A stretch of DNA of 64,000 bases from NCBI GenBank assembly GCA_003024785.1, contig PUQB01000812.1, positions 1-64,000 of the forward strand, given 5' to 3'. Below the pieces are notes generated by a model. It saw only the letters and a list, made by a program, of their open reading frames with translations. It did not search any database and had not been told where the DNA came from. A program made the position numbers and the translations under genes. This stretch comes from Selaginella tamariscina (taxonomy: Eukaryota > Streptophyta > Lycopodiopsida > Selaginellales > Selaginellaceae). Of this stretch, positions 1 to 64,000 are shown one piece after another; position 1 is the first letter of the stretch; every line of letters starts with the position of its first letter.

Positions 1-1832
1 GGAGAGGTGGGGCTGCTGTTGTTAATCTGTAGTTTGCCATCAATCACCAAATCAGCCAAGACTCCATCTCCTCCATCGTTGTTCCATTTAAAGGCTTTAA
101 CCATGTGAGCTTGAAATCGTTGTCTACATCCTTTATAGTAGATTGAACATATTATTTCAGCGTCTTACTAGGTTTCTTTGCAGACTTCTCTGAGGGCTCC
201 CCTTCACTTGTCTGCTTCTTCTTTAGTGTTCCTTTTGTAAACGATTCCATAATCCCCAACCATTTGGCAAAGATTTATCCTCGGGTAAGAAATCAACATC
301 ATCAAAAAGGATGTTTCCTCCCGCCCACATGGGCAAAATCAACTGTGTAATTTCTTCAACTCTCTGAAAAAAAAGAAGACATTAATATACTGGCGAGATA
401 AATCCCGCCAATACAATTTACTTACCCGGTATTTGACATTGTTCTTTCCATGTAGTAGCTCTTTGTGGTCGCCCAAGAGTTTCCCACATGGATCGCGTGT
501 GTTTGAACTTTCCCATATTTTGCTGTTGTAATGGTTGGTGTCGGCAGCGTCCCATTCCGCCGATAACTTATGGTACTGCTTGATTGTGAGATTCGCTTAG
601 TTAAAAACGCCGATCTTTTTGTCAGCTTCTCACGGGTATGCTCGGAAAGTTTTGTTGCCATCATTCCTTTATTGTGTTCATCGAGAAGTTGTTGGGCTGC
701 CGTTATTGTGTGCTGTCCATTAATAATGTAGAACTTAATTGATTTTTTATTCTCCATCTGGATCTTCGTGATTTGTTCTAGTGTTGTCATCCACACTTTC
801 TCAGTGCCTTTCTTTCTTTCATAGTATGGGCACAAAACAGCATTATGTGGAATGGTGTAAGAATTGTCGTCCTTCATCTTCTCCATGAGCTCAGCTACAC
901 GTTCTTGGTTGAGTGGCTTGCAATTGAAGTTTGGGTTGACGCTACAATACTTAATCCTACACTCGTAAATCATATCATCCAACATCATTTCCTTATGGCT
1001 TATTGCAACATGGGATGCCACAGGTGCAGCTGATAAAACGACAGATGATTTTCTTTTGTGATCCGATTCAACATGTGTAATCCTTGACTGTAGCTGTTCT
1101 AATGTTTCGGCACACTCTTCCAGCTCCCGAAGATTCCTAAACAAATAGAACGTGATCTATAAAGAACCTGGGACCGAGCCACCCTCTTAATCTCCCTAAT
1201 GATGTCACTGTGTTATTTTCAATAAGAAGAGGGACGATTGCTTCACTTGTGGATGTTATGTATTGTGAAGCAATATCTACTAAGAATACACTTACTTGAT
1301 GAGTATTGAGATCTAATTGGATCCCCTCCATAGATGGGCTTTCGTTGAGTTGAAGAAGAACTCCATAGTCAACATCATTAGTGAAAACATGAACGTCATT
1401 ATTTACAAGTCAACAAAACCACCTGAGATTAATGTCGTAACTGGTGACCTCTTGGATGGAACAAGGCATATGTGTCGAGCATTGTCCAATCTGGATTCGC
1501 AGCCTGCTTTTGAGTGCTTGACTAGTAAATCTACTTTTCATTATTTTGTTTATCTACATGATGTGACAAAGGTTAGTTTGACAGCAACCATGGTTGCTTC
1601 AATGTGCTTCCCGTTTATTTTAAAATATGGCCAAGTTGATTCCAGAATTCCCCTGCCCATTTCATCTCCTCCTCTTGTCTTAAATGTCACCTCAATTCCA
1701 CATCTAAATACAAAAATGATTAGTTCTTCAAGCACATATCCGAGTATAATAGATTTTATTTTAATTCTTACCTAAATTTAACGACAACTCCATACTAATG
1801 ACTGAATTTCCTTGTTTGATCAAATTGTCCTT
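1..1832 (-). pseudogene. ParB-like/methyltransferase-like element gene, copy 1 (3' part outside window)
   Basis: Intron-containing gene of unknown role. The first recognisable exon (about 1,832-1,783) encodes a short Ser-rich leader; the next, from about 1,740, encodes a conserved N-terminal domain of about 200 residues. The open stretch 1,144-422 contains the ParB-like part, with VNPNFN, the helix PLNQERVAELMEKMKDD, and the core IINGQHTITAAQ, which resembles the G-Q-H-R/T-x-x-A motif of ParB/sulfiredoxin-type folds. A downstream intron (about 363-423) contains a copy of the palindrome. Exons then continue through a Lys-rich linker to base 1, where the window cuts the gene. Several frame breaks interrupt it, so it looks decayed. 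Assignment to the ParB/Srx fold rests on motif recognition only. Confidence 0.6.
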
Positions 1833-1969
1833 CTGCACAATAATACACTATGAATATAATTTATATAAAAACGCACACACACTTGTATAAACCCGAATAA
1901 ACAAAAATAATACATTGATAAATTCATATACACACTTCTTTGTCTCAGAGAGAAGTGGATGGGATTGAT

Positions 1970-2051
1970 TGTCCAAAGCTCACATTTGTGCTAGTGCAAA
2001 AGATTGATAACATTTGGTTTTAGAACCACCACAAATGTGAATTTTGGACAG
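1970..2051. repeat. Foldback hairpin, copy 1
   Basis: Arms of about 22 bases (GTCCAAAGCTCACATTTGTG and its complement at 2,030-2,051, with two mismatches) flank a 40-base loop. The same hairpin sits at the same place beside the array in both outer modules of copy 2. Confidence 0.75.
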
Positions 2052-2159
2052 TTTCACATAGTTTACTGGCTTTTACTCAAAATATTATGATAAGATAATA
2101 GAAGTAAATAACATGAGATAAATAACTTATATATACTAATACACATATACATTCACATG

Positions 2160-3085
2160 AAAGGGGTTGCGAGATTAATCTCGCCACCCCTTCTATGCCT
2201 TCTAAAAAAGTGGGCGGATTAATTTCACCACCCTTCTCGATCCCCTGAATGGGTGTTTAATCCCGCACACCCTTCTCGATCTCAGAGAGAACTGGGCGGG
2301 ATTTATTTGGTCCACCCTTCAAGTGATCAAGAAGAGTGGCGGGATTAATCTTGCCCACCATGGAAGGGATGGTGGAATTAATCTCGCCACCCTTCTCAGT
2401 CCTCTGAATTGGTGTGTGGTAACCCTTTTCCGTCTCAAACAGAAGTGTCGGGATTGATTTGGTTCACCAATGCAGGAGACAGAGAAGGGTGGCGGGATTA
2501 ATCCGCCACCCCTTCTATGCCTGATGAGCGGGATTAATCCCGCCCATGACATTCTCATATGGATAATGGCATTTGGCGGGATTAATCCCGCCCCACATTC
2601 ATTAAGACATAAAGGGTGGTAAGATTAATCCCGCCATCCCTTTCATGCCCGATGAAGGGAATTACTCCTCCACCACTTTCACACTTCCTCGAAGAGTTGG
2701 CGGGATTAATCCCGCCACCAGGCATGGAAGGGTTGGCAGAATTAATCCCGCCACTTATGACTTGCGTGAAGGGCGGCGGGATTAATCCCGCCGCTCATGA
2801 CCTGCGTGAAGGGCGGCGGGATTAATCCTGCAGCCCATGAAGCTAACCAAAGAGCAGCATGATTAATCCTGCCGCCCTTTCGTAAATCCTGCACACACAC
2901 ACATATGTATGGTCGGCAAGATTAATCCCGCCACCCTCTGCACCCCGCCGCCCTCCACACATGCCATGGGCGGCGGGATTAATCCCGCTGCCCATGAGGC
3001 TAACCAAAGAGCCTACATGAAGGGCAGCGAGATTAATCCCGTTGCTCTTTGGTTAATCCCGTTGCTCTTTGGTTAATCCCGCGCA
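2160..3085. repeat. Palindrome array, outer, copy 1
   Basis: Array of GGCGGGATTAATCCCGCC and variants (for example 2,574-2,591, 2,699-2,716 and 2,776-2,793), spaced by short GC-rich linkers such as CACCCTTCTC and CATGACCTGCGTGAAGG. The linkers differ from those of the inner array. No gene is supported; the apparent reading frames are by-products of the repeat. Confidence 0.9.
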
Positions 3086-3742
3086 CACACAAATATATAT
3101 GCATATGTATATATAGGAATGTGTGAAGATGAACAAACACATATATATGTATATGTATATATAGGAGTGTGCGTGTGTGCTAGAGATAGAAAAATCAATA
3201 AGATTATACAGATACAAACACAGATATACGCTGTATATAGTGATCAACCTTAAAGAAAACTTAATCTATATGTATATATATATATATATGGATATGTATA
3301 TCATGTGTGCGTGTGTGTGCTAAATAAATTAAATTATACAGATACATACACACATGTATATGTATATGTATATACAGGAGTGTGCATGTGTGTGCCAGAG
3401 ATAAATAAATCAATAAAATTATACAGATACATACACACATATGTATGTATATGTATATATGTATATTGTGTGTGTGTGCTAAATAAATTAAATTATACAG
3501 ATATATACACACATGTATATGTATATGTATATACAGGAGTGTGCATGTGTGTGCCAGAGATAAATAAATCAATAAAATTATACAGATACATACACACATA
3601 TGTATGTATATGTATATATGTATATTGTGTGTGTATGCTAAATAAATTAAATTATACAGATACACACATATATATATGTATATGTATATGTATATACAAG
3701 AGTGTGCATGTGTGTGCCAGAAATAGATAAATTAATAAAATT

Positions 3743-3776
<34 letters not shown>

Positions 3777-4030
3777 GTGTGTGTGTGTGTGTATAGGAGT
3801 GTGCGTGTGTGTGCGAGAGATACATAAATAAATTAAACTATACAGATAAACACACACACACACACACATATATGTAAATACAAATATATGTATATGTGTA
3901 TGTATATACAAGAGTGTGCGTGTGTGTGCGAGAAATAGATAAATAAATTTTATTATTAAGATACACACACATATAAATGTTTATGTAAATATAGATAGAT
4001 AAATATACACAGGAGTGTGCGTGTGAGCAG
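3086..4030. repeat. TG/TA microsatellite block with a 160-bp tandem repeat, copy 1
   Basis: Low-complexity TG, TA and CA runs organised as a tandem repeat of about 160 bases marked by CTAAATAAATT at 3,319, 3,479 and 3,638. The long reading frames here on both strands are microsatellite artefacts. Confidence 0.9.
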
Positions 4031-6094
4031 TGATTAAATCCGTAGTCGAAAAATGCTACGGAAATGTTTAATTACTAATTTAATTACTAGTTTACTAATT
4101 ACTAATCTAGTTTAATTACTAATCTGTAGTATTTTTTTTACTATGCCATATATCACTGCATGTGAGAGAGAGATTTCACTTGTGTGAATGTGCTTTCAAA
4201 CCCTACTGCACTACCGCGCCATTTTGCGCCGCCACGCCTTTTGATAAAGAGATATATTGATCTATGGCACAGCCGCTCTATTGATCTATGGCGCAAGCGC
4301 TTTATCCCATTGATGTCGCCTCTGTCGTCTTTCTTCTTGAAACCCTAAGAATATACCTAAACCTTAAAAGGAATAAAATATATATTAACCCTAATTAAAT
4401 ATTCCTTTTAAGAATATACCTAAACCTTAAAAGGAATAAAATATATATTAACCCTAATTAAATATTCCTTTTAAGAATATACCTAAACCCTAAAAAGAAT
4501 AAAATATATATTGACTCAAAACGAATTATATTATCATAATTTTAAATTTGTGTGCGTGTGTGGGTGTGTGGGTGTATCACATACACCCAAAAAATATAAA
4601 TCATGCAGGGGTTTAATATATGTGTGTTTATGAGAGTGTTAAATTTTCACGTGTAGCAATACATATATACATACATATAATATTATACACAGACATACAT
4701 ATATAGTACATAATATTGTAACGTTAATACATATTATGGATCATGCATGGTGTGTATGTATGAGAGAAGAGAGACATACTACATATTATGGATCATGCAT
4801 GGTGTGTATGTATAAGAGAAGAGAGACAGTACATATTATGGATCATGCATGGTGTGTATGTTTGAGAGAAGAGAGACAGTACATATTATGGATCATGCAT
4901 GGTGTATATGTATGAGAAAAGAGAGAGTGTTAACAAATCAATTTCGTACACATTGCATATATTAGTACACATATATACATACACACGTGTATACACACAG
5001 ACATACATATATATTACATGTGTAAATTCAATGTGTTACATACACACAGACTGAGTATATATGGATCATACATGCGTTGAATATGATGTTTTTAATAAAG
5101 AAGCAACATATGGTTTAGGGTTTAAACCCAATGCAAATATTTTATTATTAAATTTTAATATTTGTATAAAAAGTCTATTATTTGTATATAAATACACAAG
5201 AAACACACATAAAGAATTGTTGATAGTCAAGTAGATAAATATAAAATCACAAATCATTCTACTGATTTGTCAATTAATTTAAAAAACTTCATTTTTAAGA
5301 ATGAAAATTATAATTTGCTCATATTTTAAGATTGTATGTATATATTTGAATTTTACCCAATTTTAACTTAAAATGACATAATGATATTAAAACACATTTG
5401 AAAGCAATCATAGCACATAATATATATATTAGTATAAAATCTTTATACTAATATAAACTAAATGCATGCACATTTTTCTAATTATTTAATATAAATTTAT
5501 TCTAAACACTAAACATATAAGTCCCAATGTAGAGTGTGTGTAATTATAAATATTTGGTTTTGGTTTTAAACTCTAAATCGTAAATACAAAGCTAGATGCT
5601 TTATTTATATCGTGATCCCTCATTGGCTTGTGCATGTGTGTGCATATGTGTCTCTGTAAGTGCTTCTAATGCATGTGCACGTGTATATATAAATTTTTGA
5701 TTGTGTTTATATATGTGTGCAAATGAAACATTGAATAATTAAGAAAATAATATTAATAAACACACTATGAACATATTTTAAATTATACATAATAATATAT
5801 CATTTTATCTAATATATAGTCATATATAGTTTTAATAATATATATTAATTTAATATTGATAATAAGGTTTAACATTGGAATATTCTTGAAATAATAAGAA
5901 ATTAATTGAGAAAATCCCATTAATATATACAAATGTAGAACAAGTACTGAAATAATTAACTAAATTAATTATGATAATCATGTTTAATATTGAAATATTC
6001 TTGGAATAATAAGAAAATAATAAAGAATATCCCATCAATATAAAGAAATCTAGATTAATTACTCGAGTAATTAAGAAAATGATATTAATATACA
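4031..6094. repeat. AT-rich, gene-free stretch with short tandem repeats, copy 1
   Basis: Holds three units of a 63-base repeat (AAGAATATACCTAAACCTTA at 4,347, 4,410 and 4,473), four units of a 50-base repeat (ACATATTATGGATCATGCAT at 4,729, 4,781, 4,831 and 4,881), then an AT-rich block whose last 330 bases recur at 13,340-13,660. No gene is supported. The whole stretch is mirrored at 32,195-34,080. Confidence 0.85.
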
Positions 6095-6099
6095 CACTA

Positions 6100-7059
6100 T
6101 GTCATAGTTTTACTATGACTCGACCCTTTATTTTGGGGTTTAACTGTTGCTACTTACCGAGTTGTGTGACGGACCCTAGATGTAGTAGGAAACAGGCCCG
6201 TTTAGTGCACTTGGGTATATAGTGATGTCCGGCCGGGTGTCATTAGGTATTTGCAGGAAACTCTAGGCGAAGCTAGAACTTACCTTCTAGAAACTCTCCC
6301 CTGTTTTGACGTTCCAAGTTAGGGTTTGCAAAGTATAGCTTGTCAAAATAAGGGTTAGGGACACCCCTAGGGTTGACCTAACCCTAGGGTTGCCCTAACC
6401 CCATGCCGGTTAGGTTTAGGGTTAGGTTAGGACAACCATTTTCTCTAAGGGTTGGCATTTCCATGCCAGCCCACTTACTCACTTAGGAAAACAGGGGGGG
6501 GGGGGGGTCTGTCACATAAATAAGGTAGAGTGTATGTAGTGAGGCTTCCTAGGTTCAAAAAGAGCTCATTAACCTCCTATCGGTGTAAGCTAAGCTTGTG
6601 TCATCAAGGCGCAACCCTTTGTTGTGCCGCCTTAACTTCCACACGATAGGAGTACGTCCCACCTTTGGGTTAGACTATCCTTATCGTTGGCAGGATCACG
6701 CCTTTGTGACGGGGGTACATTACTTCCAAGGAGTTAGTCAAATTCCTTGGCCCGAAAACCTACCCACACGCTCAAAGGCATTGCTCGAGTTCACATTCTG
6801 CAGATCTAGTGGTTGAGGCCTTGCTCTACCGCCTCAACCATGCTAAGCTAGGAACAATACCCGTAGCTCGGCTAGTCCGCATGTCTTGATTCACAAGGTG
6901 AGCCTTGTTTGTGGACTTAGTCAGCTAGGGGCTTAAGTTTCTAAGGGTTGGGTTCCTAATACAGATTACTTTACCAGATTCTGTGGGGTTTCCAGAGAGG
7001 GGATTCCAGGGTTGGCACTTGGCAAGCTGCCTTTGTGGCACCAGGTAAAAACTTTGACA
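6100..7059 (+). repeat. 5' LTR of the chromovirus
   Basis: 960 bases from TGTCATAG to TTGACA, matching 12,382-13,339 with scattered differences and small indels. Contains a telomere-like stretch (AACCCTAGGGTTG repeats, about 6,350-6,430) and a poly-G run of about 14 at 6,494. Confidence 0.9.
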
Positions 7060-7061
7060 AT

Positions 7062-7073
7062 TGGTATCAGAGC
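7062..7073 (+). promoter_or_regulatory. Primer binding site
   Basis: TGGTATCAGAGC two bases after the 5' LTR, the common plant retrotransposon PBS complementary to initiator Met tRNA. Confidence 0.85.
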
Positions 7074-7386
7074 AAGTTCTCAGTGGTCAGTAGGACTGCC
7101 TTAAGTCATAGGGTGTTTCAATGTTTAGATAACTCTAAATTCTTGATATACTCTAACGCTTTTGGTTGACATGTCTGTATTCTATGCAGAGAGTTTGATC
7201 CTGTGAGTTGTCAAACTTCAGAGAACACTTGCTTAGTGAGTTGGCGTGAGATTCTAGGTATGTCTGAAAGTCTTATGCTAGTTTAAGCTGATGTGTGTGG
7301 GTGTACAACATGTGCAGGGTGTTTCCAACTTTACATTGGGAATATTCCTAGCGTATTCTTTGAGTGTTGCAACTAGGGTTCAATAC

Positions 7387-8496
7387 GATGAGCAAAAGAA
7401 AGCAACTAGAGGGTTGTTGCAGAGGTTCAAAATGAGGAGATGGATGAGGCTGATCTAGGTCGACCCCCTAGAGTTAGACAACGACCTGGTTGGCGAGAAA
7501 TAATAATGGATGCCTGAATGAACTTTGAGGGGATATTTTGGGGTTGAATGACCGAATAATGTTGCCGTTCGATTCTGACGAATACTGCAGTGCTAGATGT
7601 TTTGCAACTAGACACACGGAAAAAGAAAAAGAAGCATGACTCAGAGTCAGGTTTCTCTGAGTCAGATTCTTCGACGGAAGTAGGTGGTGGAAGTCCCAAT
7701 AAATTCAAATCGGTAAAGCCTTCGGATTTCATGGGTTCAAAGGATTACAAAGTTTTGAATGACTGGTTGTATGATATGGAAAGCTATTTCGAGGCTACTT
7801 CCGTGAGAAAGACAGAAAAGGTTGCATGTGCCAAGTAGTTTCTTAAAGGAGAAGCTAAGACTTGGTGGCGAATTGTTGAAGGTGAACGTGGATACCAAAA
7901 CAGCTGGAAACACATGAAAAGGGAGATCAAAAAGCAATATATGCCGAATGATCTCGGTTTGCGATTGCATACTGACTTGGCACTTTGTCAATAGGGAGTT
8001 CGGGGAAGTCCAAAGGACCATGTTTATCGATTTGAAAGTGTACGGCGATTGGTGTCAAATATGAGCGATGATGAAGCTCGAAGTTGCTTCATGGCTAGCT
8101 TGAATGAGAGGATGCGAAGGGAAATCTTAAGGTACAAGCCAACAAGCTATTGAGAATGTCAAGAGGCAGCTCAAAAGGTTGCTTATGGCATGTCGTTAAA
8201 GGACTTGTACAAAGGGGAGGAAGTAAAACCTAAATCGAGGAGGTTTCCTCCAAAGTCTGGGTTCAAAAGGTTTAATAGGCAACCAGATCAATCACCATCG
8301 AATCGAAATGCAAGTCCCTTTGTTGGTAGTTCTAAGTTTCCGGATACATCAAGACCCATCGGATCTGGGAAACCGTTAACGTTACCACCACCTCAACAGG
8401 TCAAGGGCTCGCTCCAAAGTCTGCTCCCTCGTAATCCGCAGGCGGGGTCGTGAATGTTATAATTGTAACAAGCCTGGTCATTTTGCTAAAGAATGT
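7387..8496 (+). pseudogene. gag: gag of the chromovirus
   Basis: Capsid-type region (for example FLKGEAKTWWRIVEGE and the following helices, 7,838-8,180) and a basic linker (FPPKSGFKRFNRQP), ending in a CCHC zinc knuckle CYNCNKPGHFAKEC at 8,455-8,496. In-frame stops (near 7,836, 7,994, 8,152 and 8,450) break it. Confidence 0.8.
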
Positions 8497-8499
8497 CCG

Positions 8500-9330
8500 G
8501 CACCTTCACAACAATTGGACATTTCAAGGCGATGGTAGAAGAGGAAGTTGCTGAACCAGAAACGCTTGAAGATCCGGAAGATGAGTCAGAAGAGGTAATG
8601 TTGTGCCAGACACAACCTGCCTTATTCGCTATTCAAGACAAAACTGACCCTTTGCTATATTTGACAGGAAGGATACGAGGGGACCGAGTCCAATGATGAT
8701 CGATACTGGAGCAACATACAACTTCATATCGACTAGTCTAGCTCGTCGATTGAATTTGGATGTAATAAAGATGTGTGAAATAAAGATCAATTTTGGCAAA
8801 GGTTCTCAAAATACTAATAATATAGCAAGGGCTGTCCAAATCAAAGATTGGAAGGCTAAGCTAGACTTAGTTGTCTTGAATATGACGGGGTTTGACTTTG
8901 TTTTGGGTATGGAATGGTTCCATAAACATGTAATTGAAATGAGGGGTTCCGGAGATAATCGAATCACGCTTGCAGCAATAAAAGACATTAGAAGACGCTC
9001 AAAATGGAAACGCTAACTGATAAGGATTGGAATCCTATGTTCCTTACCTTAACTCAGTTGCGTAAGCAGTTAGACATCGGGAACGTGTGTTTCTTGCAAT
9101 GGTTTTGGATACTGGTGAAGTCAAAATAGGAGATGGTCAAGATTTCCTGAACCTATTTTGGAAGTCTTGAACATGTTTAAGGATGTGTTGCCGGAAGACT
9201 TGCCGCCTGAGTTACCTCCACGTCGAGCTGTGGACCACAGATAGAGATTTTGCCAGGTTCGTCTCCACCGGCAAGAGCCCCATATCGGTTGAATCCTCAA
9301 GAGTTGTAGAATTGAAGAGACAGCTGACGA
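8500..9330 (+). pseudogene. Protease region of the chromovirus pol
   Basis: MIDTGATYNFIS (about 8,696-8,731) is the aspartic protease active site, and FVLGMEWFHKH (8,899-8,931) the C-terminal part. The linker to reverse transcriptase (9,000-9,330) is frame-shifted. Confidence 0.8.
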
Positions 9331-9990
9331 ATTGATTGGTCGAGGACACATTCGACCTAGTCGATCGCCGTATGGTGCACCTATCTTGTTTGTAATGAAA
9401 AAGGATGGTACGATGCGAATGTGTGTGGACTATCGAGCACTGAACGCGATAACTATCAAAAAATAAGTACCTCTTCCACGAGTGGACGACTTATTTGATA
9501 GGCTATCGAAAGCAAAGTATTTTCAAGAATAACTTGAGGTCTGGGTACCATCAGATTCGGGTAGCAGAGAATGACATTGAAAGACCGCTTTTCGAACGCG
9601 TTATGGATCATTTGAGTTTCTAGTCTTGCCATTCGGATTGTGCAATGCTCCAGCAACTTTTTGCACAATGATGGATGATGTGTTTAGAGACTATCTAGAC
9701 GAGTTCGTAGTGGTGTATATTGATGACATTCTGGTTTTCAGTTCAACAATTGAGGAACATGTGGAACACTTAGAAAGTGTTTCAGAGGTTGAGGAGAACC
9801 AGTTGTATGCTAAAGAAAGCAAGTGCGCATTTGGTCAAACCAAGATAGATTTCTTGGGACACTTGATCTCAGTGGGAAGGTTGCCATGGACCCAAAGAAA
9901 ATTCAAGCTATTACCAGTGGATGATTTAAAAGACGTGCATGAAGTTAGATCATTTCTTGGTCTGAAGGGTATTACCGAAGATTCATAAAG
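9331..9990 (+). pseudogene. Reverse transcriptase of the chromovirus pol
   Basis: Gypsy RT blocks in order: [33 protein letters not shown] followed by a stop, a frame-shifted block, FGLCNAPATFCTMM, the catalytic YIDDILVFS at 9,716-9,742 intact, and KCAFGQTKIDFLGHLIS. At least two frame breaks (9,465-9,620) separate the halves. Confidence 0.85.
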
Positions 9991-10029
9991 GTTACTCGAG
10001 AATAGCCCCATTGACAGATCTTACGAAAG

Positions 10030-10485
10030 AACATTCCATGGCATTGGACTCCAGAGTGCCAACGTGCGTTCGTCAAACTCAAAGAGGCTATCTCTTCTGA
10101 GCCAGTTTTGCAGTTGCCCATCTTTGAAGATCCCTTTGAAGTAGAATGTGACGCTTCCGACTTTGCAATTGGTGGTGTATTGCAACAAAAGGACATCCAG
10201 TGTCCTTTTCTCGAAAAAGTTAGATGCCGCGCAAACTCGATGGCCTACTCACGAAAAGGAGATGTATGCTATTGTTGCTTCCTTGGAGTATTGGCGTCAT
10301 TATCTTCCAAGTCATGGCACTGTGGTTTGGACAGATAGTGTAACTCTAAGGTATTTTGAAACGCAGCCGAAGCTATCGCCAAAGTATGCTAGATGGCAGC
10401 AGAAGTTGGCACGATTCAGCCTGAAATCAGACATAAGGCGGGAAAGGACAATGTGGTAGCTGATGCACTCAGTAGAAAGGGTCAT
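10030..10485 (+). pseudogene. RNase H domain of the chromovirus pol
   Basis: VECDASDFAIGGVLQQ (10,141-10,188) and VVWTDSVTLRYF (10,321-10,356) carry the acidic residues expected, and NVVADALSRK ends the domain. One frame change occurs near 10,205. Confidence 0.8.
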
Positions 10486-10639
10486 CTTCGTATTATGTCA
10501 GCACCCGTGTCAACTTTGGTGGATGAATTTGTGACGGCGTATCCTCAGGACAAGTTTGCCAAGGAGGCTTTAGCCTGGTGGCAAAGAGGAAACAAGTTCA
10601 TCAATTACGAAGAGATGGTAATATTCCAGCAGGAATAGA

Positions 10640-11840
10640 AAGTCGATGGATGCACTCAAACAGGCCCATTTTGCGTACAGATGGAGTTCTTTATTATAAA
10701 GAAAAGAGACTCTATGTTCCAGAAGGGACATGGAGGGAGAGGCTGTTAAGAGAGCATCACGATGTTCCTTTGGCAGGACATGGTGGAAGGCATAAGACGT
10801 TGGCTTTGTTGAAACAGGGATTCTATTGGCCGGGTATGATAGACGATGTTGCCAAGTATGTCAAGACATGCCCCACATGTCAACAAGTGAAGAGTCGTTG
10901 CAAAAACGAGCTGGGAAGTTGCAGTATACCGATTCCAGAGCGGCCATTTCAAAGTGTTACTTTGGACTTTATCATGGGATTGCCAAAATCTTTGTTTTAA
11001 TGCTTTATGGTGGTAGTCGATCGATTTTTAAAGGTTGCTCATTTCATTCCAATGTAGAGATAGTGAATGCAATTCAAGCAGCAAAATTGTTCTCCACGAA
11101 GTCATAAGAGTGCACGGGCTACCGGAAACGATGATCTCAGATCGGGATCCTCGATTTACGGGCAAGTTTTGGGGAACATTGTTTAAGCAATTTGGTACGA
11201 TGCTAAGTTCAATATAGCCTACCATCTGCAAACTGATGGTCAAACGGAGAGGGTGAAACGACAAGTCGAGGATATCTCAGATGCTATGTTCAAAATGATC
11301 AACTTGATTGGGCTAACACTTGGATATGGCTGAGATATGTTACAATAACTCGACACACACAGCGATCGGATGTAGCCCGATGGAAGTGTTAATGGGAATA
11401 AGGTGGTATTCCTTAAGTATGGTGTTACCAAAACGATGTCAATCGAGTTTCTCTGTAGTGAATTCACTGGACAGTTGTATCGGACATGGGAAGCTGCTCG
11501 TCAAGCGATGGCTGCAGCATAGGAAAGGTATCGTCAGTAGTACGATAAACATCGGCGGGATGTAGAGTATCAGGTTGGGGATATGGTATTGTTGAGTACC
11601 AAAAACCTAAAGGTTCCAACAACTCTTTCGAGGAAGTTTCTATCGCACTACATAGGTCCATACAAGGTGGTGAAGCGAGTAGGGAAAGTGGCTTATGGGT
11701 TAGATCTTCCTCCAGAGTTGGAACAATACACAATGTGTTTCATGTCAACTTGCTTGAGCCATTCCACAAGAATGAGAAACATCCACATAGATATCATAGT
11801 TTATGTCCACCTCTAGAGTTAGTTGGTGAGGAGAAAGAAT
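10640..11840 (+). pseudogene. Integrase of the chromovirus pol
   Basis: HHCC zinc domain: LREHHDVPLAGHGGRHK then CPTCQQ (10,745-10,888). Core: LDFIMGLPKS (10,963-10,992), MISDRDPRFTGKFW (11,131-11,172) and TDGQTERVKRQ (11,233-11,265) give the D, D and E. C-terminal GPYKVVKRVGKVAYGLDLP follows at 11,658-11,715. Frame breaks near 11,000, 11,060, 11,215 and 11,450. Confidence 0.8.
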
Positions 11841-11844
11841 TCGA

Positions 11845-11968
11845 AGTTGAGGCGATATTAAAGGGGCGAAACATTTATGAACGGCAAAAACGTAAATGTG
11901 AATATCTTGTTAAGTGGAAAGGGTACCTGACATGCGAATCGACATGGGAACCATTGGAGAATCTGTAG
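11845..11968 (+). pseudogene. Chromodomain at the end of chromovirus integrase
   Basis: EYLVKWKGYLTCESTWEPL, with the aromatic residues of a chromodomain (Y, W, W). In chromoviruses this guides integration to modified chromatin. Open in frame and followed by a stop at 11,967. Confidence 0.85.
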
Positions 11969-12367
11969 AACGCGATGGAGTTGAATGAGTTTGAGGCGAG
12001 GTCTCAAACTGATTAAGAAATAAAGTTATTTCTTCTTAACCTAGGGGCCAACAACAACATTAACTAGAGGCCTCCATATAAATTCTAGTTAACTAAAGAA
12101 ATTAACTAACTTGTTGTTTGTGTCGGGTGACAGACTTTGTAGACGTGCAAAAGGTCTCCAAATGACTTCTTGTCGCAGGTGGTACTTCCAGCTGAGTTCT
12201 CGCTCAGTGAACGACGGTTTGAAGTATTGGCTTTGCGTAATGCAAGGGGGGTAATAAAACTTGTGAACTTTTGTGACTCCATAGAGTGATTAGCGTTAGT
12301 TTTTAATTAATTTTTCCTAACCTAGTCTAGTCTTGGAGTTAGACGTCAACGAGACGTTGACATTTTC

Positions 12368-12381
12368 AAAGGCGGGGAGTG
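12368..12381 (+). promoter_or_regulatory. Polypurine tract
   Basis: AAAGGCGGGGAGTG immediately before the 3' LTR, the usual site for plus-strand priming. The 400 bases before it (11,969-12,367) hold no recognised gene. Confidence 0.7.
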
Positions 12382-13339
12382 TGTCATAGTTTTTACTATG
12401 ACTCGACCCTTTACTTTGGGGTTTGACTGTTGTTACTTACCGAGTTGTGTGACGAACCTAGATGTAGTAGGAAACAGGCCCGTTTAGTGCACTTGGGTAT
12501 CTAGTGATGGTGCCGGGTGTCATTAGGTATTTGCAGGAAACTCTAGGCGAAGCTAGAACTTACCTTCTAGAAACTCTCCCCCGTTTGACGTTCCAGGTTA
12601 GGGTTCTTCCAAGTATAGCTTGTCAAAATAAGGGTTAGGGACACCCCTAGGGTTGACCTAACCCTAGGGTTGCCCAACCCCACGCCCTAAACCCCCTAGG
12701 GGTTAGGTTTAGGGTTAGGTTAGGACAACCATTTTCTCTAAGGGCTGGCATTTCCGTGCCAGCCCACTTACTCACTTAGGTAAACAGGGGGGGGGGGGTC
12801 CGTCACATAAATAAGGTATGTATGTAGTGAGGCTTCCTGGGTTCAGAGAGCTCGTTAACCTCCTACCGGTGTAAGCTAAGCTTATGTCGTCAAGGCACAA
12901 CCCTCTGTTGTGCCGCCCTAACTTCCACACGATAGGGGTACGTCCCACCTTTGGGTTAGAACTATCCTTATCGTTGGCAGGATTAGCCTTCGTGATGGGG
13001 GTACATTACTTCCAAGGAGTTAGTCAAATTCCTTGGTCCGAAAACCTACCCACAGCTCAAAGGCATTGCCTGAGTTCACGTTCCACAGATCTAGTGGTTG
13101 AGGCCTTGCTCTGACCGCCTCAACCACGCTAAGCTAGGAACGATACCCGTAGCTCGGCTAGTCCGTGTGTCCTGATTCACAAGGTGAGCCTCATTTGTGG
13201 ACTTAGTCAACTAGGGCTTAAGTTCTTAAGAGTTGGGTTTCTAATACGGGTTACTTTACTAGATTCCATGGGGTTTCCAAAGAGGGGATTCCAGGTTGGC
13301 ACCCGGCAAGCCGCCTTTGTGGCATCATAAAAACTGACA
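12382..13339 (+). repeat. 3' LTR of the chromovirus
   Basis: 958 bases from TGTCATAG to ACTGACA, followed by the CACTA duplication. It has its own indels against the 5' LTR, including a shorter poly-G run near 12,787, so the insertion is not recent. Confidence 0.9.
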
Positions 13340-13344
13340 CACTA

Positions 13345-14319
13345 TGAACATATTTTAAAATTAACATAATATTTTATCTAATATATCATATATAATTTTA
13401 ATAATATATATTAATTTAATATTGATAATAAGGTTTAACATTGGAATATTCTTGAAATAATAAGAAATTAATTGAGAAAATCCCATTAATATCTACAAAT
13501 GTAGAAATTACTAAAATAATTAAGAATAGATACTAATTTAATTATGATAATCATGTTTAATATTGGAATATTCTTGGAATAATAAGAAAATAATAAAGAA
13601 TATCCCATTAATATAAAGAATGTAAATTAATTACTCAAGTAATTAAGAAAATAATATTAATAAACACACTATGAATATATTTAAATGATACATAATAATA
13701 TATCAATTTATTATTGGTATAAGTATATATATTTATATATATACTTAACAATATATACTGAAATATTAAGAATGTAGAATAATTACTAAAATTTCATAAT
13801 ATTAAACAGCTTGAATCACTTGAATTATATTAAATGCAATTTATAAAACTCATTAGAATTAGAGAGTATATATGTCAGACTATCGGTTATTTGTGTCAAC
13901 TTATCTTAAATTTTATTTTATTTTATTTTTAAAAATTTTGAATTTCTGACATAAGTATTGTCGATCTGACATGTAAATTTGAAAATGCATTTAATTTTCC
14001 ACTCAAATTTAGATCTGGTTCTTTCTTCGGCAAGGGTTTCTTCATTTTTAAAATTTTCATTCTTTAAATTTTATTTTTTCTTAATAGTGATCAGCTCAGG
14101 AGCGACATTAAATTGGGTGCTATTGTTTATAAAAAAGCACGGCGCCTTTAGTGCTGTTTACAAGTATATTATAAACAAATTTAGAAATACTTATAAAGAT
14201 TCACTCTCTTACATTCTCTTTTAAAATTAAAATTTAGGGGTTTAGGAATTCATTAGGATTACATTATATTCCATTAGGGATTTATCCCGTTTGAACATCC
14301 TTTTTACTTAATATTCTCG
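13345..14319. repeat. AT-rich, gene-free stretch in copy 1
   Basis: Continues element copy 1 after the chromovirus. 13,340-13,660 repeats 5,765-6,099 directly; 13,660-14,300 is mirrored at 27,690-28,326. No coding signal. Confidence 0.8.
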
Positions 14320-15075
14320 ATTAGCGGTGGCGGATTAATCCGACCATTTCTTTTTTGCTCTTAGAAGAGGTGGCGGGATTAATCCCACTAGCTCTTTGAA
14401 ACATGGAAGCTATGGCAAGATTAATCCGAGCAATGCTTCTCCTCTGAAAAAGACCGACGGGATTAATTCCGCTGATAACTCTGATGAAGTTAACAATTTA
14501 TTAGAAAGAGTTGTCAGCGGGATTAATTTGCCAATACTTCCCTGTTTTAGAGATTTGTGGGCAGGATTTATCCTGCCGATCAGTTTAGGACGCAGAAAAG
14601 CATTGGCGGATTAATCCCGCCACCCCTTGAGATCTTTTTGAAATCATAGCTTCAGAGAGAGTTGTGGGCAGGATTAATATTCCCATCGGTGAGAGTTGTG
14701 GGCGGATTAATCCCGCCGACTCTTCCTTGTTGGAGAGAGCTGGTGGCAGGATTAATTCCGCCGCCTCTTCTTCGTTGGAGGGAGTTGCGGCGGGATTAAT
14801 TTCGCCGCCTTTCCTCATTGGAGGGAGTCAACAGCGGGATTAATCCCGCCGACTCTTCCTCGTCGAAGGGAGTTGGTGGCGAGATTAATCCCCCGACTCT
14901 TCCTCGTCGAAGGGAGTTGGTGGCGGATTAATCCCACTACCCTCTTCCGAAGGAAGAGCCAAGCAGGATTAATCCCGCCAACTCTTCCTCGTCGGATGGA
15001 GTCGGCAATGGGATTAATCCGCCGGCTCTTCCTCGTCGGAAAGAGTGGCAGCAAGATTAATCCCACTGGCTCTTT
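14320..15075. repeat. Palindrome array, inner, copy 1
   Basis: The 18-bp palindrome recurs about every 55-65 bases, separated by linkers of the type CTCTTCCTCGTCGAAGGGAG that can themselves pair partly. It matches the inner array of copy 2 at 27,170-27,680 in reverse orientation, followed by the DUF7869-like gene in both. Confidence 0.9.
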
Positions 15076-15100
15076 CCCGTCGGAGGGAGTTGGCGGCGGG

Positions 15101-15751
15101 TGGTCGTCGGGACTCTGCAGATGTGGTGCTGCTCAGGAAGTTAGTGTCGCCAAGACGCTGTTGAGGACGTCCAACTCCGGGTTCTGCCGGTACGCCGGCC
15201 TTACCCCAGGAGTAATGGGAAGTATTGGGTGGCCTCTACCGGACGCCGAGGGTCCATGTACAGGTGAGAGGGGAGTTCTACTGAGATGACTGGACCGAGA
15301 GGATCGCGGGACCTAGGAGTCGGCAAGCGGGGAACGCCTACTGGTGGGAGAATAGAAGGAAATGGATATATATTGCCTGTCTGAGTACAACTATCTCCGA
15401 CAGTGGAGTAATCTATAAGACACAGACTTGACTCCAAAAAGACCCCGACCCACTACCAGCCTTCCGGCTTATATAGTGGTACTTACCACTAGTTCCTTAG
15501 CTACAGCTGATGCTCTCTCACTAGTCGCCGCCTGGTGACAGAGTCCTGCCTGTCACATTTATGCACCTCCCCATGCGTGCTGTCCTTCGTACCTTGGGTA
15601 GTTGGTCCAGACGATCGGATTTCGCCTGCTTATGCCGCTGCCTGACACGGTCTCCATCAGTCCGTACCTGAAGTACCTCCCTTATTGGCGTTTCGTCCAG
15701 CCGCTTGTCTGCGTCGGTGGCAACTTGCCGGATGGCCGCGATGACGGACCA
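15101..15751. mobile_element. GC-rich insert in the copy 1 inner array (solo-LTR- or MITE-like)
   Basis: A 650-bp GC-rich block absent from the equivalent site in copy 2 (27,175-27,240), where the array is continuous. It starts TGGTCGTCGGG and ends GACGGACCA, so it has short inverted ends of the TG…CA type, and contains a TATATAG-like promoter box near 15,473. No target duplication is evident. No coding capacity was recognised. Confidence 0.45.
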
Positions 15752-15754
15752 CCG

Positions 15755-15835
15755 TCAACCAGCGGGATTAATCCCGCGACCCTTCCTCATCGAAGGGAGT
15801 CGTGGGCAGGATTAATCCCGCCCACTAGTTGTATT
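15755..15835. repeat. Remainder of the inner palindrome array, copy 1
   Basis: Two palindrome variants (AGCGGGATTAATCCCGCG and GGCAGGATTAATCCCGCC) with the CCTTCCTCATCGAAGGGAG linker, continuing the array after the GC-rich insert. Confidence 0.85.
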
Positions 15836-15959
15836 AATGAAGCATGAGATATTATCCCTATATATAATTATGTATTATTGCACATGCATATTATTAAACA
15901 CCCTCAATTCAGATTTCTTAGAAATATTGCATAAATAGATATCATAAATAACAGAATTA

Positions 15960-18900
15960 TTTATGTGCAGGACAATATATTTAATACTAGAGATAAAGTA
16001 TGTCTTCTTCGGAATAACGAGATAATTAGCACTAGAACTGTGGAAATTCGAGATGATAATGCATTATGTCACAATATTGCCTAAGGATCTTGTGTGTACA
16101 TATGGGTGAACACCATTTGCAAGCATGTTAAGGTTCCAATAATGGAATTTGAAGAGGGTTCTCCTATATTGTGGAATTTGGATAAAGTCAAGGCTGACAC
16201 AGAATATGCAGAGTCACAAACAAATAGTAGTACGAGTTCACCAGATGATGGCTTGCCTGTGATGGATGAGGTGATTCTCTTTCTTCATGAGATCGAAGTT
16301 GGGAGAGGCATCATCACAGTTATAAATCCAATGGAAGCAGTATCAAAGAGAAACTAGGGGCCGACTTCGTGGGTGTAGTTGTGACAGAGGTTTCACCTAA
16401 TGGCACATTGCATCCTGGATCCCTCGTGAGGTGGTGAACATCTGAATTAATATGGCGAGATGGTTCAACATATTCTGGGCTGGATTTCTATAATAACAAC
16501 CCGGAAGGACAACCCATATTTGAAGAGGTTTCTTGCATTGGTCCTATAGTAAGAAAAAGACGATTCATGGGTTGCAGATCTTCCCCTGCAAGTTTTAGCA
16601 AGAGGGTCAAGATGGATCCTACATCTTCTGTAAGTGTTATTAGCATTTTCACAATTGACTGCTGCAAGAAGAAGTGTTGTTAGATGGCAGACCGGAATGA
16701 AATTACCCAATGTAAACATGTCTTTCGTACGCTCACCCAAAAGCAAAGGTTTGAGTTTGTATATGCTGCACTAACTGGGTGTATTGATGGAATGGCCTTG
16801 GACACAGTTATCAGAGTACATCCATGGTAAGGTGGCCATCTGCTTCAAAGCTTGGTACACAATATAGGATCCCAAAGACCATGAGGGATGAGTGGGTAGA
16901 TGGAGTGCGAACCTCAATACATGGGAACACTCGCCTGGTCAAAACCCGCTCTCACATTACTCAAGGCTTTTGTGGAAGCAAATACAGAGGATGCCTCACA
17001 AATGCCGAACCACAAATGCAGGGGTTAGGGAAAATCTCAAGGTTTTGCCTTCAATCTACACTCAATTGAAGCTGTGTGAATATGTGAACACGTGCCTCAG
17101 TTTGATGGGGCTCCAAGCAATCTGCACTGGTACTTCAACAACATATGGAATATTCATTTTAAAGATGTGGAGATTGCAAAACACTCTAGCTTTTCCAAGT
17201 GTGACACTTGTACATCATTGAAGGTTGCAGAGGCTTGTACAAAAACCTTGGTGGAGATCACTGCCATTCAAAAGAAGATGAAGGCCCACATGATTGCACA
17301 ACAAACTTGCCGGTCTTAGTACTATGCACATTGCATGCTTTCTGTGTCACGCCCATCAGAATACATGTGCTTGATCCATGACAAGATGGATAATTCAAAG
17401 ACCAGCATTCCAAAGCTTGTTGTAACACCAAAGTGTCTTGGAAATGTCATGAAACTTCCGATTTCATTAATAAGTGTGCTAACACATAGACATGGTTGTG
17501 AATCATATGAACACTTTTCACTTCCACATTGGTCTAACGACTCCAATTTCACTATTGGGTCGTTGGCCATGTGTTTCAGAAACCTTGAAGCCCACTCACA
17601 AACAAGTCTTATGAGTGATCTCAAAGAGAAGAAAAACACCTTCAACCTTTACATAATGCTCTCATGAACACGTTTGCACTTGAGGCTACTTGGGAATATG
17701 AGGCATTGTCAGCAGCCTGCACAAAAAACAGATGGCTTTGTTGAGAGTTCTGGTTCAATGGAGGGATTTAGCTCAAATAGTGTACATGTGTCCTCAACAT
17801 CAAATAAGCTTCCTCGTCATTTGCTTTTACAAATGGATAATTGTGTAGGCGAGAACAAAAATAGGTAAATCATTTTAGTTAAGGGTTTCCCAAGCTCATA
17901 CTTACTTTTATTTTCTAGATATGTACTAGCATACTTGTCAATGCTTGTTGCCAAAGGTGTGTTTGAGACAATCACGCTCAGTTTCCTTATGGTTGGTCAC
18001 ACTCATGAAGATATTGATGCGTTCTTCAGCAAGGTCTCCAACTCTACAAAAAGGACAAGTGCACTTACCTTACCGCATATGATGGATCTTTTTGAAAATT
18101 GGATCTCCAAAAAAAGTTCTGCTTTGCTTGTGATTAAGGTGCAGACTTCAAAAAGTTTTTTAATGAGTATATAAAAGAGGGGACGATTCTTTAGTTGGTC
18201 ACCTTGTGCCACTACAATTCTTTTTCTCCATAAGAGATGGTATACCTATTATGCAGTACAAGTTACGGCCATTAGAGCAAGAGTGGTTACTGAAAGAGGG
18301 CTTAATTGTCAGAGTTTTAACCCAAAGGGCCAACACGTGGTTGCCAGTGGCCATTTGGTCATCACCCTGTGTGAGCAACGCTAAGTTTCCCAGAACAACC
18401 CCAACGACCCCTAGGGTTAGACTCTAATGCCAAGTGGACAGGAGACTTAGGGTTTAGCCTAAGTCTCCCTAAGTGTCTACCCCCAAAACCTTGAGGGATA
18501 ACCCTAGTTGACTTAGGTTTTAGCCTAAGTCTCCCTAGAGTGTCTGCCCCCAAAACCCTTGAGGGATAACCCTAGTTGACTTAGGGTCTTGTCCTAGAAG
18601 ACCTAGACAGGCTCATGCCCTAACCCCCATCAAGGAGACATGTGTTCCACACATACCCCTGGACAGAGCTAAGGCATCGTCACTTACCCCTTGAGGAATC
18701 ACCCTCATCCGGGATACAACCCCTTTAGGGCGACAAGGGGTACCCTGAACCACGACTAACCCCTAAGGGTTTGAGTGGCCAAGTTATACCTAGACCTAGG
18801 GCTAGTACTTAGTGAAGACACGAGTGTGCGCCGTAGGCGAACACGAGTGTTCTGCTAAGCAAACTCCTTAAGGCTAGGTTTGGGATAACCCTAAGCACAT

Positions 18901-20560
18901 GACCTTGCGAGTGCCTCACGAAAGGGCTCCTGCTAACATGTTTAGGTTGTTCAACCCTTAAATTCCAAGGAGAACACTCCCCTAGCCAAGTGTGCCAAAG
19001 CACACCTAGTTATGAGACCTAACCTCCCTTGAGCGGATGCCCAAGGCTTAGCACCCTAGTGCAAGCACAAGCATGTCTGTTTGCTAAAGTATCCAACCCC
19101 TTAGCGACAAGCCCATGACGTAACCCCAAAGGGCGTGCCTCAGGCGTTGTACCATGTGACGTTTAGCCCAGTGTCACATCTCCATGTGACACTGCTTCCC
19201 CAATGTGGGCTATCATGCCATAGCCCTTAGATTCAAGAGTTGCACCAAGTGCCACAAACGTGGCTCCTAAATGCCAACTTTAGAACCCCTTAGTGAATCC
19301 TCAGGAACTGGTAATGTGAACCTGTCAAACAAGATCCCATGCCCACAGTTGGACAAGGACACGGATGTGCCTTGCTTGGCCGTGAGTGCTACACCTAGCT
19401 TGACATGGAGGAGGAGGCTGGAGACAAGCCTCTACCTCTGCCTCTTGGAACGTGCATTCTCACAAGACCTCCCAGGCATAGATTCGCCAACGTTAAGGGT
19501 AAGCTACCCCGAAGTGGGACGTACCCCTGGCATCTGGAAGTTAGGGCGGCACAACAGAGGGTTGTGCCTTAACGACACAAGCTAAAGCTTGCACCGGGAG
19601 AAGAGTAACGAGCTCAGTCATGAACCCAGGAACCCTCACTCCTATATACTACCTTATTTATGTGACAGAGGCCCCCCCTGTTTTCCTGTTTACATAAGTG
19701 GGCTAGCACTGAAATCTCATTCCCAGAGGGAACATACTTGGTGAGTTATCCATCGACCCCTAAACCCTAACCTGTCAAACCTGGGGGTATTTTAAGCATA
19801 TCCGACATGCCAAACTCATTGTAACTAGCCATTAATCCAACTAGGACACGGAAAACCAAGGTAAGAGTTTTCTAGATGGAAGTGCTAGCTTCGCCCAGAG
19901 TTTCTTGCAAATACCTAATGACACCCGCGGACCATCACTAGATATCCAAGTGCATTAAGCGGGCCTGTTTCTTCTACACCTAGGGCTTATCAACATAGTA
20001 TAGGTAACAACAGTCAACGTCCAAAGTAAAGAGGAGTCATAGTAAAAACTATGACATTAATGCTCTTCAAAAGTGGAGAGGATGGAAAGCCACTCCTCCC
20101 AAAAGGACAACTAGACCCTATTCCATTGAGTGCCTAGCTCAAGGAACAAGAGGTTATTACGACCACATGCTTATATAGTCCTGAGTAACCAATTGCCTTA
20201 TCAGAATTCTTTAGCATCGATTTTTGAACCCATGCCACATAATTTTGATGATTGAGAGACTATGGTTCGAGAGTTAGAAGGGCCTACTGTCACAAGTACA
20301 GAATTGCAACACCCTTTTTGGCGTAAAACAAGGTGGCGAGTGGAGATTGAAATGACATCACTGAGCACAGACGACATAGAAGCCAATAGTGATGTGGAAG
20401 TGCAAACCCCACACTTTGTTGAACAAAGGAACCAAAAACCTAAAGCATACTTTGATTGCTGCAAGGATTTCAAAAAGTAATGATGATCCTCATTACTCCA
20501 GATGTGTCATATAATCAGCTTATTTGGATGGATCAAATTATCGACACACCTGAAGTAATC
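15960..20560 (+). pseudogene. DUF7869-like putative transposase gene, copy 1 (interrupted by solo LTR)
   Basis: Decayed gene with the same layout as 24,180-27,030. The 5' part encodes DKVCLLRNNEIISTRTVEI, a module also seen in the central spacer at 22,160-22,470. Further on come a cysteine region (FSKCDTCTSLK, about 17,192-17,224), LLQMDNCVGENKNR (17,826-17,867) and FLMVGHTHEDIDAFFSK (17,981-18,031). The Q-x-D-N and G-H-T-H-E-D-I-D motifs match the DUF7869 family, common in element-rich eukaryotic genomes and thought to have an RNase H-like fold. A 1,750-bp solo LTR splits the gene at 18,307-20,056. The 3' part encodes EVQTPHFVEQRNQKPKAYF. Many stops and frame changes make it non-functional. 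Confidence 0.65.
18307..20056 (-). mobile_element. Solo LTR of a chromovirus-related family
   Basis: Reverse-oriented LTR running from TGTCAGAGTTTTAACC to AAAACTATGACA with target duplication TTAAT on both sides (18,302-18,306 and 20,057-20,061). Its right 400 bases are the complement of the 6,100-6,500 LTR start. At 1,750 bases it is nearly twice as long as the 960-base LTR, partly through an internal repeat near 18,430-18,580. It splits the DUF7869-like gene. The uninterrupted target is at 24,697-24,701 in copy 2. Confidence 0.88.
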
Positions 20561-21286
20561 ACAAAAAATAATATATAGTTAATGCATAGTTCAAACCACA
20601 AAAAAGGCGACATGAGAAAGAGAGCGAGAGATATAATGAATGCCTAGAGAAAACATAGTCTCCCAATCAAAAAGACCTAGCATATTTTATAAATGTTAAA
20701 TCCATTTGATATAGGTGGATGTTAAAAGCATTGATAAAGTCAGATTAACAAAACTGCAAAAAAATGTATGTTTTCTGAAGCTTAAAGCAATTATAAAATT
20801 ATAAAATATCGTATATTTAATATTCATAATTATAATAAACTCTTTAATAATAGTACCAAATTGTTTACTTAACTATATAAATTTATAAAAAGATATGGAA
20901 GATTGACTATATTATTATAGGATTTTGTATATTATATATATATTATTACTAGTACAAATTTTTAATTAATGTTATATTTAAATATTAATATTTTAATAAC
21001 AACATCAATATTTATATAATGTACCTCTTATGCTCTTCCTTAATTTTTATATTAGGCCTATACAATCTTAATATAATATATTATATAATTTAATACCTTC
21101 TACTTTTATAATGTTATTAATTTTTGGTTCATGAATGTTATAATTTATTAAAGGGTCGATTACAAAATATAATATTCTAAAGAATATTCTGTCTTCAAAC
21201 ATATATTCTAAAGAATATTCCTTTAATATTAGAAAATGCTAATTAAATAGTTAAAATTACTAATTATTAAGAAATGAGACTACAGA
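20561..21286. other. AT-rich inner end of element copy 1
   Basis: No gene seen. Mirrors 23,536-24,180 closely, including the palindrome-like word AAAGAATATTCTTT near 21,180 and 23,600. Probably the subterminal non-coding region of the element. Confidence 0.7.
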
Positions 21287-21314
21287 CATGCCCATTTTAG
21301 TTACAACATGCATA
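21287..21314 (-). repeat. Inner terminal inverted repeat of element copy 1
   Basis: Reverse complement begins TATGCATGTTGTAACTAAAA and is identical over 28 bases to 23,508-23,535. Similarity between copies 1 and 2 continues inward, into each element, with few differences, but stops outward: here the flank is a copia RT fragment, there a transposase-like exon. Confidence 0.65.
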
Positions 21315-21319
21315 CTTGA

Positions 21320-21790
21320 TTGCTAACTAGTGCTCCCAACCTCTCCATAAGTTGTGAGACATGTTCAACAACATACCCAATATCTAGCCTTGTACACACC
21401 ATCGAGTAGACCAAATTACCCATTACCTAGCGATAAGGAACTTTGACCATTTGCTCTTTCTATTGCTGAGTCTTTGGACACATCTCTTTGGATAAGTGCA
21501 TATTCGACAACATTGGCATTAGCAAAGAATTCATGCTGCTCAACTCAAAACTTTTGAAAGATCTCAGATATATATTGCTACTGTGATAAGGCCATACCCA
21601 TCATCTCACTTGTTCCAGGCTCGTGGATTTTGCTTTAGGCCGTAGAGGGACTTTAACAGTCTGTAGTACTTACTTGTCTCCCCCTCAGGCTAGAAACCCT
21701 CTGACATAGTGACATATGCCTCCTCCTTGAGCTACCCATACAAAATTGTTGTCTTCACGTTCCAAATTGCTCCGTCTCTAGATTGCATAT
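21320..21790 (-). pseudogene. Ty1/copia reverse transcriptase fragment
   Basis: Reverse-strand translation gives LKTTILYGYLKEEAYVTMSE, YYRLLKSLYGLKQNPRAWNK (21,670-21,608) and MGNLVYSMVCTRLDIGYVV (about 21,430-21,375), the ordered C-terminal blocks of copia RT. Stops and missing bases show decay. The match ends at the terminal repeat of element copy 1, so the element probably landed in, or was joined to, an old copia copy. Confidence 0.8.
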
Positions 21791-21824
21791 AATAGTAACA
21801 GTATAAGAATATATAATTATAGAT

Positions 21825-22150
21825 TACCAGTTGTAGGTTGGCAAAACCCAGCTGGTGGAGCTGTGAAGACTATGCCTCAATACGAGATTGAGGGCTCAGC
21901 TATCACACAGAACTACAGTGCTTGTGTGGAGGAGTTACAGCTGTAAGCTGGCAAAATCTAGCTGGTGGAGCTGCACAAAGACTGTGCCTCAATACGAGAT
22001 TGAGGACTCAGTTATCACACAAAGCTACAGTGCTTGTGTGGAGGAGTTACAGATGTAGGCTGGCAAAACCTAGCTGGTGAAGCTGCACAAAGACTGTGCC
22101 TCAATACGAGATTGAGGGCTTAGCTACCACATAGAGCTATAGTGCTTGTG
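21825..22150 (+). repeat. Tandem repeat shared with the small gypsy element
   Basis: Three units of about 115-125 bases marked by CTCAATACGAGATTGAGG and GGCAAAACCCAGCTGGTGGA. The same unit fills 28,905-29,570 of the gypsy element in copy 2, so this is a remnant of that family outside the element. Confidence 0.85.
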
Positions 22151-22159
22151 AAAAATTTC

Positions 22160-22470
22160 AGAATGAAAACTCTACAAAAGCAAGAAGTTGAACTCCAACC
22201 TTCTGTATGCGTGACAATGGATATTTGATGATCCACCCTTGATCGAATAAATTGCCAAAAACCTCCACGTTAGGTCAGGTGGATATGGAAGTTTCTTAGT
22301 AGCAAAAACTGGATCAATAGAAAGGATAGCAACCCGAACATCATTTGTCCCAAGTAGTTGATGATGTACTATGGAGTTTGGATCACAATTGTCAATTGTT
22401 CCTACTGCCACAACATCGCCCTTGTTGTTGAGGAGAAGAACTTTATCACCGATTGCAACAGATGAAACTT
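22160..22470 (-). pseudogene. Transposase-like C-terminal module (DUF8039-like)
   Basis: Reads IGDKVLLLNNKGDVVAVGTI, then DPNSIVHHQLLG and AILSIDPVFATKKLPYPP. The pattern, a short K-V-x-L strand, V-A-x-G-T-I, D-P-N-x-x-V-H and a strand ending before L-P-Y-P, resembles the beta-rich C-terminal module of plant En/Spm (CACTA) transposase-related proteins. The same module, diverged, starts the DUF7869-like genes (DKVCLLRNNEIISTRTVEI). Family name is from memory of the pattern, so tentative. Confidence 0.45.
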
Positions 22471-23507
22471 CTTCGTTATAGTCACGTGGAATATGCTCAT
22501 TGTTGTCAATCTTATCTTATAAAACACAAACCATGAAACATTAAGTAAATCATGCCATATGGTTACCTCATTTTCATTTTGTTTCCATCATTTTAGGTTG
22601 GGTAGGAGCCTTTGCCTGAAATTAAAAGGCATCTTCAAATATTAAGTTTTAGAAAATGGCTTATACTTACAGCTTTGTTTTGCATGTCGACTACAATCTG
22701 TTGCACCTATAAAAGCATATTTATATTATTACATGTTGAACATTTAAAAAAGACTTATATTTTGTTGGTTATCATTTTCTAATGTGGAAGGAGTGGGTTG
22801 GTTAATATCAGAATTTCCCTGATCACATGACTAAGATATGATCAATGCATTTGTATCGAATTTCTAACTACATACCTCTTTCGGGTTATAATTGTAATGT
22901 CCACCTATATAACACATAGCGAAAATCGTAATACAAGTCAGCAAACATGAAAAACTTCCAACCAATCTCTATGCTAGTCGGTGCAATTTGGCTGACGAAG
23001 ATCTTGTCTGCTAAAGTAACAAAACAAATAATTTATATTTATGTGACTTCATCATCTTCTTGCAAGTTACATTGTACATTAGGTGTGATTGTTGGTTTGG
23101 GTACATTTGCTTGTTTACATGTGTACTAGTTCACATACTATTTTGTGTTTTTTCTGTATCATCACAGTCCTTGTAAAAAATTCCTACATGAAATATACAT
23201 AAGAAATGAATACTATAATGAGAAAATGTACTGCACCTGGTCAGCCTGTGACATTTGTTCTACATGCCTCTCTTTGTTTTGATTATGATGTGTTCTTGTA
23301 GTGAAAAAAACCTACACAATGGACATACAAATTAGAAAAAAATAAATCAAAGTGGTTGCACATGATCGGCCTGTGATGTGCTCTCTAAAGGCCTAACTAT
23401 GTCATCTTTATCACTTGTTTCAAGGGAGTTTACCTATGCAAATGGTTAGTTAATTAATAAACATGACAATAAGCTAGTAAAAAGATGTACTACACCTGTG
23501 GAGCTTG
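22471..23507 (-). other. Decayed exon-like repeats upstream of the transposase-like module
   Basis: No continuous frame. About three degenerate units, each with an exon-like core (TGCACCTGGTCAGCCTGTGA at about 23,234, CACATGATCGGCCTGTGATG at about 23,358, and CACCTGTGGAGCTTG at 23,493) next to intron-like AT-rich sequence. They look like duplicated small exons of the gene at 22,160-22,470. The last unit is cut by the terminal repeat of element copy 2. Confidence 0.4.
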
Positions 23508-23535
23508 TATGCATGTTGTAACTAAAATGGGCATG
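23508..23535 (+). repeat. Inner terminal inverted repeat of element copy 2
   Basis: 28-base repeat facing 45,144-45,171. The preceding bases (…GGAGCTTG) belong to a decayed exon-like repeat of the central spacer. Confidence 0.65.
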
Positions 23536-24179
23536 TCTGTAGTCCCATTTTTAATAATTAGTAATTTCAGTTATTTAATTAGCATTTTCTAATATTAAAG
23601 GAATATTCTTTAGAATATATGTTTGAAGACAGAATATTCTTTAGAATATTATATTTTGTAATCGACCCTTTAATAAATTATAGCATTCATGGACCAAAAA
23701 TTAATAACATTATAAAAGTAGAAGGTATTAAATTATATAATATATTAAAAATTAAGGAAAGATAAGAGGTACATTATATAAATATTAATGTTGTTATTAA
23801 AATATTAATATTTAAATATAACATTAAAAATTTGTACTAGTAATAATATATATATAAAAATCCTATAATAATATAGTCAATCTTCCATATCTTTTTTAAA
23901 ATTTATATAGTTAAGTAAAATTTGGTACTATTATTAAAGAGTTTATTAATTATGAATATTAAATATATGATATTTTATAATTTTGTAATTGCTTTATTCT
24001 CATTGCAGTTTTGTTAATCGTGACTTTATCAACGCTTCTTGAACATCCATATCGAATGGATTTAACATTTATAAAACATGCTGGGTCTTTTTGATTGGGA
24101 GACCATGTTTTCTCTAGGCATCCATTATATCTTTCGCTCTCTTCTTGTCGCCTTTTTTGTGGTTTGAACCATGCAACCT
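23536..24179. other. AT-rich inner end of element copy 2
   Basis: Counterpart of 20,561-21,286 in reverse. No gene seen. Confidence 0.7.
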
Positions 24180-27030
24180 TAACATATATTTTTTGTGATT
24201 ACTTCAGGTGTCGATAATTTGACCATCCAAATAGGCTGATTATATGACGCATCTGGAGTAATGAGAACCATCATTAGTTTTTGAAGATCCTTGCAGCAAT
24301 CAAAGTATGCTTTAGGTTTTTGGTTCCTTTGTCCAACAAAGTGTGGGGTTTGCACTTCCACATCACTATGGCTTTATATCGTCTGTGCTCAGTGATGTCA
24401 TTTCAATCTCCTCTCGCCACCTTGTTTTAGGCCAAAAAGGGTGTTGCAATTCTGTACTTGTGACAGTAGGCCCTTAACTCTCGAACAACAGTCTCCCAAT
24501 AGTCGACCACATGCTTATATTTCTGAGTAACCAGTTGCCTTATCAGAATTCTTTGGCATCGATTTTTGAACCCATGCCACATATTTTTTGATGCCATCAA
24601 TAATAACCTCTTGTTCCTTGAGCTGGGCACTCAATGGAATAGGGTCTGGTTGTCCTTCTGGGAGAAGTGGCTTTCCATCTCTCCACTTTTGAAAGCATTA
24701 AGCCCTCTTTCGGTAACCACTCCTGCTCTGATGGCCGTAACTTGTACTGCATAATAGGTATACCATCTCGTATGGAGAAAAAGAATTGTAGCGACAAGGT
24801 GACCAACTAAAGAATCTCCCTCTTTTATATACTCCTTGAGAAATTTTTTGAAGTCTGGCACCTCAGTCACAAGCAAAGCACAACTTTTTTTGGAGATGCA
24901 ATTTTCAAAAAGATTCCATATGCGGTAAGTAAGTGCACTTGTCCTTTTTGTAGAGTTGGAGACCTTGCTGAAGAACGCATCAATATCTTCATGAGTGTGA
25001 CCAACCATAAGGAAACTGAGCGTGATTGTTTCAAACACACCTTTGGCAACAAGCATTGACAAGTATGCTAGCACATATCTAGAAAATAAAAGTAAGTATG
25101 AGCTTGAGAAACCCTTAAGTAAAATGATTTACCTATTTTTGTTCTCGCCTGCACAATTATCCATTGTAAAAGCAAATGACGAGGAAGCTTATTTGATGTT
25201 GAGGACACATGTACACTATTTGAGCTAGATCCCTCCACTGAACCAGAACTCTCAACAGGGCCATCTGTTTTTTGTGCAGGCTGTGACAATGCCTCTCATA
25301 TTCCCAAGTAGCCTCAAGTGCAGACGTGTTCATGAGAGCATTATGTAAAGGTTGAAGGTGTTGTTTTTCACTTTGAGATCACTCATAGGACTTGTTGTGA
25401 GTGGGCTTCAAGGTTTCTGAAACACATGGCCAACGACCCAATAGTGAAATTGGAGTCGCTAGACCAATGTGGAAGTGAAAAGTGTCCATATGATCACAAC
25501 CGTGTCCATGTGTTAGCACACATGTCAATGAAATCGGAAGTTTCATGACATTTCCAAGGCACTTGGTGTTGCAACGAGCTTTGGAATGCTGGTCTTTGAA
25601 TGATCCATCTTGTCATGGATCAAGCACAGGTACTCTGATGGGCGTGACACAAAAGCATGCGGTGTGCATAGTACTGAGACGGCAAGTTGTTGTGCAATCA
25701 TGTGGGCCTCCATCTTCTTTTGAATGGCAGTGATCTCCACCAAGGTTTTTGCACAAGCCTTGCAGCCTTCAATGATGTACAAGTGTCACACTTGGAAAAG
25801 CTAGAGTGTTTTGCAATCTCCACATCCTTAAAATGAGTATTCCATATGTTGTTGAAGGTACCAGTGCAGATTGCTTGGAGCCCCATCAAACTGAGGCACT
25901 TGTTCACATGTTCACACAGCTTCAATTGAGTGTAGATTGAAGGCAAAACCTTGAGATTTTCCCTACCCCTGCATTTGTGGTTCGGCATTTGTGAGGCATC
26001 CTGTCTGCATTTGCTTCCACAAAAGCCTTGAGTATCTCTATGGCTGCCATAATGTGAAAGCGGGTTTTGACCAAGCGAGTGTTCCCATGTTGAGGTTCGC
26101 GCTCCATCTAGCCACTCATCCCTCCGACGGTAGAACGTGGTCTTTGGGATCCCGTATATTGTACCAAGCTTTGAAGCAGATGGCCACCTTATTAAATACC
26201 ATGGATGTACTCTGATAACCTGTGTCCAAGGCCATTCATCAATACACCCAGTTAGTGCAGCATATACAAACTCATGCCTTTACTTTTGGGTGTGCTACAT
26301 TGGTAATTTCATTCCAATCTGTATCTGACAACACTTTTCTTGCAGCAGTCAATCGTGGAAATGCTAGTAACACTTGCAGAAGATGTAGGATCCATCTTGA
26401 CCCTCTTGTCAAAACTTGCAGAGGAAATCTGCAACCCATGAATCGCCTTTTTTCTTACAATAGGACCAATGCAAGGAACCTCTTCAAATATGAGTTGTTC
26501 TTCCGGGTTGTTATTATTGAAATCCAGAATATGTTGAACCATCTTGCCGTCTTAATTCAGATGTTCGCCACCTCACGAGGGATCCAGGATGCAATGTGCC
26601 ATTAGGTGAAACCTCTGTCACAACTACACCCACGAAGTCGGACCCTAGTTTCTCTTCTGACACTGCTTCCATTGGATTTATAGCTGTGATGATGCCTCTC
26701 CAACTTCAATCTCATGAAGAAAGAGAATCACCTCATCCATCACAGCAGGCAAGCCATCATCTGGTAAACTCGTGCTACTATTTGTTTGTGACTCTGCATA
26801 TTCTGTGTCAGCCTTGACTTTCAAATTCCACAATACAGGAGAACCCTCCTCAAATTCCATTCCAAACCTCAACATGCTTGAAAATGGTGTTCACCCATAC
26901 GTACACACAAGATCCTTGGGCAATATTGTGACATGATGCATTATCATCTCGAACTTCCACAGTTCCAGTGCCAACTATCTCGTTTTCCGAAGAAGACATA
27001 CTTTATCTCCAGTATTAAACATATTGTCCT
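24180..27030 (-). pseudogene. DUF7869-like putative transposase gene, copy 2 (uninterrupted)
   Basis: Same gene as 15,960-20,560, reverse orientation, without the solo LTR. It starts near 27,030 after GTGCAG with DNMFNTGDKVCLLRK, continues through a linker with SQTNSSTS, the zinc-ligand-like FSKCDTC (about 25,775-25,800) and the open stretch 25,074-24,631. That stretch has LAYLSMLVAKGVFETITLSF and then VGHTHEDIDAFFSK, followed by a Trp/Tyr-rich tail. These are the DUF7869 core motifs. Frame breaks occur in most exons. The gene is transcribed toward the inner terminal repeat. The putative role is mobilising the element; that the DDE triad survives cannot be shown here. Confidence 0.65.
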
Positions 27031-27169
27031 GCACATAAATAATTGTGTTATTTATGATATCTGTTTATGCAATATTTTAAGAAATCTGAATTACGGTTGC
27101 TTAATAATATGCATGTCAATAATACATAATTATGTATAAGATAATATCTCATGCTTGATTAATACAACT

Positions 27170-27680
27170 GATGGGCGGGATTAATCCCGCCCACGACTCC
27201 CTCCGACGAGGAAGGTCGGCGGGATTAATCCGCCGCCAACTCCCTTCGGAAGAGCGGCGGGATTAATCCCGCCACTCTTCCGACGAGGAAGACCGGCGGG
27301 ATTAATCCCACTCTCTCTCCTCGGAGAGAGTGCGGGATTAATCCCCGCCTCCCTTCGAGGAGGAAGAGTCGGGATTAATCCGCCGCAACTCCCTCCAACG
27401 AGGAAGGCGGCGGGATTAATCCCGCCACACACCCTCCGACGGAAGAGTCGGCGGATTAATCCCGCCGTCGGCTCTCTCCAACTCTTTCTAATAAATTCTG
27501 TTAACTCTTCACATTGGAGAGTTATCGGCGGGATTAATCCCGCCCACTCTTTTTCAGAGGTGAAGAAGCATTGCCCAAATTAATCCTGCCACGGCTTCCA
27601 TGTTTCAAAGAGTTGGTGGCACCTCTTCTAAGAGGCAAAAAGAAATGGCCGGATTAATCCCGCCGCCCCGGCTAATCGAG
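27170..27680. repeat. Palindrome array, inner, copy 2
   Basis: About ten copies of the palindrome, including exact ones near 27,176, 27,263 and 27,414, with CCCTCCGACGAGGAAG-type linkers. It is the reverse-oriented counterpart of 14,320-15,835. Confidence 0.9.
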
Positions 27681-28326
27681 AATATTAAGTAAAAAGGATG
27701 TTTAAACAAGATAAATCCCTAACGGAATATAATGTAATTCTAATGAATTCCTAAACCCCTAAATTCTAATTTTAAAAAAGAATGTAAGAGAGTGAATCTT
27801 TATAAGTATTTCTAAATTTGTTTATACTACTTACTTGTAAACAGCACTGAAGGCGCCATGCTATCCTATAAACAATAGCACCCAATTTAATGTTGCTCAT
27901 GAGCTGATCATTATCAAGAAAAAATAAGATCTTAAAAATGAAAATTACAGAAATGAAGAAACCCTTGTCGAAGAAAGAACTAAATTTGAATTTGAGTGAG
28001 AAATTAAATGCATTTTCAAATTTACATGTCAAACCAACAATACTTATGTCAGAAATTCAAATTTTTGAAAATAAAATAAAATTTAAAATGAGTTGACACA
28101 AATAACCAACATTCTGACATATATACTCTTTAATTCTAATGAGTTTTATAAATTGCATTTAATGTAATTCAAATGATTCAAGCTGTTTAATATTATGAAA
28201 TTTTAGTAATTATTCTACATTCTTAATATTTCAGTATATATTATTAAGTATATATTTAAATATATATACTTATACCAATATATAAATTGATATATTATTA
28301 TGTATCATTTTAAATATATTCATAGT
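27681..28326. other. AT-rich stretch of element copy 2 before the small gypsy insertion
   Basis: Mirror of 13,660-14,300. No gene seen. It ends in the ATAGT target copy at 28,322-28,326; the element resumes at 32,190. Confidence 0.75.
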
Positions 28327-28536
28327 TGTTACGACCCATATAACGAATAAAAGAATATTCCCTAGAAAGGTATAAGCTAGAATATTCCTAAAGAGTTATA
28401 CCTAGATCTAAGAGAATTAAGGGCACACTAATATGGGAAGTCTTTTTAGAGAGCAGCGTCTAGAGACTAGAGACAACTCGGGGGAGGTCGGGTGGTTTTG
28501 TGAGGGTCTCTAGTTTGTACGTAGTGGTGCCTAAAA
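28327..28536 (+). repeat. 5' LTR of the small gypsy element
   Basis: TGTTACGACCCATATAACG to GTGGTGCCTAAAA; matches 31,985-32,189. PBS TGGTATTGGAGC follows at 28,539-28,550. Confidence 0.85.
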
Positions 28537-28842
28537 ATTGGTATTGGAGCAAGGTTCGAGATGAGTGCCGGGTGGGAAGGGATAATACCACCTGTGTGGA
28601 GACGTTGGACACTAAAAAGCAAATTGTCTAAGGAGAAGCAAGCCCAAGGGCAAAAGTTTCAATGGCAACAAGGACAAGTAGACGCTTAAGAAGCTTTAGG
28701 AGATGGAGCGTGGAGAGGAGCACAAAGGAGACTTCTCTAAACCACAAGGTAAATTTCTATTTGTTCTTGCTCAATAGGTAAACTACATGGCACAGGAGGA
28801 GCCATGGAAGGACGACTTGGTGAGCGTCCAGTGTGAGTCCTT

Positions 28843-29570
28843 GTGGATAGCATGAGTAGTGATAACTTTGTGTCAACAAAGTTAGTGGAGGAGTGCAGCT
28901 TGTCCACGAAGACTGTGCCTCAATACAAATTTGAAGGCTCAACTATCACACAGAGCTACAGTGCTTGTGTGGAGGAGTTACAGTTGGAGGTTGGCAAAAC
29001 CCAGCTGGTGGAGCTGCGTGAAGAGCCTCAATACGAGATTGAGGGCTCAGCTATCACACAGAGCTACAGTGCTTGTGTGGAGGAGTTACAGCTGGAGGTT
29101 GGCAAAACCCAGCTGGTGGAGCTACACGAAGAGCCTCAATACGAGATTGAGGGCTCAACTATCACACAGAGCTACAGTGCTTGTGTGAAGGAGTTACAGC
29201 TGGAGGTTGGCAAAAACCCAGCTGGTGGAGCTACACGAAGAGCCTCAATATGAGATTGGGCTCAGCTATCACACAGAGCTACAGTGCTTGTGTAGAGGAG
29301 TTACAGCTGTAGGTTGGCAAAACCCAGCTCGTGGAGCTGCACGAAGACTGTGCCTCAATACAAGATTGAGGGCTCAGCTATCACACAGAGCTACAGTGCT
29401 TGTGTGGAGGAGTTACAGTTGTAAGTTGGCAAAACCCAGCTGGTGGAGCTGAACGAAGACTGTGCCTCAATACGAGATTGAGGGCTTAGTTGTCACACAG
29501 AGCTAAATTGTTTGTGTGGAAAAGTTACAGCTAGAGGTTGGCAAAACCCAGCTAGTGGAGACTTTCTTTC
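28843..29570 (+). repeat. 108-bp tandem repeat region inside the small gypsy element
   Basis: Six or seven units; the first three are exactly 108 bases apart (for example 28,925 to 29,033) and keep one open frame of 36-residue repeats (EPQYEIEGSAITQSYSACVE and on). Later units gain 9 bases (GACTGTGCC) and lose frame. The first units are translatable from 28,843 to 29,253. No gag or protease motif is present in them. Confidence 0.85.
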
Positions 29571-29849
29571 TTGCGAAGCTAGTGCGTGTGGATCCTAAGA
29601 TCTAGTGGAGCACCAAGCACATGAAGCTTGAGTATAGTGAAGTGGGAACAAAGCTTGAGTCTCCAAACAAGTTCTTTTACTGTCACCTTGAGCAAAGCTG
29701 TTGTGCGAGGAGTTTGCTTGACTCTTCCCTCCCGAGCTACCTCATGGCCTACCACATGCAAGAGGTGTGGAGCTGGAATAGGGTACGAAAGCCATTTACC
29801 GTAAGCCATTCTGACTGAGCCATGCTAAGGAGCAAGAGGTTAGAGACAA

Positions 29850-30518
29850 GTGATGGAGCTATTGGAATATGGCTTTATACAACTAAGCAAGTCTCCATTT
29901 GGTGCACCAGTATTAGTTGTCAGGAAGAAGGATGGCACCATGAGGATGTGCATAGACTACAGAGCTCTCAACAAGCAAACAGTAAAGGATAGGATGTCCA
30001 TGCCATGTGTGGATACTATCATGGATCATCTCGATGGAGCTAGAGTGTTCATCAAGATAGTTGGGCATTTCGAGTTCATTGTTATGCCATTTGGCTTAAT
30101 AAATGCCCCTGTCACATTCACTCGGTTGACGACTAAGGTGTTTGGTGACTACTTGCACGACTTTGTGGAGATCTTCCTCAACGATATTCTTATTTACAAT
30201 AAGAATATGAAGGAGCATGTGCATCATTTGCAAACAGTTCTTCAGTTGTTAAGGGAGAACAAGCTCTATGCAAAGAAGAGCAAATGTGCATTTGTTCAGT
30301 GCAAAGTGGAGTATTTGGGTCACATTGTGATGCCAAGTGAAGTGAAGACTGATCCACAAAAGGTGGCAGTGGTGGAGCAATGGCCAATTCCTAGTAATGC
30401 AGAAGAGTTACGGAGTTTCTTGGGCATGGCTGGTTATTACCGACGATATGTCAAGGATTATGCCAAGAAAGCTTCTCTGTTAACTAAGTTGCTGAGGAAG
30501 GACGTTCCCTTTGCATGA
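29850..30518 (+). pseudogene. Reverse transcriptase of the small gypsy element (catalytic Asp lost)
   Basis: Open for 222 residues with [52 protein letters not shown] and KCAFVQCKVEYLGHIV. The catalytic box reads FLNDILIY where YxDDxL is expected, so the first Asp is Asn. About 25 residues between VFIKI and GHFEF (the Asp-bearing first catalytic block, LRSGYHQI type) are deleted. The frame is open but the enzyme cannot be active. Confidence 0.85.
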
Positions 30519-30524
30519 AGTGCT

Positions 30525-31950
30525 TCAGAGAAGAGCAGTTTCCAAGCTTTAAAACAAGCTTTGGTACGTGCACTAGTTTTATGTATTGCAGATCCCTCTA
30601 AGCTTATGAGGTATCATGTGATGCAAGTGGAGTGGCCATTGGAGTTGTACTTATGCAAGAGGGAAGGCCTATTGCTTATAAGAGTCGTACTTGAATCCTG
30701 CATAGCAACAATACTCAACGTATGAGTAAGAACTACTGGTTATTGTTAATGCATTATGAGTTTGCAGGCACTATCTTTATGGTGCAAGTTTCAAAGTGTT
30801 TACAGATCACAAGACTTTGGTGTATCTGTTCAAACAGAAAGAGTTAAACTCTTAGCAAGCTCTCTGGATAGTTAAGTTCATGGAGTTTGGCAAATTTCCT
30901 ATTGAGCATTGCGTGGGAAAGGCTAATGTGGTGGTATATGCTTTGTCACGCATTAGGAGAGCCACAGTGGTTAGAGAATTCCAAACACACTTATGTAATG
31001 CATTAACAAGGACGGTCAGTGAGTTTAGCCAGGTAGTTCAACATGTTCAAGCACAAGACACTGAGGTGCAAGAGCTCAAAGGACAGCTAGAGCCACCATT
31101 TTCATTTTAGAATGGAGTTTTGTACTACAATGGCCATGTGTATCTTCCTCGTGTGGACCATTTGATCAACCAAGTACTATATTTCCATCATGATCACCCG
31201 GAGGCTGGTCATTTTGGGGGGAGGAAAATGTATGAGTTGATCAAGAGAAGATTCTATTGGAGGAATATGAAAGCTAATATTATAGAGTACTGCAGGACTT
31301 GTGACAAGTGTCAAGTAAGGGTGCCTAGGGAAAAACCAAGTGGGCTATTAGTACCATTACCTATTCCAGATAGGCGATGGGGCAATATCTCTATGGACTT
31401 TGTCACCCATTTGCCAAGGACACAGTGGCATTGGAATGAGTCCATATTATGCTATGTTTGGACGGCATTCCAAGACAGCTTTTGAGCTGGGTTTAGCAAG
31501 TAAGAAAGCTCAAGGCAACATGGATGAGGAAGCTAAAGATCTGAGTGTTGAGCTTAGAAACATTCAGAGTTTGTGCAAGAAGAACTTACAAGTAGCTCAG
31601 AGCCGAGCTATCAAGTTTGTTAATTAGCACATAAGCTTTCAAGAGTTCCAGGTGGGAGATTATGTATATCTCTGAGTGGTATTTGCCACACATGTAAGGC
31701 GGAACACTATTGTGGCCTTACAGAAGGGACACAATGATAAGTTGTCTCCTAGGTACTCAGGTCCTTATGAGATTCTAGAGCGTATCGATAAGGTGACATA
31801 TCAACTACGGCTGCTAGAAGGAGTGAGGGTGCACCCAGTGTTTCATGTTAGCCAATTAAAGAGAGTACTCACAAGGAACGAGTCCCGAGTAGATTTTTTG
31901 TGGATGTATAAGGCTAATGATACAGGACCAGTTGAATAAGTTATACTGCC
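30525..31950 (+). pseudogene. RNase H and shortened integrase of the small gypsy element
   Basis: RNase H remnants at 30,540-30,960 (for example ANVVVYALSRIRRATVV). Integrase zinc domain HHDHPEAGHFGGRKMYEL then CRTCDKCQ (31,187-31,312), and SMDFVTHLPR (31,390-31,420). The core between the first Asp and a late segment (SPYYAMFGRHSKTAFELG, 31,439-31,490) is deleted. The C-terminal part, [14 protein letters not shown] to [10 protein letters not shown], ends near 31,860. No chromodomain. Confidence 0.8.
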
Positions 31951-31984
31951 CTTGAGAACAAGGACTTGCTAATGGGGGGAGGAT

Positions 31985-32189
31985 TGTTACGACCCGTATA
32001 ACGAATCAAAGAATATTCCCCAGAAAGGTATAAGCTAGAATATTCCCGCTATACCTAAATCTAAGAGAATTAAGGGCACACTAATATGGGAAGTCTTTTT
32101 AGAGAGCAGCGTCTAGAGACTAGAGACAGCTCGGGGGAGGTCAAGTGGTTTTGTGAGGGTCTTTAGTTTGTACGTAGTGGTGCCTAACA
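31985..32189 (+). repeat. 3' LTR of the small gypsy element
   Basis: TGTTACGACCCGTATAACG to GTGCCTAACA, followed by ATAGT. PPT at 31,971-31,984. Confidence 0.85.
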
Positions 32190-32194
32190 ATAGT

Positions 32195-34100
32195 GTGTTT
32201 ATTAATATTATTTTCTTAATTATTCGAGTAATTAATTTACATTTTCTTATATTAATGGGATATACTTTATTATTTTCTTATTATTCCAAAAATATTCTAA
32301 TATTAAACCTGATTATCATAATTAAATTAGTATCTATTCTTAATTATTTCAGTAATTATTCTACATTTGTATATATTAATGGGATTTTCTCAATTAATTT
32401 CTTATTATTTCAAGAATATTCCAATGTTAAACCTTATTATCAATATTAAGTTAATATATATTATTAAAACTATATATGACTATATATTAGATAAAATGAT
32501 ATATTATTATGTATAATTAAATATGTTCATAGTGTATATATTAATATCAATTCTTAATTACTCGAGTAATTAACCTATATTTCTTTATATTAATGGGATA
32601 TTCTTTATTATTTTCTTATTATTCTAAGAATATTTCAATATTAAACATGATTATCATAATTAATTTAGTTAATTATTTCAGTAATTGTTACATTTGTATA
32701 TATTAATGGGATTTTCTCAATTAATTTCTTATATTAATATCATTTTCACTTTAATTTAATGTTTCTTTTGCACACATATAAACACAATCAAAATATATAC
32801 ACGTGCACATGCATTAGAAGCACTTACAGAGACACATATGTATACACATGCACAAGCCAATGAGTGGATCACGATATAAATAAAGCATCTAGCACATTTA
32901 GAGTTTAAAACCCAAACTAAACATTTATAATTACGCACACTTTACATTGGGACTTACATATGTTTAGTGTTAGAGTAAATTTATATTAAATAATTAAAAA
33001 ATGTGCATGCATTTAATTTATATTAGTATAAATATTTATACTAATATATATATTATGTGCTATGATTGCTTTCAAATGTGTTTTAATATCATTATGTCAT
33101 TTTAAGTTAAAATTGGGTAAATTCAAATATATACATACAATTTTAAAATATGAGCAAATTATAATTTTCATTTTTAAAAAATGAAGTTTTTTAAATTAAT
33201 TGATAAATCAGTAGAATGATTTGTGATTTTATGTTTATCTACTTGACTATCAACAATTCTTTATGCTTGTTTTTTGTGTATTTATATACTAATAATAGAC
33301 TTTTTATACAAATATTAAAATTTAATAATAAAATACTTGCATTGGGTTTAAACCCTAAACCAAATTGGAGAGATATGTTGCTTCTTTATTGAAAACATTA
33401 TGTTCAACGAATGTATGATCCATATGTACTCAATTTGTGTGTATGTAACACATTGAATTTACACATGTAATATGTATGTATGTCTGTGTGTATACACATG
33501 TGTATGTATATATGTGTACTAATATATGCAATGTGTACGAAATTAATTTGTTAACACTCTCTCTCTTCTTTCATACATACACACCATGCATGATCCATAA
33601 TATGTACTGTCTCTCTTCTTTAAAAAATACACACCATGTATGATTCATAATATGTATTGACATTACAATATTATGTACTATGTATGTATGTTTGTGTATA
33701 ATATTATATGTGTGTATATATGTATTACTACACGTGAAAATTTAACACTCTCATAAACACATGTTAAACCCCTACATGATTTATATTTTGGGGTATGTGA
33801 TATACCACACACGCACACAATTTAAAATTATGATAATATAATGAAAGAATATTTGTTTAAGGTCAATATATATTTTATTCTTTTTAGGGTTTAGGTATAT
33901 TCTTGAAAGGAATATTCGATTAGGGTTAATATATATTTTTTTTTTTAGGGTTTAAGTATATTCTTAAGGTTTCAAGAATAAAGGCAGCGGAGGCTGCGAT
34001 GGTGGAATAGAGCAGCTATGCCATAGATCAATAGATCTCTCTCTTAGCAGGTGGCAGTCCAAAAAGGCACGGCGTGCAGTAAGGTTTGAAGGCGCATTCA
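32195..34100. repeat. AT-rich, gene-free stretch of copy 2, unit A
   Basis: Mirror of 4,031-6,099 and 13,340-13,660. Contains the 330-bp AT repeat twice, the CATGATCCATAATATGTA 50-bp type repeat in two units (33,560-33,660), and single copies of the TAGGGTTTAGGTATATTC repeat near 33,890. No gene seen. Confidence 0.8.
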
Positions 34101-34265
34101 CACAAGTGAAATCTCTCTCTCTCACACGCACACTTTGTGTATATTTATTTATTTGTATTTACATATACATTTATATGTGTGTGTATCAAATTTTATTTAT
34201 CTATCTCTCGCACACACACGCACACTCCTGTATATACATACACATATACATATATTTGTATTTAC

Positions 34266-34297
<32 letters not shown>

Positions 34298-34371
34298 ATT
34301 CATCTGTATAATTTTATTTGTTTAGCTCACACAATGCATACACACGATATACATATACACATTTATATATA

Positions 34372-34436
<65 letters not shown>

Positions 34437-34759
34437 TAATATATATATATATATACATACATACATATATTATGTGTGTGTATCTGTATAATTTTATTTA
34501 TTTATCTATCTCTTGCACACACACGCACACTCTTTAATATACATATACATATACATATATACATATATATATGTGTGTGTGTATCTATATAATTTAATTT
34601 ATTTAGCACACACACGCACACACATGATATATATATATATATTTGTGTGTATATCTGTATAATCTTATTGATTTTTCTACTCTGGTACACATATATAAAT
34701 GTGTTTGTTCATCTCTCACACATTCTTGTATATACATATGCATATATATATATTTGTTG
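34101..34759. repeat. TG/TA microsatellite block, unit A
   Basis: Includes a (TA)n run of about 90 bases at 34,370-34,465. Counterpart of 3,086-4,030. All reading frames here are low-complexity artefacts. Confidence 0.9.
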
Positions 34760-35920
34760 TGCACGGGATTAACCAAAGGGCGGCAGGATTAATCCCACCG
34801 CCCTTCACGCAGGTCATGAGCGGCGGATTAATCCCGCCACCCTTCATGCATGCCCTTCCGTAGGTCATGAGCGGCGGGATTAATCTCGTCGCCCTTCACG
34901 CAGGTCATGAGCGGTGGGATTAATCCCGTTGCCCTTCACGCAGGTCATGAGTGGCGGGATTAATCTTGCTGCCCATATATATGTGTGTGCGCGGGATTTA
35001 CGAAAGGGCGGCATAATTAATCTCGCCGCTCTTTGGTTAGCCTCATGGGTGGCTGGTTCGGTGGGATTAATCTCGCTGCTCTTTGGTTAGCCTCATGGGT
35101 GGCTGGTTCGGTGGGATTAATCTCGCTGCTCTTTGGTTAGCCTCATGGGCGGTGGGATTAATTTCGCTGCCCTTCACGTAGGCCCTTCACGTAGGTCATG
35201 AGTGGCGGGATTAATCCCGCCGCCCATGGCCTGCGTGCAGGTCGACGAGATTAATCCCGCCAACCCTTCCATGCCTGGTGGCGGGATTAATCTTGCCGAC
35301 CCTTCCATGCCTGGTGGCGGGATTAATCTCGCCGACCATTCGAGGAGGTGTGAAAGTGGTGGGAGGATTAATTCTGTTCACCAGGCATGGAAGGGTGGCG
35401 GGATTAATCCTGCCACCCTTTATGTCTCAATGAGTGTGAGGCGGGATTAATCCTGCCAACTGCCATTATTCATATGATAGTCTCATGGGCGGATTAATCT
35501 CGCTTACCAGGCATGAAAGGGGTGGCAGGATTAATCCCGCACCCTTCTCTGTCTCCTGAATTGGTGAGCCAAATCAATCCCAACCACTTCTGTATAAGAC
35601 GGAGAAGGGTTACCGCACACCAGTTCAGGGGACTGAGAAGGGTGGCGAGATTAATTCCACCATCCCTTCTATAGTGGGCGAGATTAATCCACCACCCTTT
35701 TTGATCATCTAAAGGGGTGGGCCAAATAAATCCCGCCCAATTCTCTCTGAGACCGAGAAGGGTGGTGGATTAATCCCGCACACCCATTCAGGGGATCGAG
35801 AAGGGTGGCGAGATTAATCCCGCCCACCCTTTCAGGAGGCATAGAAGGGGTGGCGAGATTAATCCCGCCCACCCTTTCAGGAGGCATAGAAGGGGTGGTG
35901 AGATTATACCTGCCACCCTT
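34760..35920. repeat. Palindrome array, outer, unit A of copy 2
   Basis: More than twenty copies or variants with linkers CCCTTCACGCAGGTCATGAG, GACCCTTCCATGCCTGGT and GAGAAGGGTGG. It includes a tandem duplication of a 67-base stretch (CTCTTTGGTTAGCCTCATGG) around 35,030-35,150. The linkers match those of the outer array in copy 1 (2,160-3,085). Confidence 0.9.
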
Positions 35921-36028
35921 CCATGTGAATATATATGTGTATTAATATATATAAGTTGCTTATCTATTTTATTTACTTCTATCATCTTATCATAATATTT
36001 TGAGTAAAAGCCAGTAAACTATGTGAAA

Positions 36029-36111
36029 CTGTCCAAAGCTCACATTTGTGGTGGTTTTAAAACCAAATGTTATTAGTCTTTTGCACTAGCACAAATGTGA
36101 GCTTTGGACAG
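36029..36111. repeat. Foldback hairpin, unit A of copy 2
   Basis: Perfect 22-base inverted arms (CTGTCCAAAGCTCACATTTG and on; 36,029-36,050 and 36,090-36,111) around a 39-base loop. It lies about 140 bases before the leader exon of the ParB-like gene, so it could be a MITE-like insert or a transcript hairpin in its 5' region. Confidence 0.8.
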
Positions 36112-36247
36112 ATAATCCCATCCACTTCTCTCTGAGACAAAGAAGGGTGTATATGAATTTATCAGTGTATTAATTTTGTATATTCGGGTTTATACAAATG
36201 TGTGTGTATTTTTATATGAATTGTAATTATAGTGTATTATTGTACAG

Positions 36248-37251
36248 AAGGACGATTTTATCAAACAAGGAGATTCAGTCATTAGTATGGAGTCGTTGTC
36301 AAATTCTGGGTAAGAATTAAAATAAAATTTATATACTCGGATATGTGCTTGAAGAACTAATTATTTTTATATTCAAATGTGGAATTAAGATAACATTAAA
36401 GATAAGAGGAGGAGATGAGATGGGTAGGGGGATTCTGGAATCAACTTGGCCATATTTTAAAATAAATGGGAAGCACATTGGAGCAACCATGATTGCTATC
36501 AAATTAACCTTTGTCACAACGCGTGGACAAGCAAAACAATGGAAATTATATTTACTAGTCAAGCACCTGAAAGTAAAACCCAGATTGGACGATGCTCGAC
36601 ACATATGCCTTGTTCCATTCAATGTCACGTTCTCGGATTCAGAGGTCTCCAATTACGACAATAATCTTGGGTGGTTTTATCGACTTATGGATAATGACGT
36701 TCACGTGTTCACTAATGATGTTGACTGTGGAGTTCTTCTTCAACTCAACGAAAGCCCATCTATGGAGGGGATCCAATTAAATGTCTACTTTGAAGATCTC
36801 CATACTCATCGAGTAGGTGTATTCTCAGCAGATATTGCTTCACAATACAGAACATCCATAAGTGGAGCAATCATCCCTCTTCTTATTGAAGAAGAACACA
36901 ACGACATCATTAAGAAGATTGAGAGGGTGGCTCGATCCAGGTTCTTTACAGATCACATTCAATTTATTTAGGAATCTTCGAGAGCTGGAAGAGTGTGCCA
37001 AGAACATTAGAATAGCTGCAGTCGGGGATCACACATGTTGATTCGAATTGCAGAAGAAAATCATTTGTCGTTTTGTTAGCTGCACATGTGGCATCCTATG
37101 CTGCAATAAGCCATAAGGAAATGATGTTGTATGATAAGATTTACAAGTGTAAGGTTAAGTATTACAACATCAACCCAAACTTCAATTACATGCCACTCAA
37201 CGAGGAACGTGTAGTTGATCTCATGGAGAAGATGAAGAACGACAATTCTTA
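36248..37251 (+). pseudogene. ParB-like element gene, truncated tandem copy (unit A)
   Basis: Begins with the short leader exon after TTGTACAG (ATG at 36,287). The second exon is open for about 200 residues (36,345-36,971) and is the best preserved version of the N-terminal domain: it includes MGRGILESTWPYF, ARHICLVPFNVTFSD, DNDVHVFTNDVD and LLQLNESPSMEGI. The acceptor before this exon reads TTCAA instead of TTCAG, so splicing may be lost. The gene continues to the start of the ParB-like domain (NEERVVDLMEKMKND at 37,198-37,242) and stops abruptly at 37,251, where the next tandem module begins in AT-rich sequence. It lacks the GQH core, the linker and the methyltransferase-like part. Confidence 0.6.
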
Positions 37252-38590
37252 TATTCAAAAATATTCCAATATTAAACATGATTATCATAATTAAATTAGT
37301 CTTATTCTTAATTATCTCAGTAATTATTCTACATTTGTATATATTAATGGGATTTTCTCAATTAATTTGTTATTATTTCAAGAATATTCTAGTGTTAAAC
37401 CTTATTATCAATATTAAATTAATATATATTATTAAAACTATATATGGCTATATATTAGATAAAATCATATATTATTATGTATAATTTAAAATATGTTCAT
37501 AGTGTGTATATTAATATTATTTTCTTAATTATTCGATGTTTGTTTTGTACATATTATATATAAAACACAATCATAAATTTATATATACATGTGCACATGC
37601 ATTAGAAGCACTTACAGAGACACATATACACACACATGCACATTGCCCTAAACCAAACTTGAGAAATTATATTTTGCTTCTTTATTGAAAAACATCATGT
37701 TCAACGCATGTATGATCTATATGTACTCAGTGTGTGTGTATGTAACACATTGAATTTACACATGTAATATATATGTATGTCTGTGTGTATACACGTGTGT
37801 ATGTATATGTGTACTAATATAATATATGCAATGTGTACGATTTTCATTTGTTAACACTCTATCACTTCTCTCATACATACACAGTGTCACCATGCATAAT
37901 CCCTTCTCTCATACATACACACCATGCATGATCATGATCCATAATATGTAGCCTGTCTCTTCTCTCATACACACACACCATGCATGATCCATAATATGTA
38001 CTGATGTTACAATACTATGTAATATGTATAATGTATATCTGTGTATAACACTCACTCCTCTCATACATAAACACCATGCATGATCCATCCTAACCTAAAC
38101 CCTAAACCCTACATTGAATTTACACATGTAATATGTATGTATGTATGTGTGTATACACATGTGTATGTATATGTGTGTACTAATATATCCAATGTGTATG
38201 AATTTAATTTGTTAACACTTTCACTCTTCTTTCATACATACACACCATGCATGATCCATGTAAATATGTACTGTCTCTCTTCTCTCAAACATACACACCA
38301 TGCATGATCCATAATATGTATTGTCACTCTTCTCTCATACATACACACATACATGATCCTGTACTCTGTCTCTCTAATATTAATATGTACTAATATGTAT
38401 GTATGTCTATGTATAATACTATGTGTGTATATATATATCGCTGCACGTGAAACTTTAACACTCTCATGGACACACACGTGTTAACCCTTGCATGATATTT
38501 ATTCTTGGGGTGTATGTGATACACCCACGCACACGCACACGCTGATAATATACACACACGCACACTCACACTCGTATAATATACACACAC

Positions 38591-38632
<42 letters not shown>

Positions 38633-38704
38633 TTCTCTCTCTCTTCTCTATAGATCTCCATCTCTCGCACACTCGTATACATATACACACACAGATATAC
38701 ACAG

Positions 38705-38756
<52 letters not shown>

Positions 38757-39074
38757 TATTTATTTATCTATATATATGTGTGTGTGTGTGTTTGTTTATC
38801 TGTATGATTTTATTTGTTTCACACATGCATACACACGATATACATATACACATATATATATATATACCTATGTATACATACATATATTATGTGTACCAGT
38901 ATCTGTATAATTTTATTTTATTTATCTATCTCTCGCACACACACGCGTATATACATATACATAACATATATATGTGTGTGTGTGTATCTGTATAATTTTA
39001 TCTGATTTGACTATCTCTGGCACACACACGCACTCTCCTACACACACATATACATATATATATCTATGTGTGTG
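37252..39074. repeat. AT-rich and microsatellite part of the duplicated module, unit B
   Basis: From 37,252 the sequence jumps into AT-rich DNA equal to about 32,284 onward, then repeats the CATGATCCATAATATGTA units (37,870-38,360), a telomere-like CCTAAACCCTAAACCCTA at about 38,095, and TG/TA microsatellites with two (TA)n runs (38,593-38,630 and 38,710-38,753). No gene seen. Confidence 0.85.
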
Positions 39075-40010
39075 TGTGTAGCGGCAGGATTAATCCGCCG
39101 CCATTTCAGGCCCGAGTGAAGGGCCTGGGCGGCAGGATTAATCCCCGCCTACACATGCCATGCGCAGAATTGGGCGGGATTTATCTCGCCGCCATTGGCC
39201 TGCCTGAAGGGCCTAGGGCGGGATTAATCCCGCCGATTCCGCACAGGGCATTGGCGTCGGCGGGATTAATCCCGCCGCTAAGGCCGAGTGAAGGGCCTGG
39301 GAGGATTAATCCCGCCGCGTACGCATGCCCTGCGCAATCGGGCGGGATTTATCCCGCCAATTGGCCTGCCTGAAGGGCCTAGGGGCGGGATTAATCCCGC
39401 CGATTCCGACAGGGCGGATTAATCCCGCCGACTAAGGCCCGAGTGAAGGGCCTGGGCGGCGGGATTAATCCCGCGTACGCATGCCCGCGAATCGGGCGGG
39501 ATTATCCCGCCGCCAAAGGCCTGCCTGAAGGCCTAGGCGGCGGGATTAATCCCGCCCGATTCCGCGAGGGAATTGGCGTCCGGCGGATTAATCCCGCCGC
39601 ATAGGGACCGAGTGAAGGCCCTGGGCGGCGGGATTAATCCCGCCGAGCCTTCAATGCCTGTTGGAGGAATGAATCCCGCCACCCTTCCTTTTTTCATTGG
39701 TGAGTCGGACCAATCCCAAACGTTTCTGTCTGAGACGTAGAAGGTTTACAACATACCAATGGAGAGAACTGGGAAGGGTGGAAATTCATTTAACCATCCC
39801 TTACATGGTGGGCGAGATTAATCCCGCCTCCTTTCTGGAGTCACTGAAGGGGTGTGAAATAAATCCTGCCCAGTTCTCTCTGAGACCGAGAAGGGTGGCA
39901 AGATTAATTCCGCACTCCCGTTCAAGGCCTCCAGAAAGGTGGCGAGATTAATCCCGCCCACTCTTTCAGGAGGCATTGAAGGGGTGGCGAGATTAATCCC
40001 GCCGCACCTT
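39075..40010. repeat. Palindrome array, outer, unit B of copy 2, with higher-order structure
   Basis: About twenty palindromes. From 39,075 to 39,640 they form a higher-order unit of roughly 155-166 bases marked by TTGGCCTGCCTGAAGGGCCT at 39,195, 39,361 and about 39,515, each unit holding four palindromes. This is the most homogeneous and thus probably the youngest of the arrays. Confidence 0.9.
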
Positions 40011-40119
40011 CCATGTGAATATATATGTGTATTAGTATATATAAGTTGCATATCTCATTTTATTTACTTTTATCATCTTATCATAATATTTCGAGTAAAA
40101 GCTAGGAAACTATGTAAAA

Positions 40120-40202
40120 CTGTCCAGAGCTCACATTTGTGGTGGTTCTAAAACGAAATGTTATCTTTCTTTTGCACTAGCACAAAGGTGAGCTTTGGAC
40201 AG
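40120..40202. repeat. Foldback hairpin, unit B of copy 2
   Basis: Same hairpin as at 36,029-36,111, with one change in each arm (CAGAGC and AAAGGTG), upstream of the unit B ParB-like gene. Confidence 0.8.
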
Positions 40203-40307
40203 TTAATTCCGTCTACTTCTCTCTGTGTATTATTTTTGTATATTCGGGTTTATACAAGTGTGTGTGCGTTTTTATATGATTTGTATTCATAGTGTATTAT
40301 TTTGCAG

Positions 40308-43300
40308 AAGGACGATTTAATTAAACAAGGAGATCGAGTCATTAGTATGGAGTCGTCGTCAAATTCTGGGTAAGAATTAAAATAAAATCTGTTATACTCG
40401 GATATGTGCTTGAACTAATCATTTTTGTATTCAGATGTGGAATTGAGGTGACATTAAAGACGAGAGCAGGAGAAGAGATGGGCAGGGGGATTCTGGAATC
40501 AACTTGGCCATATTTCAAACTAAACGGGAAGCGCATTGGAAAACCATGGTTGCTGTCAAACTAACCTCTGTCACATCGCATGGACAAAAACAATGGAAAG
40601 TGGGTGTGCTAGTCAAGCATCCGAAAGCATGCTGTGAACCCAGATTGACGATGCTCGACACATATGCCTTGTTCCATCCAATGTCACGTTCTCGGATCCA
40701 GAGGTCGCCAGTTACAACATTAATTTCGGGTGGTTTTGTCGACTTGTGGATAATGACGTTCACGTGTTCACTAATGATGTTGACCTTGGAGTTCTTCTTC
40801 AACTCAACGAAAGCCCATCTATGGAGGGGATCCATCTGGATGTCTACTTCGAAGATCTTCAGACTCATCGAGTAGGTGTATTGTCAGGAGATATTGCTTC
40901 ACAATACAGAAAATCACAAGTGGAGCAATCGTCCCTCTTCACATTGAAGAAGAACACAGCGACATCATAAAGGAGATTGAGAGGGTGGCTTGGTCTCAGG
41001 TTCTTTACAGATCACGTTCAATTTGCTTAGCAAATTTCGGGAGCTGGAAGAGTGTGCCGAGAACATTAGAACAGCATCAATCGGGGATCACACATGTTGA
41101 TTCGGATCGTAAAGAAAATCATTAGTCGTTTTGTCAGCTGCACCTGTGGCGTCCCATGCTGCAATAAGCCACAAGGAAATGATGTTGGATGATAGGATTT
41201 AAGTGTAGGGTTAAGTATTGCAGCGTCAACCCAAACTTCAATTACAGGCCACTCAATCAGGAACGTGTAGCTGAGCTCATGGAGAAGATGAAGGACGACA
41301 ATTCTTACACCGTTCCACATAATGCTGTTTTGTGCGCATACTACGAGAGAAACAAAGGCGCTGACAAAGTGTGGATCACAACACCGGAACAAATGAGAAG
41401 GTTCAGACGGAGAATAGAAAATCAGTTAAGTACTACATCATTAGTGGCCAGCACACAATAACGGCAGCCCAACGACTTCTCGACGAACACAACAAAGGAA
41501 CGATGGCAACAAAACTTTCCGAGCATACCCGTGAGAAGCTGACGAAAAGATCGGCGTTTTTAGCGAAGCCGAATCTCACAATCGAGCAGTACCATAAGTT
41601 ATCGGCGGAATGGGACGCTGCAGACACCAACCACTACAACAGCAAAATATGGGAGAAGTTCAAACACACGCGAGCCGTGTGGGAATCTCTTCAGCGACCA
41701 CAAAGAGCTACCGCAGGGAATACACAATCTGCGGACTACCGGGTAAGCAAATTGTTTGGGCGGGATTTATCTCGCCGGTATATTAATCTGTCTTTTTCTC
41801 AGAGAGTTGAAGAAATTGTAGCAGTTGATTTTGCCCAGGTGGGCGGGAAGGAAACATCCTTTTTGATGATGTTGATTTCTTGTCCCGAGATAGGATCTTT
41901 GCGAAATGGTTGGGGATTATGGAATCCTTTGCAAAAGGAACACTGAAGAAGAAGCAGACAAGTGAAGTGGAGCCCTCAGAGAAGTCTGCAAAGAAACCCA
42001 GTAAGACGCCGAAGGCTAAGTCTGTTCAATCTATAAAGGATGTAGACAACGATTTCAAGCTCACATGGTTGAAGCCTTTAAATGGAACAACGATGGAGGA
42101 GATGGAAGTCTTGGCTGATTTGGTGATTGATGGCAAATTACAATTAACAACAGCAGCCCACCTCTCCTTTTCATCTCAAGGCAATGGAGTTGAAGACGGT
42201 CAGGCACTTCAAGGAGTGGTTGGGAATACACTGCCACAAACTGGGTTGGATTTCGGCTTCAACATACGAAGAGGTCAGCAAATATTTGCATGTGACAAAT
42301 GATGATATGCTTGTCGAATGGGTGAATCAATCGGAAGATCTGGGCAAGAATCTATTGCACGCCAACGCCAAAAAGGAGAACATTGCGATGACGCCTTCTC
42401 TTATGGCAGTCCTTCAGCAGCGGAGAACCGAGTTGAACCTTATAAAGGAGGATGCTACGAATCACGACAAGCCCTACAGATGTTTGTTGTTGGATTCGGA
42501 GACTTTATGGGGTACCATCACTGCTTGTAGGAAACCGTTTCAATTGTTCGTGATGGATCGGCGGGTGTCAAAAAATCCTTCGACAGACAGGACACTAGAG
42601 GATTGGTGGAGAAACTTAGCCGTGCAAGTATGTACAAAGAAGGTATTTATTATTGAATTCATACTTGCACTCTTGACTGATATCTACTTTTCAGGTATTT
42701 ATTTCTTGATTCTTGCTCATGTCACCGATACCTTTGCCTTCTCCTTTGCCAAGAGGAATAAACATCGTTGGACAGGATTTTATATGAATGATGCTGATCC
42801 GAAGTGCATTGATTCGGTTGTTCACTTGGTTGTTAGGAATGCGCCAAACAATTTCAAACTTCCAAATGACTGGCCAGGCATCTGTTTGCACTCCAACGGC
42901 CCTGAACCTCCATCCGATACACCGATAGGTGAGAGTGACGTATTCGGCAATGTACGTTATCCAAACATCACAAGTCAAGCGGCACGGAGCATCGTCAACT
43001 TGATCAGGGGTCCTCACAGTGATGCGTGGGTTTTTGACTACTGCACTAGGGGGTCCGTCTTGAAGGAGTGTTACCTTCGGCATACATGTGTATTTGCCGT
43101 TGAAAAGGATAAGACCATGGTTGAGGACCTGAACAAGTGGATAGATAGGTTCTCAACTGAGTACCCCAACGAATCCATAAAGGAGTATTTGAGAAAGTTC
43201 CCTCCAGATAAGTGCGATAGCTCTGAAGACGAATCTGGTTCAATGTCGGAGTCTGAGGACGAACTTCAATCAGATATTAGACCGGAAGTTATCTCGAGGA

Positions 43301-43464
43301 GTACAGAACATTCGCACACTCCATTACCCATGGAAACATCAATAGAAGATGCAGAAGATCTTGAACCATCTCACAAGCGGCTTAGACCTTCTTCGCCTCA
43401 CTCAGAAGGTAATAGCGAAGAAGAATTGTTAATGAATTCTAGAGTGACGAATAGTTGTAAATGA
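40308..43464 (+). pseudogene. ParB-like plus degenerate DNA-methyltransferase-like gene (unit B, longest copy)
   Basis: Likely start is ATG 40,347 (MESSSNSG); the exon splices at GGGTAAG to ATGTGGAATTG at 40,435. Order of parts: N-terminal domain to about 41,040; ParB-like region with VNPNFN and ISGQHTITAAQ (41,226-41,468); intron 41,742-41,801 containing the palindrome; a Lys-rich linker (KKKQTSEVEPSEKSAKK); then an open 426-residue stretch from 42,184. That stretch has LLLDSETLWG (about 42,484-42,513) where beta-class N4/N6 methyltransferases have DPPW, later VFDYCTRGS (about 43,027-43,053) where they have the FxGxG loop, and AVEKD. The order of motifs fits that class but key residues are missing, so catalysis is doubtful. 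It ends in an acidic Ser-rich tail. At least three frame breaks (near 40,540, 41,040-41,200 and 42,175) make it a probable pseudogene, unless they are assembly indels. Confidence 0.55.
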
Positions 43465-43711
43465 GTGTAACATAAGGCATTTTTGTATATTTCGTTTATA
43501 TTTGTACAGAAAATAAATTCTCAAGGATTAATGAAGCTTTTAGTTCAAACATGGGTCACACATTAACAAGGTAAATAATATACCTTGATAATTTTAAGGT
43601 CAGCTAATTATCATTTTGCAGATGTAATGAAACAATTGAGAACATGGATTTTCAGCATTGGCATGAGGTAAGAGAGGGGTTTGGCGACAATTTCTTGTGC
43701 CACATGTCAGA

Positions 43712-44891
43712 ATGACAGAGTTCATGCAGGAAATGGATAATAATGCAGCTCAAAACATCGTTACCATGGGGGCCACTTCAGTTTTTTCATCATCATTTTT
43801 ATTGGCTTCAGTTCCGAAATCAATTTCTTCAGCGCATGCAATATCTGAATCTTGTAAGGATGATGTACAATTAAATGATGAAGGGATAGGCAACGAGATA
43901 GTGGCAACGGATAAATGTGAAAGGGAGCAAACAAGTGATTTGCAAAGTATTCAAGAGGCAACGCTATCTCATGTTACTCATGGCCATATTGTGTTGTTGG
44001 ATGTCAATGGTGTTCTGCTTCATCGACAAAGGCCCGAGGATAGGAAAAAAGAAATCAAACAAGGAGATTTCATTCCTTGTCATGGTAAATTTCGATATGA
44101 TATTATTTTTCGTCCAGGGTTGGATCGTCTCTTTCAAAAGCTTAAGGAGATGGGTGCGCTTGTGGGGATTTGGTCATGCATTGCAGATTCATAACTTAAC
44201 ACCGCTGTTGAATTTGCTTAAGAAACATTGTAGTGTTGCAGAAGAGGTGATTCGTAAAGATTGGATTTTTGACCAGCGAATATGTTATAAACCTCTCGAA
44301 TTTCACAATATAAGAAAGGAAAGCAAGCCATACTTCTTCAAGAATGAAAGAATAATTGGGACTCATGGGGAGATCAGTCGCTTAAGGATAATGAAGAAGC
44401 ACAGATGTTAGTAGTAGACGACTCTCCTCAGAAGGCTATGCTCAACCAAAACATTGCTTGTATTCATCCAATCACTTTCGATCCATATTCTGATACGATA
44501 TCATGGATGAGCTAGTGAACTACTTGGATACGTGCCTCAGAAAGAAGAATCTCGAAAATTTTTGTGAGCAGTATCCACCGTATCATACATTTCCTGAAGC
44601 TTTTCTTTCTCGTGATTTTGAATTTTATAAAATGAAGGATAGCAACCGGGCGCTTTATAATATTATTCTTAAGGAACGTCATTTTTAGATGAGCCTTTAT
44701 GCAGACCTGGTCTTATTACATCTTATGTATTAACAAGGATGGCAACTCCCAATTGCATTCGTGAGAGTGTTAGGTGGTGGCAACAACATCAAGATATTGA
44801 CCAAAATGATTTGATTAATCCGGAGAGTGATGATTTAGACAAAATGAGGAGATTTCTTGTATATAGGAAGAAAGTATTTATAAAAAATTAA
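43712..44891 (+). pseudogene. HAD/NLI-interacting-factor-like phosphatase gene inside the element
   Basis: Encodes a HAD-superfamily protein of the FCP1/NLI type. From ATG 43,712 there is a 90-residue Ser-rich leader, then HIVLLDVNGVLLHR (about 43,983-44,024), the catalytic loop; the second Asp is Asn, as in the plant subgroup with DLNG. FRPGLDRLF and GALVGIWSCM follow (44,110-44,178), then MLVVDDSPQKAMLNQN (44,404-44,451) with the C-terminal Asp pair, and a tail ending at about 44,891. Frames change near 44,178, 44,400, 44,500 and 44,685, so this copy is broken. An exon-like fragment precedes it at 43,621-43,668. It lies between the ParB-like gene and the outer terminal repeat and so appears to be cargo. 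Plant HAD proteins of this type are host genes; capture is inference. Confidence 0.65.
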
Positions 44892-45143
44892 CATGTTGAT
44901 AAGAAATGATTTCATTTGTAATTATGTTTGATAGTATTTCTTCATTATTGTAAACTATTTTTAGAATAATATGAATATTCTAAGATATTTTAGGAATATT
45001 CCTTACTAAGTAAGGTTATTGAAGGATTAATTAATTAATTAATTAATATTTAAGGCTTAATTACATATTAATTAAATGATTAATTAATAATTAAAACTTA
45101 AGTATTAATTAGTAATTTATTTTATATTCCCATTTTCACGTAT

Positions 45144-45171
45144 CATGCCCACTTTAGTTACAACGTGCATA
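45144..45171 (-). repeat. Outer terminal inverted repeat of element copy 2
   Basis: Reverse complement reads TATGCACGTTGTAACTAAAG and on, with two differences (T/C and A/G) from 23,508-23,535. The adjacent inward sequence is AT-rich with a GGAATATTC word, as at the other end, but is not alignable by eye. Confidence 0.55.
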
Positions 45172-46104
45172 TTTATCGTTACACACACTCTACATTGAGA
45201 CTTACATATACACACACAAAAATGGGTGCACTTGTGGGGATTTGGTTATGCATGCAGATTCACAACTTGACATCGCTGTTGAATTTGCTTAAGAAACATT
45301 GTAGTTTTGCAAAAATTCGTAAAGATTATATAAACCTCTCAAATTTCACGATATAAGAAAGAAAAGCAAGCCATACTTCTTCAAGAATGAAAGATTAATT
45401 GGGCTTCACGGGGGAATACATTAGGTGGCAAATCTCCTCACAACTTTATCTTCTTCACCAAAGTCTCTTTCTTCACGTGCCACAACTAGTTTTGTTTGTG
45501 TTTCTCAAAATTTGGCTCTGTGAAAAGCAAGAATGTTTTGTACACTTCATCACAAATGATTCTTTCGCAAGCCACCGGAGAATTCCACTGATCTATATAC
45601 CCACTATTCTTAAAGCCCATTTCCAACACATTTGCCTTCTCCGTCTATGCGCCAACAATCTTCCTGGAGAGGGACAACACCAATTTGTATTCTATTTGTC
45701 CTATGCCGTTTCTAATTCATGCTAATCATGAGGTTGCCTTCTATAGGAGTTGTAGGCTGACCAATAGAGTTGCTTTGCTTCCTCTTCCCACAAGTTGAAG
45801 GGTTTCCTGATGGAGTCTTCAACCACTTTCTTTGTTGAACAGATTCAGTTTGCATTTTGCTCGTATTTGGCTAGGAAAAACAATTCAGATGCTGGTTGCT
45901 TGGCAAATCTACAACTTGTTGCATGATACCCTTTGCTAGTCCTAATGAACATCCCAAGCTCCTCCAATCCATCTTAGTCATTTGAAGCCATATATGCCAT
46001 TCACACACCTTCTAAATGAGGGTTGAATCCCTGGTAAACCTAGATTGAAGCCATTCGGTTACATCCGCAGTCTCCCATTCCTTTACTAGCTCCACTATAC
46101 CCAT
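45172..46104. other. Decayed intergenic sequence between the element and the third gypsy element
   Basis: Apart from the HAD fragment at 45,213-45,405, no gene is recognised. The segment 45,480-46,080 is less AT-rich and may be an old minus-strand coding remnant, but no family could be named. Confidence 0.4.
45213..45405 (+). pseudogene. Partial duplicate of the HAD/NLI-like gene
   Basis: Translates to KMGALVGIWLCMQIHNLT and onward, matching 44,146-44,200 of the preceding gene, and then KSKPYFFKNERLIG, matching 44,321-44,360, with an internal deletion. It sits just outside the outer terminal repeat and lacks both catalytic Asp loops. It shows that the HAD segment or its neighbourhood was duplicated or rearranged at the element boundary. 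Confidence 0.6.
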
Positions 46105-46711
46105 TGTCATGACCCGATACAGGATGCAGGATTCCGGATACATGATACAGGATATGGGATATAGGATATGCCTACAGGATATACTTATAGAATATTCCTA
46201 CAGGATATGCCTACAGGATATGCTACAGGATATGCCTAGAGGATAAGGGTCACCATTTTTAGCTCATGACTACATTAGGCTCATGACCAGATTAGGCTCA
46301 TGACCAGATTAGCTCTTGGAGTTGTGAGCATAAAAGCTCTGACCTAATTGTTGTACAATCAGTTACTATCAACACCAGTCTTTCTACAATCAATCTTGTT
46401 GTTCTTGTTTTGCTCCTTGCTTCCTATTCTTTCCTTGTCTTGTTCTTAGTTCCTATCCTACTCCTATCTTACTTTTAGTTCCTGTCGTGCTCCTGTCTTG
46501 CTCTTGGTTCCAGTCCTGCTCCTGTTTTGCTCCTAATTCCTGTCCTGCTCCTGAGTCAAGCTTTCTTGTTCTCGAAATCCTGCTTTATTCCTTGTTCTTG
46601 GATTGTGGCTTGACAGTTTGATAGTAACTGCTTTCATAGCTTTCTGATTTTCAGCTACTTTTTTTTCCCTTGATTCTTCTCCTTCATTTTCCTCCTTTTT
46701 CTTTATAAATC

Positions 46712-47680
46712 ATGGCCGATTTTGAATAATTTCAATGCGAGCACCAAATGTTGCTTCATGAGCTGGCCACTTTGCGCCAAGTGGTCACAAATTTGCAAGG
46801 TTCCACCAACACGGCGCATGCAGCTGCTGATGCATCCTCCAAGGCTACTGCACATGCTCTCTCTCAGGCATCCGTGGTTTCCTCTCCATCGAACGCGCCG
46901 AAGATTAGCATGCCAGAAAGTTCAGTGGCAATCGTGCCGATTTCCAAGAGTTCCTGAATTAGATCAGGCTTTTGATCCGCATGCAACCACGCCGCTACTC
47001 AACTAAATGCACAAAAGGTTGGCTTTTTTGGCATCCTTACTAGTTGGATCTTCACGGGCTTGGGTTGCCCCTTTGTTGGAACGTGACGATCCATTGATGG
47101 AGGACTTCAAAGGATTTGTGGCTGCCTTTGAAGCCTGCTTTGGAGATCCGACAAGTACTGTTCTGCATGCACGAAGTTACGCAAGCTCACACAAAGATCC
47201 CGACCAGGTTCTGTCTATGCATCCGAATTTCAGCAACTTTGCACGAACATTCCATGGGACAAGACTGCATTAATCAAACATTTTCATTTTGGGTTGAGGG
47301 ATGACGTGAAGGACCTTCTCCTTATGTTACCAGATGCCCAAACATTAGCAGAGATTATGCAACAGGCCGTTCGCTGCGACAACCGTTTGTTCAAGTGTCG
47401 TCAGGAAAAATCCCATTAGCAGTTCCTGCAAACCAATTCTACAACTGTGGTACATGTTCCTGCGACCCCTTCTAGAGTAGTTCCTATGAAGGGAGAAATA
47501 CAAGCGTGGCTCACTTTTTGCTGCTGAGAAGCAACGTCACCGCAGTGAGAATCTATGCTTGTATTATGGTGAAGCAGGACACAAGGTGGCGGAATGTCCT
47601 ATTAAAGCTAGGAAGTTCAAGACGCGTGAAGTTGAAGCTAAAGCTCAGTCGAAAAACTTCAATGTTCACTTCATCTAAGA
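46712..47680 (+). pseudogene. gag: gag of the third gypsy element
   Basis: From ATG 46,712 (MADFE then a stop) with a coiled, Ala-rich leader (MLLHELATLRQVVTNLQGST), then the capsid-type region TALIKHFHFGLRDDVKDLLL (about 47,266-47,325) and the stretch LAEIMQQAVRCDNRLF, common in gypsy Gag proteins. A zinc-knuckle remnant CLYYGEAGHKVAECP is at 47,551-47,595, with the first Cys pair altered. Several frame breaks. Confidence 0.75.
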
Positions 47681-47689
47681 GCCGAGAAG

Positions 47690-48067
47690 TTGGACATAGG
47701 TGCAGGCTCCATTGGTGCTGCTCATACCATTCCATCACTCAAGTTTCCTGTACACATTCATTTCAATAATAGAGAGATCAAGGAGTTTGCCCTACTAGAC
47801 ACTAGTGCAAATGCATGCTTCATAGATGACACTTTTGCAACTCAACATGGCATTCTGGTGGTGAAGTTGAAGCGTGCAGTTCTTATAAAGGTGGTCGATG
47901 GTCGTCTGATTGCTTCTAGTGTAGTTACCCATGTTACCACACCTTCTCTTGCTCTTGAGCATTCAACTGTTCGTTTTCTTCAACTTGATCAAGACCCGGA
48001 CGACTCCCATCATTTTGGGCATGCCATGGTTCGTGGTTGCAAATCCTCAGATCGACTGGAGGTCTAG
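47690..48067 (+). pseudogene. Protease of the third gypsy element (active site altered)
   Basis: Open for 125 residues. ALLDTSANACFIDDTFA (47,791-47,841) is the active-site block with Ser replacing Gly in DTG. The rest of the fold (VVKLKRAVLIKVVDGRLIAS) fits a retropepsin. Downstream, 48,170-48,720, is a Pro/Ser-rich, frame-broken linker with two copies of a TCCTCCTCRACARGATYC segment. Confidence 0.7.
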
Positions 48068-48724
48068 GACGCTCATGTTTTCCTCTTTGGCAGCTAGGAT
48101 CAATCATGTACCTTCTTGCGTGCAAAATATGTCCTTAGTGCTGAGGCAGTACAAGCTACATGATTAATTGTGCATGTTCCTGTATCAGTGTTGAAGACTC
48201 CTCCTCGACAAGATTCACCTCATGTTAGTTCTTTAGCACATCTGCAGGCTCTCTCCACTTTTGTAAGTTCGCGAATTCCTATACAGGGTTATTCCAATCC
48301 CTGTATCAATGTCGAAGGTTCCTCCTCAACAGGATCCTCCTCCTGTTGGTTCGTTAGCACACTCACAGGCTCTTCTCACTCCTGTGCATCCACGGACTTT
48401 TGTACAGGATTCTTTCAATCCTGTACACTTGTCAAATCCACACATGTTTTTCCCAATCCTGCCTCTTTTCGTTACTCTGCTTCTGTTCTACCCCTCAAGA
48501 TCCTTCCTCTTTTTCAATCACAGCTCCCTCCTTCCCTCTCGAGTTCTTACCACTACCATGCATGAACTTGCCACTGATCCTGCTCCTTTTCATCTTTTTG
48601 CTTTCCAAGTAACTCCTACGTCCTCTTTACCTTTCCTGTATCTGACTCCCCTATTTTTCAATCTCCTTCTCCTTTTCCTCCCTCTTCCCTACCATCCAAG
48701 TATCACTCCTTTTAGGATGTTTTG

Positions 48725-49650
48725 ACAAGCACAAGGCTGTAATTCTTCCTGTTCACAGGTCCTACGACTGTCCTATCGATCTTGCAGAAGGAAAGACTCC
48801 ACCGTTCGGACCGATTTATGCACTGTCACCTATAGAATTGAAGGTTCTTCGTCAGTACATCGAGGAAAACTTGTCATCCGACTTCATTTGTCACTCAAAG
48901 TCCCCTGCAGGAGCACCTATCTAGAAGAACGATGGGAATTTGCGTTTAGTTGTGGACTATAGGGTTTGAATCAAATCACCATTCGAAACTGATACCCGTT
49001 GCCATTGATCCTGGAACTTCTCAATTGGCTGCAAGGAGCGAAGGTGTTCACGAAGATCGACTTACGAGGGCTTACAATCTTGTACGGATTCGTCCAGGCG
49101 ATGAGTGGAAGATTGCCTTTCATACAAGGTATGGACACTTCGAGTACACGGTGATGCCTTTCGGACTTACCAATGCCTCAGCCGTGTTCCAACACATGGT
49201 GAACAACATCTTTCATGACTTCTTGGACCAATTTGTGGTCTACCTTGATGATATTTTGATTTTCTCTAAGGACCAGGCGGCTCATGACAAGCATGTACGA
49301 CTAGTCTACAGAAGCTTTGCGAGCATGGCATGTATGCGAAGTTGGAGAAGTGTTTCTTCAACAGGGATACTGTGGAGTTCTTGGGCTACATCGTCTCTCC
49401 TGCTGGCATTTCCATGGACATGCACAAGGTGAAGACTATCGTGGAGTGGGAGAGGCCCAAGTCTGTACGAGACGTACAATGTTTCTTAACTTTGCAAACT
49501 TCTATAGGTGTTTCATACAGGACTTCTCCAAGCGTGTACTTCCACTCACAGAACTCACCAAGCGCACATGAGTGTTCTCTTGGTCTGACAAGGCGGAACA
49601 TGCATTCACAATACTCAAGGACGCCTTCACAACAGCTCCGATTTTAGCAA
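48725..49650 (+). pseudogene. Reverse transcriptase of the third gypsy element
   Basis: Blocks SYDCPIDLAEGKTPPFGPIY, LSPIELKVLRQYIEENL, SPAGAPI followed by a stop and [13 protein letters not shown], then [18 protein letters not shown] and the catalytic [11 protein letters not shown] (49,242-49,274), which is intact. [20 protein letters not shown] follows in a second frame. Frame breaks near 48,960, 49,060, 49,285 and 49,510. Confidence 0.8.
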
Positions 49651-49655
49651 TTTTG

Positions 49656-52600
49656 AACCAATTTTGCAATATTGTCTCAGTTCTCCCTTCATACTAGCAT
49701 ACGTTTACCAAATTAAATAACTCTATTGTTTAAGGTGTTTGTTCATTCTCGTTTAATTTGACAAACATGTCCTTAAACTCTTAACCACCTATAAGTGCTG
49801 GTTATTGCTAGTACCACTTCTTCGACCAGTAATTTCTTGGATTAAATGATAGTTGGAAGTGCTTATGACATACTGAGTACTTTGCATGTATGCATTGAGA
49901 GAGGCATATTTTTGTCCTTGTCCTTGTCCTTTGTCATTTGCAATAACTAGAGAATGTAGTGCTGAACCATGTGTAATGGATTTCCCTTGTATCAACTAAA
50001 GCTTTGTTAAAGGGATCATATTTTTAGTGCATAGTTAATTATTCTTTCTTTGTAGGTATGACTTACCGTTCACAAGTAAATTACATAACTTTACTTTGTT
50101 ATCTTCTCTTAATTTTAAATTCACATACATAATATAGTAACATTACAAAATCACAAAACCAAAACGATATTGTTTCTTTTAAATCTATTAAATCTTGTTA
50201 GAACTTTATATTTCTAACTTATATTTTAAACAAGAAAATATATTTGATCATTAACGTATGAATATGAATATAGAAGCAATAAATATATTTATTAAATGAT
50301 TTATAAAATCTATAAATTTTGAAATGCATATGTACATAAAAGTTAGCAAAGTAGACTTTGTTCTAGTCGAGCAAACTTCAAGGTTATCAACTTTAATAAA
50401 TATCTCATTTTAAAAGCTGGTAAACACGTAATTTTCTCGACAATACAAAGTCTAAACATTTACTAACTTAAATATACAAATACATTTAAAAATTTATATA
50501 TTTTATAAATCAGTTAGTAAATAAATGTATTACTCTTATATTTATATTCATATATTAATAATATTTTACATTGCAATGTTAAATACAAATTAGAAAATAT
50601 AAAGTTATAAAATATCTAATATACGTCTTAATAAATTCAAGACATTATAATGTATTTTATGATTGACTAATATTAATATATTATCTATATTAATTTAAAG
50701 TTAACAACATAAATAACAAAGTAAAAATATAAAATTTACATGTGAATGATGAATTATACTTACATAAGGGCAAAAAAAATAATTCTTTGAATTCAAATCA
50801 TTCCAATTGATATTATGCATGAGTGTATACAAACGACTAGAGATTGCATACAAGTTATAGTTCAATAAATGTTGATTGTGTTCATTCATGAATATAAAAT
50901 TGTATTTATGAAGAATTTAAAACTTGTTTAAGGAATATAGATTCGAAGAAAAAAAAGTTTCACAACAATTTAGACTCAAGCTAATTATATTAAACTTCAC
51001 AATTTTAAGGATGATCCAAATTAAACACTAATCTTTATATGAACGAGACTGAGTATTTAATTGGAAACAATACTTAGAATGGCGAAGTTTAATTCCAAAA
51101 TAATTGTTAAACTTTATCACATTAAATATTAACTATTGTAAAATCCGGGTAAGAAACACAATTAATAATTAGATGCAAACATGAAATAAAAGTAAATTAA
51201 ATGTATGAGGCTATATGTCATAAGTTTATAGTTGAAGTATAAGAACTAGATGCATCTTGTTGTTATTTTAATAATACACCCATCGCATGACTAATAATGC
51301 CAGTTAAGAAAATTATCTCTACTCAATGGACTCCTAATTAAAAATTTACTAAACGAGAATTATCTTGTTCTAAAAAAGGATGAGATACATTAGAGCTACA
51401 TACTTTTAAACACACAAGAAATGAATGTTTAATATAGGCACATTTAAAATTTAAATGAGAAGCATCTCGTTTAAAATAAGTAATATAAATTATTTATATG
51501 ACAATAGTTCTATTATATAAACAAACATCACAATGGTAACATAATGTAATGAGTTGTAACTCATTAATTTCATATGTTACTACTTAATTTGAAATAGCTT
51601 TTGCTGAAATAGATTAAAATATATAATATATATATATAAACATGCTTATAAGTTAAACATTACATTCAAGATCAAATTCCTAAGCCTTTTAATATATTAA
51701 GTACTTGCTACTCAATTATTTAGTCAATTTAGTGCATAAGTAATTATTTTCTCCTTATGTAAGTATGACTGAACTTCTATAAGTAAATTATATAACTTTA
51801 CTTTAGTATTATTTTGTTAATTTTAAATTTACATACATACTATATGAACATTAAAAAATCATTAAATAAGAACCATAATATTTCATTTCACTTTATAAAA
51901 ATGTACATGTAATCTTTTATAACCTTATATTTTCTAACTTTTATTTTCAATAAAGAAATGGTAAAAGTTATTAATGTTTAAATAAGAATATAAGAGTAAT
52001 ATCTTTAATTATTAATTGAATTATATATTATATTAGTTTTTAAATGCATATATATATAAAAGCTAATGAAAGTTATATTTTGTTCTATTCGAGCAAACTA
52101 CAAGTGTTACTAGCTTGATAAATAAGCATTAATAAGCATCTTACTTTAATAACTGGTATCCCCTAATTTCCTAATTTTTATATACATTTGCATTATAAAA
52201 TAAATATAATTTATAAATCAATTTATATTATATGTTTCATATACATACATTAATAATTTCTTACCTTCATTGGCCAATAGTTAAGTGTCTTTAAGTATTA
52301 TTTATTAATTAAGTAATGTTAAGAAAATTCCATCTACACTAAGAGTGCACTTGATACCATCTTAATCTTGAGGCAATTAAGTGAGTTAAATCTTTTAAGT
52401 TACATCCACACCAATTCAATAGTTAAGTGTTTAAACCACTTACATTGCACTATTTTATAATACTTAATTTTAGAAGTTTGAAATTCAAAACTCCAATAAC
52501 CCTTTTATGGATTTGCATAAGCAAATCCAATGGTATTATGCTTAAATAGAAAATAAATAAAGATTGTAATGGACTTACCAACTCTTGCATTGTAAATAAA

Positions 52601-52700
52601 GCACTAAATACATATGCATTTTTAAATATATAAAAGTAACTAATAATCTTAAATTTTACATATATATAAATTTTAAATAAATTGAATACTAAAATGTATC
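49656..52700. other. AT-rich gene-free stretch with an old internal duplication
   Basis: No coding signal. The segment 50,030-50,620 resembles 51,730-52,260 (AGTGCATA-GTAATTATT, then AAGTAAATTA(C/T)ATAACTTTA), indicating a diverged direct duplication about 1.7 kb apart. Confidence 0.6.
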
Positions 52701-54440
52701 ATAATTAATATATAGTGTGTGTGTGTGAATAGATTCGTTTAACGAGGATGAAGTTTGAAATCCATGCCCAATCCTAGCCCTANGATGCAGATGATGCTCC
52801 ATTTCACACCAAAACGGAGCAGATTTTAGGGTTTCTGGATCCTTGCACAGACAAAGGACATGGCATATGCACAACAAATGCCCCCTCCGCAAGTGAAATA
52901 TAATTCACATAGAATATGTTAATATATTTGTTGATGTGTGATAAATACGAAGAGTTAAAAGTTAAAAGGACTCTTCAAGTCATAATACAATACTGGCTCA
53001 TATTTTAATAATAATGCTTAATTTGGTTTTGCACATCGTGACAAGAATCCCTGCAATGAAAAAGTAGATCTGAATTTTGAGCAAAAGAAATGTAGAGGAC
53101 GACTGTGATAGTGTGCAGCCTAAAGGATCTCAAAGTAAATTATGCAATGGAGTTAACAATTCTTGCTGAGATAGCTGATAGCATGAACATCAACAAGGGC
53201 ATCGAAATAGGGGCGCGCACTAATTTACTTAACCTTGCTTGCAAGCATGGTTAAGTGATTTAATGTTTTTCCCTTGATTTTGGCAATGTACTAGCAATTA
53301 AGTGAATTAAGTGGCAAAATATGACGAAAATGGCAATAAAATTGTTTTTTAAATGAATTAAAAATTAAAAATTAAAATAAATATTGAGAATATTTATAGA
53401 ATATTATTAATATGCTTTATTCATTAGCTTTTAATTGATTGAACTAAACAAAGTTTAAATGCAATAACCATGAAATGTGTTTTGTGTATTGTTATCTTCT
53501 ACATATAATTACATTACATGCAAATGCAATAATTATAATTAAAAATGAAATTCAAAAGAAATTTTGCATAATTAATCTGCATTAATTAGAAACGATGGTG
53601 GTAAAGTTTCTTAAACATACAAAATTGTGTGTATATTATGGATGTACAAATAGCTAGTTTTCTTTCTAAATTGTGCTACATATCAATTTAATTTATCCAT
53701 CAGAGAAAGATTCCAAGGATATACATCAACTAACGTTTCTTTAATGCAATATTTGTTACTAGTTGCAATCCATGGCATGTGGTCTATTGTTGTTGTGTTT
53801 ATCAATGGTTACACATGTATTATAAAGATGCTACATGTCCTACTTCATTGACTACATATATAGATATAAAATGAAATTTATTTATATAAAATCTTTGAAC
53901 TATTAATTTATTATATAGGAATTATGTGTCTTGTGCTGCTCCATGGCAACGCTTGAGGAGGCTATTGAGTTTGTTGAAGTCCATATCAGATCAAACCAAT
54001 GGTGATTCGATATTGCTTATAATGGTAGAATGGGTGGATTGGATCTTATAGTTTCTTTTCATCAATGCTATGCATATAACAGTAGTGTGTAGGAGTATGC
54101 CACTATAACTCTTTTGTAAAATATATTTATAAGGTGTTTGAATCAACTTTGTGGTGTAGAACAAAGAAATTACTTGCATATCAAGAAAAACTGAAATGGG
54201 CAATCACTGTTTTTTAAGCCTATAGAAAGATGGAGGCTTACAATGTTATGTGTAAAAGTAAATTAAGTAGTACTTAGGCATCATAGAATTTCTAAGTTTA
54301 CACGTGTTTCATTAGGAAAGTATAACGGGAAAAATACCAAAAAAATATATATGGTGAAAATACGAGAGTTAGAGAAGAACATAGAAATACAGGTCAATCG
54401 TAATATGAAGATGATTCAAGTATTAGTGTAATACAACAGT
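52701..54440. other. AT-rich stretch without recognised genes
   Basis: Contains one ambiguous base at 52,783. Only short open frames; none has a recognisable domain or codon pattern. Confidence 0.5.
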
Positions 54441-54560
54441 TTCAGAGAGAACAGAAATACAGCAATTCCAAAGAGAATCGGAATACGGCATTTCCAGAGG
54501 GAACATGAATACAACAATTCCAGAGAGAACCGAAATACGGCAGTTCCAGGTATCAATATA
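54441..54560. repeat. Tandem repeat of about 30 bp
   Basis: Four units of CAGAGAGAACNGAAATACRGCAATTC type. It precedes an LTR-like stretch. Confidence 0.8.
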
Positions 54561-54659
54561 TTATGTTCAAGGGAGCAGTTATCATAATGACATTAAGGAA
54601 GTTACGCAACCAACTGGATAAGATTCAAAGGAAGTTATAATAACTAAACGTACTGTATT

Positions 54660-55500
54660 AGAAGTGTAGGTATAAATAGATGAAGTTAGGAGTAAGAAAG
54701 CATCCCGGGGTATACTGAATATTGTACTATGTTTTGACAATATATACTCTCCTCTTACTCTCACTCTTCAATATCTTACTTGATTCTTTGATTTATACTT
54801 TCATTTCTACTGCGTTCGGGATCTGCAGTACTACTTGCTATATCTATTCTCTTCTTACTTTCTCTACAGTGTCTTACTTGATTCCTTGATTTCTACTTCT
54901 TATTTCTACTGCGTTGAGATCTGCAGTACTACTTACTATATCTTTTCTCTTCTCACTCCCGTTTGACATCTGAGGATTGGTTTCTAGTCTTGTGTCGTCT
55001 TCCATATTTCTGTTATACCCCTTGTTGTGGGTCTGTTGTCTGTCACCCTTATTACGGATCTGTTTATGAGTCTGTCACCCTTATTATGGGTTTGTTTGTG
55101 AGTCTGTCACCCTTATTATGGGTTTGTCTGTCTATCTGTCACCCTTATTATGGGTTCGTTTGTGAGTCTATCACCCTTATTATGGGTCTGTTTGTGAGTT
55201 TGTCACCCTTATTACGGGTCTGTCTGTTTATATATCACCCTTATTACGGGTCTATTTATATGTTATGCCCTTATTATGGGTATGTGTTACTGGTATACCC
55301 ATATTATGTGTTATCTTAGTCTTTTTCTTTTATTTCTACTGTGATGGGATCCACAGTTCTACCTGCTATATACCTTGCCATCCTTACCCTTGCCCGACCT
55401 TCTGAAGTCTAATCCGTATTCTATCTTATTTCTTCTTATTCTTACAGTGGGATAAACCAATCCCTTTAAGAGCTTTACAAAGGTCACTAAGGGCATTTTT
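54660..55500 (+). repeat. LTR-like sequence with 98-bp and about 33-bp tandem repeats
   Basis: TATAAATAGATG at about 54,671 could be a promoter box, followed by two 98-base units marked by CTTACTTGATTC (54,775 and 54,873). Then at 55,020-55,310 come nine or so units of CACCCTTATTATGGGTCTGT (about 33-36 bases). The 118-residue open frame over these repeats is an artefact. A solo LTR is possible, but no ends were found. Confidence 0.5.
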
Positions 55501-58500
55501 CTTAAGAGCATGGCTTACATTTTCTTGACAAAGTTCATTTGCAGTCGCTCAGTGTTGCTGCCCCTGCTTAAAATCTTATTTGCTAAGTTTAATATAATAG
55601 TTATTGATACTTAAAAGCCCGGGGTGTAGCTTCTTAAAAGTAGAAAGATAAATCTTCTCTCTCTCTCTTTCTCTCTTCTCTCTCTCTATATATTGTAAAA
55701 AATGTTGCTACTCGTCAAGGTTCCCATTTTAAAAGCCGTATTTGTAAGTTTCTTCTCAACTATTCACATGAGAAAAACATGTTAGTTCTACAAGTATACA
55801 CATATACACGCATAAACACATGCATATTACATACAAATGAAGTCTAATTATGTGTTACTAGTGATAAAAACCTCCACAAACACACATCTCACTACCCCCC
55901 CAACACACACACAACAGTTTTGGATGTAAGTCTTATAGTACAATATAAGACTTGGGGTCCTGGGGTCATTCTGCACTCTCTGGACTCGAGCTATGCAACT
56001 GCTTACATGCTTCTTGCAGAGGTTTATACATATATATTGCATAATGTGTGTGTGTGTTTATTTAAGGCATCAAAAGAATGTTTGAGAATGTTTGCGAAAA
56101 CCCTTTTTCAGGATGGACAATTAGAAGAGACTCTTTATGTAACAATGATGATAATATTAACATAAAACAACAATAATAATAACGTATATTAACTATGAAC
56201 TATATAAAATTATAAGTATATTATTAACAACTAAGATTTACTTATTTATAAACTTTATCACTTGAAACATAAGTTTTTTAAAGCTTTATCACAGCGTCTT
56301 TTTAATAGTTAAAACTTATTTAGTAAATAAACTATTTAAGTCCTTTTTATTATTATTTAGCTTTAATTATTAATTATTATAGGACTCAAGGTCCAAATTG
56401 AAGTTAAGAATTTCACTGAGGCCATGACTACAACTGAAGATGCAACAGCTCTGTTTAATGAAACACAACTTTTACTTAATATATAATTACAATATTTTTT
56501 TTTTAATAAATATATTTAAAACATACTGATAAACATACATACGGTTCCTTTATATGTAAAACTGTTATGGTTTTATAAAATCACATAATCCAAATCATCT
56601 TTACTGAAGTTGATAAGGACCCATAAAAGCCTCCGAGGTAAACAATAATACTTTGTGGTTATATAATGAAACTTTTAATTGAGTTAGATGTGAAACTTGT
56701 CGATGAAGATGTTTTACATAACATAAATATTTTCAGCACTATTCAAGTCGATGGCACTCACATTTTGTAACGAGAAATAATAATATCCAAAGCCATCACA
56801 TACTTTGACTTAAGAAAGGAAATAAAAAATATAAAAAGTATTGAAATCTTAACAAAAGCCCTACTTTAACAAGGAGTTTTAATTTTTAAGCTCCTTATAA
56901 TTAAGAAGAAAACTCATCATAATTAAATTTTAAAATATATTATTAAAACATTTTAAAATGATATTCTAAATATTCAATTTTGATTTTATTTATGAGTTTA
57001 CTTTTTATGGTATTTATGTGAAAATATTATAGCCAAATACAATTGTTATATAGCAATGACATATATAAAATACCTCAAATATTGTAGTTTTCTTAAGATT
57101 ATATAACATTTCTTTTTGAATAGTTTGTATATTTCATAATTTTTAATCATTATTTAATATGTTAGTCTCTTTTGTGGTCATTTCTATAGTTAATGTAAAC
57201 CCTTTTCTCATTATAAAGTAAACATGCGTAATTTTGAGTTTATATTATATAAAAATGATTAGTGAATCTAATGATTAATAAAGAATATTTAATGTGGAAA
57301 TATGATGCACTTATTATTATATTATATCTTAATGTCTTGTGGTGCCTCTACTAGGCATAATAAAAATTCTAAAGGTTATTAGTTGTTTAAGTTGAAGAGC
57401 ATGTTTAAATTTTTTTTTTTTAGTGATAACCAAGTAGAAAGATATATTTGTAACATAATGCCATAGTTTAATGAAGCCTTTTTGCGAATGATATCCCAAA
57501 TATCTTTTTTTTATTCTTTAAACAAAAAATTTAAAGTATCTAGTTGAATATTACATTTTTATAATAAGTGCCTTATTAATTTTGAATGATTATAATTATT
57601 GAATATAATAAATATGTTTTTAAATATTCAAAAGATTCCTTGTTTCTGTAAATAATTTTAAAGTGTGCCGGGTCAATAATGTTTTATTAAATGTGAAGGG
57701 TAATTGATTCTTAATATTGTTTATCATTTTCTTGGTCTCATTGTTTATTTTTTTTTACATTTTTAATAATATACAATATGCAATGGCCACTTAAGTATCT
57801 AAAGTCAAATTATTAATTTAAACTTATTTATAATGACATGAGTTTTTTTTAGGTGTTCTGATTGCAACTGTGTGGCATACAACTTCATCAACAAATGTGA
57901 TTGTCTCTTCATAATCGTATATATAATAGTGGTACTCACATCCATGTATATTCATTAGTTTCACTAAGTTGTCATTTCAATATATATATATATATATATA
58001 ATATATAATGTACATATACAAACCAATGAAGCTTCTGCATCGTGTGTATATATATAATACAAAATATGTATTCTAGTCACAGTGACGGTTTAAACAGAAA
58101 TATTGCATTGTCGTTATAGTTAACTCACATTTCTTGTATAGGAATTGTCTCCTCTCTCTCTCTCACACACACACACGCGCTCACGCTCCTCACACAAAGG
58201 CTGCCACAAAGTATGCACTCGTGTATTAAAAGTCATGTACGTTAAGCATTGTTTACATTACGAATGGTGATATCATCAAACACCGTGTTTGCCAGGTTGT
58301 TCTTCTTGATATTGTGGGTATATTCCAATATAGTTTATTTTAAATAAGCTAAATGTTATATACTCACATACGTCGTGATGTATATATACTCGTATATTTA
58401 GTATGTTTCAGTAGATACAACGTCAAATCCCATTGGTGTGTGTGTGCTGGGATCAAAACTCTCTCCCCTATTCTAAGCAAAAACATTTAACTAATAAAAA

Positions 58501-58534
58501 AAGAAAAAGTAAGAAAATAGAATATGCCGGTATC
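55501..58534. other. Gene-poor AT-rich stretch
   Basis: No gene is supported. Two short exon-like patches, 55,940-56,030 (KTWGPGVILHSLDSSYATAY) and 56,381-56,465 (GLKVQIEVKNFTEAMTTTED), could be old exons, but no family is recognised and no linking frame exists. CT/CA microsatellites occur at 55,655-55,690 and 58,148-58,176. Confidence 0.5.
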
Positions 58535-58930
58535 CTATTTCATCAGCATGTCAAAAGCTTCAGTAGCTGTTATCCTAGCCGCCGGGTTGAATGAGAGCAC
58601 CCGGGTCACAAAATGCAGCTGATCTTTAGAAAGCCTGCCAGTTTGAAGGTATTAATATAGTAATACACTAGGGGAAAATATCACGTTAGCATGTGTTTTA
58701 ATACATATGCTTACCCACTCAAAAGTTCATCAAAGCTTTTCATGCGCTCCTCAAAATCAGGCAACTCACAGCTGACGCGCTTGAAAGGGAGTTTGGCAGT
58801 TATATGGTCGAACTCCGGATTGGTCCGATAATCCGAACATACATTCAAGAGCCCCTGTATCCTAAGAACCCAGGTGTAAGATAAGTGTATGCACGGAGAC
58901 ACACACACACACAGAGAGAAGCTCTTCTTT

Positions 58931-59000
<70 letters not shown>

Positions 59001-60873
59001 CACACACACACACACACACACACACAACACACCTTAAAACCATAGTTTGAGTTGCAGTGTCTAGCTTGGCCGATTTAATACGTAAAATAGCCGCCTCTCG
59101 AGCTCCAGGTTGCAGACATTGTAGACTCCCCATGTGCAACTCAAGAAACACCATTCCTGCACTCCACACGTCAAAAGAAAAAGCATCTTCCTTCCTTTCA
59201 TTAGTAATCCACGACTCTGGTGGAGAGTACGTAGCCGTTTCCTGGTCACTACTCAAGTAGAATAGTAAGTGCAACTAAGAACACTACTAAATAAGCAGTT
59301 ATGGTTATGTACCGGCAAGGGGGATTTTGCCTGTAGAGATGTTGCAAAGAGTGACTATCGATGGCAGAACCGAAGTCTATTATGCGCCTGCAAAAACATA
59401 TTTCATGAGGAGAAACAAATGTAGATACCCAAAGGAAAGCAAAACTTACAGTTCATTCCTCTCATTTATGACTATATTTTCAGGTTTTATATCCCTATGC
59501 ACGATGCCTTTGGCCTTCAGAATGGTTAAGGCATGAAATACGTCCTGCATGATCTCCTTCACCCGGTTGTTGCTCCTGGCTTCTCTCCACTAACCAGCCA
59601 ACGAGTGTGAGAGAGAAGAGAGAAGAGAGAGAGTCTACAAGTCATAGCTACTTACCCAGTCGGTAGTTTGCATGGTACCCCACTTGTTCTCTTTAAACAG
59701 ACTGTATAGGCTCCTTCGTGACGGAAAGCAATCCATAGCCCATCCTCTTTCTGAGAACCCCCTTCGAACCTGTAACAGCATAAAGTATGTCAAGAGAAGA
59801 AGGAAGTGCTGTAGCTGTACCGTTACCTTGCCATGTAAGGCTCGTCACGAAGAAGTTTCCCAAAGTAAACCTCTCGGTCCCATTCCTCCCTGTTTAAGGG
59901 TGAAGAGTTAAGTGCAGTGATACACACACACACACACACACATGTATAAAAGGTATATAAAATGTGTTGTGCACCTGTCGTTGTGGATGAGCTTCTTTAG
60001 AACGTATTTGGCATCATCATCCTCCTCACATGCCGCTTTTGCCAGCCATATCTCCCCTGAACCGCCCTTTTGGATTACCTTTATCTTCTCCAGCAGGTCC
60101 AATGGGAACAGTTCCCTGTCGTCCTGTCCAACAACGTCCATCCGTTCCATGAGAATGAAGCAGCGTCCTTGTTCCTCAAAACACAGGCACTTGGAATGTG
60201 TACATTTGCACTCCTCCCTTTTTTCTTCTCCTTTCTGCCGGGTACGCACGCGAAGCTGAGGAAATCCGCACGTTCAAGAACTCGTCCTCCAAGTGATGTG
60301 GTGTAGCTAATGCTCTGTGTGATCATGATCAAACAACCCGAGAGTAGCAGCAACATCAAAGTCCCCAACAGTAATACTCTTGTGGATGCCCAAGACAGCC
60401 TCCTCCTGGAAGACACCAGGGGAGGTGCATCCTGAACGACACCTCCTGCAGTCTGTTGCTGTAGCTGTTGCGTTGAGGGCCAGTTCAAGGCGGGATGGAT
60501 CAGCACTGGAGAAGTATCCACAATTGGATATTTGATAGAATCTCTTCCTACAGGTCGCCTGTCTATAGAGGGATAGACAACTGGATACTCGACCTTAGTA
60601 TTTGCAGGCCGAGCACGAGAAACCGGACTGGTCTGTAACGGATTAGGACGAACAACCGGACCGATCTGTATGGGACGAGCAATCGGATCAAGCGCCGTCG
60701 GAAGGTTCTGTGAAGGCACTGAGGGACAAGCACTCGGACCAGGAGCAACCGGACGGCTCTTGACCTGTTGAATGTATAAGAAATGCCGCATTTTTAGAGT
60801 AGTTAACAGCATTTCTAGATAGAAAATAGAATAAATATACATTTTGTACCTGCCTCTCGCGCATCGCCTCCAT
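58535..60873 (-). CDS. Membrane-anchored Ser/Thr protein kinase, nine exons
   Basis: Exons (minus): 60,873-60,850; 60,764-59,975; 59,889-59,827; 59,769-59,656; 59,589-59,450; 59,387-59,313; 59,248-59,033; 58,861-58,715; 58,634-58,535, all GT-AG. The N-terminus is Pro-rich, with a hydrophobic segment around residues 138-158 (VLLLGTLMLLLLSGCLIMI). The kinase domain follows: KGGSGEIWLAK loop, YVLKKLI Lys, HRDIKPENIV catalytic loop, DFGSAID, SPPESW in place of APE, and DVWSAGMVFLEL. The last exon ends ARITATEAFDMLMK, then TAG. It phosphorylates Ser/Thr targets by homology; substrate unknown. Exons 2 (near 60,220) and 4 (near 59,715) each need a one-base frame correction, so it is either a recent pseudogene or has assembly indels. 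Intron 7 holds a CA/GA microsatellite. Confidence 0.82.
58895..59031. repeat. Compound CA/TG/GA microsatellite in kinase intron 7
   Basis: Runs of CA, TG, GA and CA between the exons ending at 59,033 and starting at 58,861. No coding role. Confidence 0.9.
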
Positions 60874-61044
60874 AGCCGCTCCTCTCTTAAAACCCTAAGC
60901 CTCTGCTTTTAGGGCAAACTTAATCACTCCGTTGTCTTTAATATTAAATGTGGTCCGTAAACACTTTAATATACGCTCTACAGCAGCAAACACTCATGTG
61001 TTTGTGTGTGTGTGTGCGCGTGCATGTGAGTGTGTGTGTGTGTT
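60874..61044. promoter_or_regulatory. Short shared upstream region of two divergent genes
   Basis: Only about 170 bases separate the kinase ATG from the first recognisable exon of the MYND gene. The stretch has a TCTTTAATATTAAATG segment and a TG-rich run. A bidirectional promoter is inferred from the spacing, not from recognised boxes. Confidence 0.35.
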
Positions 61045-61300
61045 GAGGACAATCGGCTGCAGTTCTCCCTCGGATCTGACAAGGATAGATGCCCTATCTC
61101 TGCCGCTCCCTGTGCATGTTCTCCGTGCGATTCTGATGGCGCTATAGAATGCGAATGCGGCCTCGTCACCTACTGCAGCAGAATCTGCAAATCCAAGTAT
61201 GGCATACATAGGCATACATACACACACTACTGTATTTGTATTAAATATATACATTCTACAATACATAGAGTAATGTGGGTTCTAATTATAAACTACACAG

Positions 61301-61336
<36 letters not shown>

Positions 61337-61345
61337 CACCACACC

Positions 61346-61416
<71 letters not shown>

Positions 61417-64000
61417 GTATTATATATAATGTGTATGTAATGTATGTATGTGCTCCGTGAATATGTATGTATACACACATGGACACCTGAAGATATATAC
61501 ATAGTACATATATGTTCATACATACGGTAATGATGTGTGTATTATGCGCGGGCGAGCCCACACAACAATCCGTCGAGCAGGCACACTAGGATACACAGCA
61601 AGATATGCAAGTTTGATTAGAGCAAATGGAACCTAGAAAAGATTAAGGGTGTTGAAAACCTTATTACTCGGGAGTGAAAGCATCGATCCAGAACGTGCCA
61701 GCAATAAGCATGGTGAATCCGGCTATACCACTCCCTAATCATCTCAAGCTCTGCTTTCCAACTTCGGGTGATCTTAGGAACGTGTTCAACACTCTGTCCA
61801 GGTTGCACTTCGTATATGAATATACATACCACAAAAGACATAAATATATATAAAGTAATTATATATATACAATCACACATTTTTACAGGATTCCCGGGGA
61901 TTATACGGGGAAGATAGAGTTGCTGGTGAACGACTTCAATTCGCAAATTGTGGTACGAAACTTCATGATGGTGGAGCTTCTAAGGCTGTTTGGGAAGGAG
62001 GCTGTGGATTGTGTGATTGCACTTTGGTACTCACTTTCGATGACAGATGCACAGAACATGGCTTGCAAGGCTGCTGCTTACGATACCTTGGACCGCTGCG
62101 GTTACTTGACACGATCCGCTATTTCTGTAGTTTAACACACACACTACACACACAGACGCACGCACTACGCACGCACAGTGATGAACATATAAATGCTGTG
62201 TTCAGGTTTTCGAGTGAAATGGGTCCTCCTTTGGAAGCTGCATTCAAGAAAGGGCGTTCAACGCTCTCGGTGGAGTTTCAAGATAAGACATGGGGATTGC
62301 TCCTGCAGTACATCCAAACCAGCTTGACTCCCGAGCAAGTGAGAGATATTCGAACACAAGACTTCAACAGAACGTTTGAAGAGTTATCTCCAGCTTACAA
62401 GGTGCACACACAAACATATACACACACGTACACACATATTTATACACATAAATACATACATACATACATGTGTGTGTGTATGATTTTGTTATAGTATGGA
62501 AAGTATTCGTTCCATTATGAGAGAGGCCTTCTGTTGCCGTTTTCTGTGCTGCGAATAACTCAGCTGCAAACAACTTCTTGCTCTATCCGGAACACTCAGA
62601 ACACACGTGGTCACAGATCGAATGTGCAGATCCTCTGTATGGCTGGGATTTCAAGGAGTTTAGTGCTACAGGTGTGTAATATACAATGGCTGCGTCACAC
62701 TTACGAACTGTGGAACGTGTGTGGATATAACTATATACCATAATTATAACCATACCTGTTGTGTATAACTTATGTACGCACACGCAATATATATGCTTGG
62801 GTTTGCTTAGATGCCTATTAATATGTACCAATCATGTCAACGTATACATACATGCGTAGTGTCTGGTACACGTTAACATTTCATGATGTATTTCTATTAC
62901 AGGAAGGGAATGTAGTCCTTCAGTCTATTGTTTAATAAAACCACTACTACTTAAGCTGTTCTGCACAAGCCACGAAGTGGATTTTGCACGCTCATACACA
63001 CACATGCGGCTATAGATTCGAATGCAATGATGTATAATACATGCACACGTACGTACTACAGCATTGGTGTGTGTGTGTGTGTATTGCAGGTCGTCAGTTT
63101 GGAGTTCCCTCCAAGGATCTCTATGGTGCTCTCTTCTTCCATTGCAAAGAGGTGTTGACAAAAGTGGTCGAAGTTCTTAATAGGTGTGAAGTGCAACTGC
63201 GGCTCATCGATACAGACGCACGCGAGCTGGTAAGTAGCAGCTCTACTTGGTTATTATGCTACATATTTCTCAAATCTGACTATATACATACATACGTATG
63301 TATGTATGTATACATTACATTTATTGTATGTAAAATTAAAGCGGACTACTATAGGTGAAAGACTTGAGGCAAAAAGGGACGAAGTTCCATGCGCAGCTGA
63401 TTCAAATTATTTGGGCATGGAGAGAGTGCTTGCTGATTGGGGTTCTCTTCTTGAAAGAGATGGAACACTTCTCACCATGAACATGCAGTGGTTCTTGGAG
63501 CAGCAAATTCAGCCAAACCAGGTCACACACACACATACATAAGTATAAACAACGCATGTATACAGACATGCATATGCAATGACGTATTTGTACACTCATA
63601 CTTGTGCCATTAGGTTTCTCTTGCTGACTGTGCACTTCGTACACTCAAGGTCAAAAGATGCTCTCAAGCTGGTGAAGAAGGTACTTAGTGAGAATGAGCC
63701 ATAAGGGAGAGCGAACGTTTAATACGAATCCATCAGTTGTGCCTTTCTGCCTCAGAACAGGTCGGGGTGTGTGTGTGTGTGTGTACATACAGACGGATAC
63801 GAAGAAGATAAGAACTCTCTCTCTCTCACACACACACACACATACGTGTTTTCTAACGCAAAATTTTACAGATTTGAGCTACCAAAAGTGGCTCTATGCA
63901 TATGCAAATAGGATTGGGTTGGAGGCGAGGAAGAAGCACTTGTATGTTCCACAGCGACTGTTTGTTCCTGTTAATGCTCCTTCTGATGCATATCCTGCCT
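61045..64000 (+). CDS. MYND zinc-finger and DUF4470-like protein (3' end outside window)
   Basis: Exons with GT-AG borders, approximately: 61,045-61,197; a poorly resolved exon ending 61,801; 61,890-62,129; 62,206-62,401; 62,493-62,670; 63,090-63,229; 63,356-63,521; 63,615-63,680; 63,872 onward. The first encodes Cys pairs (CPISAAPCACSPC) and CECGLVTYCSRICKSK, a MYND-type finger. Next comes PTSGDLRNVFNTLSR, then KIELLVNDFNSQIVVRNFMM, FGKEAVDCVIALWYSLSMTD, KDLYGALFFHCKEVL and DSNYLGMERVLADWGSLL, the ordered blocks of the DUF4470 family often joined to MYND fingers. Function unknown; protein-protein contacts are likely through MYND. No in-frame ATG precedes the first exon, so the start is missing. 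Frame corrections are needed near 61,650 and 62,545. Confidence 0.65.
61299..61415. repeat. (CA)n-(TA)n microsatellite in an intron of the MYND gene
   Basis: A CA run of about 35 bases, then a TA run of about 60 bases after a short ACACCACACC spacer. It lies between the MYND exon and the exon ending near 61,801. Confidence 0.9.

Follow-up and report, generated by a model that had tools for sequence, protein, structure and literature searches.

A giant DNA transposon of Selaginella tamariscina with a likely DUF7869 transposase, a divergent accessory gene and palindrome arrays

Introduction

The window analysed here is a 64,000-base stretch of the nuclear genome of Selaginella tamariscina (C1185:1-64000, from a contig of 93,416 bases), and in it a 21.7-kb segment with inverted ends encloses a DUF7869 gene, further genes of unusual content and arrays of a short palindrome. 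This raises the question of whether the segment is a mobile element and, if so, what moves it and what its other genes and its palindromes do. The original prediction was of a giant DNA transposon carrying a DNA-binding and methylase-like module as cargo, in a combination not described before.

Results

The features of the window are collected in Table 1. The terminal sequences of copy 1, at 23508-23535 (+) and 45144-45171 (-), share 26 of their 28 bases, and about 0.0007 such end pairs would be expected by chance per 64 kb under a simple model. The predicted pair of 28-base ends with two differences is thus real, but the repeat proper measures 27 bp and begins ATGCA, as target duplications assign base 1 of the 28-mer to the flank. 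The proposed genome search with the 28-mer returned 3,605 occurrences at ≤2 mismatches (1,858 + 1,747) in the 300.7-Mb genome of the same plant, as opposed to 0 and 0 for the reversed control. Seven single elements were tried for target duplications, of which one (C25) was dropped because an L end could not be recognised in the sequence examined. Five of the six testable elements have an exact 4-bp duplication, as expected of a constant duplication (ATTG, ATAG, AAGT, AACG and TAAT on C102, C302, C3, C46 and C1193, respectively, the last read by eye from the flanks), and comparison of the flanks of the sixth (C29) gave no matching duplication. A duplication of TA or TATA was considered and dropped, several element pairs showing 4 bp before ATGCA. 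The C1193 insertion interrupts a gene whose paralogue retains the uninterrupted site. Homology between copy 1 and independent copies on C1026, C1193 and C452 is bounded by the terminal inverted repeats, with the right boundary of copy 1 falling at 45176 and 45172 by C1026 and at 45170 by both C1193 and C452. The element is thus a giant DNA transposon with terminal inverted repeats, as predicted: these repeats bound homology in independent copies, the duplication is constant at 4 bp, and matches to the ends number in the thousands.

Table 1. Features of the window, in order of position
Feature	Position	Strand	Basis or remark
Copy 2, cut by contig end	1..21313	-	Shared L end and alignment to copy 1
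Palindrome array of copy 2 beside ParB-like gene	2168..3043	.	
Nested LTR element of copy 2	6100-13335		LTRs 6100-7053 and 12382-13335
Palindrome array of copy 2 beside DUF7869 gene	14372..15822	.	
L terminal inverted repeat of copy 2	21287..21313	-	End comparison
2.2-kb spacer between two L ends	21314..23508	.	Conserved in same composite on C1026, C68, C448
Copy 1	23509..45170	+	Own ends and boundaries from other copies; includes a gypsy insertion and a tandemly duplicated segment
Left (L) terminal inverted repeat, 27 bp	23509..23535	+	End comparison, target duplications
DUF7869 gene, likely DDD transposase, frameshifted	24400..27002 (limits approximate)	-	PF25273, two-copy alignment
Palindrome array upstream of DUF7869 gene	27174..27664	.	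18-bp palindrome, ~40-bp period
Nested gypsy-type LTR element	28326..32191	+	~210-bp direct repeats 28326-28538 and 31984-32191
Internal tandem duplication	32190..41307	+	32190-37251 repeated from 37246 (37246-41307 and onward)
Palindrome array upstream of first, partial ParB-like gene copy	34782..35869	.	
Palindrome array upstream of complete ParB-like gene	39083..40003	.	
Accessory gene ('ParB-like' with methyltransferase-like 3' part), introns	40350..43464 (start approximate)	+	
Single palindrome in apparent intron of accessory gene	41759..41776	.	Same place in copy 2 (392)
HAD/NIF phosphatase-like accessory gene, frameshifted	43985..44888	+	PF03031
Right (R) terminal inverted repeat, 27 bp	45144..45170	-	End comparison, target duplications

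The transposon is very abundant in this genome at a size of ~14 kb. The 21.7-kb span of copy 1 includes the gypsy insertion and a tandem duplication, within which the 5' portion of the ParB-like gene occurs both at 36.3-37.25 kb and at 40.3-41.3 kb and which is not seen in copy 2 when the two copies are aligned. The ~17.8 kb predicted after removal of the gypsy element alone is therefore too large; the copy on C1193 measures 14.3 kb.

A second copy had been predicted in the opposite orientation, and it is present: its end at 21287-21314 (-) is identical to 23508-23535 (+) at 28/28 positions, its longer aligned pieces match copy 1 at ~85-91%, and homology between the two stops at the end repeat (21315/23507). 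The other end of copy 2 lies off the contig. The pair, in the same head-to-head order and with its spacer, is found again at 93-98% identity on C1026, C68, C448 and partly on C823; its recurrence on C1026, C68 and C448 shows that the second copy does not lie beside the first by chance. Segmental duplication, rather than movement as a composite transposon, could also have multiplied the pair, and the observation of both outer ends on C1026 only leaves room for this reading, which we hold to be a serious possibility though the less probable one. Against it, the window and C1026 copies cease to match at the outer R end (45170, the C1026 match ending at 45176) and their flanks differ. Moreover, the 44.8-kb two-copy composite on C1026 has ATAT beside both of its outer R ends, while neither arm alone has a matching duplication; this ATAT is a single case of low complexity. 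We found no description in the literature of such a two-copy composite with a duplication common to its outer ends only.

The predicted cargo is found in both the window and C1193 copies, each of which carries, besides the DUF7869 gene, a divergent accessory gene on the opposite strand and a HAD gene, all at fixed places. The HAD/NLI-like assignment was correct, with PF03031 (HAD/NIF) matched at 9.4e-12 by the stitched protein and at 2.7e-4, just under the curated cut-off, by the unstitched ORF. The accessory gene likewise exists, with a 'ParB-like' motif region at ~41.2-41.5 kb and a long ORF at 42184-43464, but its label 'ParB-like/methyltransferase-like' describes no more than a likeness noticed by eye: the motif GQHTITAAQ is kept in the examined copies, and no Pfam or NCBIfam family, ParB and methyltransferase included, matches the gene. 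The ParB_N profile has no match at E≤10 over the whole S. tamariscina genome (the control matches in 11 of 14 genomes), and hhalign scored the accessory protein against five ParB proteins no better than against SopA, RepE, an integrase or shuffled SopB, using a shallow, SopB-type reference. Protein-database searches gave 2,366 candidates for the 426-aa ORF, none at E≤0.001, and 6,441 for the 983-aa read-through, none at E≤1; tblastn against plasmids gave no result. Searches for Rfam families and tRNAs found none.

Co-occurrence of DUF7869 with the ParB-like gene is borne out among the 150 x 98 listed places, window included: nine pairs lie 6-20 kb apart, seven of them in the expected divergent order, versus 0.34 expected. 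The wrong order is seen in the other two (C520, C593) and in two (C166, C96) of the three ParB-R pairs no more than 20 kb apart, and on C895 a copy with the L end lacks both palindromes and a ParB-like gene over 30 kb. In the young copies on C452 and C1193, one and the same frame break interrupts the accessory gene, which argues that the gene is not needed in cis. Values of dN/dS are 0.30-0.37 for HAD in six comparisons across subfamilies and 0.65-0.89 in the remaining informative comparisons (a further one was undefined and another not computable), 0.45-1.0 for the ParB-like gene and 0.31-1.08 for DUF7869; because frame breaks inflate them, they are weak evidence of constraint.

The predicted palindrome arrays consist of the 18-bp palindrome GGCGGGATTAATCCCGCC and lie near the starts of both divergent genes, an arrangement that we did not find described in the literature. 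All 80 sites in the window fall inside the two copies and 0 outside, and 46,888 sites are present genome-wide at ≤1 mismatch (reversed control, 0). We suggest that the palindrome may be a docking or marking site of one of the element's own proteins. A less probable but serious reading assigns the arrays to the transposase, which would use them as binding sites inside the element or as enhancers, or to silencing by the host, instead of to the accessory protein, whose ParB identity no profile match supports; one array adjoins the DUF7869 gene too. However, the arrays are not subterminal, with at least 3.7 kb between them and the left end and ~5 kb between them and the right, and they also flank the accessory gene, the apparent intron of which contains a single palindrome. 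Alternatively, the arrays might be a functionless GC-rich satellite, amplified in a few master copies and carried along with them, given that arrays differ in unit length (36-50 bp) and in the sequence of their spacers, and that numbers vary from copy to copy. This we consider unlikely, as the same 18-bp core is kept while the spacers diverge. Among 363 sites taken at ≤4 mismatches, the core A, T, A and T positions are changed in 0, 3, 0 and 2, the two centre bases in 16 and 14, and the flanking positions in about 21-79; the contrast of 5/1,452 with 30/726 gives a Fisher p of 1.6e-10, which ignores relatedness and mutation bias, and GC-to-AT mutation bias could in part account for the low change of the A/T core.

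The prediction of a DUF7869-like gene is supported by PF25273, matched at 6.5e-23 by one exon as it stands and at 1.3e-46 by the stitched read-through, and a GT-AG intron is seen in both copies. No other transposase-like family is matched in the stitched genes. Ten pairs of a DUF7869 gene (nine genes) and an exact R end lie within 20 kb of each other, all in the expected order and orientation and 9.0-13.4 kb apart. Three well-separated acidic sites (D169/D172, D327 and D369 in P0002 numbering) are kept at ≥90% in 54 relatives, and DUF7869 is likely the transposase, probably of the DDD type, with catalysis read from these conserved residues only. A profile search of the PDB with DUF7869 gave no match, no profile tied the family to an established transposase, no relatives were found among 3 and 62 pattern stretches in viral contigs, and a literature search for 'DUF7869' found no paper. 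That DUF7869 is itself cargo, with the transposase supplied by an unseen gene elsewhere, is improbable even with its catalytic role deduced from acidic residues, since it adjoins the L end in every examined copy that still has this region, occurs at 150 or more places in the genome and has relatives in many eukaryotes.

Discussion

Taken together, we think it likely that the locus belongs to a family of cut-and-paste DNA transposons of ~14 kb, with a DUF7869 DDD transposase, mobilisation mostly in trans, an accessory protein that may bind the palindromes, and composites. The DUF7869 protein would cut at the 27-bp ends and join with a 4-bp stagger, and most copies, being broken, would be moved in trans. 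The accessory protein would bind the 18-bp palindromes and may methylate them, thereby controlling or marking the element, and the outer R ends of two head-to-head copies could serve to move both together as a unit. DUF7869, an unnamed but widespread family, is now linked to a transposon whose ends are defined and whose duplication is 4 bp long.

A bolder and rather doubtful extension is that the transposon has its own address system, in which a putative DNA-binding, perhaps adenine-methylating protein and tens of thousands of arrayed palindromic sites, sopC/parS-like near both promoters, would let the family mark, cluster or co-regulate its copies, head-to-head pairs moving as composites. For algal transposons it has been proposed, in the part of the source drawn on here, that ParB-methyltransferase proteins bind and modify their own element, with no target site named there (PMC12477816). 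That proposal becomes directly testable in S. tamariscina, where a comparable accessory gene accompanies an element-bound palindrome present in 46,888 places; the palindrome is a candidate target site for such self-modification.

In layout, the arrays resemble sopC of plasmid F (NC_002483), whose ~43-bp tandem units (10.7 copies), each with a palindrome, lie beside the gene of a DNA-binding protein, as our 18-bp palindromes recur at ~40-45-bp spacing. The analogy is one of layout only: the palindrome is different, no ParA gene is seen, and SopB and the accessory protein share no profile similarity. Large size and cargo genes are also features of the giant KDZ and EnSpm transposons, as described in the consulted part of PMC12477816, and of Starship elements; unlike these, the present element has DUF7869 as the sole transposase-like family in its stitched genes and a duplication of 4 bp.

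The element works like Sola, is closest to it and, judged by its features, probably belongs to it. According to the consulted part of PMC10741241, Sola elements have 4-bp target duplications, terminal inverted repeats of 11-1124 bp and a DDD-type transposase; most measure 2-9 kb and some >15 kb, and the superfamily is present in a moss. Our 4-bp duplication and 27-bp repeats agree with this, and ~14 kb is above the usual size. The combination is not new, contrary to the prediction, since a giant Sola-1 element of 21.5 kb from Ectocarpus, Sola1-1_Ec32, is already published with a ParB-like and DNA methyltransferase gene opposite its transposase (PMC12477816, in part). Whereas that gene is reported to encode both domains, neither is detectable by profiles in ours, and the two are likened by description; the main text on Sola1-1_Ec32 mentions no palindrome, and the part of it drawn on here no HAD gene, both of which are present in our element. 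Sola1-1_Ec32 is likewise giant, with an accessory gene opposite the transposase, nested insertions and a transposase that is often pseudogenised (PMC12477816, same part), as the S. tamariscina element has nested insertions and a broken transposase gene.

Ends and internal structure of the two copies

The originally predicted 28-base inverted ends with two differences were recovered, 26 of 28 bases agreeing between 23508 and 45171, as was a second copy in opposite orientation, which carries the identical 28-mer reversed at 21314. Self-comparison of the window showed that copy 2 is an inverted copy of 23508–42167 (∼85–91% identity) spanning 21313 to window base 1, and that its homology to copy 1 breaks off at the end repeat. 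Because the window starts at the first base of contig C1185 and covers 64 kb of its 93,416 bases, the far end of copy 2 is absent from it. Both copies contain long TG/CA and TATA microsatellites mid-element, between their two palindrome arrays. The gypsy-type element nested in copy 1 carries a tandem repeat that remains in frame within part of its coding region, a version of which also occurs in the inter-copy spacer. Directly beyond the right (R) end of copy 1 lies a fragment resembling the element's HAD/NIF phosphatase-like (HAD) gene, followed by gypsy-like ORFs; the same join is found on another contig of the assembly, C448, and copy 1 thus adjoins remnants of a related element.

Features of the window, positions on the forward strand
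Feature	Position	Remark
Gypsy-type element nested in copy 1	28326–32191	
Tandem repeat in gypsy element	28917–29560	∼108 bp
Tandem duplication in copy 1	32190–37251	repeated from 37246; none shown by copy 2
Accessory gene, copy 1	40350–43464 (+)	start approximate; 426-aa open frame, 42184–43464
HAD gene, copy 1	43985–44888 (+)	
HAD-gene-like fragment	45222–45413	81% against 44150–44370
LTR element inside copy 2	6100–13335	
Repeat in inter-copy spacer	21828–22150	112-bp version
Probable host gene fragments	58711–63358	introns rich in microsatellites; one kinase-like match under cut-off (PF00069, E 0.0034)

Genome-wide abundance and target duplication

Searching the element's own assembly (300.7 Mb, 1,391 contigs) at ≤2 mismatches, we found 1,858 forward and 1,747 reverse matches to the 28-mer end, and none in either orientation when the pattern was read backwards. 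By manual count, the 100 matches listed comprised 71 R-type ends (AAAGTGG) and 29 AAAATGG-type ends. The DUF7869 exon occurs in at least 150 places (6,621 first-look candidates), those listed splitting into groups of ∼79–95% and 75–80% identity, and the accessory-gene ORF gave 131 matches that merged to 98 loci. We identified 26 matches to chlorophyll a/b-binding proteins in the same genome; one open frame resembles a green-lineage Lhcb protein.

From its left (L) end to its R end, which has one extra base inserted, a 14.3-kb clean copy (C1193:522487–536805) carries in order DUF7869 (−), two palindrome arrays separated by an AT-rich middle, the accessory gene (+) and HAD (+). Its insertion site lies within another, more diverged accessory-gene copy, and it is flanked on both sides by TAAT, which the uninterrupted paralogue in the window has once. 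An exact 4-bp duplication borders four of six further elements picked by DUF7869 and R-end coordinates (C102, C302, C3 and C46); the flanks of C29 do not match, and C25 has no recognisable L end within the stretch examined. The target duplication is therefore constant at 4 bp in 5/6 testable single elements (p ∼2e-11 by chance, from a simple model of base composition). ATGCA is preceded by G rather than T in three of these five elements, and hence the inverted repeat is 27 bp.

The head-to-head pair with its ∼2.19-kb spacer recurs on C1026, C68 and C448, and in part on C823. On C1026, ATAT is common to both flanks of the outer R ends (569736 and 614514), while neither arm singly has matching flanks of its own; copy 1 of the window, taken alone, is also unmatched (TTGT/ATTT). 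This single, low-complexity case fits a 44.8-kb R-L-spacer-L-R unit that may have moved as one.

Gene content and gene order

The stitched protein matches DUF7869 (PF25273, 1.3e-46) unmistakably. The best of its 158 relatives, at 49% identity, comes from environmental data; named relatives include those of liverworts (Riccia, Calypogeia), the moss Ceratodon, bivalves, corals and echinoderms. D169, D172, D327 and D369 are ≥90% conserved among 54 relatives, and the acidic residues make a D-D-D pattern with the last two 42 residues apart, which would form an RNase H-like active site. The DUF7869 protein is likely the transposase of the element.

The accessory gene has several GT-AG introns. By eye, its stretch ..RPLNQERVAELMEKMKDDN.. 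YYIINGQHTITAAQRLL, retained in the copies examined, resembles ParB, and its 3′ part contains methyltransferase-like stretches, but none of the Pfam, NCBIfam or ParB profile comparisons agrees. The predicted ParB-like/methyltransferase-like assignment thus rests on inspection and on the published Ectocarpus case. A word-based search of limited sensitivity through ∼5.8 billion proteins returned no relatives.

Gene order was sampled from the matches listed for DUF7869, the accessory gene and R ends. DUF7869 and the ParB-like gene do co-occur: 7/9 listed pairs 6–20 kb apart, the window included, have the expected divergent order (0.34 expected), the two others being on C520 and C593. DUF7869 and R ends lie within 20 kb in at least 10 pairs from 9 genes (spacing 9.0–13.4 kb), with the expected order in 10/10 among the matches listed. 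Three listed pairs join the accessory gene to R ends within 20 kb, one as expected (C136) and two not (C166, C96). In the C895 copy an L end and part of the DUF7869 gene survive, but 30 kb contain neither palindromes nor an accessory gene; some copies are therefore partial derivatives. C452 has two copies in direct contact, one by its right half and the other by its L end. The right 3.2 kb is 99% identical between the C452 and C1193 copies, compared with ∼95–97% elsewhere, which suggests possible exchange between copies.

Palindrome arrays

The 18-bp palindrome GGCGGGATTAATCCCGCC forms arrays by the starts of both divergent genes, mostly at 36–50 bp spacing, with one palindrome within an apparent accessory-gene intron. 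At ≤4 mismatches the window has 80 sites, all of them inside copy 1 or copy 2; the 2.2-kb spacer and the 18.8 kb right of copy 1 have none. Genome-wide, 46,888 sites (≤1 mismatch) were counted irrespective of whether they lie in an element; the reversed control gave 0. Across 363 sites in the stretches examined, the core A, T, A, T positions show 0, 3, 0 and 2 changes, compared with 16 and 14 at the central pair of bases and 21–79 at the G/C positions.

Comparison with known systems

The array layout may be likened, as an analogy only, to plasmid F sopC, whose 43-bp units (10.7 copies) each contain a palindrome. Sola elements, as outlined in PMC10741241, have a DDD motif, a 4-bp duplication and TIRs of 11–1124 bp, some exceed 15 kb, and they have been recorded in a moss. 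The view that the gene combination belonged to an undescribed family is not supported: PMC12477816 reports giant Sola-1 elements in which the transposase lies opposite a ParB-methyltransferase gene. That paper, citing Iyer 2011 and Petroll 2025, suggests that proteins of this type bind the transposon that encodes them and modify it. Palindromes are not mentioned in the main text of PMC12477816, and our literature search found no description of such palindrome arrays or of DUF7869 elements.
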